Assembly: GCF_011765625.1 (NCBI RefSeq)
Contig: NZ_CP050315.1
Location: 1 to 64,000 of the forward strand
From: Shewanella aestuarii
GTDB taxonomy: Bacteria > Pseudomonadota > Gammaproteobacteria > Enterobacterales > Shewanellaceae
Length of the DNA: 64,000 bases
Direction of reading: 5' to 3'
Below are positions 1-64,000 of this stretch, piece by piece. The first letter of the stretch is position 1; every line of letters starts with the position of its first letter. The notes beneath the pieces are model-generated. The model was not told where the DNA came from. It saw nothing but the letters and a program-made list of their open reading frames with translations, and did no database searches. Position numbers and translations under genes: made by a program.

Positions 1-2346
1 ATGAACAAACTAATCTGCAGCATATTGTTAATTGTTGGTGTTTTTGCCACTTGTTCAGCACAAGCGGCTGACGCGGCCACCACAGGCTCTGAGGTTGCAG
101 ACAATCCAGCCGCAAAAATGGCAGCATCAGAACCTGTCATGAGCGTCGTACCTGCCGACGAAGTAGGGATGATCCCAACAGGTTTCTTTGCAGGACCAGG
201 AGAGGGAGATTTAGCGCTGGAAATGTACCGACAGTTACTCGGAGATACCGCACTTGTCGCAACAAAGTATTTTGAAAATGACCAATCTGGTAGGGCTGGA
301 AATGGCAATATTACGCTGATCACATACATGCTATCACTGATGGCCGTGATGGGAATGATTGTTGGCGTCATACTGACAGCGTATTGGATGTTCGTTGGAC
401 TCATTAAAACAAATGTCGAAGGCGATTTTATGGGGAAAAAGTGGGACAGCTATATGGTTCCACTTCGTTCAGCTTTCTCTATTGTAGGAATGCAGCCATT
501 TCCGGGCTTCGGAGGTTTATCGTTCATTCAAGTGTCAGTGCTAGGCATCGCCTTACTTGGCGTAGGAATGGGCGGGGCGGTATTAAAGTTTGGGTCACAA
601 AAAATTGTCAGCGCACCGATGACTGACAGTATTAAGCCTGATTACATGTTGTTCTTTACCAATCTACTGGATTCAAAGATATGTAATGCCACATTTATAC
701 ATAACAAAATCTATGGGCCAGAGTATGCGCAAATAAAATCTTCGACCAACACGTACACCATAACGAGCGAAAACCTCAAAAACCCTACCCAATACACAAC
801 ACAAGTGCAAAAGTTTTCCGTTGGTGAAGATGGTGTTTGTGGCACCCTAGAACTTGAGCTATCAAATAGTGATGCAGTCAATAGTGCCAATCCAATCAAA
901 AACCTGAAGACTAAGATGATCCACCGCATGAATAGCCTGCTCGGAGCAGAGATTTTGAATGCGTGGGCGTCGTTTGATGCAATTATTGGTACAGATGGAA
1001 ATGCAAATTGGCTTTTCGACTATGATGCGGCGTTAGACATGCCTGAAGCGGTAAGAGCAGAGAAGCAGAGATTACTTGAGTCAGCTTATGCCCAGTTTGT
1101 AAGCCGAATAAATTCGGTAATAGACAAAGGGTTGGAATTAGAAGCGACGAATAATGAAACGACTGCAAAATTCATCGAAATGATTGGGGAGTTAGGATTT
1201 GCCTACACGGGCGCTCTACATTACCCGCTCATTATGAGAGCAAGTGCAGTAGAAAGCGCTGTTTACGGCGCACTGCCAGCAATCAGTATTGATGGACCAA
1301 AAAACAGTTGGTTTTGGGATGATGATGAGGATGCTTTCAAAGAATTTAAAAAATACAGCGATTCAGTAAAAGCGATAACAAAAGATTGGATTAAAGACCG
1401 TTCAACCTATGACCATTTTAGTGCCATGGAAATCATGGCTCAAGTGCAGATAGGTGATGATCCAAGCCAAGCTATTTCGGTTATTGGTAATGGCACAGTA
1501 AGTTTTCTGTCCAACATGTTTAGAGAAATCGAAGGCCAACCAGATCCCGTTCTCGAAATGGCTGCGATGGGCAGGACGATAGAGACAGCCGCAGGGGTTA
1601 TTATGCTTGTGACTGTGGGCGTAAGCTCGGTTGGTGAAGCTGTCGCACCAATCCCCGGTGCATCGGTATTAGCGGGTATAACAAGACCGGTAGCAGGATT
1701 ATTTACAACGGGCATGTATATGTTGCTCGGATTAGCTTTTTTCTATGCAGAACTCGTTCCTGCCATCCCTTATGTAATGTGGCAGATTGCTATCATGGGC
1801 TATTTTATGTATGCGCTTGCCACATTTTATGCCGCGCCAATGGGATTTGCGATGATGAATCACCCAGATGGCGATGATGCATTTGGGCGAGCAGGTAAAG
1901 GTTTCGAAATTTTAATAAATTTGGCAATAAGACCAGCTTTGATGGTGATGGGGTTTTTCACAGGGCAAGCGTTGTTAAAAGTGATTGCATGGTTTATCAA
2001 CCTGACATTCTTTCCAACATTTGAGGCGATTAGTTCCAACGCCATGATGGGATTTGTCACAGGCATAGGCAAGCTAGCAATTTATGGTTTATTAATGCTG
2101 GTTGCATTCTACAAATCAAACTCAATGACTTGGGAGTTGCCAAGTATGATTGCTTCGATGATGGGATTAAATCAAACGCACCGCGATATGGGTGAGGATG
2201 AGGCGCAACAAAAGACCCTAGTAATGGCGGGTATGTTATCAAGCAATATTACGCAATTAACCGCATCAACAGGAAAAGGAAGTGGTGATAAGCCAACTGC
2301 GAAAGCAGAAGCGAAGGGTGATGGCGAGGGAAGTGGCAAAGATTAA
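1..2346 (+). CDS. dotA: DotA/TraY-family type IVB secretion inner-membrane protein
   Basis: A 781-residue polytopic membrane protein. It opens with a Sec signal peptide (about residues 1-22, ending AQA) and then has a hydrophobic segment near 100-135, a second near 170-190, a long hydrophilic loop (about 210-500), and a cluster of membrane segments from about 515 to 705, with a charged glycine-rich tail. This topology, the length and the presence of the rest of a Dot/Icm set in the window match DotA of Legionella and TraY of IncI plasmids, which sit in the inner membrane of the type IVB conjugation channel. The window starts exactly at the ATG, so the ribosome binding site and any upstream partner (for example the coupling protein) cannot be seen. 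Family assignment is from sequence character and context, not a search. Confidence 0.8.
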   Translation: MNKLICSILLIVGVFATCSAQAADAATTGSEVADNPAAKMAASEPVMSVVPADEVGMIPTGFFAGPGEGDLALEMYRQLLGDTALVATKYFENDQSGRAGNGNITLITYMLSLMAVMGMIVGVILTAYWMFVGLIKTNVEGDFMGKKWDSYMVPLRSAFSIVGMQPFPGFGGLSFIQVSVLGIALLGVGMGGAVLKFGSQKIVSAPMTDSIKPDYMLFFTNLLDSKICNATFIHNKIYGPEYAQIKSSTNTYTITSENLKNPTQYTTQVQKFSVGEDGVCGTLELELSNSDAVNSANPIKNLKTKMIHRMNSLLGAEILNAWASFDAIIGTDGNANWLFDYDAALDMPEAVRAEKQRLLESAYAQFVSRINSVIDKGLELEATNNETTAKFIEMIGELGFAYTGALHYPLIMRASAVESAVYGALPAISIDGPKNSWFWDDDEDAFKEFKKYSDSVKAITKDWIKDRSTYDHFSAMEIMAQVQIGDDPSQAISVIGNGTVSFLSNMFREIEGQPDPVLEMAAMGRTIETAAGVIMLVTVGVSSVGEAVAPIPGASVLAGITRPVAGLFTTGMYMLLGLAFFYAELVPAIPYVMWQIAIMGYFMYALATFYAAPMGFAMMNHPDGDDAFGRAGKGFEILINLAIRPALMVMGFFTGQALLKVIAWFINLTFFPTFEAISSNAMMGFVTGIGKLAIYGLLMLVAFYKSNSMTWELPSMIASMMGLNQTHRDMGEDEAQQKTLVMAGMLSSNITQLTASTGKGSGDKPTAKAEAKGDGEGSGKD

Positions 2347-2355
2347 GTAAAAAAA

Positions 2356-2379
2356 AAGCACTGTGCTAAAACAGTGCTT
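2356..2379 (-). terminator. Hairpin terminator between convergent genes
   Basis: A 9-bp perfect stem (AAGCACTGT / ACAGTGCTT) with a 6-base loop lies 10 bases after the dotA stop codon. An A-run at 2349-2357 precedes it, which is a U-run on the reverse strand, so it best serves the reverse gene at 2402-2587; it may also stop dotA transcription. Confidence 0.7.
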
Positions 2380-2401
2380 ATCTTGAATTTGCAATTGGGT
2401 A

Positions 2402-2587
2402 CTACAAAACAACTAGGTTCACTCCGAGCTCAGCACAAGTTTCTTTGAGTTGAGAAATTTGGCAGCTACAATCTGATTTAATCAAACTTGTGTCGATTTC
2501 AACAGTATCGTGTCCAGCACAAACAGACTCAGAAATAATTCCAAAAAATTCAAGAAAAATTAACATGTCGCGGTTTTGATCTTCCAT
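2402..2587 (-). CDS. Small acidic protein of unknown function
   Basis: A 61-residue reverse-strand ORF. The open frame extends further upstream, but I choose the ATG at 2587 because GGAGGA lies six bases before it, an excellent ribosome binding site. The protein is acidic (start MEDQNRD) with four cysteines including a CSC pair in the C-terminal half. I do not recognise a family. It is convergent with dotA and separated from it by a good terminator, which supports it being expressed. The region upstream contains an inverted repeat (AAATTGTA / TACAATTT, 2684-2708) that could be an operator for it. Confidence 0.5.
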   Translation of the reverse strand: MEDQNRDMLIFLEFFGIISESVCAGHDTVEIDTSLIKSDCSCQISQLKETCAELGVNLVVL

Positions 2588-2933
2588 ACCAGTTCCTCCA
2601 TGTAACGACATAATATCCGTGTGGTTTTTGAATTGATTTTTCACACACCACAATAAAAGCACCAATCAACCTGTCTAGCAACCAAATTGTAAAAAAAATG
2701 TACAATTTTAATTGTCGTTTAAGTGGTTGTATTTTAAAGGTAAGTTGGTAAATAAAAATATTTATGGTGATTTCTAATAAAAATAATTCGTCAAAAAATA
2801 AAGCATATGGCAAAAAAATGTCACTAATGACATAAAAACCGAAATGCGAATCATACCTACTTAGAGGGATGCAGGAGAAAGGAATGCAAATCCCAATTCT
2901 TTTAAATTTGATAATATCGAAACGGACTGATAT
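2588..2933. other. AT-rich intergenic region with two inverted repeats
   Basis: About 350 bases without a convincing gene. It holds an inverted repeat AAATTGTA-(9 nt)-TACAATTT at 2684-2708 and a shorter dyad TGTCA-CTAA-TGACA at 2819-2832. A reverse open frame runs through part of it but lacks a ribosome binding site and looks like chance in AT-rich DNA. No iterons or oriT recognised. Confidence 0.4.
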
Positions 2934-2955
2934 ACTTAAAACGTGCATGATAAGT
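2934..2955. promoter_or_regulatory. Plasmid-wide palindromic operator, site 1
   Basis: Left half ACTTAAAAC, centre GTGC, right half ATGATAAGT (perfect 9/9 match to the inferred right half-site). It lies 19 bases before the ATG of the operon containing the Sno helicase and TopA. Assigned by comparison with the other copies in this window. Confidence 0.6.
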
Positions 2956-2974
2956 TCATTTTGGGGAGACAGTG

Positions 2975-4228
2975 ATGTCAAAATTACAATTTTTTGAAAA
3001 AGCGGTTAACAAGGCCATCACCAGCAAAAGCAGTAATGAGCGCCTAACTATTCCACTGCAAGTCGAGAGTTACAATATCGATCCTCACAACTTAGGTAAC
3101 TCATCAGTCATGGGGCATCATTATTTCACGCAAGAGAAAATGGAATTCAGAATTAATAAATCCTCAAATCCAAACCAGCCGACCATAGCTGGTTTTAAAG
3201 CTTTAGAGGAAGGCGCAGATCCAAAGTTTGAGTACAGCGTTCCGAAGAACGGCGTCATTATGTTTATGGATTGCAAGAAACAAGAAGATGGCACGTATAC
3301 AGCAGAGTGGGCAAAAAGCGCGATACGAAAAAATCACCAATCTATAGTCAATAGCTTCTCAACCGTTAAGGCCGTTAAACAATACGGTGACAAACCACCC
3401 TATATTTTATTTGACTCATACATTCCAAAATTATCTACCAGTATGAATTTCTCAAGCGTTAAGAGTGCCGACCAAATTAAAGCGCTCATTGTTCAAGCGC
3501 TAGAGCCAAAATTTGGCGTGGAAGGCAATCGCTCAATCGCACTCTTGCGCATTATGTCGAGTGATAAAGATGAAAATGTCATGACATTCGAAATCACAGG
3601 GATGAAAAAGTCTGGTGGCAGCGGGAAGCAAATAAATTGCACCGGCGAAGAATCGTTTAATCATTTTATCAAAGATGGCATGGGTAAAGTTATCTTTAAA
3701 GATGGTGCGATTGAAAATTTGTTGGGCAGTGATTTAACTGTAGAAGTTGTGCCTGGTGTCAGTTATTTCGCTGGGAAATCTGCATCGGAACAATATTTCT
3801 ATACACCAGAAGAAATACAAGCTGAAAACAAGAGTGCCGATTTGGTGGGTACGCTCAAACCAAAAACAATTATGTCAGTGTGGTCTAACATGCTGAATAA
3901 AGTGGAATTAGTCAAAGATGACGCGGGTAATGAGAGTAAGGTACGCAAGGCTAAAGTGATGGATATGTACTTAACGACCGCACAGTTGGAAGATAAGACT
4001 AAATTAGTCACGGCGTTCAATACCGAAACAACCAGCCAGAAAATATATGATTTAAGCGAGTTACCTACCGAAACGTTAGCGAGAGTGCGTGGTAATACAG
4101 TAACAGCTGAAGACAAACAAACCAAAGAAGCACAGCCCCTGCGAATAATTCTTCTCCAAATGAAGAAAAAGGCAATAGCTCGACACAAGCAAAACCAAAG
4201 GTCGAAGATGATGATATGTCGGATATGA
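2975..4228 (+). CDS. Unknown protein at head of helicase/topoisomerase operon; 3' end frameshifted
   Basis: About 417 residues as read, start at ATG 2975 (GGGGAG six bases upstream; an in-frame GTG at 2972 is too close to it). Mostly soluble, mixed alpha/beta in character, with a lysine-rich N-terminus and no signal peptide or membrane segment. I do not recognise a family. The last about 30 residues are basic and out of character. In the +1 frame, from about 4140, the sequence instead encodes a Ser/Asn-rich linker and a very acidic tail ending at the stop codon 4294-4296, five bases before the next gene. Restoring one C in the CCCC run at 4136-4139 joins the two into a single protein of about 440 residues. 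An acidic tail of this kind occurs in some ssDNA-binding or replication partners, but that is speculation. Confidence 0.65.
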   Translation: MSKLQFFEKAVNKAITSKSSNERLTIPLQVESYNIDPHNLGNSSVMGHHYFTQEKMEFRINKSSNPNQPTIAGFKALEEGADPKFEYSVPKNGVIMFMDCKKQEDGTYTAEWAKSAIRKNHQSIVNSFSTVKAVKQYGDKPPYILFDSYIPKLSTSMNFSSVKSADQIKALIVQALEPKFGVEGNRSIALLRIMSSDKDENVMTFEITGMKKSGGSGKQINCTGEESFNHFIKDGMGKVIFKDGAIENLLGSDLTVEVVPGVSYFAGKSASEQYFYTPEEIQAENKSADLVGTLKPKTIMSVWSNMLNKVELVKDDAGNESKVRKAKVMDMYLTTAQLEDKTKLVTAFNTETTSQKIYDLSELPTETLARVRGNTVTAEDKQTKEAQPLRIILLQMKKKAIARHKQNQRSKMMICRI

Positions 4229-4296
4229 ACTTCGATCTGTCAGAAGAAGACATGGCAGAGCTAAATGAGATAAGCCGCAGTATGAAAATGGGGTAA
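4133..4296 (+). pseudogene. Displaced acidic C-terminal tail of the preceding gene
   Basis: Reading frame +1 relative to the upstream ORF. From about 4140 it encodes NNSSPNEEKG followed by a strongly acidic stretch with DDDMSDMNFDLSEEDMAELN, ending with TAA at 4294-4296. Codon use and amino-acid composition look like real coding sequence, and the tail ends just before the Sno helicase start, as expected in an operon. The break sits at CAGCCCCTGCG, where one extra C would restore the frame (Q-P-P-A-N-N). Confidence 0.6.
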
Positions 4297-4301
4297 GGAT
4301 C

Positions 4302-7300
4302 ATGAGTCAGACAAAGAAATGGTTACACTTTCATGAGCATAATTGTTTTTTAGTGCCAGCTGTCTTGCCATCAAAAAGAAACGTACTTTTGATGGTAGGC
4401 TCGCTTTCAGATCCGCGCTCAAAGGAAGGGCTGGAAAAGCTAGGATTTAAGGCAACATCGGAAAACACCTATTATGCGACAAAATACTCTAAAGAAGGTG
4501 GGAAAGTAGAGGGTTTAGATATCAAAGCGTTTAAGACGTATTGGCCCTCTCTCACGCTAGAAGAAGTACCATTGGATTTTGTCTACAGACCATGGACGCT
4601 CGTAAAAGAAACATTGTCTTCACCGAGCAACCCAAAACCAAAAATTAAAAAAGTGGCTAATAAGCGCTCAGAAGTGGCGCCGGAGCCTAAGCAAGAGGTC
4701 ACGTTAAAGTCGGAAGTAGTAAGGCTTCAACAATCAACATTCTTGGGACGTAATCATTTAGGTGAAAAAGTCTATGAAGATGCAGAAGGTCGTTTCAGTG
4801 CAAATGACGATCAAGGTGTAAATCAATGGGTAATGGGAACAGATGATGCACGATACCTATTTGCTATAGCCGCAGTACGCTACAACTCAACAGCAAAAGT
4901 GGATGGCATCCTTCAGTGTGCTGAAGGGTTAGTGAATGATTTACTGGAAACGAATCAAAAAATGACATTCGAGCAGATTGCGAGAGTGGCATCGGTTTGG
5001 TTTGATATTTCAGAAGAAAAACTCGCTGAACGTTCTGATAAAGGTATACCACTGATGATGGCTGTGCAAAGATCTGCAGAAACGGTCATCGCATCAAAAC
5101 TTGCCGCAGCAAAAGCAAGTGCAGAAAATTTAACGCATGAAGAGTCGATTGTCTTAGTTAACAAATACACTCACTTACACACCATTAAGCCACATATCTC
5201 AAATGAAAAAATTCAACAGATAACTGGAAATGATTTCATTGCATTTACCCCAGAGCCATTACCAGTTTTCAGCAAGGTCGCAGGTGATTTTACTCGTGAT
5301 ATGCCTGAAGGCAGCAAGCTAGTTATACCTTTCGCATCAGTAGGCGGGATATTGCCTTTTATAGAGCCGCATTTGAAAGTTGAGCTTGTTGGGCATAAAG
5401 GTGAGATGGGGATTTCCAAATTTGGCAAGCCAACGTACTTCCCCAAAAATGTGAATTTTACTGAAAGAGATCTTCATAATGGCGCAGTAGAAAGTAAAAG
5501 CGCAGATTGTATGGTGTTAAACGCACCTGTCGGCAATCTCGCTTCGACCATCTCTGTAGACGGTGTAACAGTTAATCGCTATGACCATAAAATTGCCATC
5601 GAGTTAATACGTGCTATTAAAGATGATGGTAAGGCTTTACTCTTGGTTAACGTAGATGACCCCAGTGGTGTTGGCCATGTGAAAAATGAATCCAAAGAAT
5701 TTCATGATTTTCTATACCAAAACTACAATGTCACAGCGAACATCGATTTTAATCCAGCAAATGCTAGTGCGAAGAGGATCTACGCAATCAGCGGTAGAAA
5801 ACCCATAGCTTCTAGCAATGTTACCATTCCATATGAACTAAAAACGGTCTATACCAATGAGCAATTAATTAGCTGGGTAGGGGTAAAGGAAAACTTTATC
5901 TACAATGATGTAGATTCAATCGAGTCAATCATTAACAACCTCTCTGCTAAAGATATCCAAATAAATGAATACCAGTCCGAATATAGTTCCTTAAGTCAAC
6001 TTGGAAATGCCAGCTCTAAAATACCCAAAAATCTGAGCGTTGCAGTGCGCCAAGGGTTTACCCGTTTCTTATCGGCTCATGACAACATCGATGAGTTTGT
6101 CGGCACTAAATTACAGATGGATAGCGATCAACTTGAGCGAGTGTTTACGCCTGAGCAGATAGACGCAATTGGTCTTGCAATATGGCGAGATGAAAATGGT
6201 TTAGGTTTTTTAAATGGTGACAAGACGGGCGAAGGTAAAGGCCGTGTCAATGCCGCAATGATCCGCTACAACATTCTACAAGGAAGAGAAGCCATCTTTA
6301 TGACGTCAAAAGCGACGCTTTTCCAAGATATATGGCGAGACATTGTAGGTATTGAATCTGATAACCTGATAAAGCCGTTTCTAGTAAATGAAAAATCCAA
6401 CATCATTGATGATAATGGAAATGTGATATATCAAGCCAATCAGCTTCAGACTGCAATGATGGTTAAGCAGCATAAATACCCAGATGACTGCAATTTGTTG
6501 ATGGTGACATATTCACAATTAAGTCGAGCAACAAAATACGAAATGGTCAACAATCAAAAAGTGGCTATTCGTGATAAAGCGTCTTGGCTGCAAGCAATCG
6601 CACCCAATAGATTTGTCAATCTAGATGAATCCCATTTAGCATCAGGCAATTCCAACACCAACACTCGTATTCTAAATGTACTGAGCAATGCGTCAAATGT
6701 GATGTATTCGTCAGGTACATGGGCAAGGACCGAGAAAAACTTCGGCGTTTATTACCGCTTATTGCGAGATATCGAACCTGAAATCATCCAACAAGCTGTA
6801 AAAAAAGGCGGCAACGTATTGCTGGAAATATTCTCAGCATCATTAGCCTCTGATGGTGGGTTTATACGCCGTGAGAGTGATATTTCTAGTATCACGATTG
6901 AGCCCAAGAAGAATGTAGCCGATTTGCAAAAAAATATCGCTTTAAGCGATGCCTTTGCGAATGTGGCACAGGCGCTTGCGATTATGAGTGGCGGTCTGAA
7001 CCGAGTCGTAAATGAGAAAAACCAAAAGTTAGCGGATGCGCTGAAAGCAAGCGGAAAAACGCGAGGCGTCGGCAAAGATATGGGTTTAAATTCGACTGGT
7101 TTTGGTTCGCTTTTATCTAATTTGTCGAAACAATTTGTGTTGGCTTTGAATAGTGATTTTGCTGCAGAGCAAGCCATAGAATCACTTAAGAAAAACGAAA
7201 AGCCGTTTGTGGCATTGGAGTTCGCAGGCAATTCATTTTATAAAATGATGTATGACGAACAAACTAAGCTCATCGCGCAAGGCAAAGCGCCAAGTGATTA

Positions 7301-9548
7301 CACACTCGCCAAGCCATTACAATTTCGCGATTTGTTCACCATGACGCTTGAACGGTTGTTAATAGTGACTGATAGCAAAACCGGAAAGGTTGTCCCTGTT
7401 ACTAGCCTCATGGAACCAAACAAAGCGCAGCAATTCAACAATCTGGTAAAAGAGATACGCCTTGAAATCGCCAATATGCCAGATCTTGCTTTTATGCCGG
7501 TTGACAATATACGCCACAAAGTCGAAGCGGCTGGCTATTCCTTTGCCGAAGTATCAGGGCGTAATATTCGTATAGATTTGCGTAAGGATGGAACATATCA
7601 GTTTGTGAAATACGAAAAGCCATCGCCATTGAGTGTGCGAAATGCATTTAACAATGGTGATTTGGATGTCCTGCTAGGCACCAAATCGATGGTCGATGGC
7701 GTCAGTATTCATGCGGATATTAATTTTAAAGATCAGAGGGTACGTCGATTAATTGAAGTCGAGGTATTCAGAAACGTAACTGATCGTGTGCAACTACTCG
7801 GTCGCGTTAATCGTCGCGGTCAGGTAACAAATCCAGTTGTCAGTACGTTGAGCTGTGGGTTGCCAGCCCAAGAAAGATTAAATGCAATGTCTAATTATTC
7901 GCTTATCAAAATGAGCGCAAACATGACCAGTAATCAAGACAGTGCATTGTCTTTGGATACCATCAACCTGCTAAATGAAGAAGGTGATATGGTTTGTCAT
8001 AAATATCTCGAAGCCAACCCTCACTATATTCATAAGCTTGGCTTAAACCCAAGCGACATCTATGTCGAGAATATTACAAAATCAAGTGTTGAATCACTAG
8101 CGAGAAAATTAACGGGTCGATTAATCCTACTGCCTTACTTAGCTCAGGAAAAAGTGTATACAGAGTTGTGTAAAGAATATGACTCGAAGATCATCGAGTT
8201 AAACAATCAAGGCATCAACCCATTAAAACCCACATTTATGGATATCAAGGCTACAGAAATAAGCCGTCAAATTTATAAAGGGGTGCAGCGTAATTCCTAT
8301 CCATCAATTTTCGATGAGCCAGTCAGTATTGTGGAAGTTGAATATCAAGAGGAAGTCAAACCATGGGATACAGACCGCGTACTCGATAAGATGGAGATGT
8401 CAGAGGCCTCTTTAAATAAAGATGCTCGTATCAAAGACGGCTCATTGGGTAACCTAGCAAATATCATTAAGGCTGAACTAGACACCTTGCTACTCGAAGC
8501 TTGCGACGGTGACCAAGACTTATTAGATAGCATCATTCTAGATCGAAATAACCGTTTATTTGCCAACGCATCAGGTACTGCATATAAGCCGATGCAATGG
8601 AATTCCATGCTTGATTTGGTGAATAAAATGGTAAATAGAACGGATTATCTAATGGATATCTTGCCGAAAATTAAAATTGGTTCAGTCATCGAATTACCGA
8701 ATAGCTTCTATTCGAGTTTTAATCTGAAAGGTGATTGCGTGATAACCGATATTAAATTACCTGCGCAGGGTTCAGAACACAATCCATCGCAATATTCATT
8801 TACCGTAATCACCCCTGGTGATACAGAAGAAATGATATTGAATCTAGGTAGCTTTTTTAACTCAAGAGACAATTCGTTTGTCAAAGCTGCAGTGTTTGAT
8901 GAGTTTTCATCACTCGCAACAGAGTTCGATTCATATCAACCCGGCAAAGTTTATCGCAACGCAGTCATGCTAGAAGGTAATTTATTCGCGGCAGCATTAG
9001 AAGCTGCAGATGAGGGGCTGGGTAAGCCAGTGACCTATACCAATGAAGATGGTGTAGAAAAAAGAGCTATTCTGTTAAAACACGATCTGACAGTTAAAGC
9101 CATGCTTCATAAGCCAGTCTTTATTCATAATCACAAAATGGCTGCGGATCACCTTAGAGATTCCAAAGATGGGTATATTTGTACCAGCGATAAACGGAGT
9201 GACGAAGGCGCTTTAACAATCCACATTTCAGCAACTAGAGACTCTTACACGCTAATGCTGTCATCAGGTGTGAGAAGAGCAAAGCCTTTCACTGATAACC
9301 AAGATTTTATGGATGCGATTAATGGCCGCAATGTGATGTCAACAAGGTCGTTTAACAAATTCGAGATTTATGAAGATGAACTCGATAGCGCAATGCGAGC
9401 AATGTACAAAATGGGCATTAAATTTAAGACCAAAGTAGATGGTGTTAAATGGATAAATCAATATGAGAACCACCAAATAAACGTGCAGTCACCATTGGTT
9501 CATCCAAAAAAGCATCAGCAGCATGCATCAACGATTAAAACTGCGTAA
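4302..9548 (+). CDS. Strawberry-notch-type SF2 helicase with degenerate N6-methylase-like domain
   Basis: A 1748-residue protein, one of the largest in the window. Residues about 330-420 resemble a SAM-dependent N6-adenine methylase core (FASVGG, then NAPVG near 406 where active enzymes have NPPF/Y), so catalysis is probably lost. An SF2 motor follows: Walker A GDKTGEGKGR near 640, a DESH box near 774-777, and a C-terminal motif VI LGRVNRRGQ near 1165. This layout matches the strawberry notch (Sno) family of giant helicase-like proteins found on large plasmids and phages, whose biochemical role in bacteria is not settled. The last about 400 residues are unassigned. It is followed within 10 bases by a small acidic gene and then TopA, suggesting joint work on plasmid DNA topology, replication or transfer. 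Confidence 0.8.
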   Translation: MSQTKKWLHFHEHNCFLVPAVLPSKRNVLLMVGSLSDPRSKEGLEKLGFKATSENTYYATKYSKEGGKVEGLDIKAFKTYWPSLTLEEVPLDFVYRPWTLVKETLSSPSNPKPKIKKVANKRSEVAPEPKQEVTLKSEVVRLQQSTFLGRNHLGEKVYEDAEGRFSANDDQGVNQWVMGTDDARYLFAIAAVRYNSTAKVDGILQCAEGLVNDLLETNQKMTFEQIARVASVWFDISEEKLAERSDKGIPLMMAVQRSAETVIASKLAAAKASAENLTHEESIVLVNKYTHLHTIKPHISNEKIQQITGNDFIAFTPEPLPVFSKVAGDFTRDMPEGSKLVIPFASVGGILPFIEPHLKVELVGHKGEMGISKFGKPTYFPKNVNFTERDLHNGAVESKSADCMVLNAPVGNLASTISVDGVTVNRYDHKIAIELIRAIKDDGKALLLVNVDDPSGVGHVKNESKEFHDFLYQNYNVTANIDFNPANASAKRIYAISGRKPIASSNVTIPYELKTVYTNEQLISWVGVKENFIYNDVDSIESIINNLSAKDIQINEYQSEYSSLSQLGNASSKIPKNLSVAVRQGFTRFLSAHDNIDEFVGTKLQMDSDQLERVFTPEQIDAIGLAIWRDENGLGFLNGDKTGEGKGRVNAAMIRYNILQGREAIFMTSKATLFQDIWRDIVGIESDNLIKPFLVNEKSNIIDDNGNVIYQANQLQTAMMVKQHKYPDDCNLLMVTYSQLSRATKYEMVNNQKVAIRDKASWLQAIAPNRFVNLDESHLASGNSNTNTRILNVLSNASNVMYSSGTWARTEKNFGVYYRLLRDIEPEIIQQAVKKGGNVLLEIFSASLASDGGFIRRESDISSITIEPKKNVADLQKNIALSDAFANVAQALAIMSGGLNRVVNEKNQKLADALKASGKTRGVGKDMGLNSTGFGSLLSNLSKQFVLALNSDFAAEQAIESLKKNEKPFVALEFAGNSFYKMMYDEQTKLIAQGKAPSDYTLAKPLQFRDLFTMTLERLLIVTDSKTGKVVPVTSLMEPNKAQQFNNLVKEIRLEIANMPDLAFMPVDNIRHKVEAAGYSFAEVSGRNIRIDLRKDGTYQFVKYEKPSPLSVRNAFNNGDLDVLLGTKSMVDGVSIHADINFKDQRVRRLIEVEVFRNVTDRVQLLGRVNRRGQVTNPVVSTLSCGLPAQERLNAMSNYSLIKMSANMTSNQDSALSLDTINLLNEEGDMVCHKYLEANPHYIHKLGLNPSDIYVENITKSSVESLARKLTGRLILLPYLAQEKVYTELCKEYDSKIIELNNQGINPLKPTFMDIKATEISRQIYKGVQRNSYPSIFDEPVSIVEVEYQEEVKPWDTDRVLDKMEMSEASLNKDARIKDGSLGNLANIIKAELDTLLLEACDGDQDLLDSIILDRNNRLFANASGTAYKPMQWNSMLDLVNKMVNRTDYLMDILPKIKIGSVIELPNSFYSSFNLKGDCVITDIKLPAQGSEHNPSQYSFTVITPGDTEEMILNLGSFFNSRDNSFVKAAVFDEFSSLATEFDSYQPGKVYRNAVMLEGNLFAAALEAADEGLGKPVTYTNEDGVEKRAILLKHDLTVKAMLHKPVFIHNHKMAADHLRDSKDGYICTSDKRSDEGALTIHISATRDSYTLMLSSGVRRAKPFTDNQDFMDAINGRNVMSTRSFNKFEIYEDELDSAMRAMYKMGIKFKTKVDGVKWINQYENHQINVQSPLVHPKKHQQHASTIKTA

Positions 9549-9558
9549 GGAATTCATC

Positions 9559-9846
9559 ATGGAAAAGTTATTACAGTTAATAGCAACAATGGGCATTCAA
9601 TTAGACGACAGCTTTAATGGTGTTTATGTGATTGAAGAAAATGATTGCCGATTATCGCTGGATAATTGGATTGATGATGAAGATCAGAGGTTTTCTATTG
9701 AATATATCGATCCTGCTATCGAACAAACCATTTTCGAACTCACAATCAATGAACATGGTGAATTCATAGAGGCAAACTACGCAGGAGACAAAATAGAAGA
9801 AGACGACTTCGAAAATGAATTAGAAGAAAGATTCAACTGGGCGTAA
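9559..9846 (+). CDS. Small acidic protein between Sno helicase and TopA
   Basis: A 95-residue, highly acidic soluble protein (runs such as DDEDQ and EEDDFENELEE). I place the start at ATG 9559, which has AAGGA seven bases upstream; the open frame extends back into the helicase gene but without a better start. No family recognised. It sits 10 bases after the helicase stop and 4 bases before topA, so the three genes are almost certainly co-transcribed. Strong negative charge would suit a DNA mimic or a helicase/topoisomerase partner, but nothing in the sequence proves this. Confidence 0.65.
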   Translation: MEKLLQLIATMGIQLDDSFNGVYVIEENDCRLSLDNWIDDEDQRFSIEYIDPAIEQTIFELTINEHGEFIEANYAGDKIEEDDFENELEERFNWA

Positions 9847-9850
9847 AGCT

Positions 9851-11968
9851 ATGACTAAATTAGTTTTTGTCGAATCACCTGGGAAGATAAAGAAAATTGA
9901 GTCTTATTTAGGCGAAGGCTGGAAGGTCAGATCATCGGTTGGCCATATACGAGATTTACCGCAAAAGAAATTAGGGGTGGATACGCAAACTATGAGCCCT
10001 CACTATGAGCTGACAGAGCGTGGTGCAGAGGTTGTAGGGAAATTACGAAGTGAGGTAGCCAAGGCGTCTGAGGTTTATCTGGCAACGGATTTGGACCGAG
10101 AAGGGGAAGCTATTGCATGGCATCTTCAGCAAGTCTTTAATCTACCCGCCAATTGCAAGCGGATTGTGTTCAATGAAATTACCGCCACTGCGATAAAAAA
10201 AGCGATTAGTCAGCCAAGAGAGATAGATTTAGATTTGGTGCATGCACAAGAAGCCCGAAGAATACTCGACAGGTTAGTTGGATACACCGTTTCACCAATG
10301 CTTAATAAGTTGAACTTGTCAGGTGCGGTGAGTGCAGGTCGTGTCCAATCAATTGCATTAAAATTAGTAGTAGAGCGCCAAATGCTGATCGATGCCCATC
10401 AATCAGAACTGTACTTTTACATCGATGCAAAATTTGAAGGCTGGAAAGCGACATTTACGGGTGAATTAAACGCGCCAGAGGATTACAAAGATACAAAAGC
10501 ATATCGAATGACGGATAAAGGGCTATGTGTCAGATTAACCGGTGCATTAAATCAAAATCCTGAATTGAAAGTTGCAAATATCGACCAAAAAGTAAGAAAA
10601 AAAGCTGCCCCAGCCCCCTTTACCACATCCGTTCTTCAACAAGCTGCGAGTGTCGCTTTAAAAATATCACCAGATGAAACGATGAAGTTAGCCCAAACGC
10701 TTTATGAAAAAGGCTTGATAACCTACATGAGAACGGATTCCGTCTTTCTATCAGAAGATTCTGTCAACTCGATAAGAAGTTGGATATCCAAATTTCAAGA
10801 TAAAAAAGGGGTAGATTGGCTTTTACCCGATAGACCTAATCAATTTAAAGGTGCATCAGGTGCGCAAGAGGCACACGAGGCAATAAGACCGAGTGATATA
10901 TTCGATATAAATCCAGATATTGATGGTCAGGCTAAGGCATTATACCAATTAATTTGGAAAAGGACGGTAGCCAGCCAATGTGCAGCCGCTGAGATAGATC
11001 AGGTAAAAGTAAAATTGATATCGCGTTTAAAAATCAATGAAAAAAATGTGACTTTTGAAGCCAAAGGCGAAACAATTCTTATACCAGGCTGGTTATTCAT
11101 TTCAGGCCAAGATAAATCAGACGAATCAGAAGGTGACGATAACCAAAAGCTACCCAATATGGACGTAGGTTCGATTATTAAGCCGATACAGTATGATTTA
11201 GAAGAAAAACGGACTAAACCGCCGAAAAGATATACTGAAGCTGCGTTAGTAAAGGAGTTAGAAAACAAGGGTGTTGGAAGGCCATCAACATATGCCTCAA
11301 TCATGAAGACCATCATCTCGCGAAAGTACGTAAAAGTAGAATCGAGATTGTTGGCCCCGACTGCGCTAGGTGTAGAGCTATATAAAGCAATCAACAACTC
11401 TAATTTCAGCTTTTTTGATTATGGCTACACACAACAGGTCGAATCAAAATTGGATTCTATTGCATCTAATAACCTACAAAGCAAGCAATTCCTACTCAAT
11501 GAGTTTTCAATTTTAGCAAATGAGATGAGGGCGTTGAGCTCACAAACAGATCAGCACAGAGAGAATTTTAAGTGCTGCAAATGCGGTGGTGATGTCTATA
11601 CAGTGAACGGAAAATATGGCGCATATCTAGCCTGCTGCCTTTGCATGCAAAAGCATGACAAGGAAGGTAATGCAGTCGTTCCCAAGCCTAAAAACTACAT
11701 TGCGACCAAATGTAACGTCTGCTCAAGTGCCATGCTGGAACTCAATACAAAGCCAGATAACCCCAAGTATTTTAAATGTGAAAAATGTGATTATCTTGTC
11801 GGTGCAACTTCTGATGGGTGTATTGATGTCGCTAAGATGCCCAGAGTATCAACGGAAACGTGCGAGACACATAAAAAGCCGCTGCTCATTAAATTTAATG
11901 CAAAGGGCGAGGAATATAGCGTCTGCCCAAAATGCAAGCCCAAACCTTCACGAAAATCCAAAAAATAA
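9851..11968 (+). CDS. topA: DNA topoisomerase I, type IA (TopA-like)
   Basis: A 705-residue type IA topoisomerase, which relaxes negatively supercoiled DNA through a covalent tyrosine link. The TOPRIM domain is at the N-terminus (FVESPGK, SVGHIRDLP, then the acidic motif TDLDREGEAIAWHL near 78-91). The active-site region ITYMRTDS lies near 290-297, with the tyrosine as the nucleophile. The C-terminal about 140 residues hold zinc-ribbon cysteine sets (CCKCGG...CCLC, CNVC...CEKC, and CETH...CPKC). It is shorter than chromosomal TopA (about 865 residues), as is usual for plasmid-borne copies. It ends the operon that contains the Sno helicase. IncI and related plasmids may carry their own topoisomerase for transfer or decatenation. 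Confidence 0.93.
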   Translation: MTKLVFVESPGKIKKIESYLGEGWKVRSSVGHIRDLPQKKLGVDTQTMSPHYELTERGAEVVGKLRSEVAKASEVYLATDLDREGEAIAWHLQQVFNLPANCKRIVFNEITATAIKKAISQPREIDLDLVHAQEARRILDRLVGYTVSPMLNKLNLSGAVSAGRVQSIALKLVVERQMLIDAHQSELYFYIDAKFEGWKATFTGELNAPEDYKDTKAYRMTDKGLCVRLTGALNQNPELKVANIDQKVRKKAAPAPFTTSVLQQAASVALKISPDETMKLAQTLYEKGLITYMRTDSVFLSEDSVNSIRSWISKFQDKKGVDWLLPDRPNQFKGASGAQEAHEAIRPSDIFDINPDIDGQAKALYQLIWKRTVASQCAAAEIDQVKVKLISRLKINEKNVTFEAKGETILIPGWLFISGQDKSDESEGDDNQKLPNMDVGSIIKPIQYDLEEKRTKPPKRYTEAALVKELENKGVGRPSTYASIMKTIISRKYVKVESRLLAPTALGVELYKAINNSNFSFFDYGYTQQVESKLDSIASNNLQSKQFLLNEFSILANEMRALSSQTDQHRENFKCCKCGGDVYTVNGKYGAYLACCLCMQKHDKEGNAVVPKPKNYIATKCNVCSSAMLELNTKPDNPKYFKCEKCDYLVGATSDGCIDVAKMPRVSTETCETHKKPLLIKFNAKGEEYSVCPKCKPKPSRKSKK

Positions 11969-12063
11969 ACGGCATTCACATGCCGTTTTGAACAAAATTG
12001 TTGATGACAAAATAACCAATAAACAGCTTACAAATTGGAAAACAAATGCTATAGTAATAATGT

Positions 12064-12085
12064 ACTTTTCATGTATCTGATTAGG
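12064..12085. promoter_or_regulatory. Plasmid-wide palindromic operator, site 2
   Basis: Left half ACTTTTCAT (8/9), centre GTAT, right half CTGATTAGG. AATAAT lies directly upstream (12056-12061) as a plausible -10 box, so the element would cover the transcription start. The ATG of the next gene is 10 bases downstream and the ribosome binding site AGGAG overlaps the right half. Confidence 0.6.
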
Positions 12086-12095
12086 AGTTTTCACC

Positions 12096-12767
12096 ATGGC
12101 TGAGCTAAAAGTAGACACAAAAAATATTGATGATGAGCTTTATGAAGCGACACTGGATATCGCACTTGATACAGCAGCTGAATTAATGGTGTTGACCGGT
12201 AGCGATACCTTCAAGGCAGCAAGAGACTTATTATTAAAATCTTCATTAACATTGGCTGCGTCAGGTGCTGTTGCAACTGTCGCTGCAATGGGAACAAAGA
12301 TTGCGACGGCATTTCAGCGAATGGATATTTCAGACTCGCAAACGTCAGCGGTGATGATGGTAAGCAATTTTTTGAATAATGAAGCCGTGTTGAACTCAGC
12401 TATGACGATAGGCACCGTGGGTACCATTGGGGCTGTTGCCGCGATGAGCGTAAAGAGTCTTGTTAATGCAGTAAATGACATATCAGTAAAAATGGACCCA
12501 ACAATTATAGCGAAGCGCCAAACCGCCTTGGCAAATGCGTATGGTGAAATATTTGCCTATGGCGAAAAGCATTTTAACGATAGATCTCAACACAACATAG
12601 ATGCCAGTTATGAGGTGTTAAGACCAATGGCTGAAAAAATAGGTTTTGAAGGCGATGATAAAGGCGATTTTGTTATTTATGAATGGCTGTCGAAATACAC
12701 TGGTGAACCCATGTCACCAAATGATGAGGATGCGCCGAAGATTTTGAATAAAGACAAGAGGTTATAG
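12096..12767 (+). CDS. Unknown protein with two glycine/alanine-rich hydrophobic segments
   Basis: A 223-residue protein with an acidic N-terminal helix, two similar hydrophobic segments (about residues 48-70 and 105-130, both rich in Ala, Gly, Thr and Val), and a hydrophilic, acidic C-terminal third. No signal peptide. The two hydrophobic segments share the pattern A-T-V-A-A-M, hinting at an internal duplication. It has its own operator-type promoter and stands alone between topA and a convergent HU-like gene. No family recognised; an inner-membrane accessory protein is the best guess. Confidence 0.65.
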   Translation: MAELKVDTKNIDDELYEATLDIALDTAAELMVLTGSDTFKAARDLLLKSSLTLAASGAVATVAAMGTKIATAFQRMDISDSQTSAVMMVSNFLNNEAVLNSAMTIGTVGTIGAVAAMSVKSLVNAVNDISVKMDPTIIAKRQTALANAYGEIFAYGEKHFNDRSQHNIDASYEVLRPMAEKIGFEGDDKGDFVIYEWLSKYTGEPMSPNDEDAPKILNKDKRL

Positions 12768-12811
12768 TTAACCCTAGTTGCTCTGGATAGGGAACAGAGC
12801 AACTTGGTGCG

Positions 12812-13261
12812 TTATTGGGTGTCTGAATTAGGAACGTTCAAATTATCAGAGACAGTTTGGCGTAATTTTTTATCACAAGTAGAATGGAATGAAGTACCTT
12901 TCTCACGCAGTAGAGTAGAGTGTTTAGTCACTACATCAAACTTAGCAGGCTGACCTCTTATTTTTATTTCAGTGCCATCGCTAGTGCGTCTTTTCCCCGC
13001 TTTTCGAGGCTTTCTAACAACACGTTCAAACGTAATTAACCCGTCAATTTTTACTGTATCTAACTTTATGTCGAGCAATTGACAATAAACAGAATGAGTT
13101 AACGCTTTAAGGGTGTCGATGACTTCTTGCCTTTGAACACCAGATATTTCAGAAATCAGAGTGACTTGATCACGCATGCAAAGAGGTTGATTAAGATCAA
13201 TCGAAAGTCGTTCTGATGTCGTCTTGAACAATTGAACGGTATTTTTGTTAAGTACGCTCAT
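12812..13261 (-). CDS. HU/IHF-like DNA-binding protein with extra C-terminal tail
   Basis: A 149-residue reverse-strand protein. Residues about 27-125 follow the HU/IHF pattern: an N-terminal helical part (MRDQVTLISEISGV...VIDTLKAL), a strand turn GLITFERV, then a basic beta-arm region (RKPRKAGKRRTSDGTEIKI) and a short closing helix. Typical HU proteins are about 90 residues, so there is an N-terminal extension of about 25 residues and a C-terminal tail of about 25 residues. HU-family proteins bend DNA and act as architectural regulators. It is divergent from the ferredoxin operon and could autoregulate from the 13262-13378 region. It is a candidate plasmid regulator, but nothing ties it to the repeated operator. 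Confidence 0.65.
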   Translation of the reverse strand: MSVLNKNTVQLFKTTSERLSIDLNQPLCMRDQVTLISEISGVQRQEVIDTLKALTHSVYCQLLDIKLDTVKIDGLITFERVVRKPRKAGKRRTSDGTEIKIRGQPAKFDVVTKHSTLLREKGTSFHSTCDKKLRQTVSDNLNVPNSDTQ

Positions 13262-13334
13262 CCTGTTAATTCCCTATTTTAATAACACCAATAAAATACT
13301 ATTATAATTTGACGATCAAATCAACTTTTGTGAT

Positions 13335-13356
13335 ACTTGAAAGGTGCATTGCGGGG
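13335..13356. promoter_or_regulatory. Possible degenerate copy of the plasmid operator
   Basis: ACTTGAAAG-GTGC-ATTGCGGGG keeps the spacing and part of the left half-site (5/9) but the right half is poor. It lies 22 bases before the ferredoxin ATG within the divergent region 13262-13378. A TATAAT-like box is at 13313-13318. Treat as weak. Confidence 0.25.
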
Positions 13357-13378
13357 TGCAATAACAGCGGGGTGACAT

Positions 13379-13636
13379 ATGCCAACAATTATTCAAGTCA
13401 ATGGAAAATTTTATCCAGTTAAAGATGAAACTGTTTTAGAAGTTTTAGAGAAAGCTGGCATAGAAATTTACTCACAATGTCGGGATGGATATTGCGGCGC
13501 CTGTAAGTGTAAAACAACGAATCCAGAATCGGTAAAACACAAAGACGATATCCTAGCGGCATTTGATCCAGAGAGTGAAATCCTCGCTTGCTCATCAAAA
13601 GTCATTGATGGTGAAACGTTAGTGTTGAAAATGTAG
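13379..13636 (+). CDS. Plant-type [2Fe-2S] ferredoxin (YfaE-like)
   Basis: An 85-residue ferredoxin. The cluster ligands are visible as Cys34-x4-Cys39-x2-Cys42 (CRDGYCGAC) and Cys71 (ILACSS), the classical plant/adrenodoxin [2Fe-2S] arrangement, in a beta-grasp fold starting at residue 1. The compact size recalls YfaE, which maintains the diferric-tyrosyl cofactor of class Ia ribonucleotide reductase, and single-domain ferredoxins that feed oxygenases. No reductase or oxygenase partner is present nearby; the following genes are a putative Cys-His-Asp enzyme and a RecD-like helicase, with 9 bases and a 4-base overlap between them. What it donates electrons to is unknown. A ferredoxin inside a conjugative DNA-processing cluster is unusual. 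Confidence 0.85.
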   Translation: MPTIIQVNGKFYPVKDETVLEVLEKAGIEIYSQCRDGYCGACKCKTTNPESVKHKDDILAAFDPESEILACSSKVIDGETLVLKM

Positions 13637-13645
13637 GCCAATTCC

Positions 13646-14185
13646 ATGAATCAAGACACCAAGTACATTTTTGAAACCGAGCGGATTAATTCTGACTATC
13701 TAAAGCAGGTGACATTAGAACCATGCCCCGACTGGATGATTGAAGCGTGCGCAGAATTTAAGAAGGATGCGTATTGCCACTTCAACACAATGCACTTGCA
13801 AGATGTGATAGTAAACCTATTGCCAAAAGAGCAATCACAACAAGTCAAATATGTGATTGGCTATGTATTGCGGGGTGTGCCGATTGAGCATGCCTTTTTG
13901 AAGATCGGGGATAAATATTTTGACCCAACTATTGATGTGTCCGAAACCCAAGACGATGAAATCTATGAGCTGTTATCACTGACCGCTGACGAAGTAAGGC
14001 ATATGACACGCAAGTTTGGTACCCAAGATCATGGCGTTGTGATGTTAAGTTTACGTAATAGCGATGATTACAAGCATCTATTTAATTTTAATAATGAAGA
14101 ATTGATGATTGATGCAATAAAAAATATGCTCGATAACGAGCAAGATCTTGAACATCAATTTACAGAAAACAAAATGCGTCTATGA
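13646..14185 (+). CDS. Putative Cys-His-Asp (papain/transglutaminase-like) enzyme, unknown substrate
   Basis: A 179-residue soluble protein. A candidate catalytic triad is visible as Cys44 (AYCHFN), His82 (PIEHAFLKI) and Asp93 (YFDPTID). The order and spacing, with C-x-x-N followed by a hydrophobic strand, EHA and a D-P-T turn, resembles small transglutaminase/papain-fold families seen in phages and plasmids. That is a pattern match by eye. The C-terminus is acidic. It sits 9 bases after the ferredoxin and overlaps the helicase start by 4 bases, so the three are translationally coupled. Confidence 0.6.
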   Translation: MNQDTKYIFETERINSDYLKQVTLEPCPDWMIEACAEFKKDAYCHFNTMHLQDVIVNLLPKEQSQQVKYVIGYVLRGVPIEHAFLKIGDKYFDPTIDVSETQDDEIYELLSLTADEVRHMTRKFGTQDHGVVMLSLRNSDDYKHLFNFNNEELMIDAIKNMLDNEQDLEHQFTENKMRL

Positions 14186-15597
14186 CAGCCAAAAGCAGCC
14201 TCTTAGAGCACATCAACGATGCCCAATATAGAGGTAACACCTACATTCAACTCCCATACCCTATTCAGAAAGTAGAAGACAGTACAATTACTCTTTATCG
14301 CGGTGGTGTGGGTTATACAGTCGATTTTAATGTAGAAATGGCCATTTTTAATGAGCTTGTTAGGATTAATCAAGCTCAATTGCCAGGTATCTCGCAACCA
14401 GTGTGCCAAATAGAGTCTCTGGATAAAGATCAAAACAGCGCAATATTGAGTGTTATCACGCACCCAATAACGATCATTGCAGGGAAAGCCGGATCAGGGA
14501 AAACGCGCACAATCATTGAATTAGTAAGCTTTCTCATTCATGAAATGCAAGTTGATGATAAGGAAATTCTTGTCTGTTCAATGTTAGGCGTAGTAGCGAA
14601 TAAATTGAGACATTTAACGGGAGTAGCAAGCTATACCGTAAATCGATTATGCGGTTACAAAGATGATGGCAATGGCCGTTTCATTCCTAGTCGAAACGCA
14701 GACAATCCGATCCAATGTCAGTATTTGATAGTCGATGAGTCAACGCTATTAAGTAATGATCTTGCACTCGCTTTGCTACGGGCGTTGCCCACAGGAGTAC
14801 GTCTGGTACTGGTAGGCGATGATGGGCAGGTGCAATCAATCCAGCGTGGGGCATTTTTCTCGGCAGTGGTAGGCAGCAAACAATTTTCGCAAATCCATTT
14901 AAAAAGTAATTATCGAAATAAATCGACAAATATTGAGCGTTTAGCCCTCGACGTTATAAGTGGTAATCCTATCAAACAGTTAAAAACTGCCTACTCAGAT
15001 CATAGTTTATGCGTGATACAAACTGAAAATGACGAACAGACATTACAAAAAATACAACAAGCTATTCAGCGAGCTGGTCAAAATGGGATGAAAATGGAAT
15101 GTGTTCAGGTGTTAACGCCAACGCACAAAGGGGTGCTAGGAACAGCGCATATCAATAGCCTTGTGAAATCGCAATCGAACAATGGGCAACTTAAAGTTAT
15201 TTTAAATAAGACGAATTATCGATTGAATTTGTTTAATGGCCAGATTGGTAATGCGGTGATTAATAGCAAAGAGATCTGTGTTGCAATAAAAGGTAAGACG
15301 CTGCGATTTACCGATGAAGAAGTGTTTAACCGACGATTTGATTTGGCTTACGCCCTAACGCCACATCGAGTACAAGGCGCAGAGTTTGATCTGGTGATCG
15401 TCGTTATTCCATACAATTGTAAAATGATAGACACTAACTGGCTTTATTCTGCGATGACAAGAACCAAAAAAAGCCTTGTATTGATTGGAGATACGGGCTT
15501 AATTGAGCGGGTTAGGCCTGTCAGTCGCAGCACTTTTTTAGAAAGAATATTGGCAAATAGTGAGGTTTTAACTGTTGATGGCGATAAACTTTTTTAG
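14182..15597 (+). CDS. RecD2-like SF1B DNA helicase
   Basis: A 471-residue ATP-dependent helicase. Motifs in order: Walker A GKAGSGKT near residues 99-106, Walker B IVDESTLL near 182-189, motif III LVGDDGQVQSIQRG near 211-224, motif IV NYRN near 249, and C-terminal motifs V and VI (LTPHRVQGAEFD and SAMTRTKKSLVLIG), with the A-M-T-R arginine-finger signature. This is the RecD/TraI-type SF1B set, without a relaxase domain or long N-terminal region. At 471 residues it is shorter than RecD2 (about 720). It might assist plasmid replication, repair or strand unwinding during transfer. Its start overlaps the previous gene and its stop codon lies inside the next operator. Confidence 0.85.
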   Translation: MTAKSSLLEHINDAQYRGNTYIQLPYPIQKVEDSTITLYRGGVGYTVDFNVEMAIFNELVRINQAQLPGISQPVCQIESLDKDQNSAILSVITHPITIIAGKAGSGKTRTIIELVSFLIHEMQVDDKEILVCSMLGVVANKLRHLTGVASYTVNRLCGYKDDGNGRFIPSRNADNPIQCQYLIVDESTLLSNDLALALLRALPTGVRLVLVGDDGQVQSIQRGAFFSAVVGSKQFSQIHLKSNYRNKSTNIERLALDVISGNPIKQLKTAYSDHSLCVIQTENDEQTLQKIQQAIQRAGQNGMKMECVQVLTPTHKGVLGTAHINSLVKSQSNNGQLKVILNKTNYRLNLFNGQIGNAVINSKEICVAIKGKTLRFTDEEVFNRRFDLAYALTPHRVQGAEFDLVIVVIPYNCKMIDTNWLYSAMTRTKKSLVLIGDTGLIERVRPVSRSTFLERILANSEVLTVDGDKLF

Positions 15598-15609
15598 TAC
15601 ATTATAAGT
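15588..15609. promoter_or_regulatory. Plasmid-wide palindromic operator, site 3
   Basis: Left half ACTTTTTTA, centre GTAC, right half ATTATAAGT (8/9). It overlaps the stop codon of the RecD-like helicase and lies about 28 bases before the GTG start of the Mrr-like nuclease gene. Confidence 0.5.
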
Positions 15610-15637
15610 ATAACTGTATTTAAAGAAGGGATGTCAT

Positions 15638-16303
15638 GTGTCAATCGATTTCAGTGAGTCATTAGATGCTTTCGTTTACGTTTTGAACCAGAGCATACTA
15701 TCTATAGTAAGTCCGTTTTTTAATCACTATATTCCAGCGTTAAGTTATAGCACTTACCTGCCAATCACGTATCTTTCTGTGTTGCTAATGATGGGTACCA
15801 TATACCTGAAATTTGATATCAGTAAAGATAAGCGCTGGCGAATAGAAAGCTCAAAATCAGCGTTAAGCAAGCTAAAGGGGTTTGAATCACCGGCTCAGGT
15901 GTTTGCTTATCTACGTCGCATGGACCCGTTTACCTTTGAAGAACTACTATTGACCTCGATTAACCGCAATTCGTTTGTAAAAATAGAACGCAATAGCAAA
16001 TATACGGGTGACGGTGGCATTGACGGACGATTCTACATAAATGGTAAGCTCTTTTTAATACAAGCAAAGCGCTACAAAGGATATGTAAAAACCGCAGATA
16101 TCGAATATTTACATGAAAAAGCGCTAGAGCTAAACGCAGCGGGAGCGCTATTTGTGCATACCGGCAAAACACGCTCTGTTGCTTTCAGTAAATATACCAA
16201 CGGCAAAATATTTATCGTTTCAGGACATGCTATGTGTACGCTGATACAAAAAGGTAAGTTGCCACGAGATCTGTTGAAGTTGGCGCAGCCCAATGAGGCC
16301 TAA
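15638..16303 (+). CDS. Membrane-anchored Mrr-like restriction-endonuclease-fold protein
   Basis: A 221-residue protein with a GTG start (GAAGGG seven bases upstream). The N-terminal about 60 residues are hydrophobic with one or two membrane segments. The C-terminal domain (about 90-200) has the PD-(D/E)xK-type Mrr pattern: FTFEELLL, then GDGGIDG with the catalytic Asp, and LIQAKRYKG with the Q-x-K motif, followed by a helix and a FVHTG strand. Mrr-like enzymes cut modified or foreign DNA; membrane-anchored relatives are common but poorly studied. Its place next to a RecD-like helicase in a conjugative element suggests DNA processing or defence at the membrane, which is inference. Confidence 0.78.
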   Translation: MSIDFSESLDAFVYVLNQSILSIVSPFFNHYIPALSYSTYLPITYLSVLLMMGTIYLKFDISKDKRWRIESSKSALSKLKGFESPAQVFAYLRRMDPFTFEELLLTSINRNSFVKIERNSKYTGDGGIDGRFYINGKLFLIQAKRYKGYVKTADIEYLHEKALELNAAGALFVHTGKTRSVAFSKYTNGKIFIVSGHAMCTLIQKGKLPRDLLKLAQPNEA

Positions 16304-16332
16304 CATGTATATTCGTAAACAGTGGGTACAAG

Positions 16333-16997
16333 ATGCACTTGCTTAATAAGTTTTTACTTATGAGCATTCTACTGTTTACGCAAAAGATTGCCGCATCCGA
16401 TTTTGTTGAGTTTGTGGACGCTTCAACGAGCAAAAGCAATGCTCTGGAAGTGATTGCTGAAGATCTAGTGTGCGGCGATGTGACAACCAAAGTGGCCTTT
16501 GCTAATTCTATCAAATATTGCCCTGATGCCATCCGTAGCCAACGTGATGTCATAACTGACTATACGACCATCGCAATTCAAACGGATGATTTTGTATTAA
16601 CATGTCTCATAGGACGTTACCATATGGGACATTTTAAGAAAAATTACGCCAATTACCGGGAGGCTCATCGGTTATTTAATATCAGTATGCGCCAAGGTAA
16701 CTTAAATGCTTATTATTATCTGGGAGAGATCTACGAGCAGGGTTAGGTCTTAGAAAAAATGAAGAAGTGGCCTTTGGGTATTACACAATAAGTTTGTTAA
16801 GGGGCTATCCGTTTAATGATGAAACCAGATTGCGAATGAGAGTGCTGTATAGGTTGCTTAAACCAAACGCAGTGAAAGACATAAAACGGTTTATTAATGA
16901 GCAATACGAGTTGGTGATGAAAATAGATGCGTTAAAATACCCTTCGACTTTTATGGCTGGAATTAAAGGTAACTATCATAACAACTATTGTAATTGA
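16333..16997 (+). pseudogene. Exported Sel1-repeat protein, frameshifted
   Basis: The gene opens with a signal peptide (MHLLNKFLLMSILLFTQ..AAS) and has at least one Sel1-like repeat (RLFNISMRQGNLNAYYYLGEIYEQG). The first frame stops at TAG 16744-16746 exactly in the conserved Y-x-x-G position of the repeat. The second frame resumes at once with LGLRKNEEVAFGYYTISLLRGYP, the expected continuation of a Sel1 repeat, and runs to 16997. Adding one T to GGTTAGG (to give GGT TTA GGT) restores a single protein of about 220 residues. Sel1 proteins are protein-interaction scaffolds, often in secretion or envelope complexes. Either a real inactivating deletion or a homopolymer sequencing error. Confidence 0.7.
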
Positions 16998-17016
16998 CGC
17001 AGCCTGCTGCAAAAAA

Positions 17017-17043
17017 AGCCGCCAAACAAGAGGTCAGGCGGCT
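17017..17043 (-). terminator. Rho-independent terminator of reverse operon
   Basis: Stem AGCCGCC / GGCGGCT with a 13-base loop, flanked at 17011-17017 by an A-run that is the U-run on the reverse strand. It lies 34 bases after the stop of the reverse gene at 17077. Confidence 0.8.
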
Positions 17044-17076
17044 GTAACAATCGAGGCTACAAGGCATGGAAACGAA

Positions 17077-17391
17077 TTAATGTGGTTTAGGTGTGTTATA
17101 AAAGTTACTTTGTGCGCCATTGTCCTTTAAATCTTCTGCAATACGAGTTTTGACATTTTCACGCGCAGAGCGATTCGCAATATCTGTTAACGAAGCAGAA
17201 AGGAATTGATCTGGCTTTTGCCTAATGGCTTGGCACAAATCATCGACAGTCGCATCAAAGGGAGCCATAGAAGTAATTTCTTCCATGACACTGCTTAAAA
17301 AATGAGAGTGGGGCGGGATAGCTTCATTAGATTTAGTAAAATTCTCTAACGGCTTTATTTCTTCGCCACCTAAAAGATTTTTAATAGCCAT
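17077..17391 (-). CDS. Unknown 104-residue protein
   Basis: A soluble protein of 104 residues, with AAGGAAA as ribosome binding site before the ATG. The middle part is helical, with no signal peptide or membrane segment. It starts 9 bases after the stop of the upstream reverse gene and ends just before a strong terminator, so the two form a bicistronic operon. No family recognised. The ordered context (good RBS, operon, terminator) makes it a real gene despite lack of homology. Confidence 0.55.
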   Translation of the reverse strand: MAIKNLLGGEEIKPLENFTKSNEAIPPHSHFLSSVMEEITSMAPFDATVDDLCQAIRQKPDQFLSASLTDIANRSARENVKTRIAEDLKDNGAQSNFYNTPKPH

Positions 17392-17400
17392 AATTTTTCC

Positions 17401-17889
17401 TTAGCTACGAGCTGACAAAGAAGCGTGGTATAAAGGAACTTCATTTACGTTCCCGTCAATATTGGCCACCCGAAACGCCAAGGATTTCCTACTTAACAAC
17501 AAATCAGATAGTTCAGGCGTGATGGTTAGCTGAATCCAAAAGCACTGAAAGCTGATCAGTTTTTTAAGTAAAAGCGTGTCGTTAACAACACGACACTCTA
17601 TCCAAGAAACGCGAGTAAACCATTCCAATGGTTCAGGTACGACAATCGAGCCATCGTCGGTATCATAACCGAGTGTTTCACTAACTTCCTTTTCGCAGCA
17701 TAGCACATGGCCAACTGGTGTAACTTTCCAATCAGCCATTTGTGCAATGATTAATTTTGTCACCCAGTCTGTGAGCATTGTGTAAACGTATACGCTCTGA
17801 CTCTCGGATTGGGATAATGTCTGAAGTTTTTCCCCATAAGATTCAAGCAAAATCTCATTGGGATCAGAGTGTTTCAATGCTTCTTCCAT
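17401..17889 (-). CDS. Unknown 162-residue protein
   Basis: A soluble 162-residue protein with mixed helix and strand character; three cysteines, two adjacent (LCCEKE). The start is the ATG at 17889 with AAGGA about eight bases upstream. First gene of a reverse pair and divergent from the long operon that begins at 17988; the shared 98-base region contains operator site 4, so both directions may be controlled together. No family recognised and no function proposed. Confidence 0.55.
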   Translation of the reverse strand: MEEALKHSDPNEILLESYGEKLQTLSQSESQSVYVYTMLTDWVTKLIIAQMADWKVTPVGHVLCCEKEVSETLGYDTDDGSIVVPEPLEWFTRVSWIECRVVNDTLLLKKLISFQCFWIQLTITPELSDLLLSRKSLAFRVANIDGNVNEVPLYHASLSARS

Positions 17890-17945
17890 ATCGAGTCCTT
17901 ACAATAGAGGTTGAGATGTTTCTTTAGAATGCTATACTGTACTAT

Positions 17946-17967
17946 ACTTATCGTATACATTAACAGT
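17946..17967. promoter_or_regulatory. Plasmid-wide palindromic operator, site 4 (divergent)
   Basis: Left half ACTTATCGT (8/9), centre ATAC, right half ATTAACAGT (6/9). TATACT at 17933-17938 is a plausible forward -10 box. It sits between the reverse pair (17889) and the forward operon starting at 17988, so it could regulate both. Confidence 0.6.
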
Positions 17968-17987
17968 TAACTATAGAGGATTGTAGC

Positions 17988-18530
17988 ATGAATTCTGAAC
18001 AAAGTGTAAAAACTGTTTTAGAAATGGCATTCAATATTACTCAGCCAGAGTTAACGACGCTTAAGTGTGGTGATGAAATGTGGCCATTAAAGATGGGGAT
18101 GACGAAGTTAGAGCCCTTTTTAATGAGCTATTGCACAGCCATTCACAAGTTGCTCAATATCACTACGCAGATTAATAGTTCGGTTGTCGCGGTTAATGAA
18201 GATGAGTTTGAGGTTATGTATCAGGAACACGATGAGTTAGATTTAGCGACGTTTCTATTAATAGCGGTTGACGGTGTAGATCAAGTTTTAGAATGCTCGG
18301 AAGTAAATAATGAAACGATTGATGTCAGTCAATTAATACAGGCATTCAGCCCAAAAAATCTAGGGATAGTACCAGGAGAGCTATTAGACAGTAATCGGCT
18401 GCAGCAAGGGCTGATTTCAAGTATTTTGAAGGAAGCCGGAGTATTACCTATCAAAACGGCAAGAAAGATTGCATTGAAGATGGTTGATAATATAACCGAG
18501 CAGAATTCATTAAGTGGGCCTGCGCTATGA
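17988..18530 (+). CDS. Unknown 180-residue protein, first gene of DotM operon
   Basis: A soluble, acidic, largely helical protein without signal peptide or membrane segment. It has a good ribosome binding site (GAGGA) and starts the tightly packed operon that ends with DotM at 24879; its last four bases overlap the next start (ATGA). I do not recognise a family. Being the first gene of an operon that otherwise encodes exported and membrane proteins, it might be a cytoplasmic assembly or adaptor factor in the way IcmS/IcmW are for Dot/Icm, but no sequence similarity to those was seen. Confidence 0.6.
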   Translation: MNSEQSVKTVLEMAFNITQPELTTLKCGDEMWPLKMGMTKLEPFLMSYCTAIHKLLNITTQINSSVVAVNEDEFEVMYQEHDELDLATFLLIAVDGVDQVLECSEVNNETIDVSQLIQAFSPKNLGIVPGELLDSNRLQQGLISSILKEAGVLPIKTARKIALKMVDNITEQNSLSGPAL

Positions 18531-19252
18531 CATCCGCACTGAGCCAATTTGAAAATGCCATTAGCAAAAAGAAATCATCAGGTGTGACGATTTCTAAGCT
18601 GACATTTGAATCCATTGGCACAGCATTAAATACCGTTGTTAATTCTTCTGAATGTAACTCGGTTGAGGATAGGGCGCATCTACTTAAAACAATCATAGAT
18701 CAATCTGGTATTTTACAACGAAAATTAAAAGACGCTGGTGTCGAGCTGGATGACAGTGCAGCCATGGAGTTAATTTGCAGTATAGGTGATAAAACAGGGG
18801 TATATGATTGTGAAATGATGTGTAAAGTGTATCCGATCATCGATTTTATAACGGGCCACTTAAATGATGAACAAGACATAGAACGATATAGTTTTACGCA
18901 AAAATCACAACTGCAAACCATCACTCGCCTAATCCCAATCATTTCACGCACTTTTTCAGATTACACAAACGAAAGAAATTTATTCTTGAGCGTATTAGAC
19001 GCGATAGAGCGAGCGATCACATATCTCATCAAGACCTGCAATCTCAATTGTGACCTTACTGATGAAAGCAATATTTATCTTAATGCTTGCACCGAGTTAT
19101 ACATTTCGACAGTCAAATCCTTCCTTGAAGAAAATAATAAAAAACATCTATTACAAGATGATTTAAAGCAGATTAGAACACAATACGCGAAGAATATTGG
19201 TTTACTCATCTTGAGCCTGCAAAGTTCACGGTTTATGAGGGATAGCCAATGA
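18527..19252 (+). CDS. Unknown 241-residue helical protein
   Basis: A soluble, predominantly helical protein of 241 residues. It overlaps both neighbours by four bases (ATGA junctions), so it is translationally coupled to the genes on either side. No signal peptide, membrane segment or recognised motif. In composition (acidic, helical, cytosolic) it resembles the gene before it, and the two may act together. Function unknown. Confidence 0.6.
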   Translation: MTSALSQFENAISKKKSSGVTISKLTFESIGTALNTVVNSSECNSVEDRAHLLKTIIDQSGILQRKLKDAGVELDDSAAMELICSIGDKTGVYDCEMMCKVYPIIDFITGHLNDEQDIERYSFTQKSQLQTITRLIPIISRTFSDYTNERNLFLSVLDAIERAITYLIKTCNLNCDLTDESNIYLNACTELYISTVKSFLEENNKKHLLQDDLKQIRTQYAKNIGLLILSLQSSRFMRDSQ

Positions 19253-20307
19253 TGCTGCGAAGGAAAATGTTGGCAATAATGCTCGGCGGCATGTTAGGTG
19301 CTGCGGTCAACATATTCCCTAAAAAAGCACACGCCAATCCGTTAGATGATTTGTTTAAAGAAGCGTTGAAATACATTGCCGATATCATCATCAAATATTA
19401 CGGCCAGCGTTGGTATGAGAACACAAAAGAACAAATTGGTGACTGGGGTGAATTCAACCAAGATAAAACAGTAGAAGAAGAAAACACCCTCAGAATCGAT
19501 TATGCCAGATTAGGAGATGCCATTAACGCCACAGAAAAAGAGTTAGCTAACCGTGAATTAATGGCTGACACGGAGCCTACGCCGCTAAATTGTGTTGGTG
19601 GCGAGGCAACCGCTCTCAAACAAGCTTCAAAGGAAAGTGTGGTTAAAGAGAAAGTCACTCGTTCAAACAATCGTAATCCAAATGTAAAAACAAGTGGCAA
19701 TAACAGTCCAATTGACATCGATGATTATGATACTGGCTTGCATACTGATGATGGTGAGGAATTGAGTGAAAAGATCGGTTCTGCTTGTGAATATTTAATG
19801 AATGGCATTGGTTATACACAAGACGAACTAGAGACTATCAATGGGTTTATGAGTGCCAATTTGCCAGTGATGCCGCAGATAAATTTAATCGGTGAAGGAG
19901 CAAGAGCAGATAGAAAAAATGCGAAGAGAGCTACTAGGATTGCCCAGATAAACACAATTAAATCAGCATTAGATCATCTATTAGCCAAAAGAACAAAACA
20001 TCAAACGTCGGGGTTAGATGCGCGATTGGAGGACTTAGCCAAACATTATTATCGTGATGGCAACTCAGCGTATGGATTAAGTGATGCGGAAATACTGCAA
20101 ATAAATGTCGATTTATATACCAAGAATAAAGAACTCAACAATAAGGTTAATGGTGAAAGTGGCTTTGTGAGTTATGTACCCGTTGGGATATTGCTCAGTG
20201 AAATGAAATCGGTAGAAAACAAGCTACTGGCTGAAATCAATGAAATAGACCAAGAGCTGAACAAATTGATGGCGATACAAAGTTTACTCAGTGTGGAGGC
20301 CGATTAA
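19249..20307 (+). CDS. Exported protein, first of three paralogues
   Basis: A 352-residue protein with an N-terminal export signal (basic MMLRRK, hydrophobic core, cut near AHA at about residue 28). After a helical segment there is the shared signature A-R-L-G-D-A-I-N (about residue 88) followed by a helix and a P-x-P-x-N-C-like motif (TPLNC), then a low-complexity linker and C-terminal helices. The same signature occurs in the next two genes, so these are diverged paralogues. They are co-directional and overlap by 1 to 4 bases. Helix-rich exported proteins in a conjugation operon could be pilus or channel subunits similar in idea to VirB5, but I cannot assign a family. Confidence 0.62.
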   Translation: MMLRRKMLAIMLGGMLGAAVNIFPKKAHANPLDDLFKEALKYIADIIIKYYGQRWYENTKEQIGDWGEFNQDKTVEEENTLRIDYARLGDAINATEKELANRELMADTEPTPLNCVGGEATALKQASKESVVKEKVTRSNNRNPNVKTSGNNSPIDIDDYDTGLHTDDGEELSEKIGSACEYLMNGIGYTQDELETINGFMSANLPVMPQINLIGEGARADRKNAKRATRIAQINTIKSALDHLLAKRTKHQTSGLDARLEDLAKHYYRDGNSAYGLSDAEILQINVDLYTKNKELNNKVNGESGFVSYVPVGILLSEMKSVENKLLAEINEIDQELNKLMAIQSLLSVEAD

Positions 20308-21275
20308 TGAAAAACGCGCCGGTATGCACATCTAGAAGACGTTTCTTTAAAGTACCAATCGCCTTGGTAGCAGGCGTAACGCTTGCTTCATACAGCAAAC
20401 CCTCAAATGCAGATCCAATTCAACTAATCGTGCAGGCCATGGCAGAAGCAGCAAAATTAGCGCTTGATACTGCCATTGAGCAAATAGAAGCCATGATGTC
20501 AGACATTTGGAATACCGCATTTAAGACTGATTCAACAAAAATCGCAAAAGTGGGTGATGCGATAAACACAACTAAAGTCGAGCTGTTTAATCAGAAGATA
20601 ATCAGAAGAACTATGCCTGCTCCACGCAGTTGCGACATGGATAATCAGATAGATAAAAACAGAAATGTCTCCACTGACTTTGGTGAGTATATGCGTGGTG
20701 AACGCAAAAGCCGAAGTGCAATAGAAAGAATACTCGGTGACAACCGAAGCTATGCGGCAGGTATTCGTGATGTATTTAGAGATAACAATATCAATGTATT
20801 TGAAGCGTTAAGTGATGGTGGATTAGTTCTTAGCCCGACCAGTTTATTTGGGAGTGTGACCAAGCCACTCACGCAAAAGGAAGAGCAGACGTATCGAATG
20901 ACTGTGCAAAACCTAATAGGTATAGAAGGTTCATCGGACGAAACAGTATCCGCAAATGAAGGTACCAGTGGAAAGCTAAAAAGAAAAAATTTCATCAAAA
21001 AAGCAAATACCAAAGCATTAGCGCTGACGGTATTCGAAATCGATATCGCGAAATTGAATACAGGTGTTTATAGCGCTTACTACGAACAAATTAATGAAAC
21101 ATATTTCAGTGCGCAATGGCGAATAGATACCGCTGCAGTGGCCGACATGGTACCTGCCAGTATCAATCTGTACAACCAAACCACCGCAAAGCTTGATCTG
21201 TTAACCCATTTATTAAGATTGAAAGAGCAAACGCTGGTTTTAACTTTAATCAAATCGCTTCAGGAGTTGGCATGA
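20307..21275 (+). CDS. Exported protein with Tat-like signal, second of three paralogues
   Basis: A 322-residue protein. The N-terminus carries SRRRFFK followed by a hydrophobic core, a good twin-arginine (Tat) signal pattern, with cleavage near residue 33 (SNA-DP). The paralogue signature I-A-K-V-G-D-A-I-N appears near residue 78, followed by a helix and APRSC. The C-terminal part contains Y-Y-E-Q-I-N-E-T-Y, shared with the third paralogue (LEKQITDTYYSETW). It overlaps the previous gene by one base and the next by four. Export, perhaps folded, to the periplasm is supported; role unknown. Confidence 0.62.
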   Translation: MKNAPVCTSRRRFFKVPIALVAGVTLASYSKPSNADPIQLIVQAMAEAAKLALDTAIEQIEAMMSDIWNTAFKTDSTKIAKVGDAINTTKVELFNQKIIRRTMPAPRSCDMDNQIDKNRNVSTDFGEYMRGERKSRSAIERILGDNRSYAAGIRDVFRDNNINVFEALSDGGLVLSPTSLFGSVTKPLTQKEEQTYRMTVQNLIGIEGSSDETVSANEGTSGKLKRKNFIKKANTKALALTVFEIDIAKLNTGVYSAYYEQINETYFSAQWRIDTAAVADMVPASINLYNQTTAKLDLLTHLLRLKEQTLVLTLIKSLQELA

Positions 21276-22393
21276 GTAATAAACAATCACCAATAATCGA
21301 TTCTGAACCTCATGCGACTGACAATGAAAGCATACAGGATCTGCATGCTGAAAAAGTTAGCGCACAGCTAAATGGCTATTTAGAGCAACTTGAGTCGATG
21401 AAGCACGATAAGAAAAATGGTCATGCGTCGAATGATATTGCCCAAATAACGGCAATCGTAGCCGGTATGATTCTGTTAATGCAGTCTAATCACGCAGATG
21501 CCGCTAGCCTGTCTGATTTGATTAAAAAGTTTGCTAAAGAGATATCGAAAACATTAACCGATCAGTTGACGCCAATGTTTGAGGGGATCATGGCAATTTT
21601 CTCTGGCGATTGGGGGGCGCTCATGCAAGAAGAGGGCGATAAAACAACAGTGACTATCGCCAAAACAGGGGATGCTATCAATCAGGTGGCCAAAACAATA
21701 GAGCAAGAACGACTCAAACGGGAGACTGCACCAAGACCGAATGCTTGCGATTTAGATGATGCTGCGCAAAAAGAATCGAGTGTCAAAGAGACAGCAAAAG
21801 GGACCGCAGCACAAAAGAAGAATGGAAATGTACAGCGTTATGCCGAGACAACACCAGACAACAAAAAACCAGGGCTAAATACCGCTGCAGCTAAAATCAA
21901 TGACCCAGCAACGGATATTACGGAAGTGCTTAATCCATCGGTGCTTGATAAAAGCAAATTGTCAGATGAAGAAGTAGAGAAAGCCGAAGTGTATGTTGAA
22001 ATGCTCAAGGCAACGGCCAGTGATGGGGTGTCGATCAGAAAACATAACCCAGAAATGAGTCATCCATCATTGAGAGCTCAAGCTAAAAACGCAAGCAAAA
22101 TCACACATATTGAGCTAGCAACATCGGTGTTTGTTGATGATATTCAGCGTAAAAAAGTGGTAGATGGTGAAGAGTCTGAATACTCACTTTTGGAAAAGCA
22201 AATCACAGATACTTATTACAGTGAAACTTGGCGAGAAGGGATTAATTCACTTGCTGCGCCTACGCCTTTACTCATCGATTTAGCAATGCAAACTGCAACG
22301 ACAAATAAACTGTTATTCGACATGGCGCAGAATCAGATGACGCAAAACAAGTTACTAGCGTCGTTAATTCTCAAAGCAAACGAAAGAGGTTAA
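21272..22393 (+). CDS. Membrane/exported protein, third of three paralogues
   Basis: A 373-residue protein with about 60 hydrophilic residues before a hydrophobic segment (about 63-78, IAGMILLMQ type), so it is either membrane-anchored with a cytoplasmic tail or has an unusually long export signal. The paralogue signature T-I-A-K-T-G-D-A-I-N lies near residue 128, followed by a helix and RPNAC. The C-terminus shares Q-I-T-D-T-Y-Y-S-E-T-W with the second paralogue. The late hydrophobic segment makes it differ from its two siblings. No family recognised. Confidence 0.6.
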   Translation: MSNKQSPIIDSEPHATDNESIQDLHAEKVSAQLNGYLEQLESMKHDKKNGHASNDIAQITAIVAGMILLMQSNHADAASLSDLIKKFAKEISKTLTDQLTPMFEGIMAIFSGDWGALMQEEGDKTTVTIAKTGDAINQVAKTIEQERLKRETAPRPNACDLDDAAQKESSVKETAKGTAAQKKNGNVQRYAETTPDNKKPGLNTAAAKINDPATDITEVLNPSVLDKSKLSDEEVEKAEVYVEMLKATASDGVSIRKHNPEMSHPSLRAQAKNASKITHIELATSVFVDDIQRKKVVDGEESEYSLLEKQITDTYYSETWREGINSLAAPTPLLIDLAMQTATTNKLLFDMAQNQMTQNKLLASLILKANERG

Positions 22394-22397
22394 TACC

Positions 22398-23132
22398 ATG
22401 ACTGCAACTATCCAACAAGATATTACCCAAACATTCGTCGAGAATGACAATGAAGCGAAGTTATTAGACGATTTGAAAAATCAGATGCTTAAAGCTATTC
22501 CAGATACTGCTAGTCTCTTCGAACCACAATATCGAAAAGATTTCGATTGGCGCACTCAGCGAGCGGCACCAGAGGATGAAGAAGCACGCGATGAACGTGC
22601 TCATAACGAGGAAATCCTTGCAAAGAGAGAAAATAAAACTGAGATAAAATCACCGCTGGTGGCCGAGTTAATCAATGCATTAATGAATAGTGTCGGTCCA
22701 CAATTTAAGACGCAAAAATTACGACAAAATTATGAAGATGAACAAAAAGTGTTAGATATGGTTGAACAAGCGAAGCAGTTACAAGCAATGAACGATTTTG
22801 CAAAGAACAGACTTGAAGAGCACATGAAAGAGCATGGGATAGATACCCCAGAAAAGGCACTAGAAGCTTTCAAAGTTGATGGCCCAGGCTCATTTAAAGA
22901 ATTAACGGAACAATATGAAGCAACGAACAAAGCCATAATGGATATTATGCAGGATGCATCAGCTATCTGTGCAAAAAATCCCTCTGCACCAGTCGAAATG
23001 TTAGAGCAAATAGGAAAATCCATTGACACGATGACTGAAAATATGCGGCAGATGCAAGAAACAGCCGTTAAAAATGTCATGAAAATGGTAGACAGTGTTG
23101 TGGCACAGTTTGCTCAAAAAGTAGGAGGCTAA
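22398..23132 (+). CDS. Helical, coiled-coil-rich protein of unknown function
   Basis: A 244-residue protein that is almost wholly helical, very rich in Glu, Lys, Gln and Met, with likely coiled coils around 90-140 and 170-235. No signal peptide or membrane segment. It starts 5 bases after the preceding paralogue and ends with AGGAGG just before its stop region, which then serves as ribosome binding site for the next gene. Unknown function; a cytoplasmic scaffold or adaptor of the transfer machine is plausible. Confidence 0.58.
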   Translation: MTATIQQDITQTFVENDNEAKLLDDLKNQMLKAIPDTASLFEPQYRKDFDWRTQRAAPEDEEARDERAHNEEILAKRENKTEIKSPLVAELINALMNSVGPQFKTQKLRQNYEDEQKVLDMVEQAKQLQAMNDFAKNRLEEHMKEHGIDTPEKALEAFKVDGPGSFKELTEQYEATNKAIMDIMQDASAICAKNPSAPVEMLEQIGKSIDTMTENMRQMQETAVKNVMKMVDSVVAQFAQKVGG

Positions 23133-23177
23133 GATGGGGTTATCAAGAAAGTAGGCGCTTGGGTCATTCGACCATCG

Positions 23178-23675
23178 ATGTTCAACATGACCCCTGGTGC
23201 ATCAAATCCGTTTTATGATGCACAAAACGCCATTAAAAAGGCCGCTGACGCAAAGCGAATTCAGGTAGGTGATTTAGATGAAACGGTGATTGGCAGAAAA
23301 CACAAAATCATGGTGAGGGAATTGTTGAAAGTCCCAGAAGTCGAACGGATAGAATCAGCACATTTACAGATAGCCTTAGCGCTTCTTTATTTTATCGTAT
23401 ACGTGGTATCAGTTTCGCTATTTTTCTTTACTAAAACAACCATTTTCGAAAAAGTATCGACGCCTTTTGTCCAGCTGATAAATACAGATTTTGGGTTTGT
23501 GTATTATATCGTCCTGCTTTTTATCACGATTGCGATGGTGTCCCAAGTTATTAGTTCGCTTTGGCGGTCAACAATACTAAGACGCCCTGAAAGCTCGGTG
23601 CCATTCCCAGTTTATTTTTCTAATCCAAAAATGTGGCTAAATACCATATTAAGGGGAAGTAATGGATCAAAATGA
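23178..23675 (+). CDS. Two-TM membrane protein of unknown function; start probably lost by frameshift
   Basis: A 165-residue protein as read from ATG 23178, with two hydrophobic segments (about 68-92 and 107-128). The true start is probably ATG 23134, directly after a strong AGGAGG, but in the present sequence that frame stops after six codons. Adding one G to the GGGG run at 23136-23139 joins it to this frame and adds about 15 residues (MGVIKKVGAWVIRPS before MFNMTPG). It overlaps dotM by 14 bases. No family recognised; by context it is an inner-membrane partner of DotM. Confidence 0.62.
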   Translation: MFNMTPGASNPFYDAQNAIKKAADAKRIQVGDLDETVIGRKHKIMVRELLKVPEVERIESAHLQIALALLYFIVYVVSVSLFFFTKTTIFEKVSTPFVQLINTDFGFVYYIVLLFITIAMVSQVISSLWRSTILRRPESSVPFPVYFSNPKMWLNTILRGSNGSK

Positions 23676-24879
23676 TTATGAAAAGGACGCCAAGGACACA
23701 CTGGCCATATTTGTCATCTTAATAGCCGGTGCTGTAGCGTTAGTATATTTTGTACCAGAAACATACCAACTCCCATGGTATCTAACAAAGAAACTCGAAT
23801 TTTACCTGATATTAGGCATTAGCCATATTGATGTTAAAGGCGTAATCGTCAGTAAGGAAATGTTAGAAAACGCGCACTTCATCAATGAAAAGCTAAATGA
23901 AATACCGATAGGTGATTTTTATTGGGAAGGGATGAATAACACTGACAAAGCAACGTTTCGTTATGGTCTAGTGTTTAATTTTATCCTGATTGGGTTAGGC
24001 GCAAAGTTAGCGTTAGCGAATAGCGAGAAATACAAAACCCGTCACAACCTTGAAAGTTTATTAAAATTCACAAGCGCCAAGTGGAGAACCCAACGCTACT
24101 TAATCAAGCATAATCCGCTTGAAGTCAGTGGTTATGACGCTACGAAGTCAAACTTCAGGGTAAGAGATAAGCCGATAGATTATTTGACTAAAAATGGTGT
24201 ATTAGCCTTCGACGGTGACAACTACGCATTTAATCGTGTCGCTTTACAAGATCTCTACCAGAAACAGTTAGGCCCAGAAAACACAGGGCTAGAAGGGCTG
24301 AGAGATTTTGAAAAAGTCTTGTTTGCTGCATTTTCGCTTGTTTTGTGCTGTATCGATATTAAGACACAAAAAACATCAGGTGTGAAAGAATCTAAAGCTC
24401 AAGCCGAAGAACTGTTAGGCGATATGTCGTTTTACTATAACGACGAATACAGTTTAAAAGATGTCATGGCTAAGGCTAACAAGATAAACGCATATGCTAT
24501 AAAGCAGGACAGAATCAAAAAGATTATGGCGAATCACGCCCATAATACAACGTTGCTCAGAGCAATGTTTGCCCAAGTACGAAAAGATTCGGGTGTATTT
24601 GCTGCTGCTATGTTTGGATTTATCGCATTAGAAGATAGGGTCCAATTCGTATCTTTATTTGATGAAGGTGCGCCAGAGTCTGCAATAGAAACCTATGCAA
24701 TCGAGTTAAATCTACATTATGAGCAGCAAACGGGGCATAAATGTTTAATGATGCACACTGCGAGAATGGAAAAATATATCGATTTGTATTTGGCTAGAGC
24801 TCAGTTTAACAAGAAGAAATCGTTGACTAGCAAGTCGGATAAAGAAACTGGCCAAATTAAACAAGCGCCCATTATTTAG
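23662..24879 (+). CDS. dotM: DotM/IcmP/TrbA-family type IVB coupling-complex protein
   Basis: A 405-residue inner-membrane protein. Two membrane segments (about 15-32 and 98-116) bracket a loop containing the word HFINEKLNEIP, and the remaining about 280 residues form a cytoplasmic domain with helical repeats. Size, topology and order match DotM (IcmP) of Legionella and TrbA of IncI plasmids, which work with the DotL/TrbC ATPase to recruit substrates. In IncI plasmids trbA and trbC are close; here no TrbC/DotL gene is visible, so it must lie outside the window. It is the last gene of the operon that starts at 17988. Confidence 0.75.
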   Translation: MDQNDYEKDAKDTLAIFVILIAGAVALVYFVPETYQLPWYLTKKLEFYLILGISHIDVKGVIVSKEMLENAHFINEKLNEIPIGDFYWEGMNNTDKATFRYGLVFNFILIGLGAKLALANSEKYKTRHNLESLLKFTSAKWRTQRYLIKHNPLEVSGYDATKSNFRVRDKPIDYLTKNGVLAFDGDNYAFNRVALQDLYQKQLGPENTGLEGLRDFEKVLFAAFSLVLCCIDIKTQKTSGVKESKAQAEELLGDMSFYYNDEYSLKDVMAKANKINAYAIKQDRIKKIMANHAHNTTLLRAMFAQVRKDSGVFAAAMFGFIALEDRVQFVSLFDEGAPESAIETYAIELNLHYEQQTGHKCLMMHTARMEKYIDLYLARAQFNKKKSLTSKSDKETGQIKQAPII

Positions 24880-24932
24880 TGCATGTGTCGCATTGATTTC
24901 TGCGTAGGGGGGAAGGGAAGCCAACCCTATTT

Positions 24933-25256
24933 TTATTTGGATTGTTTGCCATATTTTTCCTCCAATTCCTTCGCAACGCGCAATCTATGCAATCGATGAA
25001 AGTAAAAATAGATCGGTCCAGCAATGACGAAGATAGATGCAATGCCAACCGTCGTCCGATAATAGAAGTAGCCATATTCACTGGCCACATACGCGCCAAT
25101 AACTCCAATGAAAGTGGCTGGCAAAAAAGGCAAGAATGACATACCGCTTAACGGTTTATTGGTTATCGGAAAGTAACTAGACAGCAAAAAACCATAGATA
25201 GCAAAGACAAGCAAAAATTGGTACCAAATCTCAATTAAAACATCCAAAAAATCCAC
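24933..25256 (-). CDS. Small three-TM membrane protein
   Basis: A 107-residue reverse-strand protein, with GTG as start codon. Three hydrophobic segments (about 10-28, 40-60, 70-88) are followed by a short basic C-terminal tail. It lies downstream of and convergent to dotM. No family recognised. Small polytopic proteins near trb genes sometimes serve in entry exclusion (as ExcA does in IncI plasmids), but nothing in the sequence supports that specifically. The ribosome binding site is weak, so the gene is likely but not certain. Confidence 0.5.
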   Translation of the reverse strand: MDFLDVLIEIWYQFLLVFAIYGFLLSSYFPITNKPLSGMSFLPFLPATFIGVIGAYVASEYGYFYYRTTVGIASIFVIAGPIYFYFHRLHRLRVAKELEEKYGKQSK

Positions 25257-25351
25257 AAGCCGCGCCCTTCATTTTCAATAAAACTGCTCCAAATTGATTG
25301 TCGCATAGTGACAAAAATAGACAATCGAAAGGTGAGTATTTGACATGTTGA

Positions 25352-25371
25352 AAGCCCAAAGGTTTGGGCTT
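25352..25371 (-). terminator. Hairpin after reverse MoxR-associated operon
   Basis: A 9-bp perfect stem (AAGCCCAAA / TTTGGGCTT) with a 2-base loop directly after the stop of the reverse gene at 25376. The reverse-strand U tail is short (TTTC). Confidence 0.6.
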
Positions 25372-25375
25372 GAGA

Positions 25376-25582
25376 TCAAAGGCTAAATGGCTCGTGGGTA
25401 TAGGTGTCAATAATAGTGCCACTGGGCAATACAGAGATAAAGTGAGTGCGATTTATACCGGATTCTAAGAATGTGACCAGCGTGATATGCTGGCCACGAA
25501 ATTGACCGGTTAAAGTAACTTTAAGTTCTTCTTTCGAATCACAAGCAACACGGGTCTGAAAATCCTTAATCAAATAAACCAT
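25376..25582 (-). CDS. Small protein downstream of the metallopeptidase/VWA gene
   Basis: A 68-residue protein, mostly beta strand in character with no membrane segment or cysteine cluster. It begins 8 bases after the stop of the metallopeptidase/VWA gene and ends just before a hairpin terminator, so it is the third gene of that reverse operon. It contains one copy of the repeated palindrome TTAAAGTWACTTTAAG within its coding sequence. No family recognised. Confidence 0.5.
   Translation of the reverse strand: MVYLIKDFQTRVACDSKEELKVTLTGQFRGQHITLVTFLESGINRTHFISVLPSGTIIDTYTHEPFSL
25510..25525. repeat. Repeated palindrome TTAAAGTAACTTTAAG, copy 1
   Basis: One of four copies of the 16-bp near-palindrome. 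This one lies inside the small reverse gene at 25376-25582, so coding constraint may explain part of it. A partial 11-bp core (AAAGTTACTTT) also occurs at 17101-17111. Confidence 0.5.
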
Positions 25583-25590
25583 ATGCGCCT

Positions 25591-27546
25591 CTACAGAGTC
25601 AATTGAGCACGTTTGTCTTGATTTGCCTCATACAAATCTTGTAGGTCAAGTTCCTTGGTGGAATTGATCGCATGCACTTCAGCATAACTACTCACACTCT
25701 TTTGAAAGGATGGGTTAAAGTCGCGTTCTCTGCAAACAAATACAACCGGTGGTAAATCATCATGCAGGCTACTTTCTTTAGGTGGACTCGCCTCTAAATC
25801 GGTTAAGTAAATAATGCCGCCTGGTTTAAGTCCATTTGAGTTTTCTATGCAGTGCGAAATAGCGGTATTAATTGGGCCAGTGAATTCGGTGCCACCATTA
25901 CCGCAGACATCAAGGTTATTAACGCAATCATCTAATGAGTCTTTTGTCAGTAAAAATGGCTTACCTCTAACAGCTGTGTCTGCTGCATAAACCCATACTT
26001 TTGCTGTATCGTCTTCCTCGACCATACCGACGGCAATTGAGAAAAAGTCAACCATCGTATCTTTATCTGAATAAAGACTGCCAGAGGTATCCACGATAAC
26101 AATAGTTGGAAGTGTTTCAACTTCGCGGGGTTGCATGCTTTCTTCGTAAACCGCATACTCAACTCCCATGGATGCAGGGTCTTGGTAGAAAAGATCGGTA
26201 GGCATATCAGCATCCATTTGCCATTCTTCACCCTCGCCTACGATGATGTCTCTAATAACAGATTCGATTTTTAGCTTTGGTTTCTTTAACTCACCCAATG
26301 CGTATCCGACAGCCTCTTCAATGTGCTGGCCAGCCATTTTGTCTGCAAATGGGTTGTTTGCTCTGATTTCCTGAATACGCTGAAATGATTCCATAATTTG
26401 ATCTTGAAAACGGTCTTTAATTTCCTGTAATTGATCAGCCGTAGCATCTTTGTTAATGCCAAGCTTATCCAAAACGCCATCCAAGCCATGCTCTTTTAAC
26501 GTTTCGATGAAGTTCTCAACTTGCATTGTGTGATTAAGGGCAGGGTTAGGTTCCCGAACAAAATTACCAAGATTACGATATTGTTCCGTATCTGGGATCT
26601 TTGGGTTGTTGACACTTTGACTTTGTTGGCCTTGACCTTGACCTTGGCCTTGACCTTGACCTTGGCCTTGTTGTTGGCCTTGTTGTTGGCCTTGCTGCTG
26701 TTGGCCTTGTTGTTGGCCTTGCTGCTGTTGGCCTTGCTGCTGTTGGCCTTGCTGCTGTTGACCTTGCTGCTGTTGACCTTGCTGCTGTTGGCCTTGCTGC
26801 TGTTGACCTTGCTGCTGTTGGCCTTGCTGCTGTTGACCTTGCTGCTGTTGCCCTTGCTGCTGTTGCCCTTGCTGCTGTTGCCCTTGCTGCTGTTGGCCTT
26901 GCTGCTGTTGCCCTTGTTGCTGTTGCCCTTGTTGCTGTTGCCCTTGTTGCTGTTGCCCTTGTTGCTGTTGCCCTTGTTGTTTTTTCTTGTTCGCGTTTTG
27001 CTGATTAGCTTCGTCTGTGAGCATTGCACAAATTAGCTCTTCGGGAAAATGCCCGAACTTTTGCACTTCTTCATCAGTAAGACCCCAACCGCCGAGAACG
27101 TTTCGCAAATAAGTGCCGGGTTCGAGATTCAAATCTCGAATTTTATCCATGTTAATTCGGATATCTTGTGCAATATTTGCTATTTGAGCGTTGTATTGCG
27201 TACAACGAGTGAAATGATCACGACAAATATGATCAAGTTCATGCGTCAACATGAATAGGACGCCATCACTCTTTTTGCCCTGCGTTTTTGCTTCAGCATC
27301 AGCGGCTAACAAATTAATAAACGTATCAGCATGAATAAAGATGCCAGCTTGACAGGCAAATGCAGTAGAGCAAGTCGCAGTAACCGAGGGGTGATCATAG
27401 ATGAACATTGGGGTTTTTTCGGCAATCAGCGATAGCAGCCCGTAAGAAGGAAGGCCGTACTGATCACTAGACGTTAAAACGTTTCGATATTTATTCAAAA
27501 CGCCTTGTAATTTTGGTTGAGAATTTAGCGTATTTTGAGTGCTCAT
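25591..27546 (-). CDS. DUF2201-type metallopeptidase-VWA protein with Gln-rich linker
   Basis: A 651-residue protein with two recognisable parts. Residues about 40-180 form a zinc-metallopeptidase-like domain with HELDH at 102-106 and a downstream D-I-R-I-N (about 128-132), the arrangement of DUF2201-type domains. Residues about 190-308 are a low-complexity linker of GQQQQ units. The C-terminal part (about 370-640) is a von Willebrand factor A-like domain with the MIDAS motif DTSGS near 485-489, a G-G-T loop and a TDLE strand end. Such proteins are commonly paired with MoxR-type AAA+ ATPases, and one is encoded divergently here. The pair probably remodels or activates a protein complex; the target is unknown. 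Confidence 0.8.
   Translation of the reverse strand: MSTQNTLNSQPKLQGVLNKYRNVLTSSDQYGLPSYGLLSLIAEKTPMFIYDHPSVTATCSTAFACQAGIFIHADTFINLLAADAEAKTQGKKSDGVLFMLTHELDHICRDHFTRCTQYNAQIANIAQDIRINMDKIRDLNLEPGTYLRNVLGGWGLTDEEVQKFGHFPEELICAMLTDEANQQNANKKKQQGQQQQGQQQQGQQQQGQQQQGQQQQGQQQQGQQQQGQQQQGQQQQGQQQQGQQQQGQQQQGQQQQGQQQQGQQQQGQQQQGQQQQGQQQGQQQQGQQQGQQQGQGQGQGQGQGQGQQSQSVNNPKIPDTEQYRNLGNFVREPNPALNHTMQVENFIETLKEHGLDGVLDKLGINKDATADQLQEIKDRFQDQIMESFQRIQEIRANNPFADKMAGQHIEEAVGYALGELKKPKLKIESVIRDIIVGEGEEWQMDADMPTDLFYQDPASMGVEYAVYEESMQPREVETLPTIVIVDTSGSLYSDKDTMVDFFSIAVGMVEEDDTAKVWVYAADTAVRGKPFLLTKDSLDDCVNNLDVCGNGGTEFTGPINTAISHCIENSNGLKPGGIIYLTDLEASPPKESSLHDDLPPVVFVCRERDFNPSFQKSVSSYAEVHAINSTKELDLQDLYEANQDKRAQLTL
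26676..26985. repeat. 15-bp tandem repeat coding for Gln/Gly-rich linker
   Basis: An imperfect tandem array of a 15-bp unit (about 17 to 19 copies) encoding GQQQQ on the reverse strand, ending in shorter GQ units. Codon variants (CAG/CAA) change along the array, so it is not a very recent expansion. Long open frames in the other five frames across it are artefacts of the repeat. Confidence 0.85.
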
Positions 27547-27558
27547 TGGGCTAATTCC

Positions 27559-28296
27559 TTATAGACTATTGTTTAGCGTAGGCGCAAATTCTGGGATGTC
27601 GCAATCTTCTAAATCGACTGCAATGGTTTGCGTTGCGGCATCAACCATTCTTGAAAACAATGTGCTAGCTGTTCTCTCGTGACCGACTTTGTTAAAAAGA
27701 TCAATTGAGGTTTTGCCAAAAATTTCGATAGAGCTGACGTCGGGGCAGGCAAGAATAAACTTATCTAAGATGGCTATATTAGTGTCCAGCTCGGGTTCAG
27801 ATGTTATCGCAGCAATAAATTCGATATAAGCTTTGTGAATGTCTTCATTGTTGCGGTAAACATGATTGTCTAATAAAAAGCTAATCAATTGTTGGTCAAT
27901 GTACTCAGAACGTTTTGCTAATGGGTTATACAATGAATCAACCAGATTCTGTTTTATATCAGGGATGAAATCAGGGTCGAACAAGCAATCTAGAGTAGAA
28001 GCTAACTTTAAAGTAGAAGACATTAACCAAACGTCTAGTCTCGGTGGCAGTTCTGATTTTCTAACTTGTCGCGAATAAACCAACTCGTCCCTAAGAGATG
28101 AAATCATATTTGAACAACTGTTGAGATAAAACTGAGCCTCTTGGTCAGTTGTAGATTGAGAAATCATATACGCGAGCAGTTCAACCCTTTTCCACGGTTC
28201 TTGCTCAGAATCGATAATGGTAGAAATAGCGATATCATCATTCAAACCATGAGCACGCATCTCACTCATAAATTCGGAAGCTCTCAATTTAGACAT
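27559..28296 (-). CDS. Unknown helical protein of the MoxR/VWA module
   Basis: A 245-residue soluble, largely helical, acidic protein. It is the first gene of the reverse operon, followed after 12 bases by the metallopeptidase/VWA gene. The ribosome binding site AAGGA lies seven bases before the ATG. No family recognised; cysteines are scattered and no motif stands out. Its strict linkage to the MoxR/VWA genes suggests a helical scaffold or adaptor for that system. Confidence 0.6.
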   Translation of the reverse strand: MSKLRASEFMSEMRAHGLNDDIAISTIIDSEQEPWKRVELLAYMISQSTTDQEAQFYLNSCSNMISSLRDELVYSRQVRKSELPPRLDVWLMSSTLKLASTLDCLFDPDFIPDIKQNLVDSLYNPLAKRSEYIDQQLISFLLDNHVYRNNEDIHKAYIEFIAAITSEPELDTNIAILDKFILACPDVSSIEIFGKTSIDLFNKVGHERTASTLFSRMVDAATQTIAVDLEDCDIPEFAPTLNNSL

Positions 28297-28315
28297 CTTG
28301 ATTCCTTGTAAATCT

Positions 28316-28337
28316 ACTTATCATGTTATAGATTAGT
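28316..28337. promoter_or_regulatory. Plasmid-wide palindromic operator, site 5 (divergent)
   Basis: Left half ACTTATCAT (perfect), centre GTTA, right half TAGATTAGT (6/9). A consensus TATAAT -10 box at 28337-28342 begins at the last base of the element. It lies between the two arms of the MoxR/VWA module (reverse start 28296, forward start 28398), so it probably controls both. Confidence 0.65.
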
Positions 28338-28397
28338 ATAATGTTCTCACGCTCAGAAAACAAATGTTAATGAAGCTCAATCTCGCAGAGGTGCAAT

Positions 28398-28964
28398 ATG
28401 AATCAATCTACAGACGGAATGCTATTAGGCCACTTGCCGAAGCAGATGTTAATTTCAGACATGTTCACAGAGTTTTCGCAAGAGGACCATTTAACATGTC
28501 CATTCGCAAATGCTTACGAGCAAGTAAAGGGTGTGCCATTTTTTAAAGGAAAATCGACACCGCTAACACTCGTCTATAACGATGACAGTAACTTCGAAAT
28601 GGCTGAGACAACGCTAACTGTTGTCTCAAATATGACGGGGTATCAAATCGTAACAAACCCTGCCGATGTTGGACCAAAAACCATCCTGCATTTGAGACTA
28701 AATGCTGGTGACTATAATGCTACCTGCATGGCATTAGCCAGCATCTCGGCATCTCATCGCACAGTCCTTGAAATCACCAATTTCAATCAAATCGATGCGT
28801 TAACTTATAACGCGCTAGCGACATTAGTAGAACTGAAAATGGTCAACGGCGTCCATGTCGAAGGCGTCACTATTGTTTTACAAGAGAGTCGCAAAGATAA
28901 AGTTAATGAAAACGAGTATGCGCAAAAATTGCGTTCGTTAACTATGACTATCAATGAGCAGTAA
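28398..28964 (+). CDS. Putative degenerate AAA+-like partner of the MoxR ATPase
   Basis: A 188-residue protein that starts at ATG 28398. Residues about 123-165 (T-V-L-E-I-T-N-F-N-Q-I-D-A-L-T-Y-N-A-L) resemble the Walker B strand and following helix of AAA+ proteins (compare M-L-L-L-D-D-M-P-N-A-L-P-G-I-Q-N in the next gene), but the acidic Walker B residues are replaced and no Walker A is present. If the relation is real this is an inactive AAA+-like subunit. It lies 9 bases before the MoxR-like gene. The relation is by eye and needs a profile search. Confidence 0.5.
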   Translation: MNQSTDGMLLGHLPKQMLISDMFTEFSQEDHLTCPFANAYEQVKGVPFFKGKSTPLTLVYNDDSNFEMAETTLTVVSNMTGYQIVTNPADVGPKTILHLRLNAGDYNATCMALASISASHRTVLEITNFNQIDALTYNALATLVELKMVNGVHVEGVTIVLQESRKDKVNENEYAQKLRSLTMTINEQ

Positions 28965-28973
28965 GGGGGCGGT

Positions 28974-30659
28974 ATGAAATTAGATGACAATAATGAATTG
29001 GCGATACCGTCTGTAAGCACAAAGCAACTGATCTCAATGCTTAAGCAAGATATGCTTGCCAATTTCTACACAGAAAACCCATCAACACCAGAGCAAAAAA
29101 AGCGAAACGAGTTGATTGAAGATGTTTATATGAAAGAATTTAACAAGCCATTCTTTTCGTATAAAGTCGAACCTCATCATGCTGCGGGTCGGCCTGGTGT
29201 GGGAAAAACAACTTCATTCATGATTGCAGGTGAATGGGCTGCAAAGCAGTTGGGGCTTAATTTCGTTCCTAATCCTGTTGGTGATTTTAAGGCTACTGAA
29301 AATGATTTCATCATTGTCACGCTTGAGCTGAGTGGCGAAACATCAAAAACAGTGGTGAGTGGTGTGCCTGTGGTTGTCGATGTAGAAGGTGAAAAATACA
29401 CGCTATCTGCACCACCGTTGGCATTTGACAATCTAAAGCATGCTGGTGGCTCAATGCTATTGTTAGACGATATGCCAAACGCCCTACCAGGTATACAAAA
29501 TATGTGTTTATCACTGATGGAGCGTAAAGGCTTTCAAAACATCAGCATCGGTGACAATACGTTTGTAGGCTCTACGGGCAACCTCGGCAAACTTGATGGT
29601 ACCAACATTTCAAGCACCTCATCAGCAAACGCTTCACGCCGCCAAAATTGGATGGTGTTTGATACGGCTGAAGATTGGTGCAAAAGAGCGATGACAGCTA
29701 AAGGTGCGCCACATCAACGAGGTGACGCATATTTAGGTGAGTTTTTTGAACAAAACCCAGAGCTGTTTTCCACGATCACCAAAAGCAAAAATGGCGAGCC
29801 ATTTGCTACACCAAGAACTTGGTCAAAGTTTTTGGGTTATTCACGGGTAGCCTTTGCACAGTACGAAAAAATGTTAGACACAGTAGGCACTAAGTCGAAT
29901 GTGCATTTCGATATGGCTGAAATCATGCTTAGAGCGCAGTCGCTTGTTGGAATGGACGCAGCTAGCAAGCTAAAGGGTTATTATTTGACCATCACGAATA
30001 GTGTGATGCCAATTGCCAAAAAGCTGATCAGTGGTGAAGAGTTAAACACGGTGCAAAAGGCATTAATCAAAGAGCACGCGAACAAGGTTGGCAATGAAAG
30101 TGAGCTGTTCTTTTCTCAGCTAAACCGTACTTTAGGTGAATTTGCTGCTTTAGAAATATCAAAGAATGTAGAAAAACATCCTAGCGATTGGATAGCACAA
30201 TCTAAATCAGCAATGGATAACTACACCGCTGCGTTAGTGAATAACATTTTAAAGTTAAATCGCCCAGACAAAATTGGTTCGAGTTTTGTGGCATTTTCTA
30301 ATAAGTTAAGTACGTTGCATAACAGTGAAGATGTCGCGGAATTCTCAAAAGTGACTAATGCCCCGAAATTGAATCCGAATTTAGCGTTAGAGTTAATTAA
30401 ATCATTTGCAACTCACCCTGAAACGCATGCAAAACTCGGTGACAAGCCAATCTGGAAGGTGTGTGGAAGTGATGTGGTGACTAACGTTGCCAATTATGAA
30501 ACCGCAGACTCCAAAATCGCAAGCATACAGTCGCAACTTGAGTCATCTGATGTGGCTGAATTACTGAAAAATCAACCTGCATCGAAGCCGAAGAAGCCCA
30601 AGGCACCTCAAGAGGATTCCGACGCAGGTTTAGAGCCACCAGCGCTCACTATGTACTAA
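28974..30659 (+). CDS. MoxR-like AAA+ ATPase
   Basis: A 561-residue AAA+ ATPase. Walker A GRPGVGKT is at residues 72-79, Walker B LLLDDM near 161-166 and a sensor-1-like S-T-G-N near 200, followed by an arginine-containing lid region. The C-terminal about 250 residues are helical and end in a Lys/Pro-rich, acidic tail. AAA+ proteins of this class work with VWA-domain partners as chaperones or metal-insertion and complex-remodelling machines. The partner is encoded on the other arm of the divergent locus. A strong terminator follows at 30668. Confidence 0.78.
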   Translation: MKLDDNNELAIPSVSTKQLISMLKQDMLANFYTENPSTPEQKKRNELIEDVYMKEFNKPFFSYKVEPHHAAGRPGVGKTTSFMIAGEWAAKQLGLNFVPNPVGDFKATENDFIIVTLELSGETSKTVVSGVPVVVDVEGEKYTLSAPPLAFDNLKHAGGSMLLLDDMPNALPGIQNMCLSLMERKGFQNISIGDNTFVGSTGNLGKLDGTNISSTSSANASRRQNWMVFDTAEDWCKRAMTAKGAPHQRGDAYLGEFFEQNPELFSTITKSKNGEPFATPRTWSKFLGYSRVAFAQYEKMLDTVGTKSNVHFDMAEIMLRAQSLVGMDAASKLKGYYLTITNSVMPIAKKLISGEELNTVQKALIKEHANKVGNESELFFSQLNRTLGEFAALEISKNVEKHPSDWIAQSKSAMDNYTAALVNNILKLNRPDKIGSSFVAFSNKLSTLHNSEDVAEFSKVTNAPKLNPNLALELIKSFATHPETHAKLGDKPIWKVCGSDVVTNVANYETADSKIASIQSQLESSDVAELLKNQPASKPKKPKAPQEDSDAGLEPPALTMY

Positions 30660-30667
30660 ATTGAATC

Positions 30668-30694
30668 ATACCGGTGAAAGCCGGTATTTTTTTT
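30668..30694 (+). terminator. Rho-independent terminator after MoxR-like gene
   Basis: Stem ATACCGG / CCGGTAT with a 6-base loop and an eight-T tail at 30687-30694, starting 8 bases after the stop codon. Confidence 0.9.
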
Positions 30695-30697
30695 CAA

Positions 30698-30713
30698 TTA
30701 AAGTTACTTTAAG
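30698..30713. repeat. Repeated palindrome TTAAAGTTACTTTAAG, copy 2
   Basis: One of four copies of a 16-bp near-palindrome TTAAAGTWACTTTAAG in the window (others at 25510, 42784, 63476). This copy overlaps the -35 region of the following promoter. Confidence 0.6.
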
Positions 30714-30760
30714 GTTTTAGGTTTTTATGCTTTAATGTACTTATCATGTCCTATTTTTGT
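30708..30760 (+). promoter_or_regulatory. Promoter plus plasmid-wide operator, site 6
   Basis: -35 TTTAAG (30708-30713), 17-bp spacer, -10 TTTAAT (30731-30736), directly followed by GTACTTATCAT with a perfect half-site ACTTATCAT at 30739-30747. The right half-site (30752-30760) is poor. It aligns base for base in spacing with the parM promoter at 63530. Next ATG at 30788. Confidence 0.65.
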
Positions 30761-30787
30761 TGTTATCTGTTTGTGGAGGGAGGCTGT

Positions 30788-31774
30788 ATGTATCAGTTTT
30801 TCAGGGGTTATAGTCAATTGCTGTCAACCCAAGCAGCCAACAGAAATTTATCGGGCATTCAAAACAATAATGCAGCAATTGCCGAACAAATATCGCATGT
30901 AGACCATGCACTAGGAGATATCGAGAAAAGACGCAGTGACTTAAAAAAATTGCAAAGTGACTGCATAGACAGAACGGGATCTCGCTGGGTTCATCCCATT
31001 GCAAAGGACTTATTACAGCGCTTCATTTACGATTTTCAGAGCGAAGCAACTAAGCAGTCTCACGCAGAATACCTCAATCGAAACTGTTACGATTATACGT
31101 TCACGCTAGAGCTCGCTGGGCGTTATATGCCAAATATTGCATTTCTGGCAGATCAACCCCGAATTTTTCCCGATTGGCTTCATCAGCATAACGCTCAGTT
31201 GTTTGCTGAGGTTCAAACTCACATCAAAGCAACGAAAGACAGGCGTGATTTTGCTTTGTTAAGCGCAAACATGCTCAAGATCAGACCACATTTGTCAGAT
31301 AATGCATTTGCAACGTGCAAAGGTTTAGTCGATGAGATAAAAAATGAGATCACAAATTTTAATTATTTTGTATTGGCTAAATCACGTTCACTAGCGATTA
31401 AAAGGGAAGGTGCCAATATAAAATCTTTTGGTGATGTACCAGATGATTTCTATTTGTCGCAAAAATTCGCAATCAAGACTGGTTTCGATATCAATTTTAA
31501 AAGAATCGAGGATCTGTCTGCCTATTGTCGCGCTGTTGATCCGATGAAGAAGTTGGAAGGATCACAAACCCTGCCATTTGCTTTTATGGCATTTCCAGAG
31601 CGAATTATCGATATGGCAAACCGCGAAACGCTGACGGGATTGGATTTACTCGATGTCATTACTCGCCCATTAGACGGTCAGCCTGCGGCTGTCGATTGTT
31701 TGCCAGATATTCTCAAAGTGGACGATAACAAAACCATCGCACAAAATTTATTGAATTTGACGGTGAGAATTTAG
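30788..31774 (+). CDS. Unknown 328-residue protein, first of a pair
   Basis: I place the start at ATG 30788 because GGAGGGAGG lies just upstream; an earlier in-frame start has no RBS. A soluble protein with a helical N-terminal part (about 1-60, coiled-coil-like, I-E-K-R-R-S-D-L-K-K-L) and several cysteines, no signal peptide. It is separated by only two bases from the next gene, which also begins with an Asn/Arg-rich helical segment and may be a distant relative. Located just upstream of the dotI operon and driven by its own operator-type promoter. Function unknown. Confidence 0.6.
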   Translation: MYQFFRGYSQLLSTQAANRNLSGIQNNNAAIAEQISHVDHALGDIEKRRSDLKKLQSDCIDRTGSRWVHPIAKDLLQRFIYDFQSEATKQSHAEYLNRNCYDYTFTLELAGRYMPNIAFLADQPRIFPDWLHQHNAQLFAEVQTHIKATKDRRDFALLSANMLKIRPHLSDNAFATCKGLVDEIKNEITNFNYFVLAKSRSLAIKREGANIKSFGDVPDDFYLSQKFAIKTGFDINFKRIEDLSAYCRAVDPMKKLEGSQTLPFAFMAFPERIIDMANRETLTGLDLLDVITRPLDGQPAAVDCLPDILKVDDNKTIAQNLLNLTVRI

Positions 31775-31776
31775 CT

Positions 31777-32661
31777 ATGGCAAAACTACCAATTGGAATA
31801 GTAGATACCAATCGAATTACGCATAATCTGATCAATCTGAGCAACCAGAGTGTTGCGCTGAGGGAAAACCGAAATTTAAGCAACAAGCTCAACTACATTA
31901 ATGAGCGAGTTTATAAGCATAACCAAAGGATCGCTGGGCAAGCGTCATTTGTTGCGAATTATCTGGGGGGGTGCGTAAAAAACGTAGGACGAGCAATAGC
32001 AAGTGCAAACCCTGTGAGGCCGCATCTTGATGAACATACAGCTATACTTCGCATAGAGCCTATCTATACTAAAAAGTATTTGGACAATACGTATAATGGG
32101 ACTTATCTACATTCGACTCAAGAAATGTATTCACACCACCGATTTCAGAATAGCTTTCCAAACTATACACTGGAAGAGAGCATTCAAAGTCAGCGAGATT
32201 GCTATATAAACGCATTATCGTGGAGCATGCTAGGTCACATTAAAACCAATGATATTGATTACATTGATGCTGCGGTAGATTTTGCGCTAAACGAATTAAA
32301 TAGAGAGTCACAAAAAGAATTTTCGGCGCGTTTATCGCGAAGAGCTAAGTTGATTTCTGAAGACACGCTCAAAGAGGGCCATGAATGGATACAAGAGGTT
32401 TTCAAGTATCACGCACAATATGAAAGCGCCACAAGTGTTAAGCCACGCATAGAGTCAATCCCTGATATGAGTCTGATCGGTTATATTGCGAGAACGTTTG
32501 AATATGATTTGGTAAACCGCAAAAGGGTCACCAAAGAAGAGTCAACCGCGATTGCGGATGCGCATCACCCGATGCTCCACAATCAATTTAATATGCCAAA
32601 AACTGTCGAAAACCTGCTCCAACAATCTCAAAATAGCAACGCCAAAATACCCCAACCTTAA
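31777..32661 (+). CDS. Unknown 294-residue protein, second of a pair
   Basis: A soluble protein of 294 residues with Asn/Arg-rich helical N-terminus (N-L-S-N-Q-S-V-A-L-R-E-N-R-N-L-S-N-K), no membrane segment or signal peptide, and a Gln/Asn-rich C-terminus. Both genes of the pair carry the word NRNLS near the N-terminus (A-A-N-R-N-L-S and R-E-N-R-N-L-S) followed by a helix, which hints at common ancestry. It follows the first member by two bases. No family recognised. Confidence 0.58.
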   Translation: MAKLPIGIVDTNRITHNLINLSNQSVALRENRNLSNKLNYINERVYKHNQRIAGQASFVANYLGGCVKNVGRAIASANPVRPHLDEHTAILRIEPIYTKKYLDNTYNGTYLHSTQEMYSHHRFQNSFPNYTLEESIQSQRDCYINALSWSMLGHIKTNDIDYIDAAVDFALNELNRESQKEFSARLSRRAKLISEDTLKEGHEWIQEVFKYHAQYESATSVKPRIESIPDMSLIGYIARTFEYDLVNRKRVTKEESTAIADAHHPMLHNQFNMPKTVENLLQQSQNSNAKIPQP

Positions 32662-32686
32662 GCGAATTAACTTCGTGATCTCAAAA

Positions 32687-32704
32687 GGTGTATCCATTTA
32701 CACC
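32687..32704 (+). terminator. Weak hairpin after the unknown pair
   Basis: A 6-bp stem GGTGTA / TACACC with a 6-base loop, 26 bases after the stop codon; it lacks a proper U-run, so termination is uncertain. Confidence 0.35.
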
Positions 32705-32843
32705 AGATTTCTCATCTCAAAAAAATATTCAGTCACGAATATTATTTTAATCTATTGATTTACCGTAATTAAATCAAATTGTCCCATGCGTAAGCTGATC
32801 GGATAGATGTTGTCTTTTTGTTATTTTTTGTTGAACCTAATTC

Positions 32844-32865
32844 ACTTATGATGTATAAGTTACGT
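32844..32865. promoter_or_regulatory. Plasmid-wide palindromic operator, site 7
   Basis: Left half ACTTATGAT (8/9), centre GTAT, right half AAGTTACGT (6/9), located 23 bases before the dotI ATG at 32889. Heads the dotI-dotH-dotG operon. Confidence 0.55.
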
Positions 32866-32888
32866 ATATTGATATGAATGGTGGACCT

Positions 32889-33584
32889 ATGGAAAACGAA
32901 AATAAATCTTCTGTGGCAAAAGGCCAAAAAGCTTCCATTAAGTTTGCAAGTCAAAATTCTCAAATCGCATTGAAGTTGATCATGTTCAATAAGCTACAAG
33001 ATATGATCAATTTTCAGAAGAAACTCATCATCATCTTAAGTGCTGTGCTGATGGTTGCGTTTGCCATTATTGCTTATCAAGTCACCCGTCCCGATGCTGT
33101 AGCAAAATATTTCACCGTCGATCCTGCGGGGCGTTTAACAGAAGTAATCCCATTAAGTGAGCCAACGTTATCAAGAGCAGGTATAGGCGATTGGGCTGCA
33201 GATTGTGTACGTTCTAGTTACACGTTTATGTTTGCGACTTACAAAGAAGAATTAACTCGCTCTCTACAACGCTGCTTTACTAAAGAAGGCATTGTGAAAT
33301 TCAAAGAGCAATTAAATCGAATTGGTGTATTAGAAGATATTGCTAAAGATAATGGCGCTAACATCACACAAGTTGATGGGGTTGCGTTAATCAAAAAAGA
33401 AGGCGAAATCGATGGTAAGAAGGCTTATTTGATAGAAGTGCCTGTATTAATTTCCCAGAAATACCCGAAGAAGGTGTCAGCAGCAAGACGATGGACGGTC
33501 ATTATTACTGCGTTAAGAGTGGATAACACCGAATATGACAAGGGTATGGCTATTCACGTTTGGAACATGGAGCCAAGGGGTTAG
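32889..33584 (+). CDS. dotI: DotI/IcmL/TraM-family type IVB secretion protein
   Basis: About 231 residues; I prefer ATG 32889 (GGTGGA upstream) over the in-frame ATG 32874. A single membrane segment lies near residues 40-60 (KLIIILSAVLMVAFAIIAY), with a cytoplasmic Lys-rich N-terminus and a periplasmic domain that includes the family-typical W-A-A-D-C-V-R-S-S-Y-T-F and later W-T-V-I-I-T-A-L-R. This matches DotI (IcmL) and TraM of IncI plasmids, inner-membrane channel components. It is immediately followed by DotH and DotG, the normal order of the core complex genes. Confidence 0.88.
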   Translation: MENENKSSVAKGQKASIKFASQNSQIALKLIMFNKLQDMINFQKKLIIILSAVLMVAFAIIAYQVTRPDAVAKYFTVDPAGRLTEVIPLSEPTLSRAGIGDWAADCVRSSYTFMFATYKEELTRSLQRCFTKEGIVKFKEQLNRIGVLEDIAKDNGANITQVDGVALIKKEGEIDGKKAYLIEVPVLISQKYPKKVSAARRWTVIITALRVDNTEYDKGMAIHVWNMEPRG

Positions 33585-33586
33585 AC

Positions 33587-34726
33587 ATGATCATGACCAT
33601 AACGCGATTGCCGATTGTAATGCTACTGTTGACTACTGTGGCCATGGCAGAAACAACATCATCAAGCCCAACAGCTGACATCGTGTTACCGACTGAGGTG
33701 ATTGTGGAACCCATACCAGCAGCACATGGAATAGTCGATAATGCTGTGATCCCAAACCAAATCACGCAACCCACACCCGCAGTACAATCTGTTCAAGTCG
33801 CCCCATCATCGGCACCAGTACAAACTAATCAAAATATTGTTAATAGTGGTAATTTCCCAAAAGCCGAGTTCAAAGAAAGTCAAGACGGTATCCATGAAGA
33901 GGCGATTATGGGATTGTTTGCAGGCATGACGCCAGAACAAATTAGACAAGTAAAATTGATGTCTGAAATGTTGTTAGAAGCAAAAAGCTCACAAGTAACA
34001 CCATTAACGCCCTCTCAAGATGTCGTTGTTATGAATCTGAGTCCCGGAGGTCAGCCGCCAACAATTCGCACACGCGAAGGATTCAATACAGTGATTAGTT
34101 TCTTAGATACGCTCGGCAAGCCATGGCCAATAGAGTGGTCATTACCAGGTAATAGCGCTTACGAAGAAATTGATTCGCAAGGGGATAAGCCGATTACTCA
34201 TACTATTGTTTTGAATGCCAAAGCAAAATACGAAACAACAAATTATACAGTGAAATTGCTAGGTCTTGATGATCCATTGATGTTCATCCTAGTGAACACT
34301 ATTCACGGCACAACAGATTTTAAAATCACCTATAAAATTCCGAAAATCGGACCAAATACGGAATATGAATTAACAAACTCTGCCAATGGCACCGCAATTA
34401 CGTCATCGACTAATTCAATACTCGACATCAACATTGACGAGCTAGATCAGTTTTTTACTAATCCACCGGCGAAAGCAAATGTGATCCCAGTGTCATTGCC
34501 GCAAATTGCTAGCGTTTGGTACCACAACGGATTTTTCATTGTAAAAACGAGGCATGAATTGGCTGAAGACTATGAGCGGATCACATATGGTCCAAATGGA
34601 TGGAAGGTTTATGCGGTAAGAAATATTGACTATGAAATGGTGGTTGTGACTGAAGACGGCATGGTGCAAGTCGCGCTGCCTGCCGAACTGGTACATAACT
34701 ACTCGACTATGGATTCCAAATCATGA
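33587..34726 (+). CDS. dotH: DotH/IcmK/TraN-family outer-membrane core protein
   Basis: About 379 residues from ATG 33587, which has AAGGGG six bases upstream; the open frame starts 27 bases earlier but without RBS. A Sec signal peptide (MIMTITRLPIVMLLLTTVAMA) is followed by a Pro/Gln-rich linker to about residue 90, a helical region, and a beta-rich C-terminal domain. The words SPGGQPPTIRTREGF and GKPWPIEW near 150-190 are typical of DotH/TraN, which forms the outer-membrane ring of the type IVB core together with DotC, DotD and DotG. It overlaps dotG by four bases. Confidence 0.9.
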   Translation: MIMTITRLPIVMLLLTTVAMAETTSSSPTADIVLPTEVIVEPIPAAHGIVDNAVIPNQITQPTPAVQSVQVAPSSAPVQTNQNIVNSGNFPKAEFKESQDGIHEEAIMGLFAGMTPEQIRQVKLMSEMLLEAKSSQVTPLTPSQDVVVMNLSPGGQPPTIRTREGFNTVISFLDTLGKPWPIEWSLPGNSAYEEIDSQGDKPITHTIVLNAKAKYETTNYTVKLLGLDDPLMFILVNTIHGTTDFKITYKIPKIGPNTEYELTNSANGTAITSSTNSILDINIDELDQFFTNPPAKANVIPVSLPQIASVWYHNGFFIVKTRHELAEDYERITYGPNGWKVYAVRNIDYEMVVVTEDGMVQVALPAELVHNYSTMDSKS

Positions 34727-35985
34727 AGCAATTTTTTCAAGGCATCAAAAAGGCGTGGATGACTCTGCCCGTCAAAGCGAAAAAAGTCTATAAATTGTCA
34801 GCTGTTGTGGTTGGGATATCCGCATTTTACATGTACAGCATGCTTACAGATGAAAGCGAGATGGGAATTAACTCTACAGTATCCATTTCAAAAAACCCTG
34901 ACGCGACGGAGGTGAGTACCGATGAAGCCGAAATCGATTATGAGCAAGCGCAGTATTTAGTGGAACAAGAAGCGTCAATAGCAGAAAACACGAAAGAATC
35001 AGGTGACACTTACCTGCCGAATTTTAAGGTATTAGAGCAAGCATCAGGTGAGCCCTTAGATTTTTCAATAAATAAACCACAACCCCAAAAAGAAGAAGTG
35101 AAACCAGCACCTGTCGTTCAGCCCGGTGAAAGGGTATTTCCGACTGAAGACAAATCAAGAAATAAAAAATCCGATGAGCAAATATTGAGAGAGCAGGAGC
35201 GTATCGAAGCAATTGAGAGCCGGATAAATGCCTACGCAAGCATTGTATCAATAGTGCAAACACCTAAAGCGTCTGGATCGTTAGTGAGACACTATAAACC
35301 GATAGAAACTGCCAGTGGAACGGAAACGGGCGTTATCGGGCCAGATGGCCAAATCATATCAGTGGCCAATGGCCAAACGAGTGCAGCACCGACAGCGGTA
35401 TTAAACAAGCTGACAACAGGTGATGTTGTGACAGCGAAAATCGACAACTACATAAACACAGATAACAGTTCGAAATTTGTCAGGTTAACGCTGTTAGAAG
35501 GTGAGCTTGAATCCGCAATTGTGATGGGCGAATTTCAACGAATAGATGGCGTTATTGTTATTACAACTAAAACGATATCCAAAAATGGCATCACAACGCC
35601 GTTTGAAGGTGTGGTTGTCTCACCCGATGGTCGAATGGAAACCGGTTTAACAACCGATACCGATTATCATACACTTTATCGCTGGTCAGCACTGGTATTT
35701 AGCGGAGCCTTAAAAGGCGCTGGCGAAATGTACTTAACACTTACTGATGAAGTAATTACAGAAAACGGCCAAGTCATCAAAGTCAATGAGCGTGATCCAC
35801 TGGATATCGTCATGGGCGTGGCAAAAGGCGTTGGTGATATGACAGCCGAGATTGCCGCACAAGAATTCAATATACCGCCCACAGTTATTGTAGATCCTAT
35901 AGAAATGCCCGTTGTTGGCATTATGCTCACATCGGATGCTGAAGCGCCTTGGTTTACCCAGAATATTCGCACCTACACCCAATAA
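34723..35985 (+). CDS. dotG: DotG/IcmE/TraO-family core-complex protein
   Basis: A 420-residue protein with one membrane segment near residues 23-40, a Glu/Pro/Lys-rich linker (about 45-165), and a C-terminal beta-rich domain of VirB10/TrbI type (about 215-415) with G-D-V-V-T-A-K-I-D, followed by strands L-T-L-L-E-G-E-L and the C-terminal P-P-T-V-I-V-D-P. DotG of Legionella is far longer because of pentapeptide repeats; 420 residues fits TraO of IncI plasmids. It links the inner and outer membranes. The 4-base overlap with dotH implies coupled translation. Confidence 0.88.
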   Translation: MKQFFQGIKKAWMTLPVKAKKVYKLSAVVVGISAFYMYSMLTDESEMGINSTVSISKNPDATEVSTDEAEIDYEQAQYLVEQEASIAENTKESGDTYLPNFKVLEQASGEPLDFSINKPQPQKEEVKPAPVVQPGERVFPTEDKSRNKKSDEQILREQERIEAIESRINAYASIVSIVQTPKASGSLVRHYKPIETASGTETGVIGPDGQIISVANGQTSAAPTAVLNKLTTGDVVTAKIDNYINTDNSSKFVRLTLLEGELESAIVMGEFQRIDGVIVITTKTISKNGITTPFEGVVVSPDGRMETGLTTDTDYHTLYRWSALVFSGALKGAGEMYLTLTDEVITENGQVIKVNERDPLDIVMGVAKGVGDMTAEIAAQEFNIPPTVIVDPIEMPVVGIMLTSDAEAPWFTQNIRTYTQ

Positions 35986-36046
35986 AAGTAAAAAAAATTT
36001 AAAATATTTGTTCAAATTGTTGGTTTTTTGTTTTATATTTGAATGT

Positions 36047-36068
36047 ACGTAACATATACCAGATAAGT
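36047..36068. promoter_or_regulatory. Plasmid-wide palindromic operator, site 8
   Basis: Left half ACGTAACAT (7/9), centre ATAC, right half CAGATAAGT (7/9): one of the most symmetric copies. TTGAAT at 36039-36044 is a -10 candidate directly upstream of the first GTAC. The GTG start of dotF is 9 bases downstream. Confidence 0.65.
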
Positions 36069-36076
36069 GGGTTAAA

Positions 36077-36958
36077 GTGAGCGCAAACATAGAAGCGGGT
36101 AATTACCCCAATCATGATGATTACACAGACGACATTGAATTCGTTATCAATGATCAGCAATCAGGTTTGGATGATGTTGACGAAATAGACGTTGATATGG
36201 TGATGCCGCAAAAAAAAGAGGCTGCGCAAGAAGTGGCAGCAGAACATAACAGCGGCAAGACAGGCAAGAAAAAGCTGACTAAGAACCAGTTGGCGTTATA
36301 TGTGGTGATCGGTGTCGTAGTGCTATTTGCGCTGTTGTTATTTCTTCAAATGCCATCAACGCCATCAACACCAGCTGCTAAGAAAAGCGGTGGGTTCCAA
36401 GCAACAGAAGTAAATGAAACCGTTGCAGCACCCGTTAAAGCTGAAGTTATCTTAGAGCTTGAGCAAGAAATTGTAGATTTACGCAATGAGCTAAAAAGTA
36501 CAAGAGCATCTGCGAATGAGGCGTTTGAGTCTATTGCGGTCACCATCAAAAACCTTCAAGAGTCCAATCGTGAGATTGTCGCGCAGGTAGTAGAGATTAA
36601 AACGAGCTATGACGAGCTATTAAGTAACGGCAACAACAAATTTGTAGATCAGTCCAAAAAGCTCAATGCCATACAAAGTGAATTTAGAGCAGGCTTAGCA
36701 AAAGTGACGCAGGAATTAAAAGCGTTTAAAGAAGAGCAGAACAACAAATTAGACATCTCAAAGCGTAAACAATACGAAGTCATTAGTGTTGTAGCAGGCA
36801 AGGCGCTGATACGCGAGATAGAAAGTGGTAAAGAACTAAAGATCCAAAAAGGCACAGAGTTAAATGGTTTTGGAGCGATATCAGACATAGCCATTACGGG
36901 TTGCATCACATTTGATTCTGGCGAGCGATACACGCCAATCAAAGGCAGATGCCTTTAA
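36077..36958 (+). CDS. dotF: DotF/IcmG/TraP-family type IVB secretion protein
   Basis: A 293-residue protein with GTG start. An acidic cytoplasmic N-terminus (about 1-70, many Asp) is followed by a basic turn (GKKKLTK) and one membrane segment (about 76-95, LALYVVIGVVVLFALLLFL). A long coiled coil follows (about 125-235) and then a small C-terminal domain. This is the layout of DotF (IcmG) and TraP, inner-membrane proteins that contact the DotG/DotH core. Position after dotG and before dotE-like fits the conserved order. Confidence 0.82.
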   Translation: MSANIEAGNYPNHDDYTDDIEFVINDQQSGLDDVDEIDVDMVMPQKKEAAQEVAAEHNSGKTGKKKLTKNQLALYVVIGVVVLFALLLFLQMPSTPSTPAAKKSGGFQATEVNETVAAPVKAEVILELEQEIVDLRNELKSTRASANEAFESIAVTIKNLQESNREIVAQVVEIKTSYDELLSNGNNKFVDQSKKLNAIQSEFRAGLAKVTQELKAFKEEQNNKLDISKRKQYEVISVVAGKALIREIESGKELKIQKGTELNGFGAISDIAITGCITFDSGERYTPIKGRCL

Positions 36959-36976
36959 CTAAGGGAGCGAAAAGAT

Positions 36977-37543
36977 ATGGGAACCGAAGTCGTAGTGGGC
37001 TGGATACAAACGGTTCATGCTGCAGGTGCAGTGTACATATCATTCTTTTTTGTTGTAGGTATCGCGTTTGCGGCGCTGGTTTTCATAAACATAAAGCAGA
37101 TGTCCAGTATGGGGCAAATGCAAACAAGACAGCCACCGTCAGTAACAGCAACGATAGCATGCGCAGTCGGATCGGCAATGGCCATTTACATCGCAGGTTG
37201 GATCAATGCGTTAGATGAAACCGTTTTTTCAGGGGTAATCAGTTTAGGAACTAACGACCCTTTATCTTGGAGAGTTGATGACACTGTTAATCCAGGAGGC
37301 AGTCATGAAGAAGTGATTAAATTGTTTTTAAAAACAGTGATTAAGTTTTTTGGACTAATTGGTATCGGAAACTCAATTAACTGTGTTTTGAAAATTGGTT
37401 CTCAGCATGAAAAAGAGGATACAAAGAAGAAGGCAGTATTTTTTGCCCTTGCCGGAGTAGCCTTCATGAGAATTGAAGCAACAACAAAACTGGTCGCAGA
37501 ACTTGTACCATTCCTCGATGGTATAGCAGAAATTTTGGCATAG
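36977..37543 (+). CDS. dotE: DotE/IcmC/TraQ-family membrane protein
   Basis: A 188-residue polytopic membrane protein with about four hydrophobic segments (15-40, 58-78, 115-135, 150-170). DotE (IcmC, about 194 residues) and TraQ of IncI have the same size, topology and gene position. It has an RBS (GGGAGCG) before the ATG and follows dotF after 18 bases. Sequence identity of individual motifs cannot be judged by eye, so the assignment rests on size, topology and order. Confidence 0.78.
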   Translation: MGTEVVVGWIQTVHAAGAVYISFFFVVGIAFAALVFINIKQMSSMGQMQTRQPPSVTATIACAVGSAMAIYIAGWINALDETVFSGVISLGTNDPLSWRVDDTVNPGGSHEEVIKLFLKTVIKFFGLIGIGNSINCVLKIGSQHEKEDTKKKAVFFALAGVAFMRIEATTKLVAELVPFLDGIAEILA

Positions 37544-37554
37544 GAAACAATATC

Positions 37555-37950
37555 ATGAACAAATTAACTAAGTTACTCAGCAACGCTCGCATTAAATACT
37601 ATACATTTTTTGCACTCATCTTGGCACCGAATATGGCTCACGCAGAAGAAGTGAAAGGCGTACAAAAGGTGTTAAAAAATCTTATGGGTCTATTTGAAGT
37701 GGGCGCACAAGCTTTGATTAGTGGCTCATTCCTAATCGGACTGGGGTTTGCAGCGATGGCATTCTTCTTGTTCAAAGGAGCAGGGGAACCAAACGGTCAA
37801 AACAAAGGTGTTTGGTTCTCAATTATTCTGTGTGCTGTCGCAGCAGGCGGTTTAATGTACCTTGGCGCCTCAGCTTACTTGTTCGGTGACACACTACTTG
37901 GTGTGGACGGTACTGCCGACTCAGTAGACAAGTCTAAATATGGCCTGTAA
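37555..37950 (+). CDS. icmD: IcmD/DotP/TraR-family small membrane protein
   Basis: A 131-residue protein with an N-terminal signal or membrane segment (about 13-30, ending in AHAEE) and two more hydrophobic segments (about 55-78 and 90-115). The length matches IcmD/DotP (132 residues) and TraR of IncI, which also follow the DotE/TraQ gene. It probably forms part of the inner-membrane channel. The next gene, dotN, has a strong RBS (AAGGGGG). Confidence 0.78.
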   Translation: MNKLTKLLSNARIKYYTFFALILAPNMAHAEEVKGVQKVLKNLMGLFEVGAQALISGSFLIGLGFAAMAFFLFKGAGEPNGQNKGVWFSIILCAVAAGGLMYLGASAYLFGDTLLGVDGTADSVDKSKYGL

Positions 37951-37971
37951 GCCGCAGTCAAGGGGGATATT

Positions 37972-38658
37972 ATGAAGTTACTACGTTCTAAATTGTCGGT
38001 TGCTCGTAATATCCCATTAGACCGAGGACAATTATTGTTAAACCCAAAAGAAGTTGCCAAGGCTCACAAACGCGACAAGGGTAAATGCCTATTTTGTGGG
38101 TGGCAAGAACGAGCGAAAGGTATGTTGCGCTTTGTCTCAGTCAGTGGCGTTTATGATCAAGATGTACAGGCGAATAAAATAGCCAGTGCATGTGAGATTT
38201 GCTTTCAATCGTCACGGCTGGGATATGCAGCATACGCTTCAGCTGGGCAGGTGATGTATTGCCCAGAATTGCAGCAAAAAGACATTAATGCGTTAGCAAG
38301 AATTTATTTCTCGCTACCCAATAGCGAAGTCACCAGTGATGAGTATTCTGAACTCATGAACGGCTTTGTTTGTTTAACAACTTATTTCGATAGTCGATGC
38401 CACGAAACGCCAATATACCTTAATATTCAGGGGTATAGTCTAGAGAGTCTTGCCAATAGCTTATGCGAGATGGATGACGATCTGTATGACAAAAGAGCAT
38501 CGTATTTCGCTAAGTTGAGATATTGGCCAAACATGACTTATTTGCAAAGACATGCTGGAAATCAGTGGGATTACATTGCAAAAATCAATTCAACCCAAAA
38601 TTGGCCGTTAATCAAAAAGCAAATTGAAACTTTTGCCAATGAAACTTGCACTCTTTGA
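37972..38658 (+). CDS. dotN: DotN/IcmJ/TraT-family cytoplasmic zinc protein
   Basis: A 228-residue soluble protein. Four cysteines in two C-x-x-C pairs (CLFCGW near residue 37 and CEICFQ near 74), split by about 35 residues, form a likely zinc site of the HNH-like kind known from DotN (IcmJ). DotN associates with the DotL coupling complex in Legionella; the IncI equivalent is TraT. The gene sits after IcmD and before DotO as in other type IVB loci, though here two unknown genes separate it from dotO. The next gene starts inside its last codons. Confidence 0.82.
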   Translation: MKLLRSKLSVARNIPLDRGQLLLNPKEVAKAHKRDKGKCLFCGWQERAKGMLRFVSVSGVYDQDVQANKIASACEICFQSSRLGYAAYASAGQVMYCPELQQKDINALARIYFSLPNSEVTSDEYSELMNGFVCLTTYFDSRCHETPIYLNIQGYSLESLANSLCEMDDDLYDKRASYFAKLRYWPNMTYLQRHAGNQWDYIAKINSTQNWPLIKKQIETFANETCTL

Positions 38659-39679
38659 TGAATCAGACCACACCAAGCCCTTTTGGTTGATTGATTCAGA
38701 ATCAATATCAAGGGGGCAAACAGTAGCGAATATCAAAGAATCAATACTGTTCACTAACCTATCTGCGGTCGATGCCATCTTATTGCAATCACGATTAGAA
38801 GATAGCGAAGTCTTATCAACTGACTTTTTCGATGATGATATCTGTACGCTCTATTACGAGTTAACCGGCAAGTCTCTTGATTTAACAGATCTCACAGATA
38901 TGTCTTATCTATTTAAAGTTATTTTAAATGCGCATCAAAAATTAACTGCTAGTCAGTGTAGCGCCAATGACAAGCACGAAGAAATTGAGCCGAAATTAAG
39001 TATCACAAAGTATTCAAAAAATTACTTTAGTGATGAGTGCAAGGGCGCAATCAGTAAAACGTTGAGATTCACCAATGCGGAGGTATCTCATTTGTTGTCA
39101 GAGATTGAATTCGATGCAGGACGATTTAAAAAGCAAGACATCAACTCATTGCCGAGTTTTCGAAGCTTTGATAACGAAATTGCAGGTTATTACACCGATC
39201 CAACCAAATACTATTATGCAAAAGTGCAACTAACGGAACGCCTCGACCACTTGAACGTTTATTTCCAGTTTAATCGCAACATGCAAGCGATAGTGCCGAA
39301 GTCGCTTTTGTTGACCATGGCCGAGTTGGTGAAGAGTGAAATCAGAATTTTAGAGCTTTATGAGTATCAGAAAAGCGCTCATGAACAGCAAGACTATTTA
39401 CCTGCCAAATTAGAAATGAAGTCAATGATTGGGTGGATGAGCACAGGCATTATCAATCGCATGTTTTGTCGGGCATTAGCAGTACGCAGGTGCGCATCAT
39501 CCGTTTTTTATCATGACATGATGAGAACGATGACCACGATAAGGGCTGAAAAACTCAGAAATGCAGGGATCAAAATCAGCTCGATAGGTCCATTTGAAAT
39601 AAATTGCTCAGTTAAAAAGGGTGAGATGGAACTACTGAGTCAACGGGCATATGAGGTCGGATTATATGTTGCCAGATGA
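38639..39679 (+). CDS. Unknown 346-residue protein between DotN and DotO
   Basis: A soluble protein of about 346 residues. Two in-frame ATGs overlap the end of dotN (38624 and 38639); I favour 38639 because the protein then begins with MKLALFDESDHTKPFWLID, but cannot exclude the earlier one. Acidic first half, more basic helical second half (M-M-R-T-M-T-T-I-R-A-E-K-L-R). No signal peptide, membrane segment or nucleotide-binding motif. There is no counterpart in the Legionella order that I recognise. Its translational coupling to dotN and to the small gene before dotO makes it probable that it works with the cytoplasmic part of the secretion machine. Confidence 0.6.
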   Translation: MKLALFDESDHTKPFWLIDSESISRGQTVANIKESILFTNLSAVDAILLQSRLEDSEVLSTDFFDDDICTLYYELTGKSLDLTDLTDMSYLFKVILNAHQKLTASQCSANDKHEEIEPKLSITKYSKNYFSDECKGAISKTLRFTNAEVSHLLSEIEFDAGRFKKQDINSLPSFRSFDNEIAGYYTDPTKYYYAKVQLTERLDHLNVYFQFNRNMQAIVPKSLLLTMAELVKSEIRILELYEYQKSAHEQQDYLPAKLEMKSMIGWMSTGIINRMFCRALAVRRCASSVFYHDMMRTMTTIRAEKLRNAGIKISSIGPFEINCSVKKGEMELLSQRAYEVGLYVAR

Positions 39680-39848
39680 AGTGATCGCGTTAATAAAAGA
39701 CGAACTGACATTGCGAGAGATGCAAGACACGGAATTAAAGCTGATGGTCGAATTAATGGATAGTCGAAATGAAAGTGCTAACCATGAAAACGTCATAACG
39801 ATTGCCTTGGCGAAGAAAATCGAAGAATTAGAGGGAATACAGTCATGA
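39666..39848 (+). CDS. Small helical protein just before DotO
   Basis: A 60-residue helical, acidic protein. I choose ATG 39666 (GAGG eight bases upstream); an earlier ATG at 39651 gives 65 residues. It overlaps the preceding gene by 14 bases and dotO by four (ATGA). Charged heptad-like pattern (E-L-T-L-R-E-M-Q-D-T-E-L-K-L-M-V). It could be a small adaptor for the DotO ATPase; no family recognised. Confidence 0.55.
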   Translation: MLPDEVIALIKDELTLREMQDTELKLMVELMDSRNESANHENVITIALAKKIEELEGIQS

Positions 39849-42787
39849 TTATTGATAAATTATTTAAATTTGCCAGCTCATTTAGAAACGAGCATGCCTT
39901 TAATTATTTAGATCTTTGCCACAACACCGAGGCAAATATATTGGTGACAGATACGGGTGCGCTGGTCACCGTATTTAAAATCAATGGACTACAAGCTATA
40001 CCCGGTGAAAAAGAGTGGAAAAACGCAGCAAATAACTTGTTGTCAGCGTTCCAAACTATTTTCAAATCTGATGGTGTCACGGTTCAGTGGGTCTATGAAA
40101 AAGATGATAATCAGACGCAAAGAGAGTTAATTCGTCATACAAGGCCGTCTGTCGATGCGATGAAGGCCATCGGGCTGGACTTGATGGACATCTATCAAGA
40201 AAACATCAAGGTCAATCGAGACTGGGTGTGTTTTGAATCGTCGCACATTGCGATTTGGTCAGATTTCCGCTTAATCGAACCGCAGCTGCTCAAAAAGCGG
40301 CTAAATGAAAATGCGACAAAGGCTGCGGATATCGAGTTATTTTTATCGGACGTACCCAATGTGTTTGTTGCTATCAACGAGCTGATAGTGAAACACAAAA
40401 GTATTGTTGAAGAATTTATGTACAATCTTGGCAGAGCAAAAATCCTTGCTAAGACACTAAACTCAGAAGATGCCTGTAACGTGATTAAGGTGCAATACGA
40501 TAAAGAAGCATCGCCTTTATGGAAGGCTCAGTTGATTGGTGAGTTGCGGCATATCAAAGCGCCCAAGAACGGCGAGCCCAATAATGACGGAAGTGAGCTT
40601 TTTTGGACAAAATTAAATGAACAGATTGCGAGTAAACCCTTTGAGTATAAGAACGCAGGACAATTGCAGATTGGACAGATGCTTTACAAAAGCGGGATGA
40701 TAGAAACGTTTCCGATAACCGTGAAACCGTTTCGATCTTTAGTTGAGAGTATTGATTCGAACCTACCATTTCGCATTTCATTTAAAATCATGTCAGGAAA
40801 AGGTTTTGATTGGTCATTAAGACAGAATTTGCTGGCATTCACTTCATTTCTCAGCTCAGATAATTCGCGTGTACAAGCAGAAATGCATAATTTAGAGCAA
40901 ATGAGTGAAACAGACCCTTTTGTGCGTTTTGCCGTTTCATTCACAACATGGGCAAAAGAGCCTGAAACGTTAATGTATAACTACTCCCGATTAGACCAAG
41001 CCATTCAAGGTTGGGGCGTGTCTCAAACATTGGAAGACAAGAGTGACGAAATGGAGCTCTATACAGACACAGTGATTGCAGGCAAAGCGAAGACCAGTGC
41101 AACGCAAACCTATGTGCCAATCAGCGAATGCATTAAATTCATGCCGATAGACCGAACCGCAAATATCTGGGATAAGGGCTTTTTACTGTTCAGAACGCTA
41201 CAAGGTGTATGCTTCCCATGGACGCCGATCAGCCCGATCATGAAACCCTCAATAGAATTGTATATAGCGCGTTCAAGACAAGGTAAGTCGGTACTGAGCA
41301 ATTCAATATTAGCTGCATTAACACTCTCCCCTGGCAACAAGATATTGCCACTTGCGGCAACCATCGATGTGGGACCATCGTCAATTGGTATTCACAAGAT
41401 GATCAGAGATAGATTGCCTGACAGCGAAAAGCATAAGGTCATTACATACGTTTTGAGTTTAGAAGGCGATGATTACATCAATCCTTTTGAGAAAAATCCG
41501 TGTCTGGATACGTTATTTATGCACCAACGAGCTTTCGTTGCTGGATTTCTGTTGCTGCTATCTCAAAACTCACGAGGCGAAATGCACGAAAATATGGAAG
41601 GTTATGTCGATGCATTGATCGAAGAAGTTTATCAATATAAAGCCAGTGAGGGCGCGACAGCATACAACGCAGGCATTTTACCAGAGGTTGACCAATGGAT
41701 TGCTGAAAATGACTTTAAATTGTATGAAGATACGAAATGGGTAGAGATTGAAAAAGCGCTAGGTGATGCAAACGAATGGAAATTGGCGCAAGAGTGTTGT
41801 GTGCTCTCGTCGCCAGTGCTGAATGACTTTGTTACCGTGGCAAATCAATCAGGGTCATTGCTTCGCATGTATGGAGATAGCAACGATCCAAGCTCTCCCA
41901 AAAAAGAATTCGTGTTGCGCATGACAGAATCTGCGAAGAAATACCCGATTTTTACAAGTCATTCCACGTTGAACTTTAGAGCTGCACGATTAAGAAGTAT
42001 CGATTTGCAGAACGTGATCACCAAAGATGAAATCATTGGCCCAAGACAAAATGGCATCATGTTTATGCTGGCGCTGTATTTGGGGAGCGGCGATTTCTTT
42101 ATGAATCCAGATTGTTTAAAAGCGGTTGATGCAAAATATTTGGATCACTACAAGCAAGTCGTTAAAGAAATACGTTCATCGCCATGCCGACTTTTCATGG
42201 ATGAATTTCACCAATGTAGCGGCTTAAGACAAACGGTAGTGAATGTTGAGCGTTATATGCGTGAAGGCGGCAAGTGGGGGATTAATAGCGCCTTGGCGTC
42301 ACAAGAAGCGGGTGACTTCACGCCGACGATGATCAGACAAGCGACCAGCTACTTTTTCTTAGGTGGTAACTCGATTGAAGCCGTGAAAGCATTAAAAGAC
42401 CAGTTTAGTTTAAGTCATTCTGATTTTACGGTGCTAACGGATAATACGGTTCATGGTCCCAAAAAGGGCGGCAGTTCTTTATTGTATGTTTATAAAACAA
42501 ATGAAGGGCAATTCAGTCAAGTGCTTAAGTTTCCTGTTGGCCCACAAATGCTTTGGGCAAATAGTAGTAACCCTGATGATTTAATCATTAAAGATGAGAT
42601 TAATGCCAAAATAGGGTCAAATCGTGGCCTGTCACTGTTGGGTGAACTCTATAACGGCGGTACAGCAGAAAGTGAAATCCAACGCAGAAGAAGCGATGAA
42701 AACACGGTGAGCAAGGATATCGTTAAAGATGTGATCGACGAAATATTAGAGGTTGCAGCAAGAAGGGGTATCCCATTTTTGACTTAA
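39845..42787 (+). CDS. dotO: DotO/IcmB/TraU-family type IVB ATPase
   Basis: A 980-residue cytoplasmic ATPase, close to the about 1009 residues of DotO and TraU. The N-terminal half is the VirB4-like assembly domain; the P-loop appears near residue 477-484 as ARSRQGKS, where the first position is Ala rather than the usual Gly of GxxxxGKS. Walker B is probably C-R-L-F-M-D-E-F-H near 780-788, followed by an S-Q-E-like switch region (L-A-S-Q-E). DotO/DotB hexamers at the base of the channel energise assembly and transfer. It overlaps the preceding small gene by four bases. Confidence 0.9.
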   Translation: MIIDKLFKFASSFRNEHAFNYLDLCHNTEANILVTDTGALVTVFKINGLQAIPGEKEWKNAANNLLSAFQTIFKSDGVTVQWVYEKDDNQTQRELIRHTRPSVDAMKAIGLDLMDIYQENIKVNRDWVCFESSHIAIWSDFRLIEPQLLKKRLNENATKAADIELFLSDVPNVFVAINELIVKHKSIVEEFMYNLGRAKILAKTLNSEDACNVIKVQYDKEASPLWKAQLIGELRHIKAPKNGEPNNDGSELFWTKLNEQIASKPFEYKNAGQLQIGQMLYKSGMIETFPITVKPFRSLVESIDSNLPFRISFKIMSGKGFDWSLRQNLLAFTSFLSSDNSRVQAEMHNLEQMSETDPFVRFAVSFTTWAKEPETLMYNYSRLDQAIQGWGVSQTLEDKSDEMELYTDTVIAGKAKTSATQTYVPISECIKFMPIDRTANIWDKGFLLFRTLQGVCFPWTPISPIMKPSIELYIARSRQGKSVLSNSILAALTLSPGNKILPLAATIDVGPSSIGIHKMIRDRLPDSEKHKVITYVLSLEGDDYINPFEKNPCLDTLFMHQRAFVAGFLLLLSQNSRGEMHENMEGYVDALIEEVYQYKASEGATAYNAGILPEVDQWIAENDFKLYEDTKWVEIEKALGDANEWKLAQECCVLSSPVLNDFVTVANQSGSLLRMYGDSNDPSSPKKEFVLRMTESAKKYPIFTSHSTLNFRAARLRSIDLQNVITKDEIIGPRQNGIMFMLALYLGSGDFFMNPDCLKAVDAKYLDHYKQVVKEIRSSPCRLFMDEFHQCSGLRQTVVNVERYMREGGKWGINSALASQEAGDFTPTMIRQATSYFFLGGNSIEAVKALKDQFSLSHSDFTVLTDNTVHGPKKGGSSLLYVYKTNEGQFSQVLKFPVGPQMLWANSSNPDDLIIKDEINAKIGSNRGLSLLGELYNGGTAESEIQRRRSDENTVSKDIVKDVIDEILEVAARRGIPFLT

Positions 42788-42799
42788 AGTAACTTTAAG
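42784..42799. repeat. Repeated palindrome TTAAAGTAACTTTAAG, copy 3
   Basis: One of four 16-bp near-palindromes. This copy overlaps the stop codon of dotO and precedes the RBS of the small gene at 42812. Confidence 0.6.
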
Positions 42800-42811
42800 A
42801 GGATAGATCCG

Positions 42812-43018
42812 ATGGAAATTATCATGAGCGCTATAGCAGGTGGCGTTATCGCCGGTGCAGAATTTGGGTTCTTCTTCGCTGCCGTATATGCAGCGGTGAA
42901 TTGGAGCAATAAAGAGAAGTGGAGAGCGTTTTTCACCCTATGGTCGTCTACGATTGTTGGGGTCGCACTCACAGCAATGATATCGTCAGGAATACAAGTG
43001 GCTTTTCAAGGAATGTGA
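42812..43018 (+). CDS. Small two-TM protein after DotO
   Basis: A 68-residue hydrophobic protein with two membrane segments (about 5-30 and 42-62) joined by a short W-S-N-K-E-K-W-R loop. RBS AAGAGGA lies about 8 bases before the ATG. It is the last gene of the dotF-dotO operon and convergent with the recombinase. It might correspond to a small Tra membrane protein, but the sequence is too short and hydrophobic to name one. Confidence 0.6.
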   Translation: MEIIMSAIAGGVIAGAEFGFFFAAVYAAVNWSNKEKWRAFFTLWSSTIVGVALTAMISSGIQVAFQGM

Positions 43019-43053
43019 AAGTGAAAAGTGCCGTTCAATCGAGCGGTTTGACA

Positions 43054-43956
43054 TCAATCAGCAAATAATTCTTGAAACAATTTAATCGTTTCTTCAGTGC
43101 TCTCAATGTCAATCACATCCATTTCACCGTGGCGTTTAGCACCATAAGCGTGCCTCGCTGTTGTAATGTCGTTATGCCCCATAAGCAGTGCAATAGACTC
43201 ACTAGATACACCTGATTTTTTTAAATTAGCAGAGAATTGATGTCGGCCTGTGTAAAGATTGATAGGTGGCTCATTTGGAAATAATTTCTTGCTCACGTAA
43301 TAAAGTCGTTGTCTTGCGATTTTGTAGCACTGCTCGTAAGTACCCTCTAGCAACGATATTTTGATATAAGCAAGATGGCGTTTGATGCACTCAATATCGG
43401 CCACATCATAATTCATAAGCGGAATGATACGATGAGAAGCTAATTCGTATTCTTCTCCATCATGCGTTGTAGCAGCCTTGATTGTGTTTCGTGTCTTGAG
43501 AACTAACCTGCCCTTTAAATCATGGAAAATGCCAGCGTCGCACCATTCCTTTGGCCGAAGCCCTGTGAGAATAGAGCTGCGTAGCCAATCGCTAATGAAA
43601 AAATGTGAATTTTGAGCATGGGTGAGCTCTTCTTCAACGGCTAAAAACTGGTCCCAACAAATGCTTTTCGACTTTTTCTTGGATTTATCTTTCTGTTTGT
43701 GTGCGATATCAGATGCGTTTACATGAATATAATTGATTAAATTTTGGTCAGTAATGTGAAGTAATAAGCTTCGTTTGTAATTATTTGCTGATTTCACCGT
43801 GACTTTCGGCAAGATCTCAGCGATAAACCAGTCACAAAAGGCATAGATAGACCTATCGTTACTAAGCGATAAGTATCTGTTTGCCCAGCGAATAACCCTG
43901 TCGCTGTGAATACTCTTGTCATTACATCCAGCTAACAATTCATCAATATAGTTCAT
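43054..43956 (-). CDS. Tyrosine recombinase/integrase
   Basis: A 300-residue reverse-strand site-specific recombinase. The catalytic residues of the family are visible in the C-terminal half: the first Arg in T-G-L-R-P-K-E-W, the second box Y-T-G-R-H-Q-F-S (Tyr in place of the usual His of HxxR), L-M-G-H-N-D with the third-box His, and the nucleophilic Tyr in R-H-A-Y-G. The N-terminal part is a SAM-like DNA-binding domain. It may resolve plasmid multimers or mediate integration or inversion. It lies alone between the dotO and dotD operons and is divergent from dotD, sharing operator site 9. No attachment sites or inverted repeats for it were seen. Confidence 0.85.
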   Translation of the reverse strand: MNYIDELLAGCNDKSIHSDRVIRWANRYLSLSNDRSIYAFCDWFIAEILPKVTVKSANNYKRSLLLHITDQNLINYIHVNASDIAHKQKDKSKKKSKSICWDQFLAVEEELTHAQNSHFFISDWLRSSILTGLRPKEWCDAGIFHDLKGRLVLKTRNTIKAATTHDGEEYELASHRIIPLMNYDVADIECIKRHLAYIKISLLEGTYEQCYKIARQRLYYVSKKLFPNEPPINLYTGRHQFSANLKKSGVSSESIALLMGHNDITTARHAYGAKRHGEMDVIDIESTEETIKLFQELFAD

Positions 43957-44000
43957 AGTGATATCAATATTGCAACATGCAAAAATTTATATTAAAGTAT

Positions 44001-44022
44001 ACCTAATTATTACATGATAAGT
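44001..44022. promoter_or_regulatory. Plasmid-wide palindromic operator, site 9 (divergent)
   Basis: Right half ATGATAAGT (perfect) at 44014-44022, centre TTAC, left half ACCTAATTA (poor). The 11-bp phased RTAC-type words at 43999, 44010 and 44021 are kept. It lies between the recombinase start (43956) and the dotD ATG (44035). Confidence 0.6.
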
Positions 44023-44034
44023 GAAGTGAGCGCA

Positions 44035-44580
44035 ATGAAACATATCAAATCAACGACGTTGGCAATACTGATTTCAATGCTCGTTTGTGGCTGTGCATCT
44101 ACTAAAAAAGAAGAAACAGCTTATAACGTGGTTGATATGACCGATATTGATATGGCATTGATGCAAAGCGCTAAGGCAATACAATCGTCAATTAAAATCA
44201 TGGAAGAGAACAAAAACTTCATCGCTTCCCGAAGTAAAAGTAATGAAGAAACGGATAAGTATGCTGAACAAATGACATACATTCCGAATGGTTTGGATGT
44301 GCCTATTACATTAAATGATCGATTGCCACTTCAAAAAACACTAAAAATAATTGGATACCTTACTGGTTATCAAGTGCTGACAGTGAACCCTCCACAAAAC
44401 GATATTTCAAAATCAGTCAGAGTGTATGCGCGTCCCGCAATATATGTGCTGCGTGATTTAGGTGTGGAGCTGGGTGAAGAAGCACACATCGCAGTGATGC
44501 CATTTAAAGAGCCAAAACCCGACGGAATGTTAGGCATTATCACGGTGACCTATGCAGAAACATTGGGGGCAGGACGATGA
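44035..44580 (+). CDS. dotD: DotD/TraH-family outer-membrane lipoprotein
   Basis: A 181-residue lipoprotein from ATG 44035 (an upstream in-frame ATG at 44014 lies inside the operator and is unlikely). The signal peptide ends in the lipobox L-V-C-G-C, so Cys21 is probably acylated. The C-terminal half (about 85-180) is a compact secretin-N-like domain, with L-N-D-R-L-P-L-Q and I-I-G-Y-L-T-G-Y-Q-V as in DotD. DotD with DotC and DotH forms the outer-membrane ring. First gene of a very long operon and overlapping dotC by four bases. Confidence 0.85.
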   Translation: MKHIKSTTLAILISMLVCGCASTKKEETAYNVVDMTDIDMALMQSAKAIQSSIKIMEENKNFIASRSKSNEETDKYAEQMTYIPNGLDVPITLNDRLPLQKTLKIIGYLTGYQVLTVNPPQNDISKSVRVYARPAIYVLRDLGVELGEEAHIAVMPFKEPKPDGMLGIITVTYAETLGAGR

Positions 44581-45467
44581 AAAAATGGCTAACACTGAGC
44601 GTTATGCTCTTTTCAAGCGTCGTGGTAATGACGCCTGATGCATTAGCGAATAATGAAAAATACCCTGAATTCTTAACCTATCTTCTATCACTAAACTCAG
44701 ATATGAGTATTGGTGAGCAAAAGCGATCAGAGGAAACGCTACGGACTCGATTAATTAAAAGTAAAGGTCTAAGTTTTGGATTGCAGGCAGGAAAATACTG
44801 GGCATCACAAGAGATAATGGCATATCTCAAATCCAAAGATGCACTGTTAAACAAAACCTATGACGCACGCCCATTGGTCGTACCCTACAAAGGTTTTTTG
44901 ATCATGCCGCCCGTTATCGATGAACTGGATGGCAAAACGGTTTATAAAGCTAACGGCTCTCAAATCCGAACCGCAGAGCAGTTATATCAAATTAGAACGA
45001 ATCCTCGTTTCATCACAAAAATCCCAACATGGAAAGACTACATCAAATTTGTTGTGAAAAATCCGAGCATTAAATACGTTAATGTGTTGCCAAGTGCCGA
45101 CAACAAAGAAGAAATAGCGGTATGGCAACAAGCTGTGCTCGATGGTTGGCTGCAAGGCGTTGAGCAGGCAAAACGAATGGCCACATCACAAATTGCGATG
45201 TTAACAGCTGATGTGCAAGGGTTGGTGAGATACCACTTGTTAAGTGACCGAAACATGATTGAGCAACTTGAAGTGAGTGAGCAGTTTAATGAGGTTGTCG
45301 GAGGTGGAACAACGATGTCCATCAATGACGTCATCATCAACATAAAAACCAATCCAACGTTGCTAACCAATCGATTTGAATGGAAAGCGATACCTCAATT
45401 GCCGCCAATTCAAAGTATTTTCCCCAATGGGGTTGTGATGAACACGACTGAGTTGGAGATGAAATAA
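44577..45467 (+). CDS. dotC: DotC/TraI-family outer-membrane core protein, without lipobox
   Basis: A 296-residue exported protein. The signal peptide (MKKWLTLSVMLFSSVVVMTPDALA) ends in an ordinary signal peptidase I site, with no lipobox cysteine, whereas DotC and TraI are usually lipoproteins. The body has the family-typical L-R-x-x-x-L...A-L-S-F-G-x-x-A-G-like stretch (S-F-G-L-Q-A-G-K-Y-W near 60) and P-P-V-I-D-E, and a helical C-terminus. Position between dotD and dotB is exactly as in Legionella (dotD-dotC-dotB) and IncI (traH-traI-traJ). Confidence 0.85.
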   Translation: MKKWLTLSVMLFSSVVVMTPDALANNEKYPEFLTYLLSLNSDMSIGEQKRSEETLRTRLIKSKGLSFGLQAGKYWASQEIMAYLKSKDALLNKTYDARPLVVPYKGFLIMPPVIDELDGKTVYKANGSQIRTAEQLYQIRTNPRFITKIPTWKDYIKFVVKNPSIKYVNVLPSADNKEEIAVWQQAVLDGWLQGVEQAKRMATSQIAMLTADVQGLVRYHLLSDRNMIEQLEVSEQFNEVVGGGTTMSINDVIINIKTNPTLLTNRFEWKAIPQLPPIQSIFPNGVVMNTTELEMK

Positions 45468-46630
45468 TGGCTAAGGTATTAGATAAAAATGCTTATATGT
45501 TGCCCGTGGTGAATGTCTATCAACCGGACGACATAATGAAGATATTACTGCATGTGGAACAGGCTGGTGGATTTTCAGATATTGTTTTTTTAACTGACAG
45601 AGAAATCACAATTAAAGTAGATGGTATCCCGTTTCAAATCACAACGAAGAAACTCACATCGACAGAAGTTGATGGATTTCTAGCTTATCTCACTCGCGAT
45701 AAATCTGCGCCAATGTCCGTCAACTCAGGCGTTGAAGTGGATGAGGCTGTATCGATACCAGGTTTAGAACGTGGACAATTTTATCGATATCGTATCAATG
45801 CGAGTGCGTTTAGTGTGCCGTATCGAGGAAGAGGTATTGCCATTACTCTCCGTTCCATTAGTAGTGAGACACCCCTGCCAGCTGACATTAATTTAGATAT
45901 AAACATTGCAGAAGCATTAATGCCACGCCAAGGACTTGTGCTCGTTGCGGGTGAAACGGGTAGTGGTAAAAGTACCACGCTAGCAGCGTCTATCCGTCAT
46001 CGAGCACAAAATCCAGATCCGAACAGCGGGTTATTTATTTTGACATATGAAGCGCCAGTTGAGTACGTGCATGACTATAAGTGCGTCAACGGGAGCCTGA
46101 TTGTGCAGGCATCGGTTGATGAAATACGTGGTGATACAAAGTCATTTGAAAGTGGCCTTCGCAATGCATTAAGACGTTCACCAGAAGTGATTTTGGTCGG
46201 TGAAATAAGAGATTTGATTACTGTTGATATTGCGATTAAAGCAGCAGAGTCAGGCCATTTGTGTTTAGGTACGATCCACGCCAATTCAGCCAGTAGCGTA
46301 TTCACACGCATCGCAAATTATTATCCCAGTGAAGTGCAAGAATCAAAAGTGTTGCAGCTGATATCAGGTGTAAAAGCCATTCTCGTCCAGTATTTAGCGC
46401 AGCGTGAAGGCGGTGGACGAATCGCACTACAAGAGTTCTTACCGCTCAATGCCGATGTGAGACTCGAAATTATGACCAGGCTGAAGGATGAAGGTATGCA
46501 GAATATGTCAGTGATTATTAATGACATGGTGGATCAGCATGGTTTCTCGATGATGACATCTGCTACAAATGCTAGACAGAACAATCAGATAAGTGAGCTT
46601 GAATTTTTAAAAATCTCATCAGGAGTCTAA
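45467..46630 (+). CDS. dotB: DotB/TraJ-family secretion ATPase
   Basis: A 387-residue PilT/VirB11-like hexameric ATPase. Walker A GETGSGKST is near residues 162-170, the Asp box T-Y-E-A-P-V-E-Y near 192-199, Walker B VILVGEIRD near 243-251 and the His box C-L-G-T-I-H-A-N near 266-273. It drives type IVB channel assembly or DNA transfer together with DotO. Size agrees with DotB (377) and TraJ. It starts inside the dotC stop (TAATG). A second ATPase of this superfamily, PilQ, lies downstream for the pilus. Confidence 0.93.
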   Translation: MAKVLDKNAYMLPVVNVYQPDDIMKILLHVEQAGGFSDIVFLTDREITIKVDGIPFQITTKKLTSTEVDGFLAYLTRDKSAPMSVNSGVEVDEAVSIPGLERGQFYRYRINASAFSVPYRGRGIAITLRSISSETPLPADINLDINIAEALMPRQGLVLVAGETGSGKSTTLAASIRHRAQNPDPNSGLFILTYEAPVEYVHDYKCVNGSLIVQASVDEIRGDTKSFESGLRNALRRSPEVILVGEIRDLITVDIAIKAAESGHLCLGTIHANSASSVFTRIANYYPSEVQESKVLQLISGVKAILVQYLAQREGGGRIALQEFLPLNADVRLEIMTRLKDEGMQNMSVIINDMVDQHGFSMMTSATNARQNNQISELEFLKISSGV

Positions 46631-46632
46631 TT

Positions 46633-47448
46633 ATGAGTAACAATAAATACGATGACTACGACCTCACTTCCGGCAGTTTAAATAATTGGCGAATGAGTGC
46701 CAAGTGGCCAATCGCAGGCAAGGGCGATGCGTCGATGTGGGCTGGTAATATTATTCTGTTACTACTGTGCATATTTTTCGGCGCGATTATTCCGTTGATG
46801 TGGGAAATCTTATATGTGATGTTGGCGCTGAACGTGATCTGCAAAATGAAAAAAATGAACATCACTCAGATCATCAGGCACTTCTCGCAGCGAATGGGAA
46901 CAAAAGTAAAAAACGCGACTCCATTTTGGAAACGAACAGATCATTACGCTGTATTACTCATCATTACAGCAATAGCCACACCGTTAACATCGCCAACTGC
47001 ACAAGCAACATTTGAAATCATCATTCCCAAAGCAGCCCCAGCGGTAGATCCCATGATAGCAAGCGGCGAAAAATTAATTGAAGGAGGCTTTGGTAGAGAT
47101 GTGAAACTCATCGATTTAATGAGTCAAATCCTGCCTAGACCTTACGATGCCGAATTCCAAAATTCCGAGATCCAAGATATGAAAGTGAGCTGGTATGCCA
47201 ATGACCGTGTTTATCTAAACGCGGTGTTTGCAGATATCAGTCGTCGTTATGGTCTGCTTTTTACTTGGAAACCAACCAGCGGATTAATGAATGTCAGTTG
47301 GGATTCAGGCATTTGCAGAAAGGTTATTGCTGAAAATGACAGCAATAGAGCCGCAGATGCAGAAATGTATAAAACCCAGCAACAAGCAATGCCAGCTTTT
47401 ATCCAAAAAACCATCAACGATGTCACAGGGGAGGTCATAGTATGTTAA
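46633..47448 (+). CDS. icmT: IcmT/TraK-like protein fused to an exported C-terminal domain
   Basis: A 271-residue protein in two parts. Residues about 18-95 resemble IcmT/TraK: N-N-W-R-M-S-A-K-W-P-I at the start, then a hydrophobic pair of segments and a basic cytoplasmic end. From about 98 there is a second, signal-peptide-like segment (HYAVLLIITAIATPL..AQA), followed by a periplasmic domain (about 128-271) with S-W-Y-A-N-D-R-V-Y-L-N-A-V-F-A-D-I-S-R-R-Y-G, which recalls PilL/TcpQ-type domains of thin pili. IcmT itself is only about 86 residues. The fusion lies exactly at the border between transfer and pilus genes. Confidence 0.65.
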   Translation: MSNNKYDDYDLTSGSLNNWRMSAKWPIAGKGDASMWAGNIILLLLCIFFGAIIPLMWEILYVMLALNVICKMKKMNITQIIRHFSQRMGTKVKNATPFWKRTDHYAVLLIITAIATPLTSPTAQATFEIIIPKAAPAVDPMIASGEKLIEGGFGRDVKLIDLMSQILPRPYDAEFQNSEIQDMKVSWYANDRVYLNAVFADISRRYGLLFTWKPTSGLMNVSWDSGICRKVIAENDSNRAADAEMYKTQQQAMPAFIQKTINDVTGEVIVC

Positions 47449-48023
47449 GTAATTGGAGCAATAAAAACATGCTGATCACAGCAAGTTTTGCAACCATAGC
47501 GTTCTTTCTCACGCCGTTGGCCAATGCGAATGCAAGCACCACTTATCCAGTACGTGATACGTTGTATAAAAAAACGCAGCTTAAAAAATATTCAGCATTT
47601 AAAAACTGTATATTTTGGCAATCACAGGCATTTAATGTGAATGAGTTAGTGTTGATGTCTGTGCTTTTAACAGAATATGGTGATGAGGATTCAAAGATAA
47701 AAAACCAGAATCAAACATACGATTACGGTTTAATGCAAATCAATGATGTTAGAAGTGAAGAATTGCTTGCACTCGGCTACAACCTTGAAGAAGTCAGAAC
47801 CGATGGTTGCAAAAATATAGAGGCGGCTACCCATTTATTATCACTAGAAATCCAACGAGCTGGTGATGTGTGGCTCGGTGTAGGTCGCTACCATTACAAT
47901 GAAAAAGGTAAAAATCCGAAGCACCACTACAAATATAGAGCGAGAGTAAACAAAAAGCTGGAATCGCTATTAAAAGTGGCTAAAAGCTCTCTGAATACAA
48001 TGCACTTATCAGGTGGACAATAA
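47442..48023 (+). CDS. Lytic transglycosylase (PilT/VirB1-like)
   Basis: A 193-residue exported enzyme. After a signal peptide (to about residue 28, ANANA) it has the SLT pattern: a catalytic Glu in L-L-T-E-Y-G near residue 73, the conserved Y-D-Y-G-L-M-Q-I-N near 87-95 and a C-terminal G-V-G-R-Y-H-Y-N. This cleaves peptidoglycan glycan strands so that pilus or channel can pass the wall. In IncI thin-pilus operons the equivalent is PilT (a lytic transglycosylase, not the retraction ATPase), here moved to the front of the Pil cluster. Its start overlaps the preceding gene by 7 bases. Confidence 0.85.
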   Translation: MLSNWSNKNMLITASFATIAFFLTPLANANASTTYPVRDTLYKKTQLKKYSAFKNCIFWQSQAFNVNELVLMSVLLTEYGDEDSKIKNQNQTYDYGLMQINDVRSEELLALGYNLEEVRTDGCKNIEAATHLLSLEIQRAGDVWLGVGRYHYNEKGKNPKHHYKYRARVNKKLESLLKVAKSSLNTMHLSGGQ

Positions 48024-48071
48024 GTAAATTATGTTGTAATGTTATTGCTAAGCAAAAGAGAAGGATTAGTT

Positions 48072-48995
48072 ATGAAAATCTTGGTAATTATCTTTATGTC
48101 TGTCGTGCTTGTTATTGCGCCATCGAAAGTGCTAGCGCAGCAAGGTGAAGTAAAGGAAGCGGGTTATAAAATACCAGTGGGTATGGCCGTTACGAAAATC
48201 GTTCCGCATGATTGGAAAGTCATGTTCACCGACAACACGATGCGCAACTATCAGATCACTTGGTCAAAAGGTGATCGTTGGACAAATGTGTTAGATCAAG
48301 TCGGTATGCAATATGACTTAGCGTTTGTTGCAGATGCACGAAGTCGCGTTCTGTATGTGTCAGATACCAAGGATTTATTACTACGAGGCATAACACTCAT
48401 AGCTTCTACCGGCGAAGCAAAAAAAATAAATCTTGCTGAAGTCGAATTTGCTGCCCTCGATGCAGAGGCTGAAATGCAATCAATTCAATCTGAATTGAAA
48501 GATGCAACAAGGCAAGTGGTTAAAATTGAAAATGATATTTATCAGGCAGTTAACGACTTGGATAGGCAGTCTGACCGATTAGTTCAATCACAATCAAAAA
48601 GTGTCGCATTCGGTAATCCTGTCGATAAATCAGTCACAATGGATTTAATGAAAAGAAGTACCGCAAATGAGATAGCGCTATACATCGCAAGTAACGATGA
48701 TGAAGATGCGCTCATCGAAGCAGGTGATCTACTCACCTCACTGAATAATTATTTTTCAGACAGATGGAATTACGAAGCCGTATTTAGCAAAAAGTCACTG
48801 CCACTAATAGTTACCCTTCCGCATAGTTTACGAATGCCATCAACCAGCATGGCAGATGATATTCACTCTTTCTCTGACGCCATTAACAACAAGAAAAATG
48901 CGGTCAATATTTTCTTTAAGGTTGTTAAAGGCCGCTCAATGGACGGAACAAAGGAAGGCCAAATACAAATCACTATTGCAAATAAGCAGAATTAA
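48072..48995 (+). CDS. Exported PilL/TcpQ-like protein with coiled coil
   Basis: About 307 residues from ATG 48072 (GAGAAGGA upstream; the earlier in-frame ATG at 48039 has no RBS). A Sec signal peptide (to about residue 24, LAQQ) is followed by I-V-P-H-D-W-K-V-M-F-T-D-N and Y-Q-I-T-W-S-K-G-D-R-W, the word pattern of TcpQ/PilL-type domains that assist the secretin. A coiled coil (about 120-170) and a helical C-terminal half follow. No close family known to me over the full length. Confidence 0.6.
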   Translation: MKILVIIFMSVVLVIAPSKVLAQQGEVKEAGYKIPVGMAVTKIVPHDWKVMFTDNTMRNYQITWSKGDRWTNVLDQVGMQYDLAFVADARSRVLYVSDTKDLLLRGITLIASTGEAKKINLAEVEFAALDAEAEMQSIQSELKDATRQVVKIENDIYQAVNDLDRQSDRLVQSQSKSVAFGNPVDKSVTMDLMKRSTANEIALYIASNDDEDALIEAGDLLTSLNNYFSDRWNYEAVFSKKSLPLIVTLPHSLRMPSTSMADDIHSFSDAINNKKNAVNIFFKVVKGRSMDGTKEGQIQITIANKQN

Positions 48996-49007
48996 AGGGG
49001 AACGAAA

Positions 49008-49415
49008 ATGAAATATTTATTGAGTATAACACTGTTACTTTTTTCCACAGTGGTATCAGCAAATTCATTTGTTGAAATCATTGGGGCTGAAGAAGACCAA
49101 GATTCCTATTTGCAAGTGAGTGCAGTGCCTTTTGAAGAAGTGGTATCAGCAAAAATGCCTCATTTTGAATTAACGCAAGGCCTACTGAAAACGAACATTG
49201 TCAGACTGACCGACGAGTTCTTGCCAAGTCATGAAGTGGTATGGGCGCTAGATGATCGCTTAGAACAATACAGCAATGTAACGCTTGTAGGTGATTCATA
49301 TGAAGATATTTTGGAACAAATCGCTCGTCAATACGTGATCGGCGCGTGTATCAGACCAAACAATGTTGTTGAAATGTATGACATTAAAGCTAATCGCTTC
49401 TATTGCGAGGATTGA
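49008..49415 (+). CDS. PilL/TcpQ-domain small exported protein
   Basis: A 135-residue exported protein (signal peptide to about residue 18, VSANS). The mature part fits the TcpQ domain: L-K-T-N-I-V-R-L, then H-E-V-V-W-A-L-D-D-R and D-S-Y-E-D-I-L-E-Q-I-A-R-Q-Y. Two cysteines (ACIR and FYCED) near the C-terminus could form a disulfide. In the R64 thin-pilus operon the PilL C-terminal domain has this fold and precedes PilM and PilN. It ends 3 bases before pilN. Confidence 0.7.
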   Translation: MKYLLSITLLLFSTVVSANSFVEIIGAEEDQDSYLQVSAVPFEEVVSAKMPHFELTQGLLKTNIVRLTDEFLPSHEVVWALDDRLEQYSNVTLVGDSYEDILEQIARQYVIGACIRPNNVVEMYDIKANRFYCED

Positions 49416-49418
49416 TGA

Positions 49419-50966
49419 ATGAATATTATAAACAAAGTAACGATGGCGCTGACGGTATCAACAATGGTTTTATTGTCAGGATGTCATTCAAGAGGTTACA
49501 CAGAATCAGTTCAAGAAACTGAAAACCTGCAAGTGAAAGTGCGTGAGCAGGATAACGCTAATGACTATCAGTTTGTAAAGCATTCTGGCAAATGGTTTGT
49601 GCCAAAACTGAAGCAATCCAGAAAGGACATGCCGGATTGGTGTTACAGCCCACAGCAACTTGGTGTATTCAAAGACGCGCCCATCAATTTGATATTGCAA
49701 GAACTGACAAAAACGATACCCGTAAATGTGGTGTATGGTAACGATGTAGATTCGAGTAAACGGATCACCGTCGCGTTAAACCGCGATGTGTGTGATGGTC
49801 TAGAAAAAGTCAGTTTGGCGTCGGGTTATTCATACACTATCAATGATTCAAAAATCACATTAAAAGCGCTTGAAGATAAGACGGTATCCGTTGCATTCGC
49901 ACCAGGGGTCAACAAATACTTTTTGGGCAAAGAGAAAAATACAGGCGGCAGTTCAAGTGAGCAAGGCGCTGGCGGCTCATCCACTGTGGCCGTTACCAGT
50001 GAGTCATTAACAAATGCATCAGGCTTTAAGGGTGTTGAGGCTGAGTTAGATCCGTGGACAAATCTGGTGTCGGTATTAGCGCAGATGAAATCTGAAAAAG
50101 GGTTTATCGGACCTAATCCAGTGGCGTCGAATATTTTATTACGCGATACCCCTGAGCATGTTAATGCGATGGAAAAATACATACTCGGATTGAATAGAGC
50201 CGTAAACCGTGTGCTATCAATAGAATTTCAGGTTATCGAGGTCACAACGACAGACGGTGAAGAAAACGGCCTGAATGTACAAAATATTATTAAGCAGTTC
50301 GATGGCGGTAATAAAGCGGTCACATTCGGTACTGAATTTGCCAATAATATCTTAACTGACACCAACTCACCCTTACTCGACATTGCATTCACGCAACCGG
50401 CAGAAGGCCAGTCTGAATCATTGCTCATCAAAGCATTGGCACAGCATGGCCAAGTATCAGTATCAAGAGGCCAACGTGTTATTACGTTAAATAACCAAGT
50501 CGTTAGACTAAAAGAAGTGGTTAATGACACGTATTTAGCGCAGTCGAAAAAAGACTCAACCGCGAATGTTGGCGCAACGGATGAACTTATACCAGGTACC
50601 GTTCAAAGTGGTTTGGATATGTATGCTTTAGCCAGAGAATATGATGGCTTCATCCAACTTCACCTCTCCGCTAACATCTCAAATTTACTCAGCATCGGTG
50701 AAGTTTCCAGTGGTGAAAGTAAAATTCAAACTCCATCAGTCGGTGAGCGTGAATTTGACACCATGGCGTTTATACCACCGAACAAATCACTATTGTTAAC
50801 TGGCCTTACAACCTCACGCAATGAAACTGCTTATCAAGGCACACTGGATGATAAAAGCGGCTTCTGGCCCTTTACGGACCTATTCGGATACACACGCGGC
50901 GGCAAGAAATCAAGAACTGAAACAATCATTCTTGTAAATGCAAGCGTGGTTTATAAGGAGTCGTAA
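49419..50966 (+). CDS. pilN: PilN-family lipoprotein secretin
   Basis: A 515-residue outer-membrane secretin for the thin pilus. The signal peptide ends with lipobox L-L-S-G-C (Cys22). N0/N-type domains (about 60-150) lead to a Gly/Ser-rich spacer (about 175-190) and the C-terminal secretin homology (about 330-515), including V-S-R-G-Q-R-V-I-T-L-N-N-Q and the closing G-L-T-T-S-R-N-E. Homologous to PilN of R64 and BfpB. It precedes pilO and pilP as in IncI. Confidence 0.88.
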   Translation: MNIINKVTMALTVSTMVLLSGCHSRGYTESVQETENLQVKVREQDNANDYQFVKHSGKWFVPKLKQSRKDMPDWCYSPQQLGVFKDAPINLILQELTKTIPVNVVYGNDVDSSKRITVALNRDVCDGLEKVSLASGYSYTINDSKITLKALEDKTVSVAFAPGVNKYFLGKEKNTGGSSSEQGAGGSSTVAVTSESLTNASGFKGVEAELDPWTNLVSVLAQMKSEKGFIGPNPVASNILLRDTPEHVNAMEKYILGLNRAVNRVLSIEFQVIEVTTTDGEENGLNVQNIIKQFDGGNKAVTFGTEFANNILTDTNSPLLDIAFTQPAEGQSESLLIKALAQHGQVSVSRGQRVITLNNQVVRLKEVVNDTYLAQSKKDSTANVGATDELIPGTVQSGLDMYALAREYDGFIQLHLSANISNLLSIGEVSSGESKIQTPSVGEREFDTMAFIPPNKSLLLTGLTTSRNETAYQGTLDDKSGFWPFTDLFGYTRGGKKSRTETIILVNASVVYKES

Positions 50967-50968
50967 CC

Positions 50969-52153
50969 ATGAACATGGCGAAACATGTAGTACGTTATCG
51001 AACCGGTGATTACAACCCGAAAGATATTGTCAAGTTGAGCGAACAGTGGGGAGAGTTCGCGTATAGAAATCAACTTGGAATATGTTTCGCAGCAGAACGT
51101 TATGAAGCGACTCAAGAGTATCTTATTAAAAAGCATAAGTTAAAAAACGGCTATTTGATCATTCAAACAGGTGATCATTCCTATGAAGTGAATGTCGTAA
51201 AAAGCAGTTTTATCGAAGAAACCAATACGTTTTCAACGCTCGCCTTACCTTTTGCCATTGCACTTAAGCAGGCTATTGGTCATATCACTGAAGACACTGT
51301 GGTTTTGAGGGTACCCGCAGACTCTAAAATCAGTATGTCAGCGGCCAATGTCGTCGTAGATAAAGATGGCGAAGAAGCGCCTGAGAAATTTGACTATCAA
51401 CTAGCAAGTATCGCCGCTAAACAAAATACAGGATATGCAAACCAAATCGTGATCGCCCTGTTTGTGGCCGCAGGCTTATTTTATCAGTTTGGTTATGACG
51501 CGGTGTTTAAAGACGAGGTAGTTGAAACACAAGCGCCTGTAGTCGATCCATACAAGACATTTTTTGCGGCATTAACAGGTGGCGAACCTGATGTGAGGCA
51601 AACGTTGTTAACCGTAAAGGAAATGCTTGATTCATTAGCGCGTATCCCGCAATGGCGAGTGATGCAAATAAACATGAACAAATCCGGAGCGGGACTGGTT
51701 GTTGCAGCAGAGTTGGTACCGAGAAGCGATGGAGATAATCCGCAGCGAACCATTTTGGTATCTACGGTGGCGGCAAAGGGTTACTCAATTGATTTGCAGC
51801 AGCAAAATCCAGTTGTGTTCATGACATTAAAAAATGCGGCAGTGTATGACCTTCAAAATGAAACCGCATCTCTGGTCAACGTCGATCAATCTTTGGCTTA
51901 TCTAGGGGATGCGGTCAGCGCGTTAATAGAGAACGGCAGCATCACCATACCAGTCGAGCAAGGCGTCGTGACAGGAGGGGATTATTCGCAAAAAAACCTT
52001 CAAGTCACGATGGGCGGTAATTACTCACAACACCTTGATTATCTGTCAATTATTTTTAGTGGTTGGCCAGTTTTTTTTCAATCAGGCAGGATTGAAGTGA
52101 CAGAAACTGGAAAATACAGAGCCCAATTTAATATGGCGATTTTAGGAGAATAA
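50969..52153 (+). CDS. pilO: PilO-family pilus assembly protein
   Basis: A 394-residue protein with good RBS (AAGGAG) before ATG 50969. One hydrophobic segment (about 154-172, QIVIALFVAAGLFYQFGYD) divides a cytoplasmic N-terminal domain (about 1-150) from a periplasmic C-terminal domain. This layout and the gene order pilN-pilO-pilP-pilQ are those of IncI PilO, an inner-membrane assembly-platform protein. It is a diverged family, so the name relies strongly on order. Confidence 0.8.
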   Translation: MNMAKHVVRYRTGDYNPKDIVKLSEQWGEFAYRNQLGICFAAERYEATQEYLIKKHKLKNGYLIIQTGDHSYEVNVVKSSFIEETNTFSTLALPFAIALKQAIGHITEDTVVLRVPADSKISMSAANVVVDKDGEEAPEKFDYQLASIAAKQNTGYANQIVIALFVAAGLFYQFGYDAVFKDEVVETQAPVVDPYKTFFAALTGGEPDVRQTLLTVKEMLDSLARIPQWRVMQINMNKSGAGLVVAAELVPRSDGDNPQRTILVSTVAAKGYSIDLQQQNPVVFMTLKNAAVYDLQNETASLVNVDQSLAYLGDAVSALIENGSITIPVEQGVVTGGDYSQKNLQVTMGGNYSQHLDYLSIIFSGWPVFFQSGRIEVTETGKYRAQFNMAILGE

Positions 52154-52155
52154 GC

Positions 52156-52911
52156 ATGAACTTAAATATAAAGAATTGGGATACCAAGACGAAGGTAAAA
52201 GCGATAGCGCTGACGCTCTTTGTGGTGTGCGCTGGTATCTATTTAATGCCGGAAGATGAAGCTAGTTTAGAGTCCGTTTCATACGGGGAGCCAATTGAAA
52301 GGATGTATGAAGCCCAACCGACAGGGTTTGATGACTTCGCACAAAATAGTACAAGTGATCTGCAAGTTAGTGAACCGGCAGCGCAAACGCAATCAACAAC
52401 GCCAAGGCCTCAGTCTGTCACTGTGCCGAAATTTAACTTTATCGTAGAGCTAGCAAAAGTCATCGACAACGTGCAAAACAAGCCAGAAGCGATGTTGGAA
52501 TACAAATATGCGCTTTCTGAGCAAATGTTGGAAAAGCGAGCCAAGCTGCAAGAGTTAGTGGCTAGAGAAACAACCGCAAAATTGCAAGAAATGACCAGTA
52601 AAAAAGAAATGAACGACTTGACACCAGGGATGTCGGTATCGAGTAATGCTGCACCAACGAGCGACATCACGGATTCAACAGTCAACAAAGCCTTGTTCGA
52701 ATATAACTATCAGCCGTCTGATTTTTCGCTGACCAATGTGCGTTCAACAATCGACGGGCCTGAAGCCATTGTTGAATATCGTGGTGAGTTTTACACGGCC
52801 AGAAAAGGCCGAGACTTACTGACGATGGTGAAGGTGTTAAATGTCAAAAATGACAGAGTAGAACTATCAACGCCAAACATCCCATCTTTTAATGTTGTTT
52901 TAAAACTATAG
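52156..52911 (+). CDS. pilP: PilP-family pilus assembly protein
   Basis: A 251-residue protein with a hydrophobic segment at about 13-30 (VKAIALTLFVVCAGIYLM), a Ser/Gln-rich linker, a helical segment (about 110-150) and a small C-terminal beta domain (about 190-250, L-T-N-V-R-S-T-I-D-G-P-E-A-I-V-E-Y-R-G-E-F-Y). This resembles PilP of IncI and the end domain of GspC-like proteins that bridge the secretin to the inner membrane. Confidence 0.78.
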   Translation: MNLNIKNWDTKTKVKAIALTLFVVCAGIYLMPEDEASLESVSYGEPIERMYEAQPTGFDDFAQNSTSDLQVSEPAAQTQSTTPRPQSVTVPKFNFIVELAKVIDNVQNKPEAMLEYKYALSEQMLEKRAKLQELVARETTAKLQEMTSKKEMNDLTPGMSVSSNAAPTSDITDSTVNKALFEYNYQPSDFSLTNVRSTIDGPEAIVEYRGEFYTARKGRDLLTMVKVLNVKNDRVELSTPNIPSFNVVLKL

Positions 52912-52923
52912 GTGGGGGTTGAT

Positions 52924-54429
52924 ATGGAAATTGCACATGTTGACGAATCCTTTTCACTAGACGATCTGGAAGTTATACCAAAATATGTCAAAGCTTGTGA
53001 GCACCAAGCTGAAAATGGCAAAGCAGTCGCTATATGCAGTGATGGTTCCTTGCTTATCGAAGAGGGCGCTCAAGAAGACAAACTGCTGATACAACGCTTC
53101 ATTAAAATCGGAGAGCGAGAAGGATTTAATAATATCAGTGTAAAAATAGCCGAAAGAAGCGATTTATTAGTGTTACTTGGACGCTCACATCATGTTGTTG
53201 AAACGCAGATGGATGAAGAGCAAGAGAACGACGCAAAGGCAACATTAGAAAGGATATTAGCGAAAGCGATAAAGATCCGAGCGAGTGACGTACATATACG
53301 AAAAGCGGGGGCAGACTCTGTTGTTTATTATCGGGTTGATGGTGTGCTCACTAAAACAGAGCCATATTCAGAGCAGCTTATTAATCTGGCGATATCACGG
53401 CTTATCAACCGCGATATGGGCAATATTAAAGAGATGAGTGACGATAACAGCATCGAAAACGGGACAGTCAATGACTATGTGATCAGAGTGGATGGTGTAC
53501 CGGTCAAAAAGGAACTACGTCTTTCTAAAATCCCAACAACACTCGGCAGTAAAACCGTCATTCGTCTAAACGACTCAAATGTTAAGTCAAAGAAATTGGA
53601 TGACTTTAAATATGATGAAGAAACATTAGAGTTTTTAAAAGCGGAAGTCGCACAGTCATACGGCTCGACCATTGTGACCGGACCAACAGGTTCAGGTAAA
53701 ACGAATTTATTGGCGGCTATGACGTCTGCAATCGACCCATCCAAAGAGCGAAGAACGATTGAAGATCCTGTCGAGATTAAAATTCCAGGCGTTGACCAAT
53801 CCACGGTTATTGAAGGCTCGAAAAATGCCACTTTCGAAAAGTTGCTCAAAGCCATGCTCAGACAAGATCCAGACACATTAACTCTCGGTGAGATGCGTGA
53901 TGCAGAAGCAGCGAGACAATTATTGGGTTTTGCTAGAACGGGTCACTACACATTAAGTACGCTTCACGTTAATTGTGCAGCATTAACACCCGAGCGTCTT
54001 AACGATATGGGGGTCGATTTCAGTGAAATGAAGTCAACACTGTCATCGTGCATCGCTGTCAGGCTGGTCCCGCTTTTGTGTCCTGATTGCAAGTTAAGTG
54101 TTGAAGATGCCAATGTCAGCGCAAAAGACAGAAAAAAATTACTGAGCATTACACCAGATCTATCAAATATTCGATTGCTCAATCCATTGGGATGCCAGAA
54201 ATGTGCCGGGCTAGGCGTCTATGGTCGTCAATCAGTCATTGAATATATCAAAATCCAAGAGAGCGATTTTGAATGGATTGAGCGACGTAATGTGTATGCG
54301 TGGATGCGACATTTAAAAGAAACGAGAAACTGGCGCAGCATGGGTGATAGAGCAAGAGATATCGCACTACAAGGCATTATCGATCCCATTCACGCCGAGC
54401 ACTTTGTTACGGGCATTTTCGATTTATAA
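52924..54429 (+). CDS. pilQ: PilQ-family pilus assembly ATPase
   Basis: About 501 residues from ATG 52924, with GGTGGGGG as strong RBS (an in-frame GTG at 52912 is less likely). GspE/PilB-type ATPase: Walker A GPTGSGKT (about 254-261), Walker B L-T-L-G-E-M-R-D (about 316-323), His box Y-T-L-S-T-L-H-V-N (about 340-348), and a tetracysteine zinc site (CPDC and CQKC, about 381-425). It powers pilin polymerisation; the IncI counterpart is PilQ. Confidence 0.92.
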   Translation: MEIAHVDESFSLDDLEVIPKYVKACEHQAENGKAVAICSDGSLLIEEGAQEDKLLIQRFIKIGEREGFNNISVKIAERSDLLVLLGRSHHVVETQMDEEQENDAKATLERILAKAIKIRASDVHIRKAGADSVVYYRVDGVLTKTEPYSEQLINLAISRLINRDMGNIKEMSDDNSIENGTVNDYVIRVDGVPVKKELRLSKIPTTLGSKTVIRLNDSNVKSKKLDDFKYDEETLEFLKAEVAQSYGSTIVTGPTGSGKTNLLAAMTSAIDPSKERRTIEDPVEIKIPGVDQSTVIEGSKNATFEKLLKAMLRQDPDTLTLGEMRDAEAARQLLGFARTGHYTLSTLHVNCAALTPERLNDMGVDFSEMKSTLSSCIAVRLVPLLCPDCKLSVEDANVSAKDRKKLLSITPDLSNIRLLNPLGCQKCAGLGVYGRQSVIEYIKIQESDFEWIERRNVYAWMRHLKETRNWRSMGDRARDIALQGIIDPIHAEHFVTGIFDL

Positions 54430-54452
54430 ATTTAGGCAGTTGAGGTTTCAAT

Positions 54453-55553
54453 ATGCGAATACTAAATGGACGCTTAAACCCACAAGCAATCACAAAGCAA
54501 ATGCAATCGTTAGTGCATAAAATCAATGTGATGTTCAATTTTAATCAAGAAAAGCAGATTGAATTCTTGATGGAATTAAGCACATGGATGTCAGATGGGG
54601 TAAAACCAATCGATGCGCTGAAGGGTATGAACCAGATATTTCTGTTATCAGGTAAAGCAAATTCGATACAGAATAAAGCCACAGAATCATTAATTGATGC
54701 ACTCAACAAGGGTCAACCGATGTATATCGGCATGGAAGGATATTTCACGCGATACCTTGTGACCATTTTTAGATCTGCGGAAGAAACAGGAACAATGAGC
54801 GAAGCGCTATCGCTATTGTCAGAAGATGATAAGCAAATAAAAGAACTCAAGACCATTTTCTTTAAACCCGTAATTCCTTCATTTTTTTACGTCCTACTGA
54901 TGCTAGGTAGTTCAATCAATATCACTACAGATGTCTTACCTTCTCTAGCGCGTGGAAAACCCTTCGATGAGTGGCCAGTACCTGCACAAAACTACACAAA
55001 CTTAATGAATGTGATCATGGAATATTGGCCCTTCATTACCGTCGGCATCATTGTTGCGATAGTGCTCATTGGAAAATTTTTAGCGAATAATGTCAGCAAA
55101 CTCCGATTAGATTTAGACACAATGCCTGTGTTGAACGCTTATCGCACCTTTATTGCTAACCAATATTTAAAAATGCTATCTGTCCTAATGTTGGCAAATA
55201 TCAAGCCGATGGACGCATTGCGAATGATGGAGGCAAACGGGAGTCCATATGTTGCTTGGCATGCAAAAGAAGCACAAAAAAAGCTAGATAAAGGCGAAAT
55301 GGAAATAGGTAAGGCCATCGATACTGGCTTAATAGCCGATGAAGTCTTGATCAAGATGCAATATCTAACAAGCGTCAGTTCTCATGAAGGCAAAGTCAGA
55401 GGTTTGCGTGTAACCGCTGAACGCTCAATTGGTTTGGCAATGAAATCGTTAAAACGAGCAGGCATGTTAACCGCCTTAGTGTTCTTTGCGATTTTGATAT
55501 ATCTACTCATGAATGCAGCCCTAGCAATAATCACGCTGGGAGTCGCAAAATAA
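54453..55553 (+). CDS. pilR: PilR-family inner-membrane pilus platform protein (GspF-like)
   Basis: A 366-residue GspF/PilC-type protein. Two copies of the cytoplasmic helical GspF domain (about 20-130 and 225-325; the first has L-S-T-W-M-S-D-G, the second L-S-V-L-M-L-A-N-I-K-P) are separated by membrane segments at about 145-165 and 190-215, with a third at 340-362. It lies directly after pilQ and forms the inner-membrane platform. The IncI equivalent is PilR. Operator site 10 follows, so the pilins form a separate unit. Confidence 0.9.
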   Translation: MRILNGRLNPQAITKQMQSLVHKINVMFNFNQEKQIEFLMELSTWMSDGVKPIDALKGMNQIFLLSGKANSIQNKATESLIDALNKGQPMYIGMEGYFTRYLVTIFRSAEETGTMSEALSLLSEDDKQIKELKTIFFKPVIPSFFYVLLMLGSSINITTDVLPSLARGKPFDEWPVPAQNYTNLMNVIMEYWPFITVGIIVAIVLIGKFLANNVSKLRLDLDTMPVLNAYRTFIANQYLKMLSVLMLANIKPMDALRMMEANGSPYVAWHAKEAQKKLDKGEMEIGKAIDTGLIADEVLIKMQYLTSVSSHEGKVRGLRVTAERSIGLAMKSLKRAGMLTALVFFAILIYLLMNAALAIITLGVAK

Positions 55554-55581
55554 AGCTTTACATTTTCGAAACAATTAATAT

Positions 55582-55603
55582 ACTTATCATATACACGATA
55601 CAG
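55582..55603. promoter_or_regulatory. Plasmid-wide palindromic operator, site 10
   Basis: Left half ACTTATCAT (perfect), centre ATAC, right half ACGATACAG (5/9), 11 bases before the ATG of the first pilin. ATTAAT directly upstream (55574-55579) may be the -10 box. Confidence 0.6.
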
Positions 55604-55614
55604 GAGACTGAGCG

Positions 55615-56064
55615 ATGAAAGTAAATAAAAGGCAAGCTGGCTTCACAATTATGGAATTGGTGGTAGCACTGGGCGTGATGGGCATATTAATGGCCATTGC
55701 ATCAAAAGCGTTCAATGACACCTCTATGGCTGAGTCACATCGATTGCAGACAGATATCGATAAGATAGCTGCACAGACCGTTAAATACGCCGCAGGGGGT
55801 GTGTTTACAGGAGTTTCAATCAATGTTTTATGCACTGACAAGTACCTCAATACCGATGTGTGTGGCACTGGTGATGGTGCTGGTGCTAACCCCTGGGCAG
55901 GCAACTACAGCGTAGTCGCGTCAGGAACCAACCGATTTTTGGTGACTGTGACAGATGTGCCAACCAACGTGGGACCACAAATTGCGAAATACTATTCAAA
56001 GACTGCGCGTAGCGTGAACTACGTGCCTGGTACGAAGGCGTTGACGTTAATTTTCGGTACCTAA
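55615..56064 (+). CDS. pilS: Major thin-pilus prepilin, copy 1 (PilS-like)
   Basis: A 149-residue type IV prepilin. The leader is short (MKVNKRQAG) with cleavage between Gly9 and Phe10; the mature N-terminus FTIMELVVALGVMG keeps Glu5. The C-terminal disulfide loop is probable from two cysteines (LCTDK and VCGTG). It is about 80 percent alike to the next gene, with the strongest difference around the S-I-N-V-L-C-T-D-K segment. Major pilin of the thin pilus is the most likely role; the prepilin peptidase needed for it is not in the window. Confidence 0.88.
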   Translation: MKVNKRQAGFTIMELVVALGVMGILMAIASKAFNDTSMAESHRLQTDIDKIAAQTVKYAAGGVFTGVSINVLCTDKYLNTDVCGTGDGAGANPWAGNYSVVASGTNRFLVTVTDVPTNVGPQIAKYYSKTARSVNYVPGTKALTLIFGT

Positions 56065-56123
56065 TTAACTTCATGTCGCATTTGCAGCGATTAACACAAT
56101 GATAGCTAGAAGGGAAAGTAATT

Positions 56124-56579
56124 ATGTTAAAGAGTCAATTTAGAAAACAAACCGGCTTCACCATAATGGAGTTGGTCGTAGCGCTCGGAGTCATGGGCAT
56201 ATTAATGGCCATTGCATCAAAAGCGTTCAACGATACTTCAATGGCAGAATCACATCGATTACAAACAGATATCGACAAGATTGCCGCCCAAACAGTAAAA
56301 TTTGCAGCGGGTGGTGTATTTACTGGGGTAACGATGGGGCAGTTATGCTCGCAACAGTATTTAAATGCCGATGTATGTGGCTCAGGTGACGGTGCTGGTG
56401 CAAACCCATGGGCGGGTAACTACACTGTAGCGGCATCAGGAACCAACCGATTTCAAGTTACTGTAACCGCTGTGCCAACCAATGTCGGGCCGCAGATTGC
56501 CAAATACTATTCAAAGACTGCGCGTAGCGTTAACTATGCATCAGGCTCAACGACATTAACGTTAATTTTCGGTACCTAG
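56124..56579 (+). CDS. pilS: Major thin-pilus prepilin, copy 2 (PilS-like)
   Basis: A 151-residue type IV prepilin with leader MLKSQFRKQTG and mature start FTIMELVVALGVMG. It is a tandem duplicate of the preceding pilin: the first about 60 mature residues are almost identical, including long identical DNA around 55679-55715 and 56190-56225, and the C-terminal G-A-G-A-N-P-W-A-G-N-Y and N-V-G-P-Q-I-A-K-Y-Y-S-K blocks match. The segment around the first cysteine differs (T-M-G-Q-L-C-S-Q-Q). RBS AGAAGGGA lies upstream. Confidence 0.88.
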   Translation: MLKSQFRKQTGFTIMELVVALGVMGILMAIASKAFNDTSMAESHRLQTDIDKIAAQTVKFAAGGVFTGVTMGQLCSQQYLNADVCGSGDGAGANPWAGNYTVAASGTNRFQVTVTAVPTNVGPQIAKYYSKTARSVNYASGSTTLTLIFGT

Positions 56580-56580
56580 C

Positions 56581-57087
56581 ATGATGTATTCTCATGGCAA
56601 GCAATCAGGGTTCACGTTACTGCATGTCGTGGCTCTGATTAGCTTTATGGGAATGGTGTTAGCGCTCAACGCAAAGTTAACGGCTGACACGCATGTTGAA
56701 AATCAGATCTATATGAGCAAGCTCGCTATCGATGAGTTAAAAGCGGCATATAGTGACTACTACGCAGGACAATGCAGTGCATTTCTCAATGCGCCATCAA
56801 TCTCGACATTAAAGTCGCAAGGCTATTTGGCCACGACGTTTAATGAAAGCATCCCCAATGCAGGACCAATCACCCTCGGTGCATCCAAAAACATCGACAA
56901 CATGCAAGTGTTGAGCATCAATTTGACCTTCGATACACCCGCGTTTGCAAAGTACGCATGGAACGAAATGAGCGGTGAAGGGATCATCCTATCAGACAAA
57001 AGAACCTATCAAATATCATTCTTCCCCTATGTTATTGGCGAAAGAGGTGCGAGTTACACTTGGTTCTCTTCATCAAACTGCCCATAA
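56581..57087 (+). CDS. Minor prepilin lacking Glu5
   Basis: A 168-residue prepilin-like protein with leader MMYSHGKQSG and mature start FTLLHVVALISFMGM. Position 5 of the mature protein is His instead of the near-invariant Glu. In type II secretion and type IV pili, a pilin lacking Glu5 (GspK, for instance) usually sits at the tip, since it needs no partner below Phe1 of a preceding subunit. Two cysteines (QCSAF and SNCP at the very end) may pair. It follows the second pilS by one base. Confidence 0.75.
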   Translation: MMYSHGKQSGFTLLHVVALISFMGMVLALNAKLTADTHVENQIYMSKLAIDELKAAYSDYYAGQCSAFLNAPSISTLKSQGYLATTFNESIPNAGPITLGASKNIDNMQVLSINLTFDTPAFAKYAWNEMSGEGIILSDKRTYQISFFPYVIGERGASYTWFSSSNCP

Positions 57088-57146
57088 ACCGCCACACAAC
57101 TTTTTAACTTTAAAATAACATCTTGAATTTGGCGCCCAAATAATCT

Positions 57147-57168
57147 ATTTTATAAGTACCTGATAAGT
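57147..57168. promoter_or_regulatory. Plasmid-wide palindromic operator, site 11
   Basis: Right half CTGATAAGT (8/9), centre GTAC, left half ATTTTATAA (4/9). TTATAA immediately upstream of the GTAC is a possible -10 box. It lies about 20 bases before the ATG of the first PilV-like gene. Confidence 0.55.
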
Positions 57169-57187
57169 ATTCTAGATGGATTCGGCT

Positions 57188-60100
57188 ATGAGCGTAAAAT
57201 TGAAAATATCACTCTTGCTACTCGCTTTTATGACGAGCGGTAGTTTTGCTCAAGATCCACAGGAAATAGCAAACCGCGAAGCGGAATTTGCAGCAACGAA
57301 CTTAAAGCAATACAAAGAAGCTGCGATAGCGGTATATCAAACGACAGGTTTCTGGCCAACAAGTGTCACCAACCTCAACAGCAAGATGCCCGTTGTGCCT
57401 AAATTCACTGGCGCATACAAATCGCCATCTATTGTCCATAACGCAAATGGTTCGGTGTCGATTACCATTCAAGCAGGCAGCGCCCAAGAAGCTAAGCGAT
57501 TAGCAGGATTGGCGGGTGAGGTTTATAGCATCAATGGCTCAACAGTAAGCCTATTAGTCACGCCACCCGCAGGCAGTAATCTACGTTCTGTATACAAAGA
57601 CCAGATTGTTACTACAAATCAAAACGAATTCTCAGTGATAGATGATATATCCCTTGGCGGTAACAAAATACTGAATGCGCAATCGATAGATGTGAATACA
57701 GCAAATCTAAAGTGCCTCACGTTAGGTTCAAGCAAGATTTGTGAAAATACGTCTGGAATATTGGATGTGACAACCGATCTTGCAAGCATTGCAGGAACGG
57801 GGCAGGTAGATGAGACAATAACGGCGGGAGTAGTTGAGGTATTAAACAAGTTAAAAACAAATGAGATGTCACTGAGCGAATTAGCCGCCACAAATACGGT
57901 AGTGACAGATCTGATTGTCACAGCTGCCAATCTAGATCAAGCGCAAATCAATTTAATGGACGCCATTACTGCCACAATGAAGGATGTATTAGTTGGCGAG
58001 TTAACGGTAACAGGCTCAAGTAAGCTGGCAGATCTTCTCGCAACCGATGGGTCATTAGCAACCATCACGGGCAAAGATTTGAATGTCTCGGGCGTTGCGG
58101 TAATGAATACTTTGCAAGCCAATGGTCTTCTGGCTGGCAATGCGTTTGTAGATGCAGCAAATGTCCAAAACTTGATAACGAATGTAGGTTCAATCACGAA
58201 TCTAAAAACTAATCTGATGGAAACCAACAGGATTTTAGCTGAGCAAGGCCTGTTAGCAGATATAAAAGCAATAACAGCGGATTTTAACTCAGCAACGATA
58301 GAGGACGGGGATGCTGTCACGCTAAACGCGCAATCGTTTAAAGGCAAAATTGTACAGTTAGGTGCTGCTGTCGTGAATGCGACACTCACCGTAAATCAAC
58401 TTGATGTGAATCGGATCGAGTCAGACACGGCAAACATAAAGTCTCTACAAACGGAAACAGGCACAATCAAGACGCTAAATGCAAATACCACCACAGTCAC
58501 CGGAGATACGAAAACAGCCAGCCTTGAAGTCGCAGGGGATGCAAGTTTTGGGGCGAATTTAACAGTTAACAACGCTGTCTCGACCAAAGATTTAGTTACG
58601 AACAATTTAAATGTGACTAATTTAATCGAAATGATGGATTTGGTTGTCGAAAATAGCATGCTAACTGCTTACCTTAATGGGCTAAATTCCACGATAACGG
58701 CAGACAAGATATCTTATTGGGCTGGTACGGGGCCAGCTCATCGTGTTACAAGTGACCGTTTCGTCAGCGATAGCATAAAGATTAATAATGGTACATTCTA
58801 TGCCGATGATGCAAGCATAGAAACGGTGACGGCTGGGGATCTTCGGGTATCAAGTATGTCGGAATATGGCACATATGGAAGCCAAAAAGCATCTGGAACA
58901 CTTACAGCTGCGAGCGTGAATGTCAGAGGTATTACAACAGCAAACGAAGTTGATGCGGATGTGATGACAGCAACCACCATGAACTCAACAGATTGGCAGT
59001 CCACAACGCTCAATGCAAAATCCCTAATCACACAATACAATGCAGCATTAGCAAAGGCCGTCATACAAAATATGACAGCGACCAATTCAGCAATCGGTAC
59101 TGCAACCGGTGAAAGCTTAGCGCTAACAGGTGATCTCTCAGCCAATTCTGGTTCTTTGCAAACAGTCAGAGTGACAGCGCAAGCCTTACTAGGTTCATTA
59201 GAATCAGGGCCAGCTGAAATGCAAGGCAATCTCTCAGTGGCTAACAATGTCAAAACAGCAAATTTAACTGCTAATACGATCAATGCGACACAATCAAGCA
59301 TAACAACACTGAAAGCCCAAGATATTACTGTTAATGGGCTGCTAAAGGGTGCAACCGTAAAAACGAATGCTGGTAATAGCTTGGCCAGTGTAAACAATCT
59401 CTATATAAATCATGAAGGCAGAATAATCAGTGTCGAGCAGTTCAGAACAGAATGTATCAATAATTGGGTTTATGCATGTGCTGGGACGCTACCGAGATTG
59501 AGCAATACAAACTGCGTAGGCTGTACGCAGAGCAGTTATAGCTCTGGCTCATTTAACGCTACAGCGTCAGCAACAATATTAGATTGTCCCGCCGGATGCG
59601 ATTACACATGGACAACAGGAAGTGGGATAGCTAAAGCAACATGCAGCAACGGAAGTGTCGGTTCAGGCCAAACTAAGACCGTATCATGTAGCGTTAGCAG
59701 TTCACCCGCTGTAAGCATAAATAGCACGTTAAGCAGTGTAATCAATCTAGAAGTTAAGCACTCTGGCAGAGCATCAATTAACGCAGGCAATAGCTATCCA
59801 ATCAGTTGGACGTTCACCGGTGAAACCCCAACGATATCATCTGCGTCATGCCCAGAATGTTCATTTACAAAAAATAACATTAGCACTTTTACCGCGTTGT
59901 ACACAGCCAATATCGCCAATTGTTCGGCAGGCTGTAATTATCAATGGGTATTCGGAAGCGGGATCGCTGCTGATATCTGTACAAATGGTTCAGTTGCCGC
60001 AGGGCAAACGAAAGGTGTCAGCTGTAAAATCAAAGCTAGCCCTGGTGTTAATGCAGGTACGGTGCTAAATAGCACGTTAAAACTGGTTGTAATGAATGCG

Positions 60101-61111
60101 CAAAGTGCCAGCCAAACAGCGAGCAATACGCAGACGGTACGATGGGAAAACCAAAAAATAACCCCCGAACCGACAATCACATATACCTCTTGCAAATTCG
60201 TTAATAATGGCGGCGCATGCTCGTCACCAGGCGTGGGTTCAGGTGGGTACCTTGATGTGATGGTTACTTACACCATTTCAAACTGTGACCCTTCATGTAC
60301 GTTAACAACGACACTCGGATCAGGTTTAACCCCTGTCACTTGTTCAACCCAAACTGTGACTGGCAATACAACCGCTACCTGTCGTTTTAGAAACACCAAT
60401 CCACTGTCATTAGGGCAATCGCTAACGACCACAATTGCAAAAGCAAAAGTGGTAAATAATGATGATGCAACGAAGACATCCGAAGTTACGGCCATTCCGC
60501 TGCAATTGCAAAATGGAACTGCGCCCGTCGCTGCGCCATCTGTGACACTCGGCTGCACTGGCTGTAGCCAAAGTGTAGAGGCAAAATCCAGTTTTACAGC
60601 GACGGCAAATGGTTCGATCACGACATGCGATGGCGGCTGTACATACACATGGGCGCTCGGGGGTGGATTGACCAAAAACATTTGTAACAATGGCTCAGTC
60701 AATTCCGGTGGCTCGTCATCACCGTCATGCTCATTCAAAAACACCTCTGCTGTAGCAGAAGGCACTACCTTAGCAAGTACAGTCTCGCTAACCGCAACCA
60801 ATATTGGTGACACAAGCAAGAAAACAACTAAATCATTTAGTGTGACTTGGGAAAATATTAAGCCCGCACCAGCTAAAGGGTTCTGGAGTGGCAATCCATT
60901 TACCACGATTTATTCAACTATATACTTCAGTTCTAATTGTCCTTCACCAGTATTCACAGATTTAGATGGTAAAGGCTATAAGACCGAACAACAGCAAGTA
61001 CCTAAACAAACAACAGAAGAGTGCAATATTGGTGATACATGGCGTTCTTTCAGGCTTGAGTACGCAGGAAATGGATGTCGTGGACATATTCAGGAACAGG
61101 TCTGTAAGTAA
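57188..61111 (+). CDS. Giant PilV-like adhesin with C-terminal Cys-rich repeats
   Basis: About 1307 residues from ATG 57188 (ATG 57176 has no RBS). It has a Sec signal peptide (to about residue 24, S-F-A-Q) rather than a prepilin leader, then a pilin-like helix (N-L-K-Q-Y-K-E-A-A-I-A-V-Y-Q). Residues about 140-770 are a long beta-solenoid-like series of short repeats (L-x-V-x-x-x, Thr/Asn/Ala-rich). The C-terminal third has four modules of about 110 residues (starting near 776, 887, 1000 and 1122), each with C-x-x-C, C-x-x-x-C and two further cysteines, then a unique end. By position it is a PilV-type tip adhesin for mating-pair recognition, though PilV usually has a prepilin leader. Confidence 0.7.
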   Translation: MSVKLKISLLLLAFMTSGSFAQDPQEIANREAEFAATNLKQYKEAAIAVYQTTGFWPTSVTNLNSKMPVVPKFTGAYKSPSIVHNANGSVSITIQAGSAQEAKRLAGLAGEVYSINGSTVSLLVTPPAGSNLRSVYKDQIVTTNQNEFSVIDDISLGGNKILNAQSIDVNTANLKCLTLGSSKICENTSGILDVTTDLASIAGTGQVDETITAGVVEVLNKLKTNEMSLSELAATNTVVTDLIVTAANLDQAQINLMDAITATMKDVLVGELTVTGSSKLADLLATDGSLATITGKDLNVSGVAVMNTLQANGLLAGNAFVDAANVQNLITNVGSITNLKTNLMETNRILAEQGLLADIKAITADFNSATIEDGDAVTLNAQSFKGKIVQLGAAVVNATLTVNQLDVNRIESDTANIKSLQTETGTIKTLNANTTTVTGDTKTASLEVAGDASFGANLTVNNAVSTKDLVTNNLNVTNLIEMMDLVVENSMLTAYLNGLNSTITADKISYWAGTGPAHRVTSDRFVSDSIKINNGTFYADDASIETVTAGDLRVSSMSEYGTYGSQKASGTLTAASVNVRGITTANEVDADVMTATTMNSTDWQSTTLNAKSLITQYNAALAKAVIQNMTATNSAIGTATGESLALTGDLSANSGSLQTVRVTAQALLGSLESGPAEMQGNLSVANNVKTANLTANTINATQSSITTLKAQDITVNGLLKGATVKTNAGNSLASVNNLYINHEGRIISVEQFRTECINNWVYACAGTLPRLSNTNCVGCTQSSYSSGSFNATASATILDCPAGCDYTWTTGSGIAKATCSNGSVGSGQTKTVSCSVSSSPAVSINSTLSSVINLEVKHSGRASINAGNSYPISWTFTGETPTISSASCPECSFTKNNISTFTALYTANIANCSAGCNYQWVFGSGIAADICTNGSVAAGQTKGVSCKIKASPGVNAGTVLNSTLKLVVMNAQSASQTASNTQTVRWENQKITPEPTITYTSCKFVNNGGACSSPGVGSGGYLDVMVTYTISNCDPSCTLTTTLGSGLTPVTCSTQTVTGNTTATCRFRNTNPLSLGQSLTTTIAKAKVVNNDDATKTSEVTAIPLQLQNGTAPVAAPSVTLGCTGCSQSVEAKSSFTATANGSITTCDGGCTYTWALGGGLTKNICNNGSVNSGGSSSPSCSFKNTSAVAEGTTLASTVSLTATNIGDTSKKTTKSFSVTWENIKPAPAKGFWSGNPFTTIYSTIYFSSNCPSPVFTDLDGKGYKTEQQQVPKQTTEECNIGDTWRSFRLEYAGNGCRGHIQEQVCK

Positions 61112-61167
61112 AAATAGGCCAAAAACAATAGAAAAATACAGTTAATAGACAAATCAAGGACTTCATT

Positions 61168-63465
61168 ATGAAACAATTCAAGAAATTATGTTTGTGTTCA
61201 GCGATGAGTTTATTAGCTGTGGCACCGCTATCAGCTAACCCACTCAACCCCGCAGCGACGCAAGTGAGTAAAGCGCCAACGACAGCTGATATTGCTAATG
61301 AGCGTATCGATAAGTCAAAAAAAATGTTTGAACAAATTGAGGCCGCAGCACTCAATGACTATGTAACTTCTGGTACATGGTCATCAAGCCTCAATGTGAT
61401 GGCTACACAAGGTAAATATCTGGGGAAAATAGTTGGACCCTATGGCAAAAACTTTGAGTTAGTGCCGCAGTCAAATGGTACGACGCAAATTAAACTGCAA
61501 GTGGATACCGCCGCGCAAGCCAAGCAGATTGCCAATTTAGTGGGCAATGGTGTCGCGTCAGGAACAACGGTCATTAAAACAATCGGCACACCCGCAGAAG
61601 GTGCGTTAAGAAATAGTCTATTAGCGGATTATGTCGATATCGACACGATGGATAGATTAAAATATCAAGTTGATATCGATGCAAACGGGAATGATATTAA
61701 AGATGTAAATGCTGTATATACCAACTCGTTGACCATCGGTGCTGGCGGGGTGGATTTTGGTACAACATCAATAAAGGAAACCGCACCAGGGCAGCTAGCG
61801 TTTAACGCAAATAATACACGCTTGAGTAAAAATCTGGATGTGGCAGGCACGTTATCATCTAAAGAGTTAAACGTGACGAATAAAATCACCGCTGCAACGG
61901 GTGAGGTCACGACCTTAGATGCGATAACAGCGAACATCGGAACGCTAAATGGCACGAATGCGACAATCACCAATGCAGACATCGAGAATTTAGCTGCAAA
62001 TACAGCCAAATTCCAATCAGCTGCAGCACAAACACTGAACGTGAGTGGCTTAACGAAATTAGCGGGATTGGTAGCAAATAATGCTACGTTTAGCGGTTTA
62101 GTCAAATCGGGAAGCCTTCAGTTATCAGGTGCTGCCGTGGTTGATACATTAGAGGCGCAGGGCATAACAGTATCAAATGCAACAATCACTCGGGCAGAGG
62201 TAACCGATCTAATATCCGCACTGGCCAACATTACCACGGTCTATTCAAATTTGGTCGATACAAAGAAAGTGATTTCTAATTACGGACAAATTAATGAATT
62301 GTACGGAACCACCGCAGATATCAATACGCTGGTGTCAAATATGGTAACAGCGCAAACATTTGATGTAACAACCCTCAATGCACTGAACTCAGAACTCGAA
62401 ACCGCCACAGCCAATACGCTGTCGGTGTTGGGTACTGCGAATGTAAAAAATCTGACTGCAGAAACGGGTGTGATAAAAGTGCTGACATCAGATATTGCAA
62501 ACATCAATAATCTACAAACTACAACGATTAACAATAGTGGAAAATTAACCACGGGTACATTACAAGTGAATGCAGATGCGACGGTCGGTGGCAATTTAAA
62601 TGTCGCAAAAACGCTCACTGCAAATGACATCAATGTAGCCAACTCCGCTAAAATCAATGGCATGACGACGACAACAGCGCTAACAGTCAACGGAACAACG
62701 ACGATAAACGGTAACTTACGCGCTGTTTTCATTAATGCATTGAGTGTAAAAGCGAAAGAAATTGAAACCTATCATGTCCTAGCGAATGCTATGGAAACTA
62801 CGACGCTAGATTCAAATCATGGGGTTATTAGTGATACTTTAACTTCGACAACGGTTAATGCCAATTCAGTCGAAGCAGGTAATGCCATCATCAATGGAAA
62901 GTTGACTTCCCAGCAATTAGAAGCACAGGTCGGTCAAATAGGTGCATTGACAACGGTTGATGCTAACGTGAGTAACAAAATGACCACAAGAGATCTTGTT
63001 GTATCGTCACTAGCAACACTGAATGCAGCAAATATAAGTAATCTGGTTGCGACAATTTCAAACATTGGTACCGCAACAGGCTCAAGCCTTGCCTTAACGG
63101 GTAATCTTTCAGCCAAAGACGCGACGTTTCAATCATTAAATGTGGCAAATAAAGGCACATTTGGTTCTTTGAAAGTGCTTGGTGATAGCACGATTAATGG
63201 CAATCTAACAGTGGGCAACACGCTCACAACCGCAACCGCTAATGTCACTGGGACATTAACTGCATCAACCGCGAATCTTGGTGCAACCACAGCAAGCACT
63301 GTGACCGCAACGGGGGTAATTCAGGCGAGTGATGTGATGAATACCGCTGGGGTGTCATTAAATGCATTAAAATCAGGCTTTGATGCACATGGAACTCGTA
63401 TCGGTACCATGGAAAAATGGATTGCAGATTGTAAAGCCAAAACAGTAGCGGAGTGCAACCGTTAA
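61168..63465 (+). CDS. Second PilV-like beta-repeat adhesin
   Basis: A 765-residue exported protein, with signal peptide MKQFKKLCLCSAMSLLAVAPLSA and a helix (K-K-M-F-E-Q-I-E-A-A-A-L-N-D-Y-V). It is a diverged paralogue of the preceding gene: same architecture of signal, pilin-like helix and Thr/Asn/Ala-rich beta-solenoid repeats (about 170-720), with shared words such as I-G-T-A-T-G and S-L-A-L-T-G-x-L-S-A near the end. It lacks the Cys-rich repeats and ends with a short coil and a Cys pair (D-C-K-A-K-T-V-A-E-C). RBS AAGGAC upstream; terminator directly after. Confidence 0.7.
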   Translation: MKQFKKLCLCSAMSLLAVAPLSANPLNPAATQVSKAPTTADIANERIDKSKKMFEQIEAAALNDYVTSGTWSSSLNVMATQGKYLGKIVGPYGKNFELVPQSNGTTQIKLQVDTAAQAKQIANLVGNGVASGTTVIKTIGTPAEGALRNSLLADYVDIDTMDRLKYQVDIDANGNDIKDVNAVYTNSLTIGAGGVDFGTTSIKETAPGQLAFNANNTRLSKNLDVAGTLSSKELNVTNKITAATGEVTTLDAITANIGTLNGTNATITNADIENLAANTAKFQSAAAQTLNVSGLTKLAGLVANNATFSGLVKSGSLQLSGAAVVDTLEAQGITVSNATITRAEVTDLISALANITTVYSNLVDTKKVISNYGQINELYGTTADINTLVSNMVTAQTFDVTTLNALNSELETATANTLSVLGTANVKNLTAETGVIKVLTSDIANINNLQTTTINNSGKLTTGTLQVNADATVGGNLNVAKTLTANDINVANSAKINGMTTTTALTVNGTTTINGNLRAVFINALSVKAKEIETYHVLANAMETTTLDSNHGVISDTLTSTTVNANSVEAGNAIINGKLTSQQLEAQVGQIGALTTVDANVSNKMTTRDLVVSSLATLNAANISNLVATISNIGTATGSSLALTGNLSAKDATFQSLNVANKGTFGSLKVLGDSTINGNLTVGNTLTTATANVTGTLTASTANLGATTASTVTATGVIQASDVMNTAGVSLNALKSGFDAHGTRIGTMEKWIADCKAKTVAECNR

Positions 63466-63475
63466 ACTAAATCGT

Positions 63476-63491
63476 TTAAAGTAACTTTAAG
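63476..63491. repeat. Repeated palindrome TTAAAGTAACTTTAAG, copy 4
   Basis: One of four copies in the window. It lies 11 bases after the stop of the second PilV-like gene and overlaps the first bases of the terminator stem. Confidence 0.6.
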
Positions 63492-63516
63492 TCCACATGA
63501 ATGTGGACTTTTTTTT
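63489..63516 (+). terminator. Rho-independent terminator after PilV-like genes
   Basis: A 10-bp perfect stem (AAGTCCACAT / ATGTGGACTT) around a 2-base centre, followed by an eight-T run to 63516. Confidence 0.9.
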
Positions 63517-63529
63517 CGCCATAACATTA

Positions 63530-63582
63530 TTGAAGGTTTTGAATTTTTACGTTAGAATGTACTAAACAGGTACTAAATAAGT
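63530..63582 (+). promoter_or_regulatory. parM promoter with plasmid-wide operator, site 12
   Basis: -35 TTGAAG (63530-63535), 17-bp spacer, -10 TAGAAT (63553-63558), immediately followed by GTAC and the operator: left ACTAAACAG (6/9), centre GTAC, right TAAATAAGT (6/9). The three GTAC/GTGA words are spaced 11 bp. This is the clearest promoter-operator arrangement in the window and sits 8 bases before the parM ATG. Confidence 0.7.
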
Positions 63583-63590
63583 GAGTTGAC

Positions 63591-64000
63591 ATGAACAATC
63601 CAAAAATTATTGGCTGTGATAACGGACATTTCGGTATCAAGATTTATGGTGGACTAGATAAGAAGCATTCTATTAGTTCACGTTGTCGCATTGGGGGCTC
63701 ATCACAAACTGAATTTGGTTCGAGTGGACCAGATAGTGCAGAGTTGGTTTTTAGTACAGAAGGTGAGTTATATACCACAGGTTCATTGCAATCTGAGGTG
63801 ACCACTTTCGCAGACTATCCATTAAGCCAAATTAATCGTGTATTAGTTCATTCTTGTCTCCATCAAGCGCCATTTGCAAACAGACCAGAATTCCAACGCT
63901 TAGATGTGGTGCTAGGCTTACCCTACGCTCAGTATTACAGCAAAAAACATGAGTCAGGACGCAATGAAGATTTGATCACCGGTATGGAAAAGAATCTGAT
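63591..64000 (+). CDS. parM: ParM/StbA-like actin-family partition protein (partial)
   Basis: The first 136 residues of a gene cut by the window end. The actin-type phosphate-1 motif is visible as G-C-D-N-G-H-F-G-I-K (residues 7-16), and R-L-D-V-V-L-G-L-P-Y near 102-111 is typical of the ParM/StbA start of the second strand set. ParM polymerises into filaments that push plasmid copies apart, together with an adaptor (ParR/StbB) and a centromere, which should lie just beyond the window or next to the promoter. It is driven by operator site 12, hinting at joint control with transfer genes. Confidence 0.85.
   Translation, partial: MNNPKIIGCDNGHFGIKIYGGLDKKHSISSRCRIGGSSQTEFGSSGPDSAELVFSTEGELYTTGSLQSEVTTFADYPLSQINRVLVHSCLHQAPFANRPEFQRLDVVLGLPYAQYYSKKHESGRNEDLITGMEKNL

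Follow-up and report, generated by a model that had tools for sequence, protein, structure and literature searches.

Why should a single palindrome stand before so many genes of one plasmid, and what binds to it? The question arises from a 64-kb stretch of a Shewanella conjugative plasmid (the window), in which a 22-bp palindromic, operator-like element with the core ACTTAT-NNN-RTAY-NNN-ATAAGT recurs. A check of the sequence found the element at all 12 positions listed in the initial annotation and confirmed the stated places of the five perfect 9/9 half-sites. On the forward strand, sites precede 2972-4228, which is followed by a strawberry-notch helicase gene and topA (2934..2955; the S. inventionis ortholog also has a site), 12096-12767 (12064..12085; its ortholog on the S. 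xiamenensis plasmid carries a site), 15638-16303 (15588..15609), an operon at 30.7-32.7 kb with a true start probably at about 30788 (30739..30760), the DotI/IcmL-like gene 32874-33584 (32844..32865), 36077-36958 (36047..36068), the pilin-like genes 55615-57087 (55582..55603), 57176-61111 (57147..57168) and parM 63591-64619 (63561..63582). Single copies lie, as claimed, in three divergent regions: between 17401-17889(-) and 17988-18530(+) (17946..17967), between 27559-28296(-) of a VWA operon and 28398-28964(+) of a MoxR operon (28316..28337), and between the recombinase-like gene 43054-43956(-) and 44014-44580(+) (44001..44022). Three further strong sites of the window had been missed. One lies between an HU-like gene, 12812-13261(-), and a 2Fe-2S gene, 13379-13636(+) (13324..13345), another on the forward strand upstream of 48039-48995 (48004..48025), and the third, a 19.5-bit palindrome of doubtful function, inside the coding sequence 47442-48023 (47541..47562). 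The description of RTAC words at 11-bp steps holds in part, in that the left flank often has RT followed by AC, but the centre is RTAY and the third word on the right is weak.

No site matches the perfect palindrome within three mismatches, so the element is visible only as a profile. A matrix was trained on the 12 window sites alone, with the rest of the 212-kb contig (148 kb) held out. The held-out DNA gave 42 strand-hits above 16 bits, against a mean of 0.28 and a maximum of 3 for 100 permuted matrices, and the plasmid of S. xiamenensis, likewise unseen, gave 14 matches (permuted mean 0.63, maximum 3, 60 permutations). Over the whole contig 40 copies score above 13 bits, where permuted matrices average 1.8. 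With two mismatches allowed, the core pattern occurs at 71 places genome-wide versus 40 for a backward control, and at this setting its plasmid specificity is too low to stand out. The element is real and more widespread than had first been stated.

With gene starts taken from a home-made ORF caller, 37 of the 40 sites above 13 bits on the contig have a start no more than 150 bp downstream, compared with 16% of random positions. The strong sites of the other sets behave alike (16/19, 22/27 and 32/38; random positions 16-20% over all sets), and the distance to the start is often 9-30 bp. Four of the 40 fall in coding DNA, but the even spread of matches through coding sequence, for which the initial annotation had proposed to look, was not seen. 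Its claim that nearly every transcription unit carries a site stands for the window (17 of 20 starts) and fails for the whole contig (52 of 119). The three window starts lacking a site are at base 1, which has one at 212105 across the ends of the record if the contig is circular, at 4302, probably internal to an operon, and at 24933, a doubtful ORF. Between 152 and 186 kb none of 22 starts has a site; this stretch is probably cargo, and with its 34 kb free of sites the element helps to separate backbone from cargo genes.

Our preferred reading, to which we give a probability of about 0.7, is that one plasmid-encoded DNA-binding protein, dimeric or of higher order, uses the element as its operator and acts as a putative global repressor at most backbone promoters. 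A plasmid-wide regulon spanning transfer, pilus, partition, helicase/topoisomerase and MoxR genes, as first proposed, is supported by the held-out enrichment, the promoter placement, and the plasmid specificity and ortholog conservation described below. Repression is suggested because the element overlaps the -10/start region. The core often lies directly behind a -10-like box ending in AAT, with transcription expected to start in its left half, and the bound protein would then shut RNA polymerase out of most backbone promoters simultaneously. In established cells the transfer, pilus, partition and DNA-processing genes would be kept low, and entry of the plasmid into a cell free of the regulator may release a burst of backbone gene expression, by analogy with R388 and RK2. 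The box itself is only partly consistent. It abuts GTAC, as claimed, at the second, sixth, eighth and twelfth of the listed sites (12064, 30739, 36047 and 63561). Among the one-directional sites of the contig and of S. inventionis, however, AAT at -5..-3 is found at 25 of 55 in sense and 18 of 55 in antisense orientation, and in S. xiamenensis at 2 versus 4 of 20. As AAT is also frequent on the antisense side, part of this flank may belong to the palindrome rather than to a promoter.

The same placement could be read in the opposite direction, with a plasmid-encoded activator or promoter-recognising factor for which the element would form part of the promoter and label the backbone genes for joint activation. 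For most of the window's backbone transcription units the element does lie near the expected start, and it is missing from the probable cargo. Against this, the palindrome follows the -10-like box where a box is seen, while activators usually bind upstream of -35. All six regulators found in R388 are moreover repressors, according to the available part of that report (PMC3937220), and we consider activation unlikely.

If the element is an operator it should be kept where the genes are kept, and conservation in related plasmids had been put forward as a test. On the S. inventionis plasmid it is present at 38 of 43 orthologous promoters versus 4 of 85, and on the S. xiamenensis FH-1 plasmid at 23 of 35 versus 7 of 56, with shared proteins mostly 25-57% identical. 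Over 29 ortholog pairs identity is 85% within the palindrome versus 47% in the flanks, the former figure being inflated as the pairs were chosen by the same matrix. The element is plasmid-specific. With at most one mismatch there are 13 copies on the contig (0.21 Mb) versus 3 on the remaining genome (4.26 Mb), and of 129 Shewanella genomes the only two with an excess are the two that carry such a plasmid. These counts also bear on whether the plasmids have recruited the operator of a chromosomal regulator of the host. The plasmid's own proteins, as candidate binders, leave room for this, but three copies in the rest of the genome and 127 of 129 genomes with no excess make it very improbable, as do the different half-sites of the Vibrio version described below. 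An inverted repeat that in many cases lies near the ribosome-binding region could also form a hairpin in the 5' leader RNA acting on stability or translation. Across 124 sites, however, no pair shows complementarity above shuffles (highest z 0.9), and at pairs 1-4 none of the 6, 11, 25 and 12 left-side deviations is compensated. This lack of compensation between the halves points to a protein site, and with divergent promoters served by single copies the hairpin is already contradicted and can practically be dismissed.

In Vibrio plasmid pVNTG2 a motif-blind search led to a 20-bp form of the element, re-lettered but with the RTAY centre retained, at 11 of 15 orthologous promoters versus 3 of 26. 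Its half-sites differ from those of Shewanella, with AATAAT in place of ACTTAT, as would be expected if each plasmid carried its own regulator. In the 150 of 292 kb covered of p292 of V. anguillarum there are 7 Vibrio-type sites above 11 bits (permuted mean 2.5, maximum 7) and 6 above 13 bits (permuted 0.9, maximum 4), and a 12.3-bit site precedes parM; these are suggestive. Aeromonas pAC1520 has two Shewanella-type sites above 11 bits. Blind search of it gave weak palindromes only (best z 6.3), with no exact copies for refinement; among them GCTTA-N12-TAAGC has the Shewanella spacing and lies upstream of genes in 6 of 11 cases (z 5.3). In 50 kb of V. alginolyticus pL280 one Vibrio-type and no Shewanella-type site exceeds 13 bits, and the first 20 kb of each of three distant Shewanella relatives gave one and none in total. 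The related plasmids pAC1520 and pL280 seem to lack the element, which counts against a universal regulon. A megablast of window 40-64 kb against plasmids returned nothing, and viral contigs searched by protein and by pattern gave no relative and no match.

The site before parM, found on the contig, in S. inventionis and S. xiamenensis and on pVNTG2 and p292, raises a different explanation, in which the copies serve chiefly as a dispersed centromere or nucleoid-type site (ParR/ParB like) located at promoters only for the intergenic space. It is also in favour of this that no tandem parC-type array lies directly beside parM on the contig or in the 46-50 kb region near parM on S. inventionis contig C24. 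The copies, however, keep close to gene starts, often at a distance of 9-30 bp, and follow orthologous genes, the 22 starts at 152-186 kb are free of the element, and it is a different 13-bp palindrome that is scattered over coding and intergenic DNA in the fashion of a partition site; a mainly centromeric role therefore seems distinctly unlikely. The 13-bp palindrome TAAAGTnACTTTA lies within 150 bp of a 22-bp site in 8 of 20 cases on the contig (random 6%), in 2/6 and 1/12 on S. inventionis contigs and in 0/1 on the S. xiamenensis plasmid. A ParB-like protein (HTH_ParB) is encoded at 192064-192918.

Both roles would be combined if the master regulator were the ParR-like protein whose gene follows parM at contig 64630-65130, beyond the end of the window. 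The roughly 40 palindromes would then be promoter operators and a distributed centromere in one, and Vibrio would have the same circuit with the operator re-lettered together with its ParR. The model for this idea is omega of pSM19035, a partition protein of the ribbon-helix-helix type with promoter operators that also serve as its centromere. Omega has few sites, made of heptad repeats, whereas here the site is a 22-bp palindrome and the dual role is putative. If true, expression of the whole backbone, transfer included, would be tied to plasmid segregation. The protein is encoded behind parM in five plasmids, but it is poorly conserved, and even the contig and S. inventionis disagree at its third putative DNA-facing strand residue. 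Nine-base repeats occur inside parR, and a 53-bp array of nine-base repeats at contig 66074-66126, 0.9 kb behind parR, lowers the odds of the scheme. The ParR-like protein is a weak favourite among the candidate regulators, and the full scheme, though conceivable, is rather doubtful.

None of the regulator candidates passes all tests. The ribbon-helix-helix-like protein 186717-187241 has a strand, KKSVRL, that is identical in S. xiamenensis, and was demoted because no ORF on the S. inventionis plasmid contigs matched it by BLAST, although the search did recover the S. xiamenensis ortholog; a search of the whole genome G092, run without a positive control, gave no match either. The HU-like protein 12812-13261(-) has its own site in all three Shewanella plasmids, yet it too was demoted, since pVNTG2, despite its orthologous regulon, has no HU/IHF-family match at E<=1; a single-sequence AlphaFold2 model of the protein was useless (mean pLDDT 37.5). 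RepA (199062-200012) has a winged helix nearly unchanged in all three Shewanella plasmids and is unlikely given its weak own site and the 21-bp repeats of other sequence upstream of it (on the contig, in S. xiamenensis and, in three copies, in S. inventionis). ParA is also unlikely, the nearest site being some 240-300 bp upstream on the contig and in S. inventionis, and the 220 bp that precede parA in S. xiamenensis showing none. The HTH_11 protein 113647-114252 and the HTH_43 protein 157560-157889 have no convincing S. xiamenensis relative. The protein 65152-66051, which matches coiled-coil families only in Pfam and which we take to be KfrA-like, has no relative in S. inventionis or S. xiamenensis. 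The HipA_C protein 70167-72380 lies behind 70129-70150, the strongest site of the contig, and a site is also present in pVNTG2. It is nevertheless unlikely, with no convincing DNA-binding domain in Pfam, no site before the S. xiamenensis ortholog, and p292 absent from the complete list of 13 matched Vibrio records though it seemingly has Vibrio-type sites. No PDB profile matched the HU-like, 207324 or ParR-like families, and RepA had one weak match (E 0.4). The element provides a defined bait sequence for the putative master switch of these Dot/Icm-type conjugative plasmids, a large group that has received little study.

Plasmid backbones are held down by small sets of repressors, with few operators per repressor in the plasmid cases compared, as far as the available parts of the sources go. 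The KorA/KorB regulon of the IncP-1 plasmid RK2 resembles the present case in that its replication, partition and transfer genes have palindromic operators at their core promoters, and such placement is seen here at 17 of 20 starts in the window and 52 of 119 on the contig; a possible further likeness is the second, shorter palindrome (13 bp) near some operators. KorA has seven operators of 12 bp, according to the accessible part of PMC4889941, whereas the single 22-bp operator type of the present plasmid, with its putative regulator, numbers about 40 strong copies. In R388, plasmid-coded factors hold down the backbone promoters and leave two integron promoters free (PMC3937220, available part), which recalls the 34-kb stretch without a site. 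R388 achieves this, by the same partial account, with six repressors of overlapping targets, in contrast to the one operator type at 17/20 window starts. In cluster A mycobacteriophages, by the available part of PMC6550527, a single repressor has 20-30 stoperators across a mobile genome, and relatives differ in the motif, as here. The stoperators are asymmetric and oriented, 13-14 bp long, lie for the most part outside promoters and act by halting elongation, whereas here a palindrome stands at promoters, with 37 of 40 copies near gene starts. On the present plasmid one and the same operator type recurs some 40 times, is retained at orthologous promoters between divergent Shewanella plasmids and is re-lettered as a set in a Vibrio plasmid, which makes it a natural experiment on the way an entire regulon alters its DNA code.

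The 12 copies of a 22-bp palindromic element (core ACTTAT-NNN-RTAY-NNN-ATAAGT) that had been listed in the window are all present on direct inspection of the sequences. No match to a perfect palindrome at up to three mismatches was found among them, so the claim for the element stands on its profile. A matrix built solely from these 12 sites was scanned over the remaining 148 kb of the contig (C3). Above 16 bits it scored 42 strand-hits, whereas 100 column-permuted matrices averaged 0.28 and never exceeded 3; as the element is palindromic, most sites were matched on both strands. Applied to the FH-1 plasmid of S. xiamenensis (NZ_CP106875.1, 244.6 kb), which was likewise unseen, this matrix found 14 above 16 bits (permuted mean 0.63, maximum 3, n = 60). 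A symmetric 22-bp matrix was then iterated over C3 and the S. xiamenensis plasmid, and is in-sample for both: on C3 it detected 48 sites at more than 11 bits (permuted mean 5.1, maximum 16) and 40 at more than 13 bits (1.8 and 10), and on the S. xiamenensis plasmid 44 at more than 11 bits (7.1 and 15). In 80 kb of contig C24 from S. inventionis it found 23 above 11 bits (2.3 and 7), and contig C8 of that species holds 29 as a raw count. A motif-blind search for upstream-enriched gapped palindromes placed ACTTA-N12-TAAGT first on the S. xiamenensis plasmid and, tied with its neighbour TACTT-N14-AAGTA, first on C3. Three window sites, at 13324, 47541 and 48004, were absent from the earlier list; the strong palindrome at 47541-47562 lies inside a lytic transglycosylase-like gene with no obvious start behind it.

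C3, of which the window forms bases 1-64000, is 212,170 bp long, in a genome of 4.47 Mb and three contigs. Judged by the relatives of its genes, it carries a conjugation system of the Dot/Icm type, type IV pilus-like genes and parM, as well as a strawberry-notch helicase, topA, a MoxR/VWA pair, parA/parB and a RepA resembling that of IncFII. S. inventionis NZ_BMII01000024.1 (81,264 bases) encodes a protein 91% identical to the product of window 39845-42787. A site starting at 212105 would immediately precede the gene starting at base 1, provided that the ends of C3 join, as they would on a circular plasmid. The VWA-domain protein of window 25591-27546, which adjoins the MoxR ATPase, has a long QQQGQQ repeat tract and exceeds its S. 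inventionis and S. xiamenensis relatives by about 30 residues.

The sites are concentrated at gene starts. A start follows within 150 bp for 37 of 40 sites above 13 bits on C3, for 16 of 19 and 22 of 27 on the two S. inventionis contigs and for 32 of 38 in S. xiamenensis, compared with 15.8%, 17.3 and 18.5%, and 20.3% of random positions; starts were taken from a simple ORF caller, and individual distances are rough. Only 4, 2 and 3, and 5 sites, respectively, fall well within coding sequence, which makes up 80-87% of the DNA; an even spread through coding DNA was not seen. The suggestion that nearly every transcription unit carries the element is correct for the window (17 of 20 starts) and does not extend to C3 as a whole (52 of 119), with 8 of 14 starts at 64-81 kb, 19 of 50 at 81-152 kb, 0 of 22 at 152-186 kb and 8 of 13 beyond. 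The 34 kb at 152-186 kb (sub-stretches L006-L008), with 22 starts and no operator, is probably a cargo region.

The element is specific to these plasmids. At up to one mismatch there are 13 occurrences of the core pattern on C3 and 3 in the remaining 4.26 Mb of the genome; with two mismatches allowed it is lost in the background (71 places genome-wide against 40 for a backward control). Among 129 Shewanella genomes an excess was seen only in the two carrying such a plasmid, G000 (16, control 1) and G092, taken to be S. inventionis (15, control 1); none of the rest exceeded 6 matches. Orthologous promoters share the sites: in S. inventionis 38 of 43 orthologs of C3 site genes have one, compared with 4 of 85 for siteless genes (Fisher p 2e-22), and in S. 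xiamenensis 23 of 35 compared with 7 of 56 (Fisher p 2e-7). At least two of the S. xiamenensis misses, parM (80781) and the ortholog of 2972-4228 (34035), carry a site after all, hidden by the ORF start used for counting. In 29 unique C3/S. inventionis ortholog pairs identity was 85% in the palindrome and 47% in the flanks, though both the choice of pairs with the matrix and the ungapped alignment favour the palindrome.

An inverted repeat might alternatively act as an RNA hairpin. Across 124 sites of the three Shewanella plasmids, however, no base pair was complementary above shuffles beyond z 0.9, three pairs were complementary less often than shuffles (z -2.1 to -3.0), and the left-side deviations at pairs 1 to 4 (6, 11, 25 and 12) had no compensating change. 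This absence of compensation marks a site read by a protein, each half separately, rather than an RNA hairpin. At one-directional sites of the C3 group (C3 and S. inventionis) T stands at -3 in 48 of 55 sense and 35 of 55 antisense, and an AAT box precedes the palindrome in 25 and 18; S. xiamenensis lacks this tendency (AAT in 2 of 20 sense and 4 of 20 antisense, T in 11 and 13). A transcript starting some 7 bases after the AAT box would begin in the left half-site, and the simplest effect of a regulator bound there would be repression. With profile enrichment, promoter placement, plasmid specificity and ortholog conservation, the initial annotation was right in its observation and in its main reading, a conserved plasmid-wide predicted operator regulon.

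Vibrio nigripulchritudo pVNTG2 (NZ_AP024090.1) shares a backbone with C3, and the Shewanella-type element is absent from it (3 sites above 11 bits). In the motif-blind search ATATA-N3-TATAT ranked first there, followed by ATAAT-N8-ATTAT (24 of 29 upstream) and AATAA-N10-TTATT (25 of 33 upstream); the latter two are a single 20-bp palindrome, refined in-sample to AATAATRTRTAYAYATTATT, with the central RTAY of the Shewanella element. Scored in-sample, it occurs 34 times at more than 11 bits (permuted mean 3.8, maximum 16), and 31 of these copies lie no more than 150 bp from a start. Since this palindrome is AT-rich like upstream DNA in general, the orthology test weighs more: 11 of 15 orthologs of C3 site genes have a Vibrio site, compared with 3 of 26 for siteless genes (p 1e-4). 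Common targets include the gene preceding the helicase operon, DotI, parM, rdgC, a helicase, 69427, the HipA_C gene and an EAL gene. The top-scoring Vibrio-type palindrome, at pVNTG2 14149 (L034), precedes no annotated start: it sits between convergently oriented genes, 100 bp behind one of the PadR family. V. anguillarum p292 has weak Vibrio-type signs near DotA, MoxR, EAL and parM. Both types are absent or nearly so from the whole of Aeromonas caviae pAC1520 and from a 50-kb portion of V. alginolyticus pL280; within the wider plasmid group, a regulon written in these letters is therefore not universal. On pAC1520 (NZ_CP120943.1, L032 and others) GCTTA-N12-TAAGC, with the half-site spacing of the Shewanella element, is mildly upstream-enriched (6 of 11, z 5.3; one exact copy) and is a possible Aeromonas counterpart of the operator.

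Given the orthologous Vibrio regulon, pVNTG2 has probably conserved the regulator as well. This counts against an HU-like window protein, as pVNTG2 gave no HU/IHF-family match. Other candidates were rejected: a ribbon-helix-helix-like protein is absent from the S. inventionis plasmid, repeats of other sequence precede RepA, no site lies close to the parA start, and p292 seems to lack the HipA_C protein, whose S. xiamenensis gene has no site before it. The ParR-like protein behind parM (64630-65130) stays as a weak favourite. Its gene follows parM in five plasmids, all with a site before parM. Neither C3 nor S. inventionis showed a centromere array beside parM, though in C3 nine-base repeats form a 53-bp array 0.9 kb behind parR. 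On the other hand, conservation of the protein is poor, and its predicted DNA-facing strand varies even between plasmids with the same operator; its ribbon-helix-helix reading is our own and was matched by no library.

Other repeats accompany the operator. Another palindrome, TAAAGTnACTTTA, occurs in 20 exact copies round C3, in coding as well as intergenic DNA (25511, 30699, 42785 and 63477 in the window, 16 elsewhere), and 8 of these are no more than 150 bp away from a 22-bp operator; there are 18 copies on the S. inventionis contigs and 1 in the S. xiamenensis plasmid. Direct repeats of 21 bp (CAGTTGAAA type) upstream of the IncFII-like RepA (L008:14922-15025 in C3, L011:14431-15126 in S. 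xiamenensis) are candidate replication iterons. Beside parA/parB lie 50 copies of TTGAACnnGTTCAA at about 64-bp steps in C3 (194611-197801, L008) and 60 copies of GGCAACnGTTGCC, mostly at 44-bp steps, in NZ_CP106875.1 (7582-10168, L011); these are possible giant centromeres with unrelated letters.

In the literature covered, which left most subscription papers outside its scope, neither the palindrome as a letter string nor, in work on Shewanella megaplasmid inverted repeats or S. inventionis plasmids, an account of the 22-bp element was found. The regulon is an unusually large case of a known kind of plasmid operator regulon. For comparison, KorA of RK2 has seven operators (PMC4889941), R388 is under six repressors, with no activator found and two integron promoters left free (PMC3937220), and phages of cluster A carry 20-30 stoperators, asymmetric sites with motifs that differ from one relative to the next (PMC6550527). 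The TAAAGTnACTTTA palindrome of C3, for its part, resembles a distributed site of the KorB/parS type.
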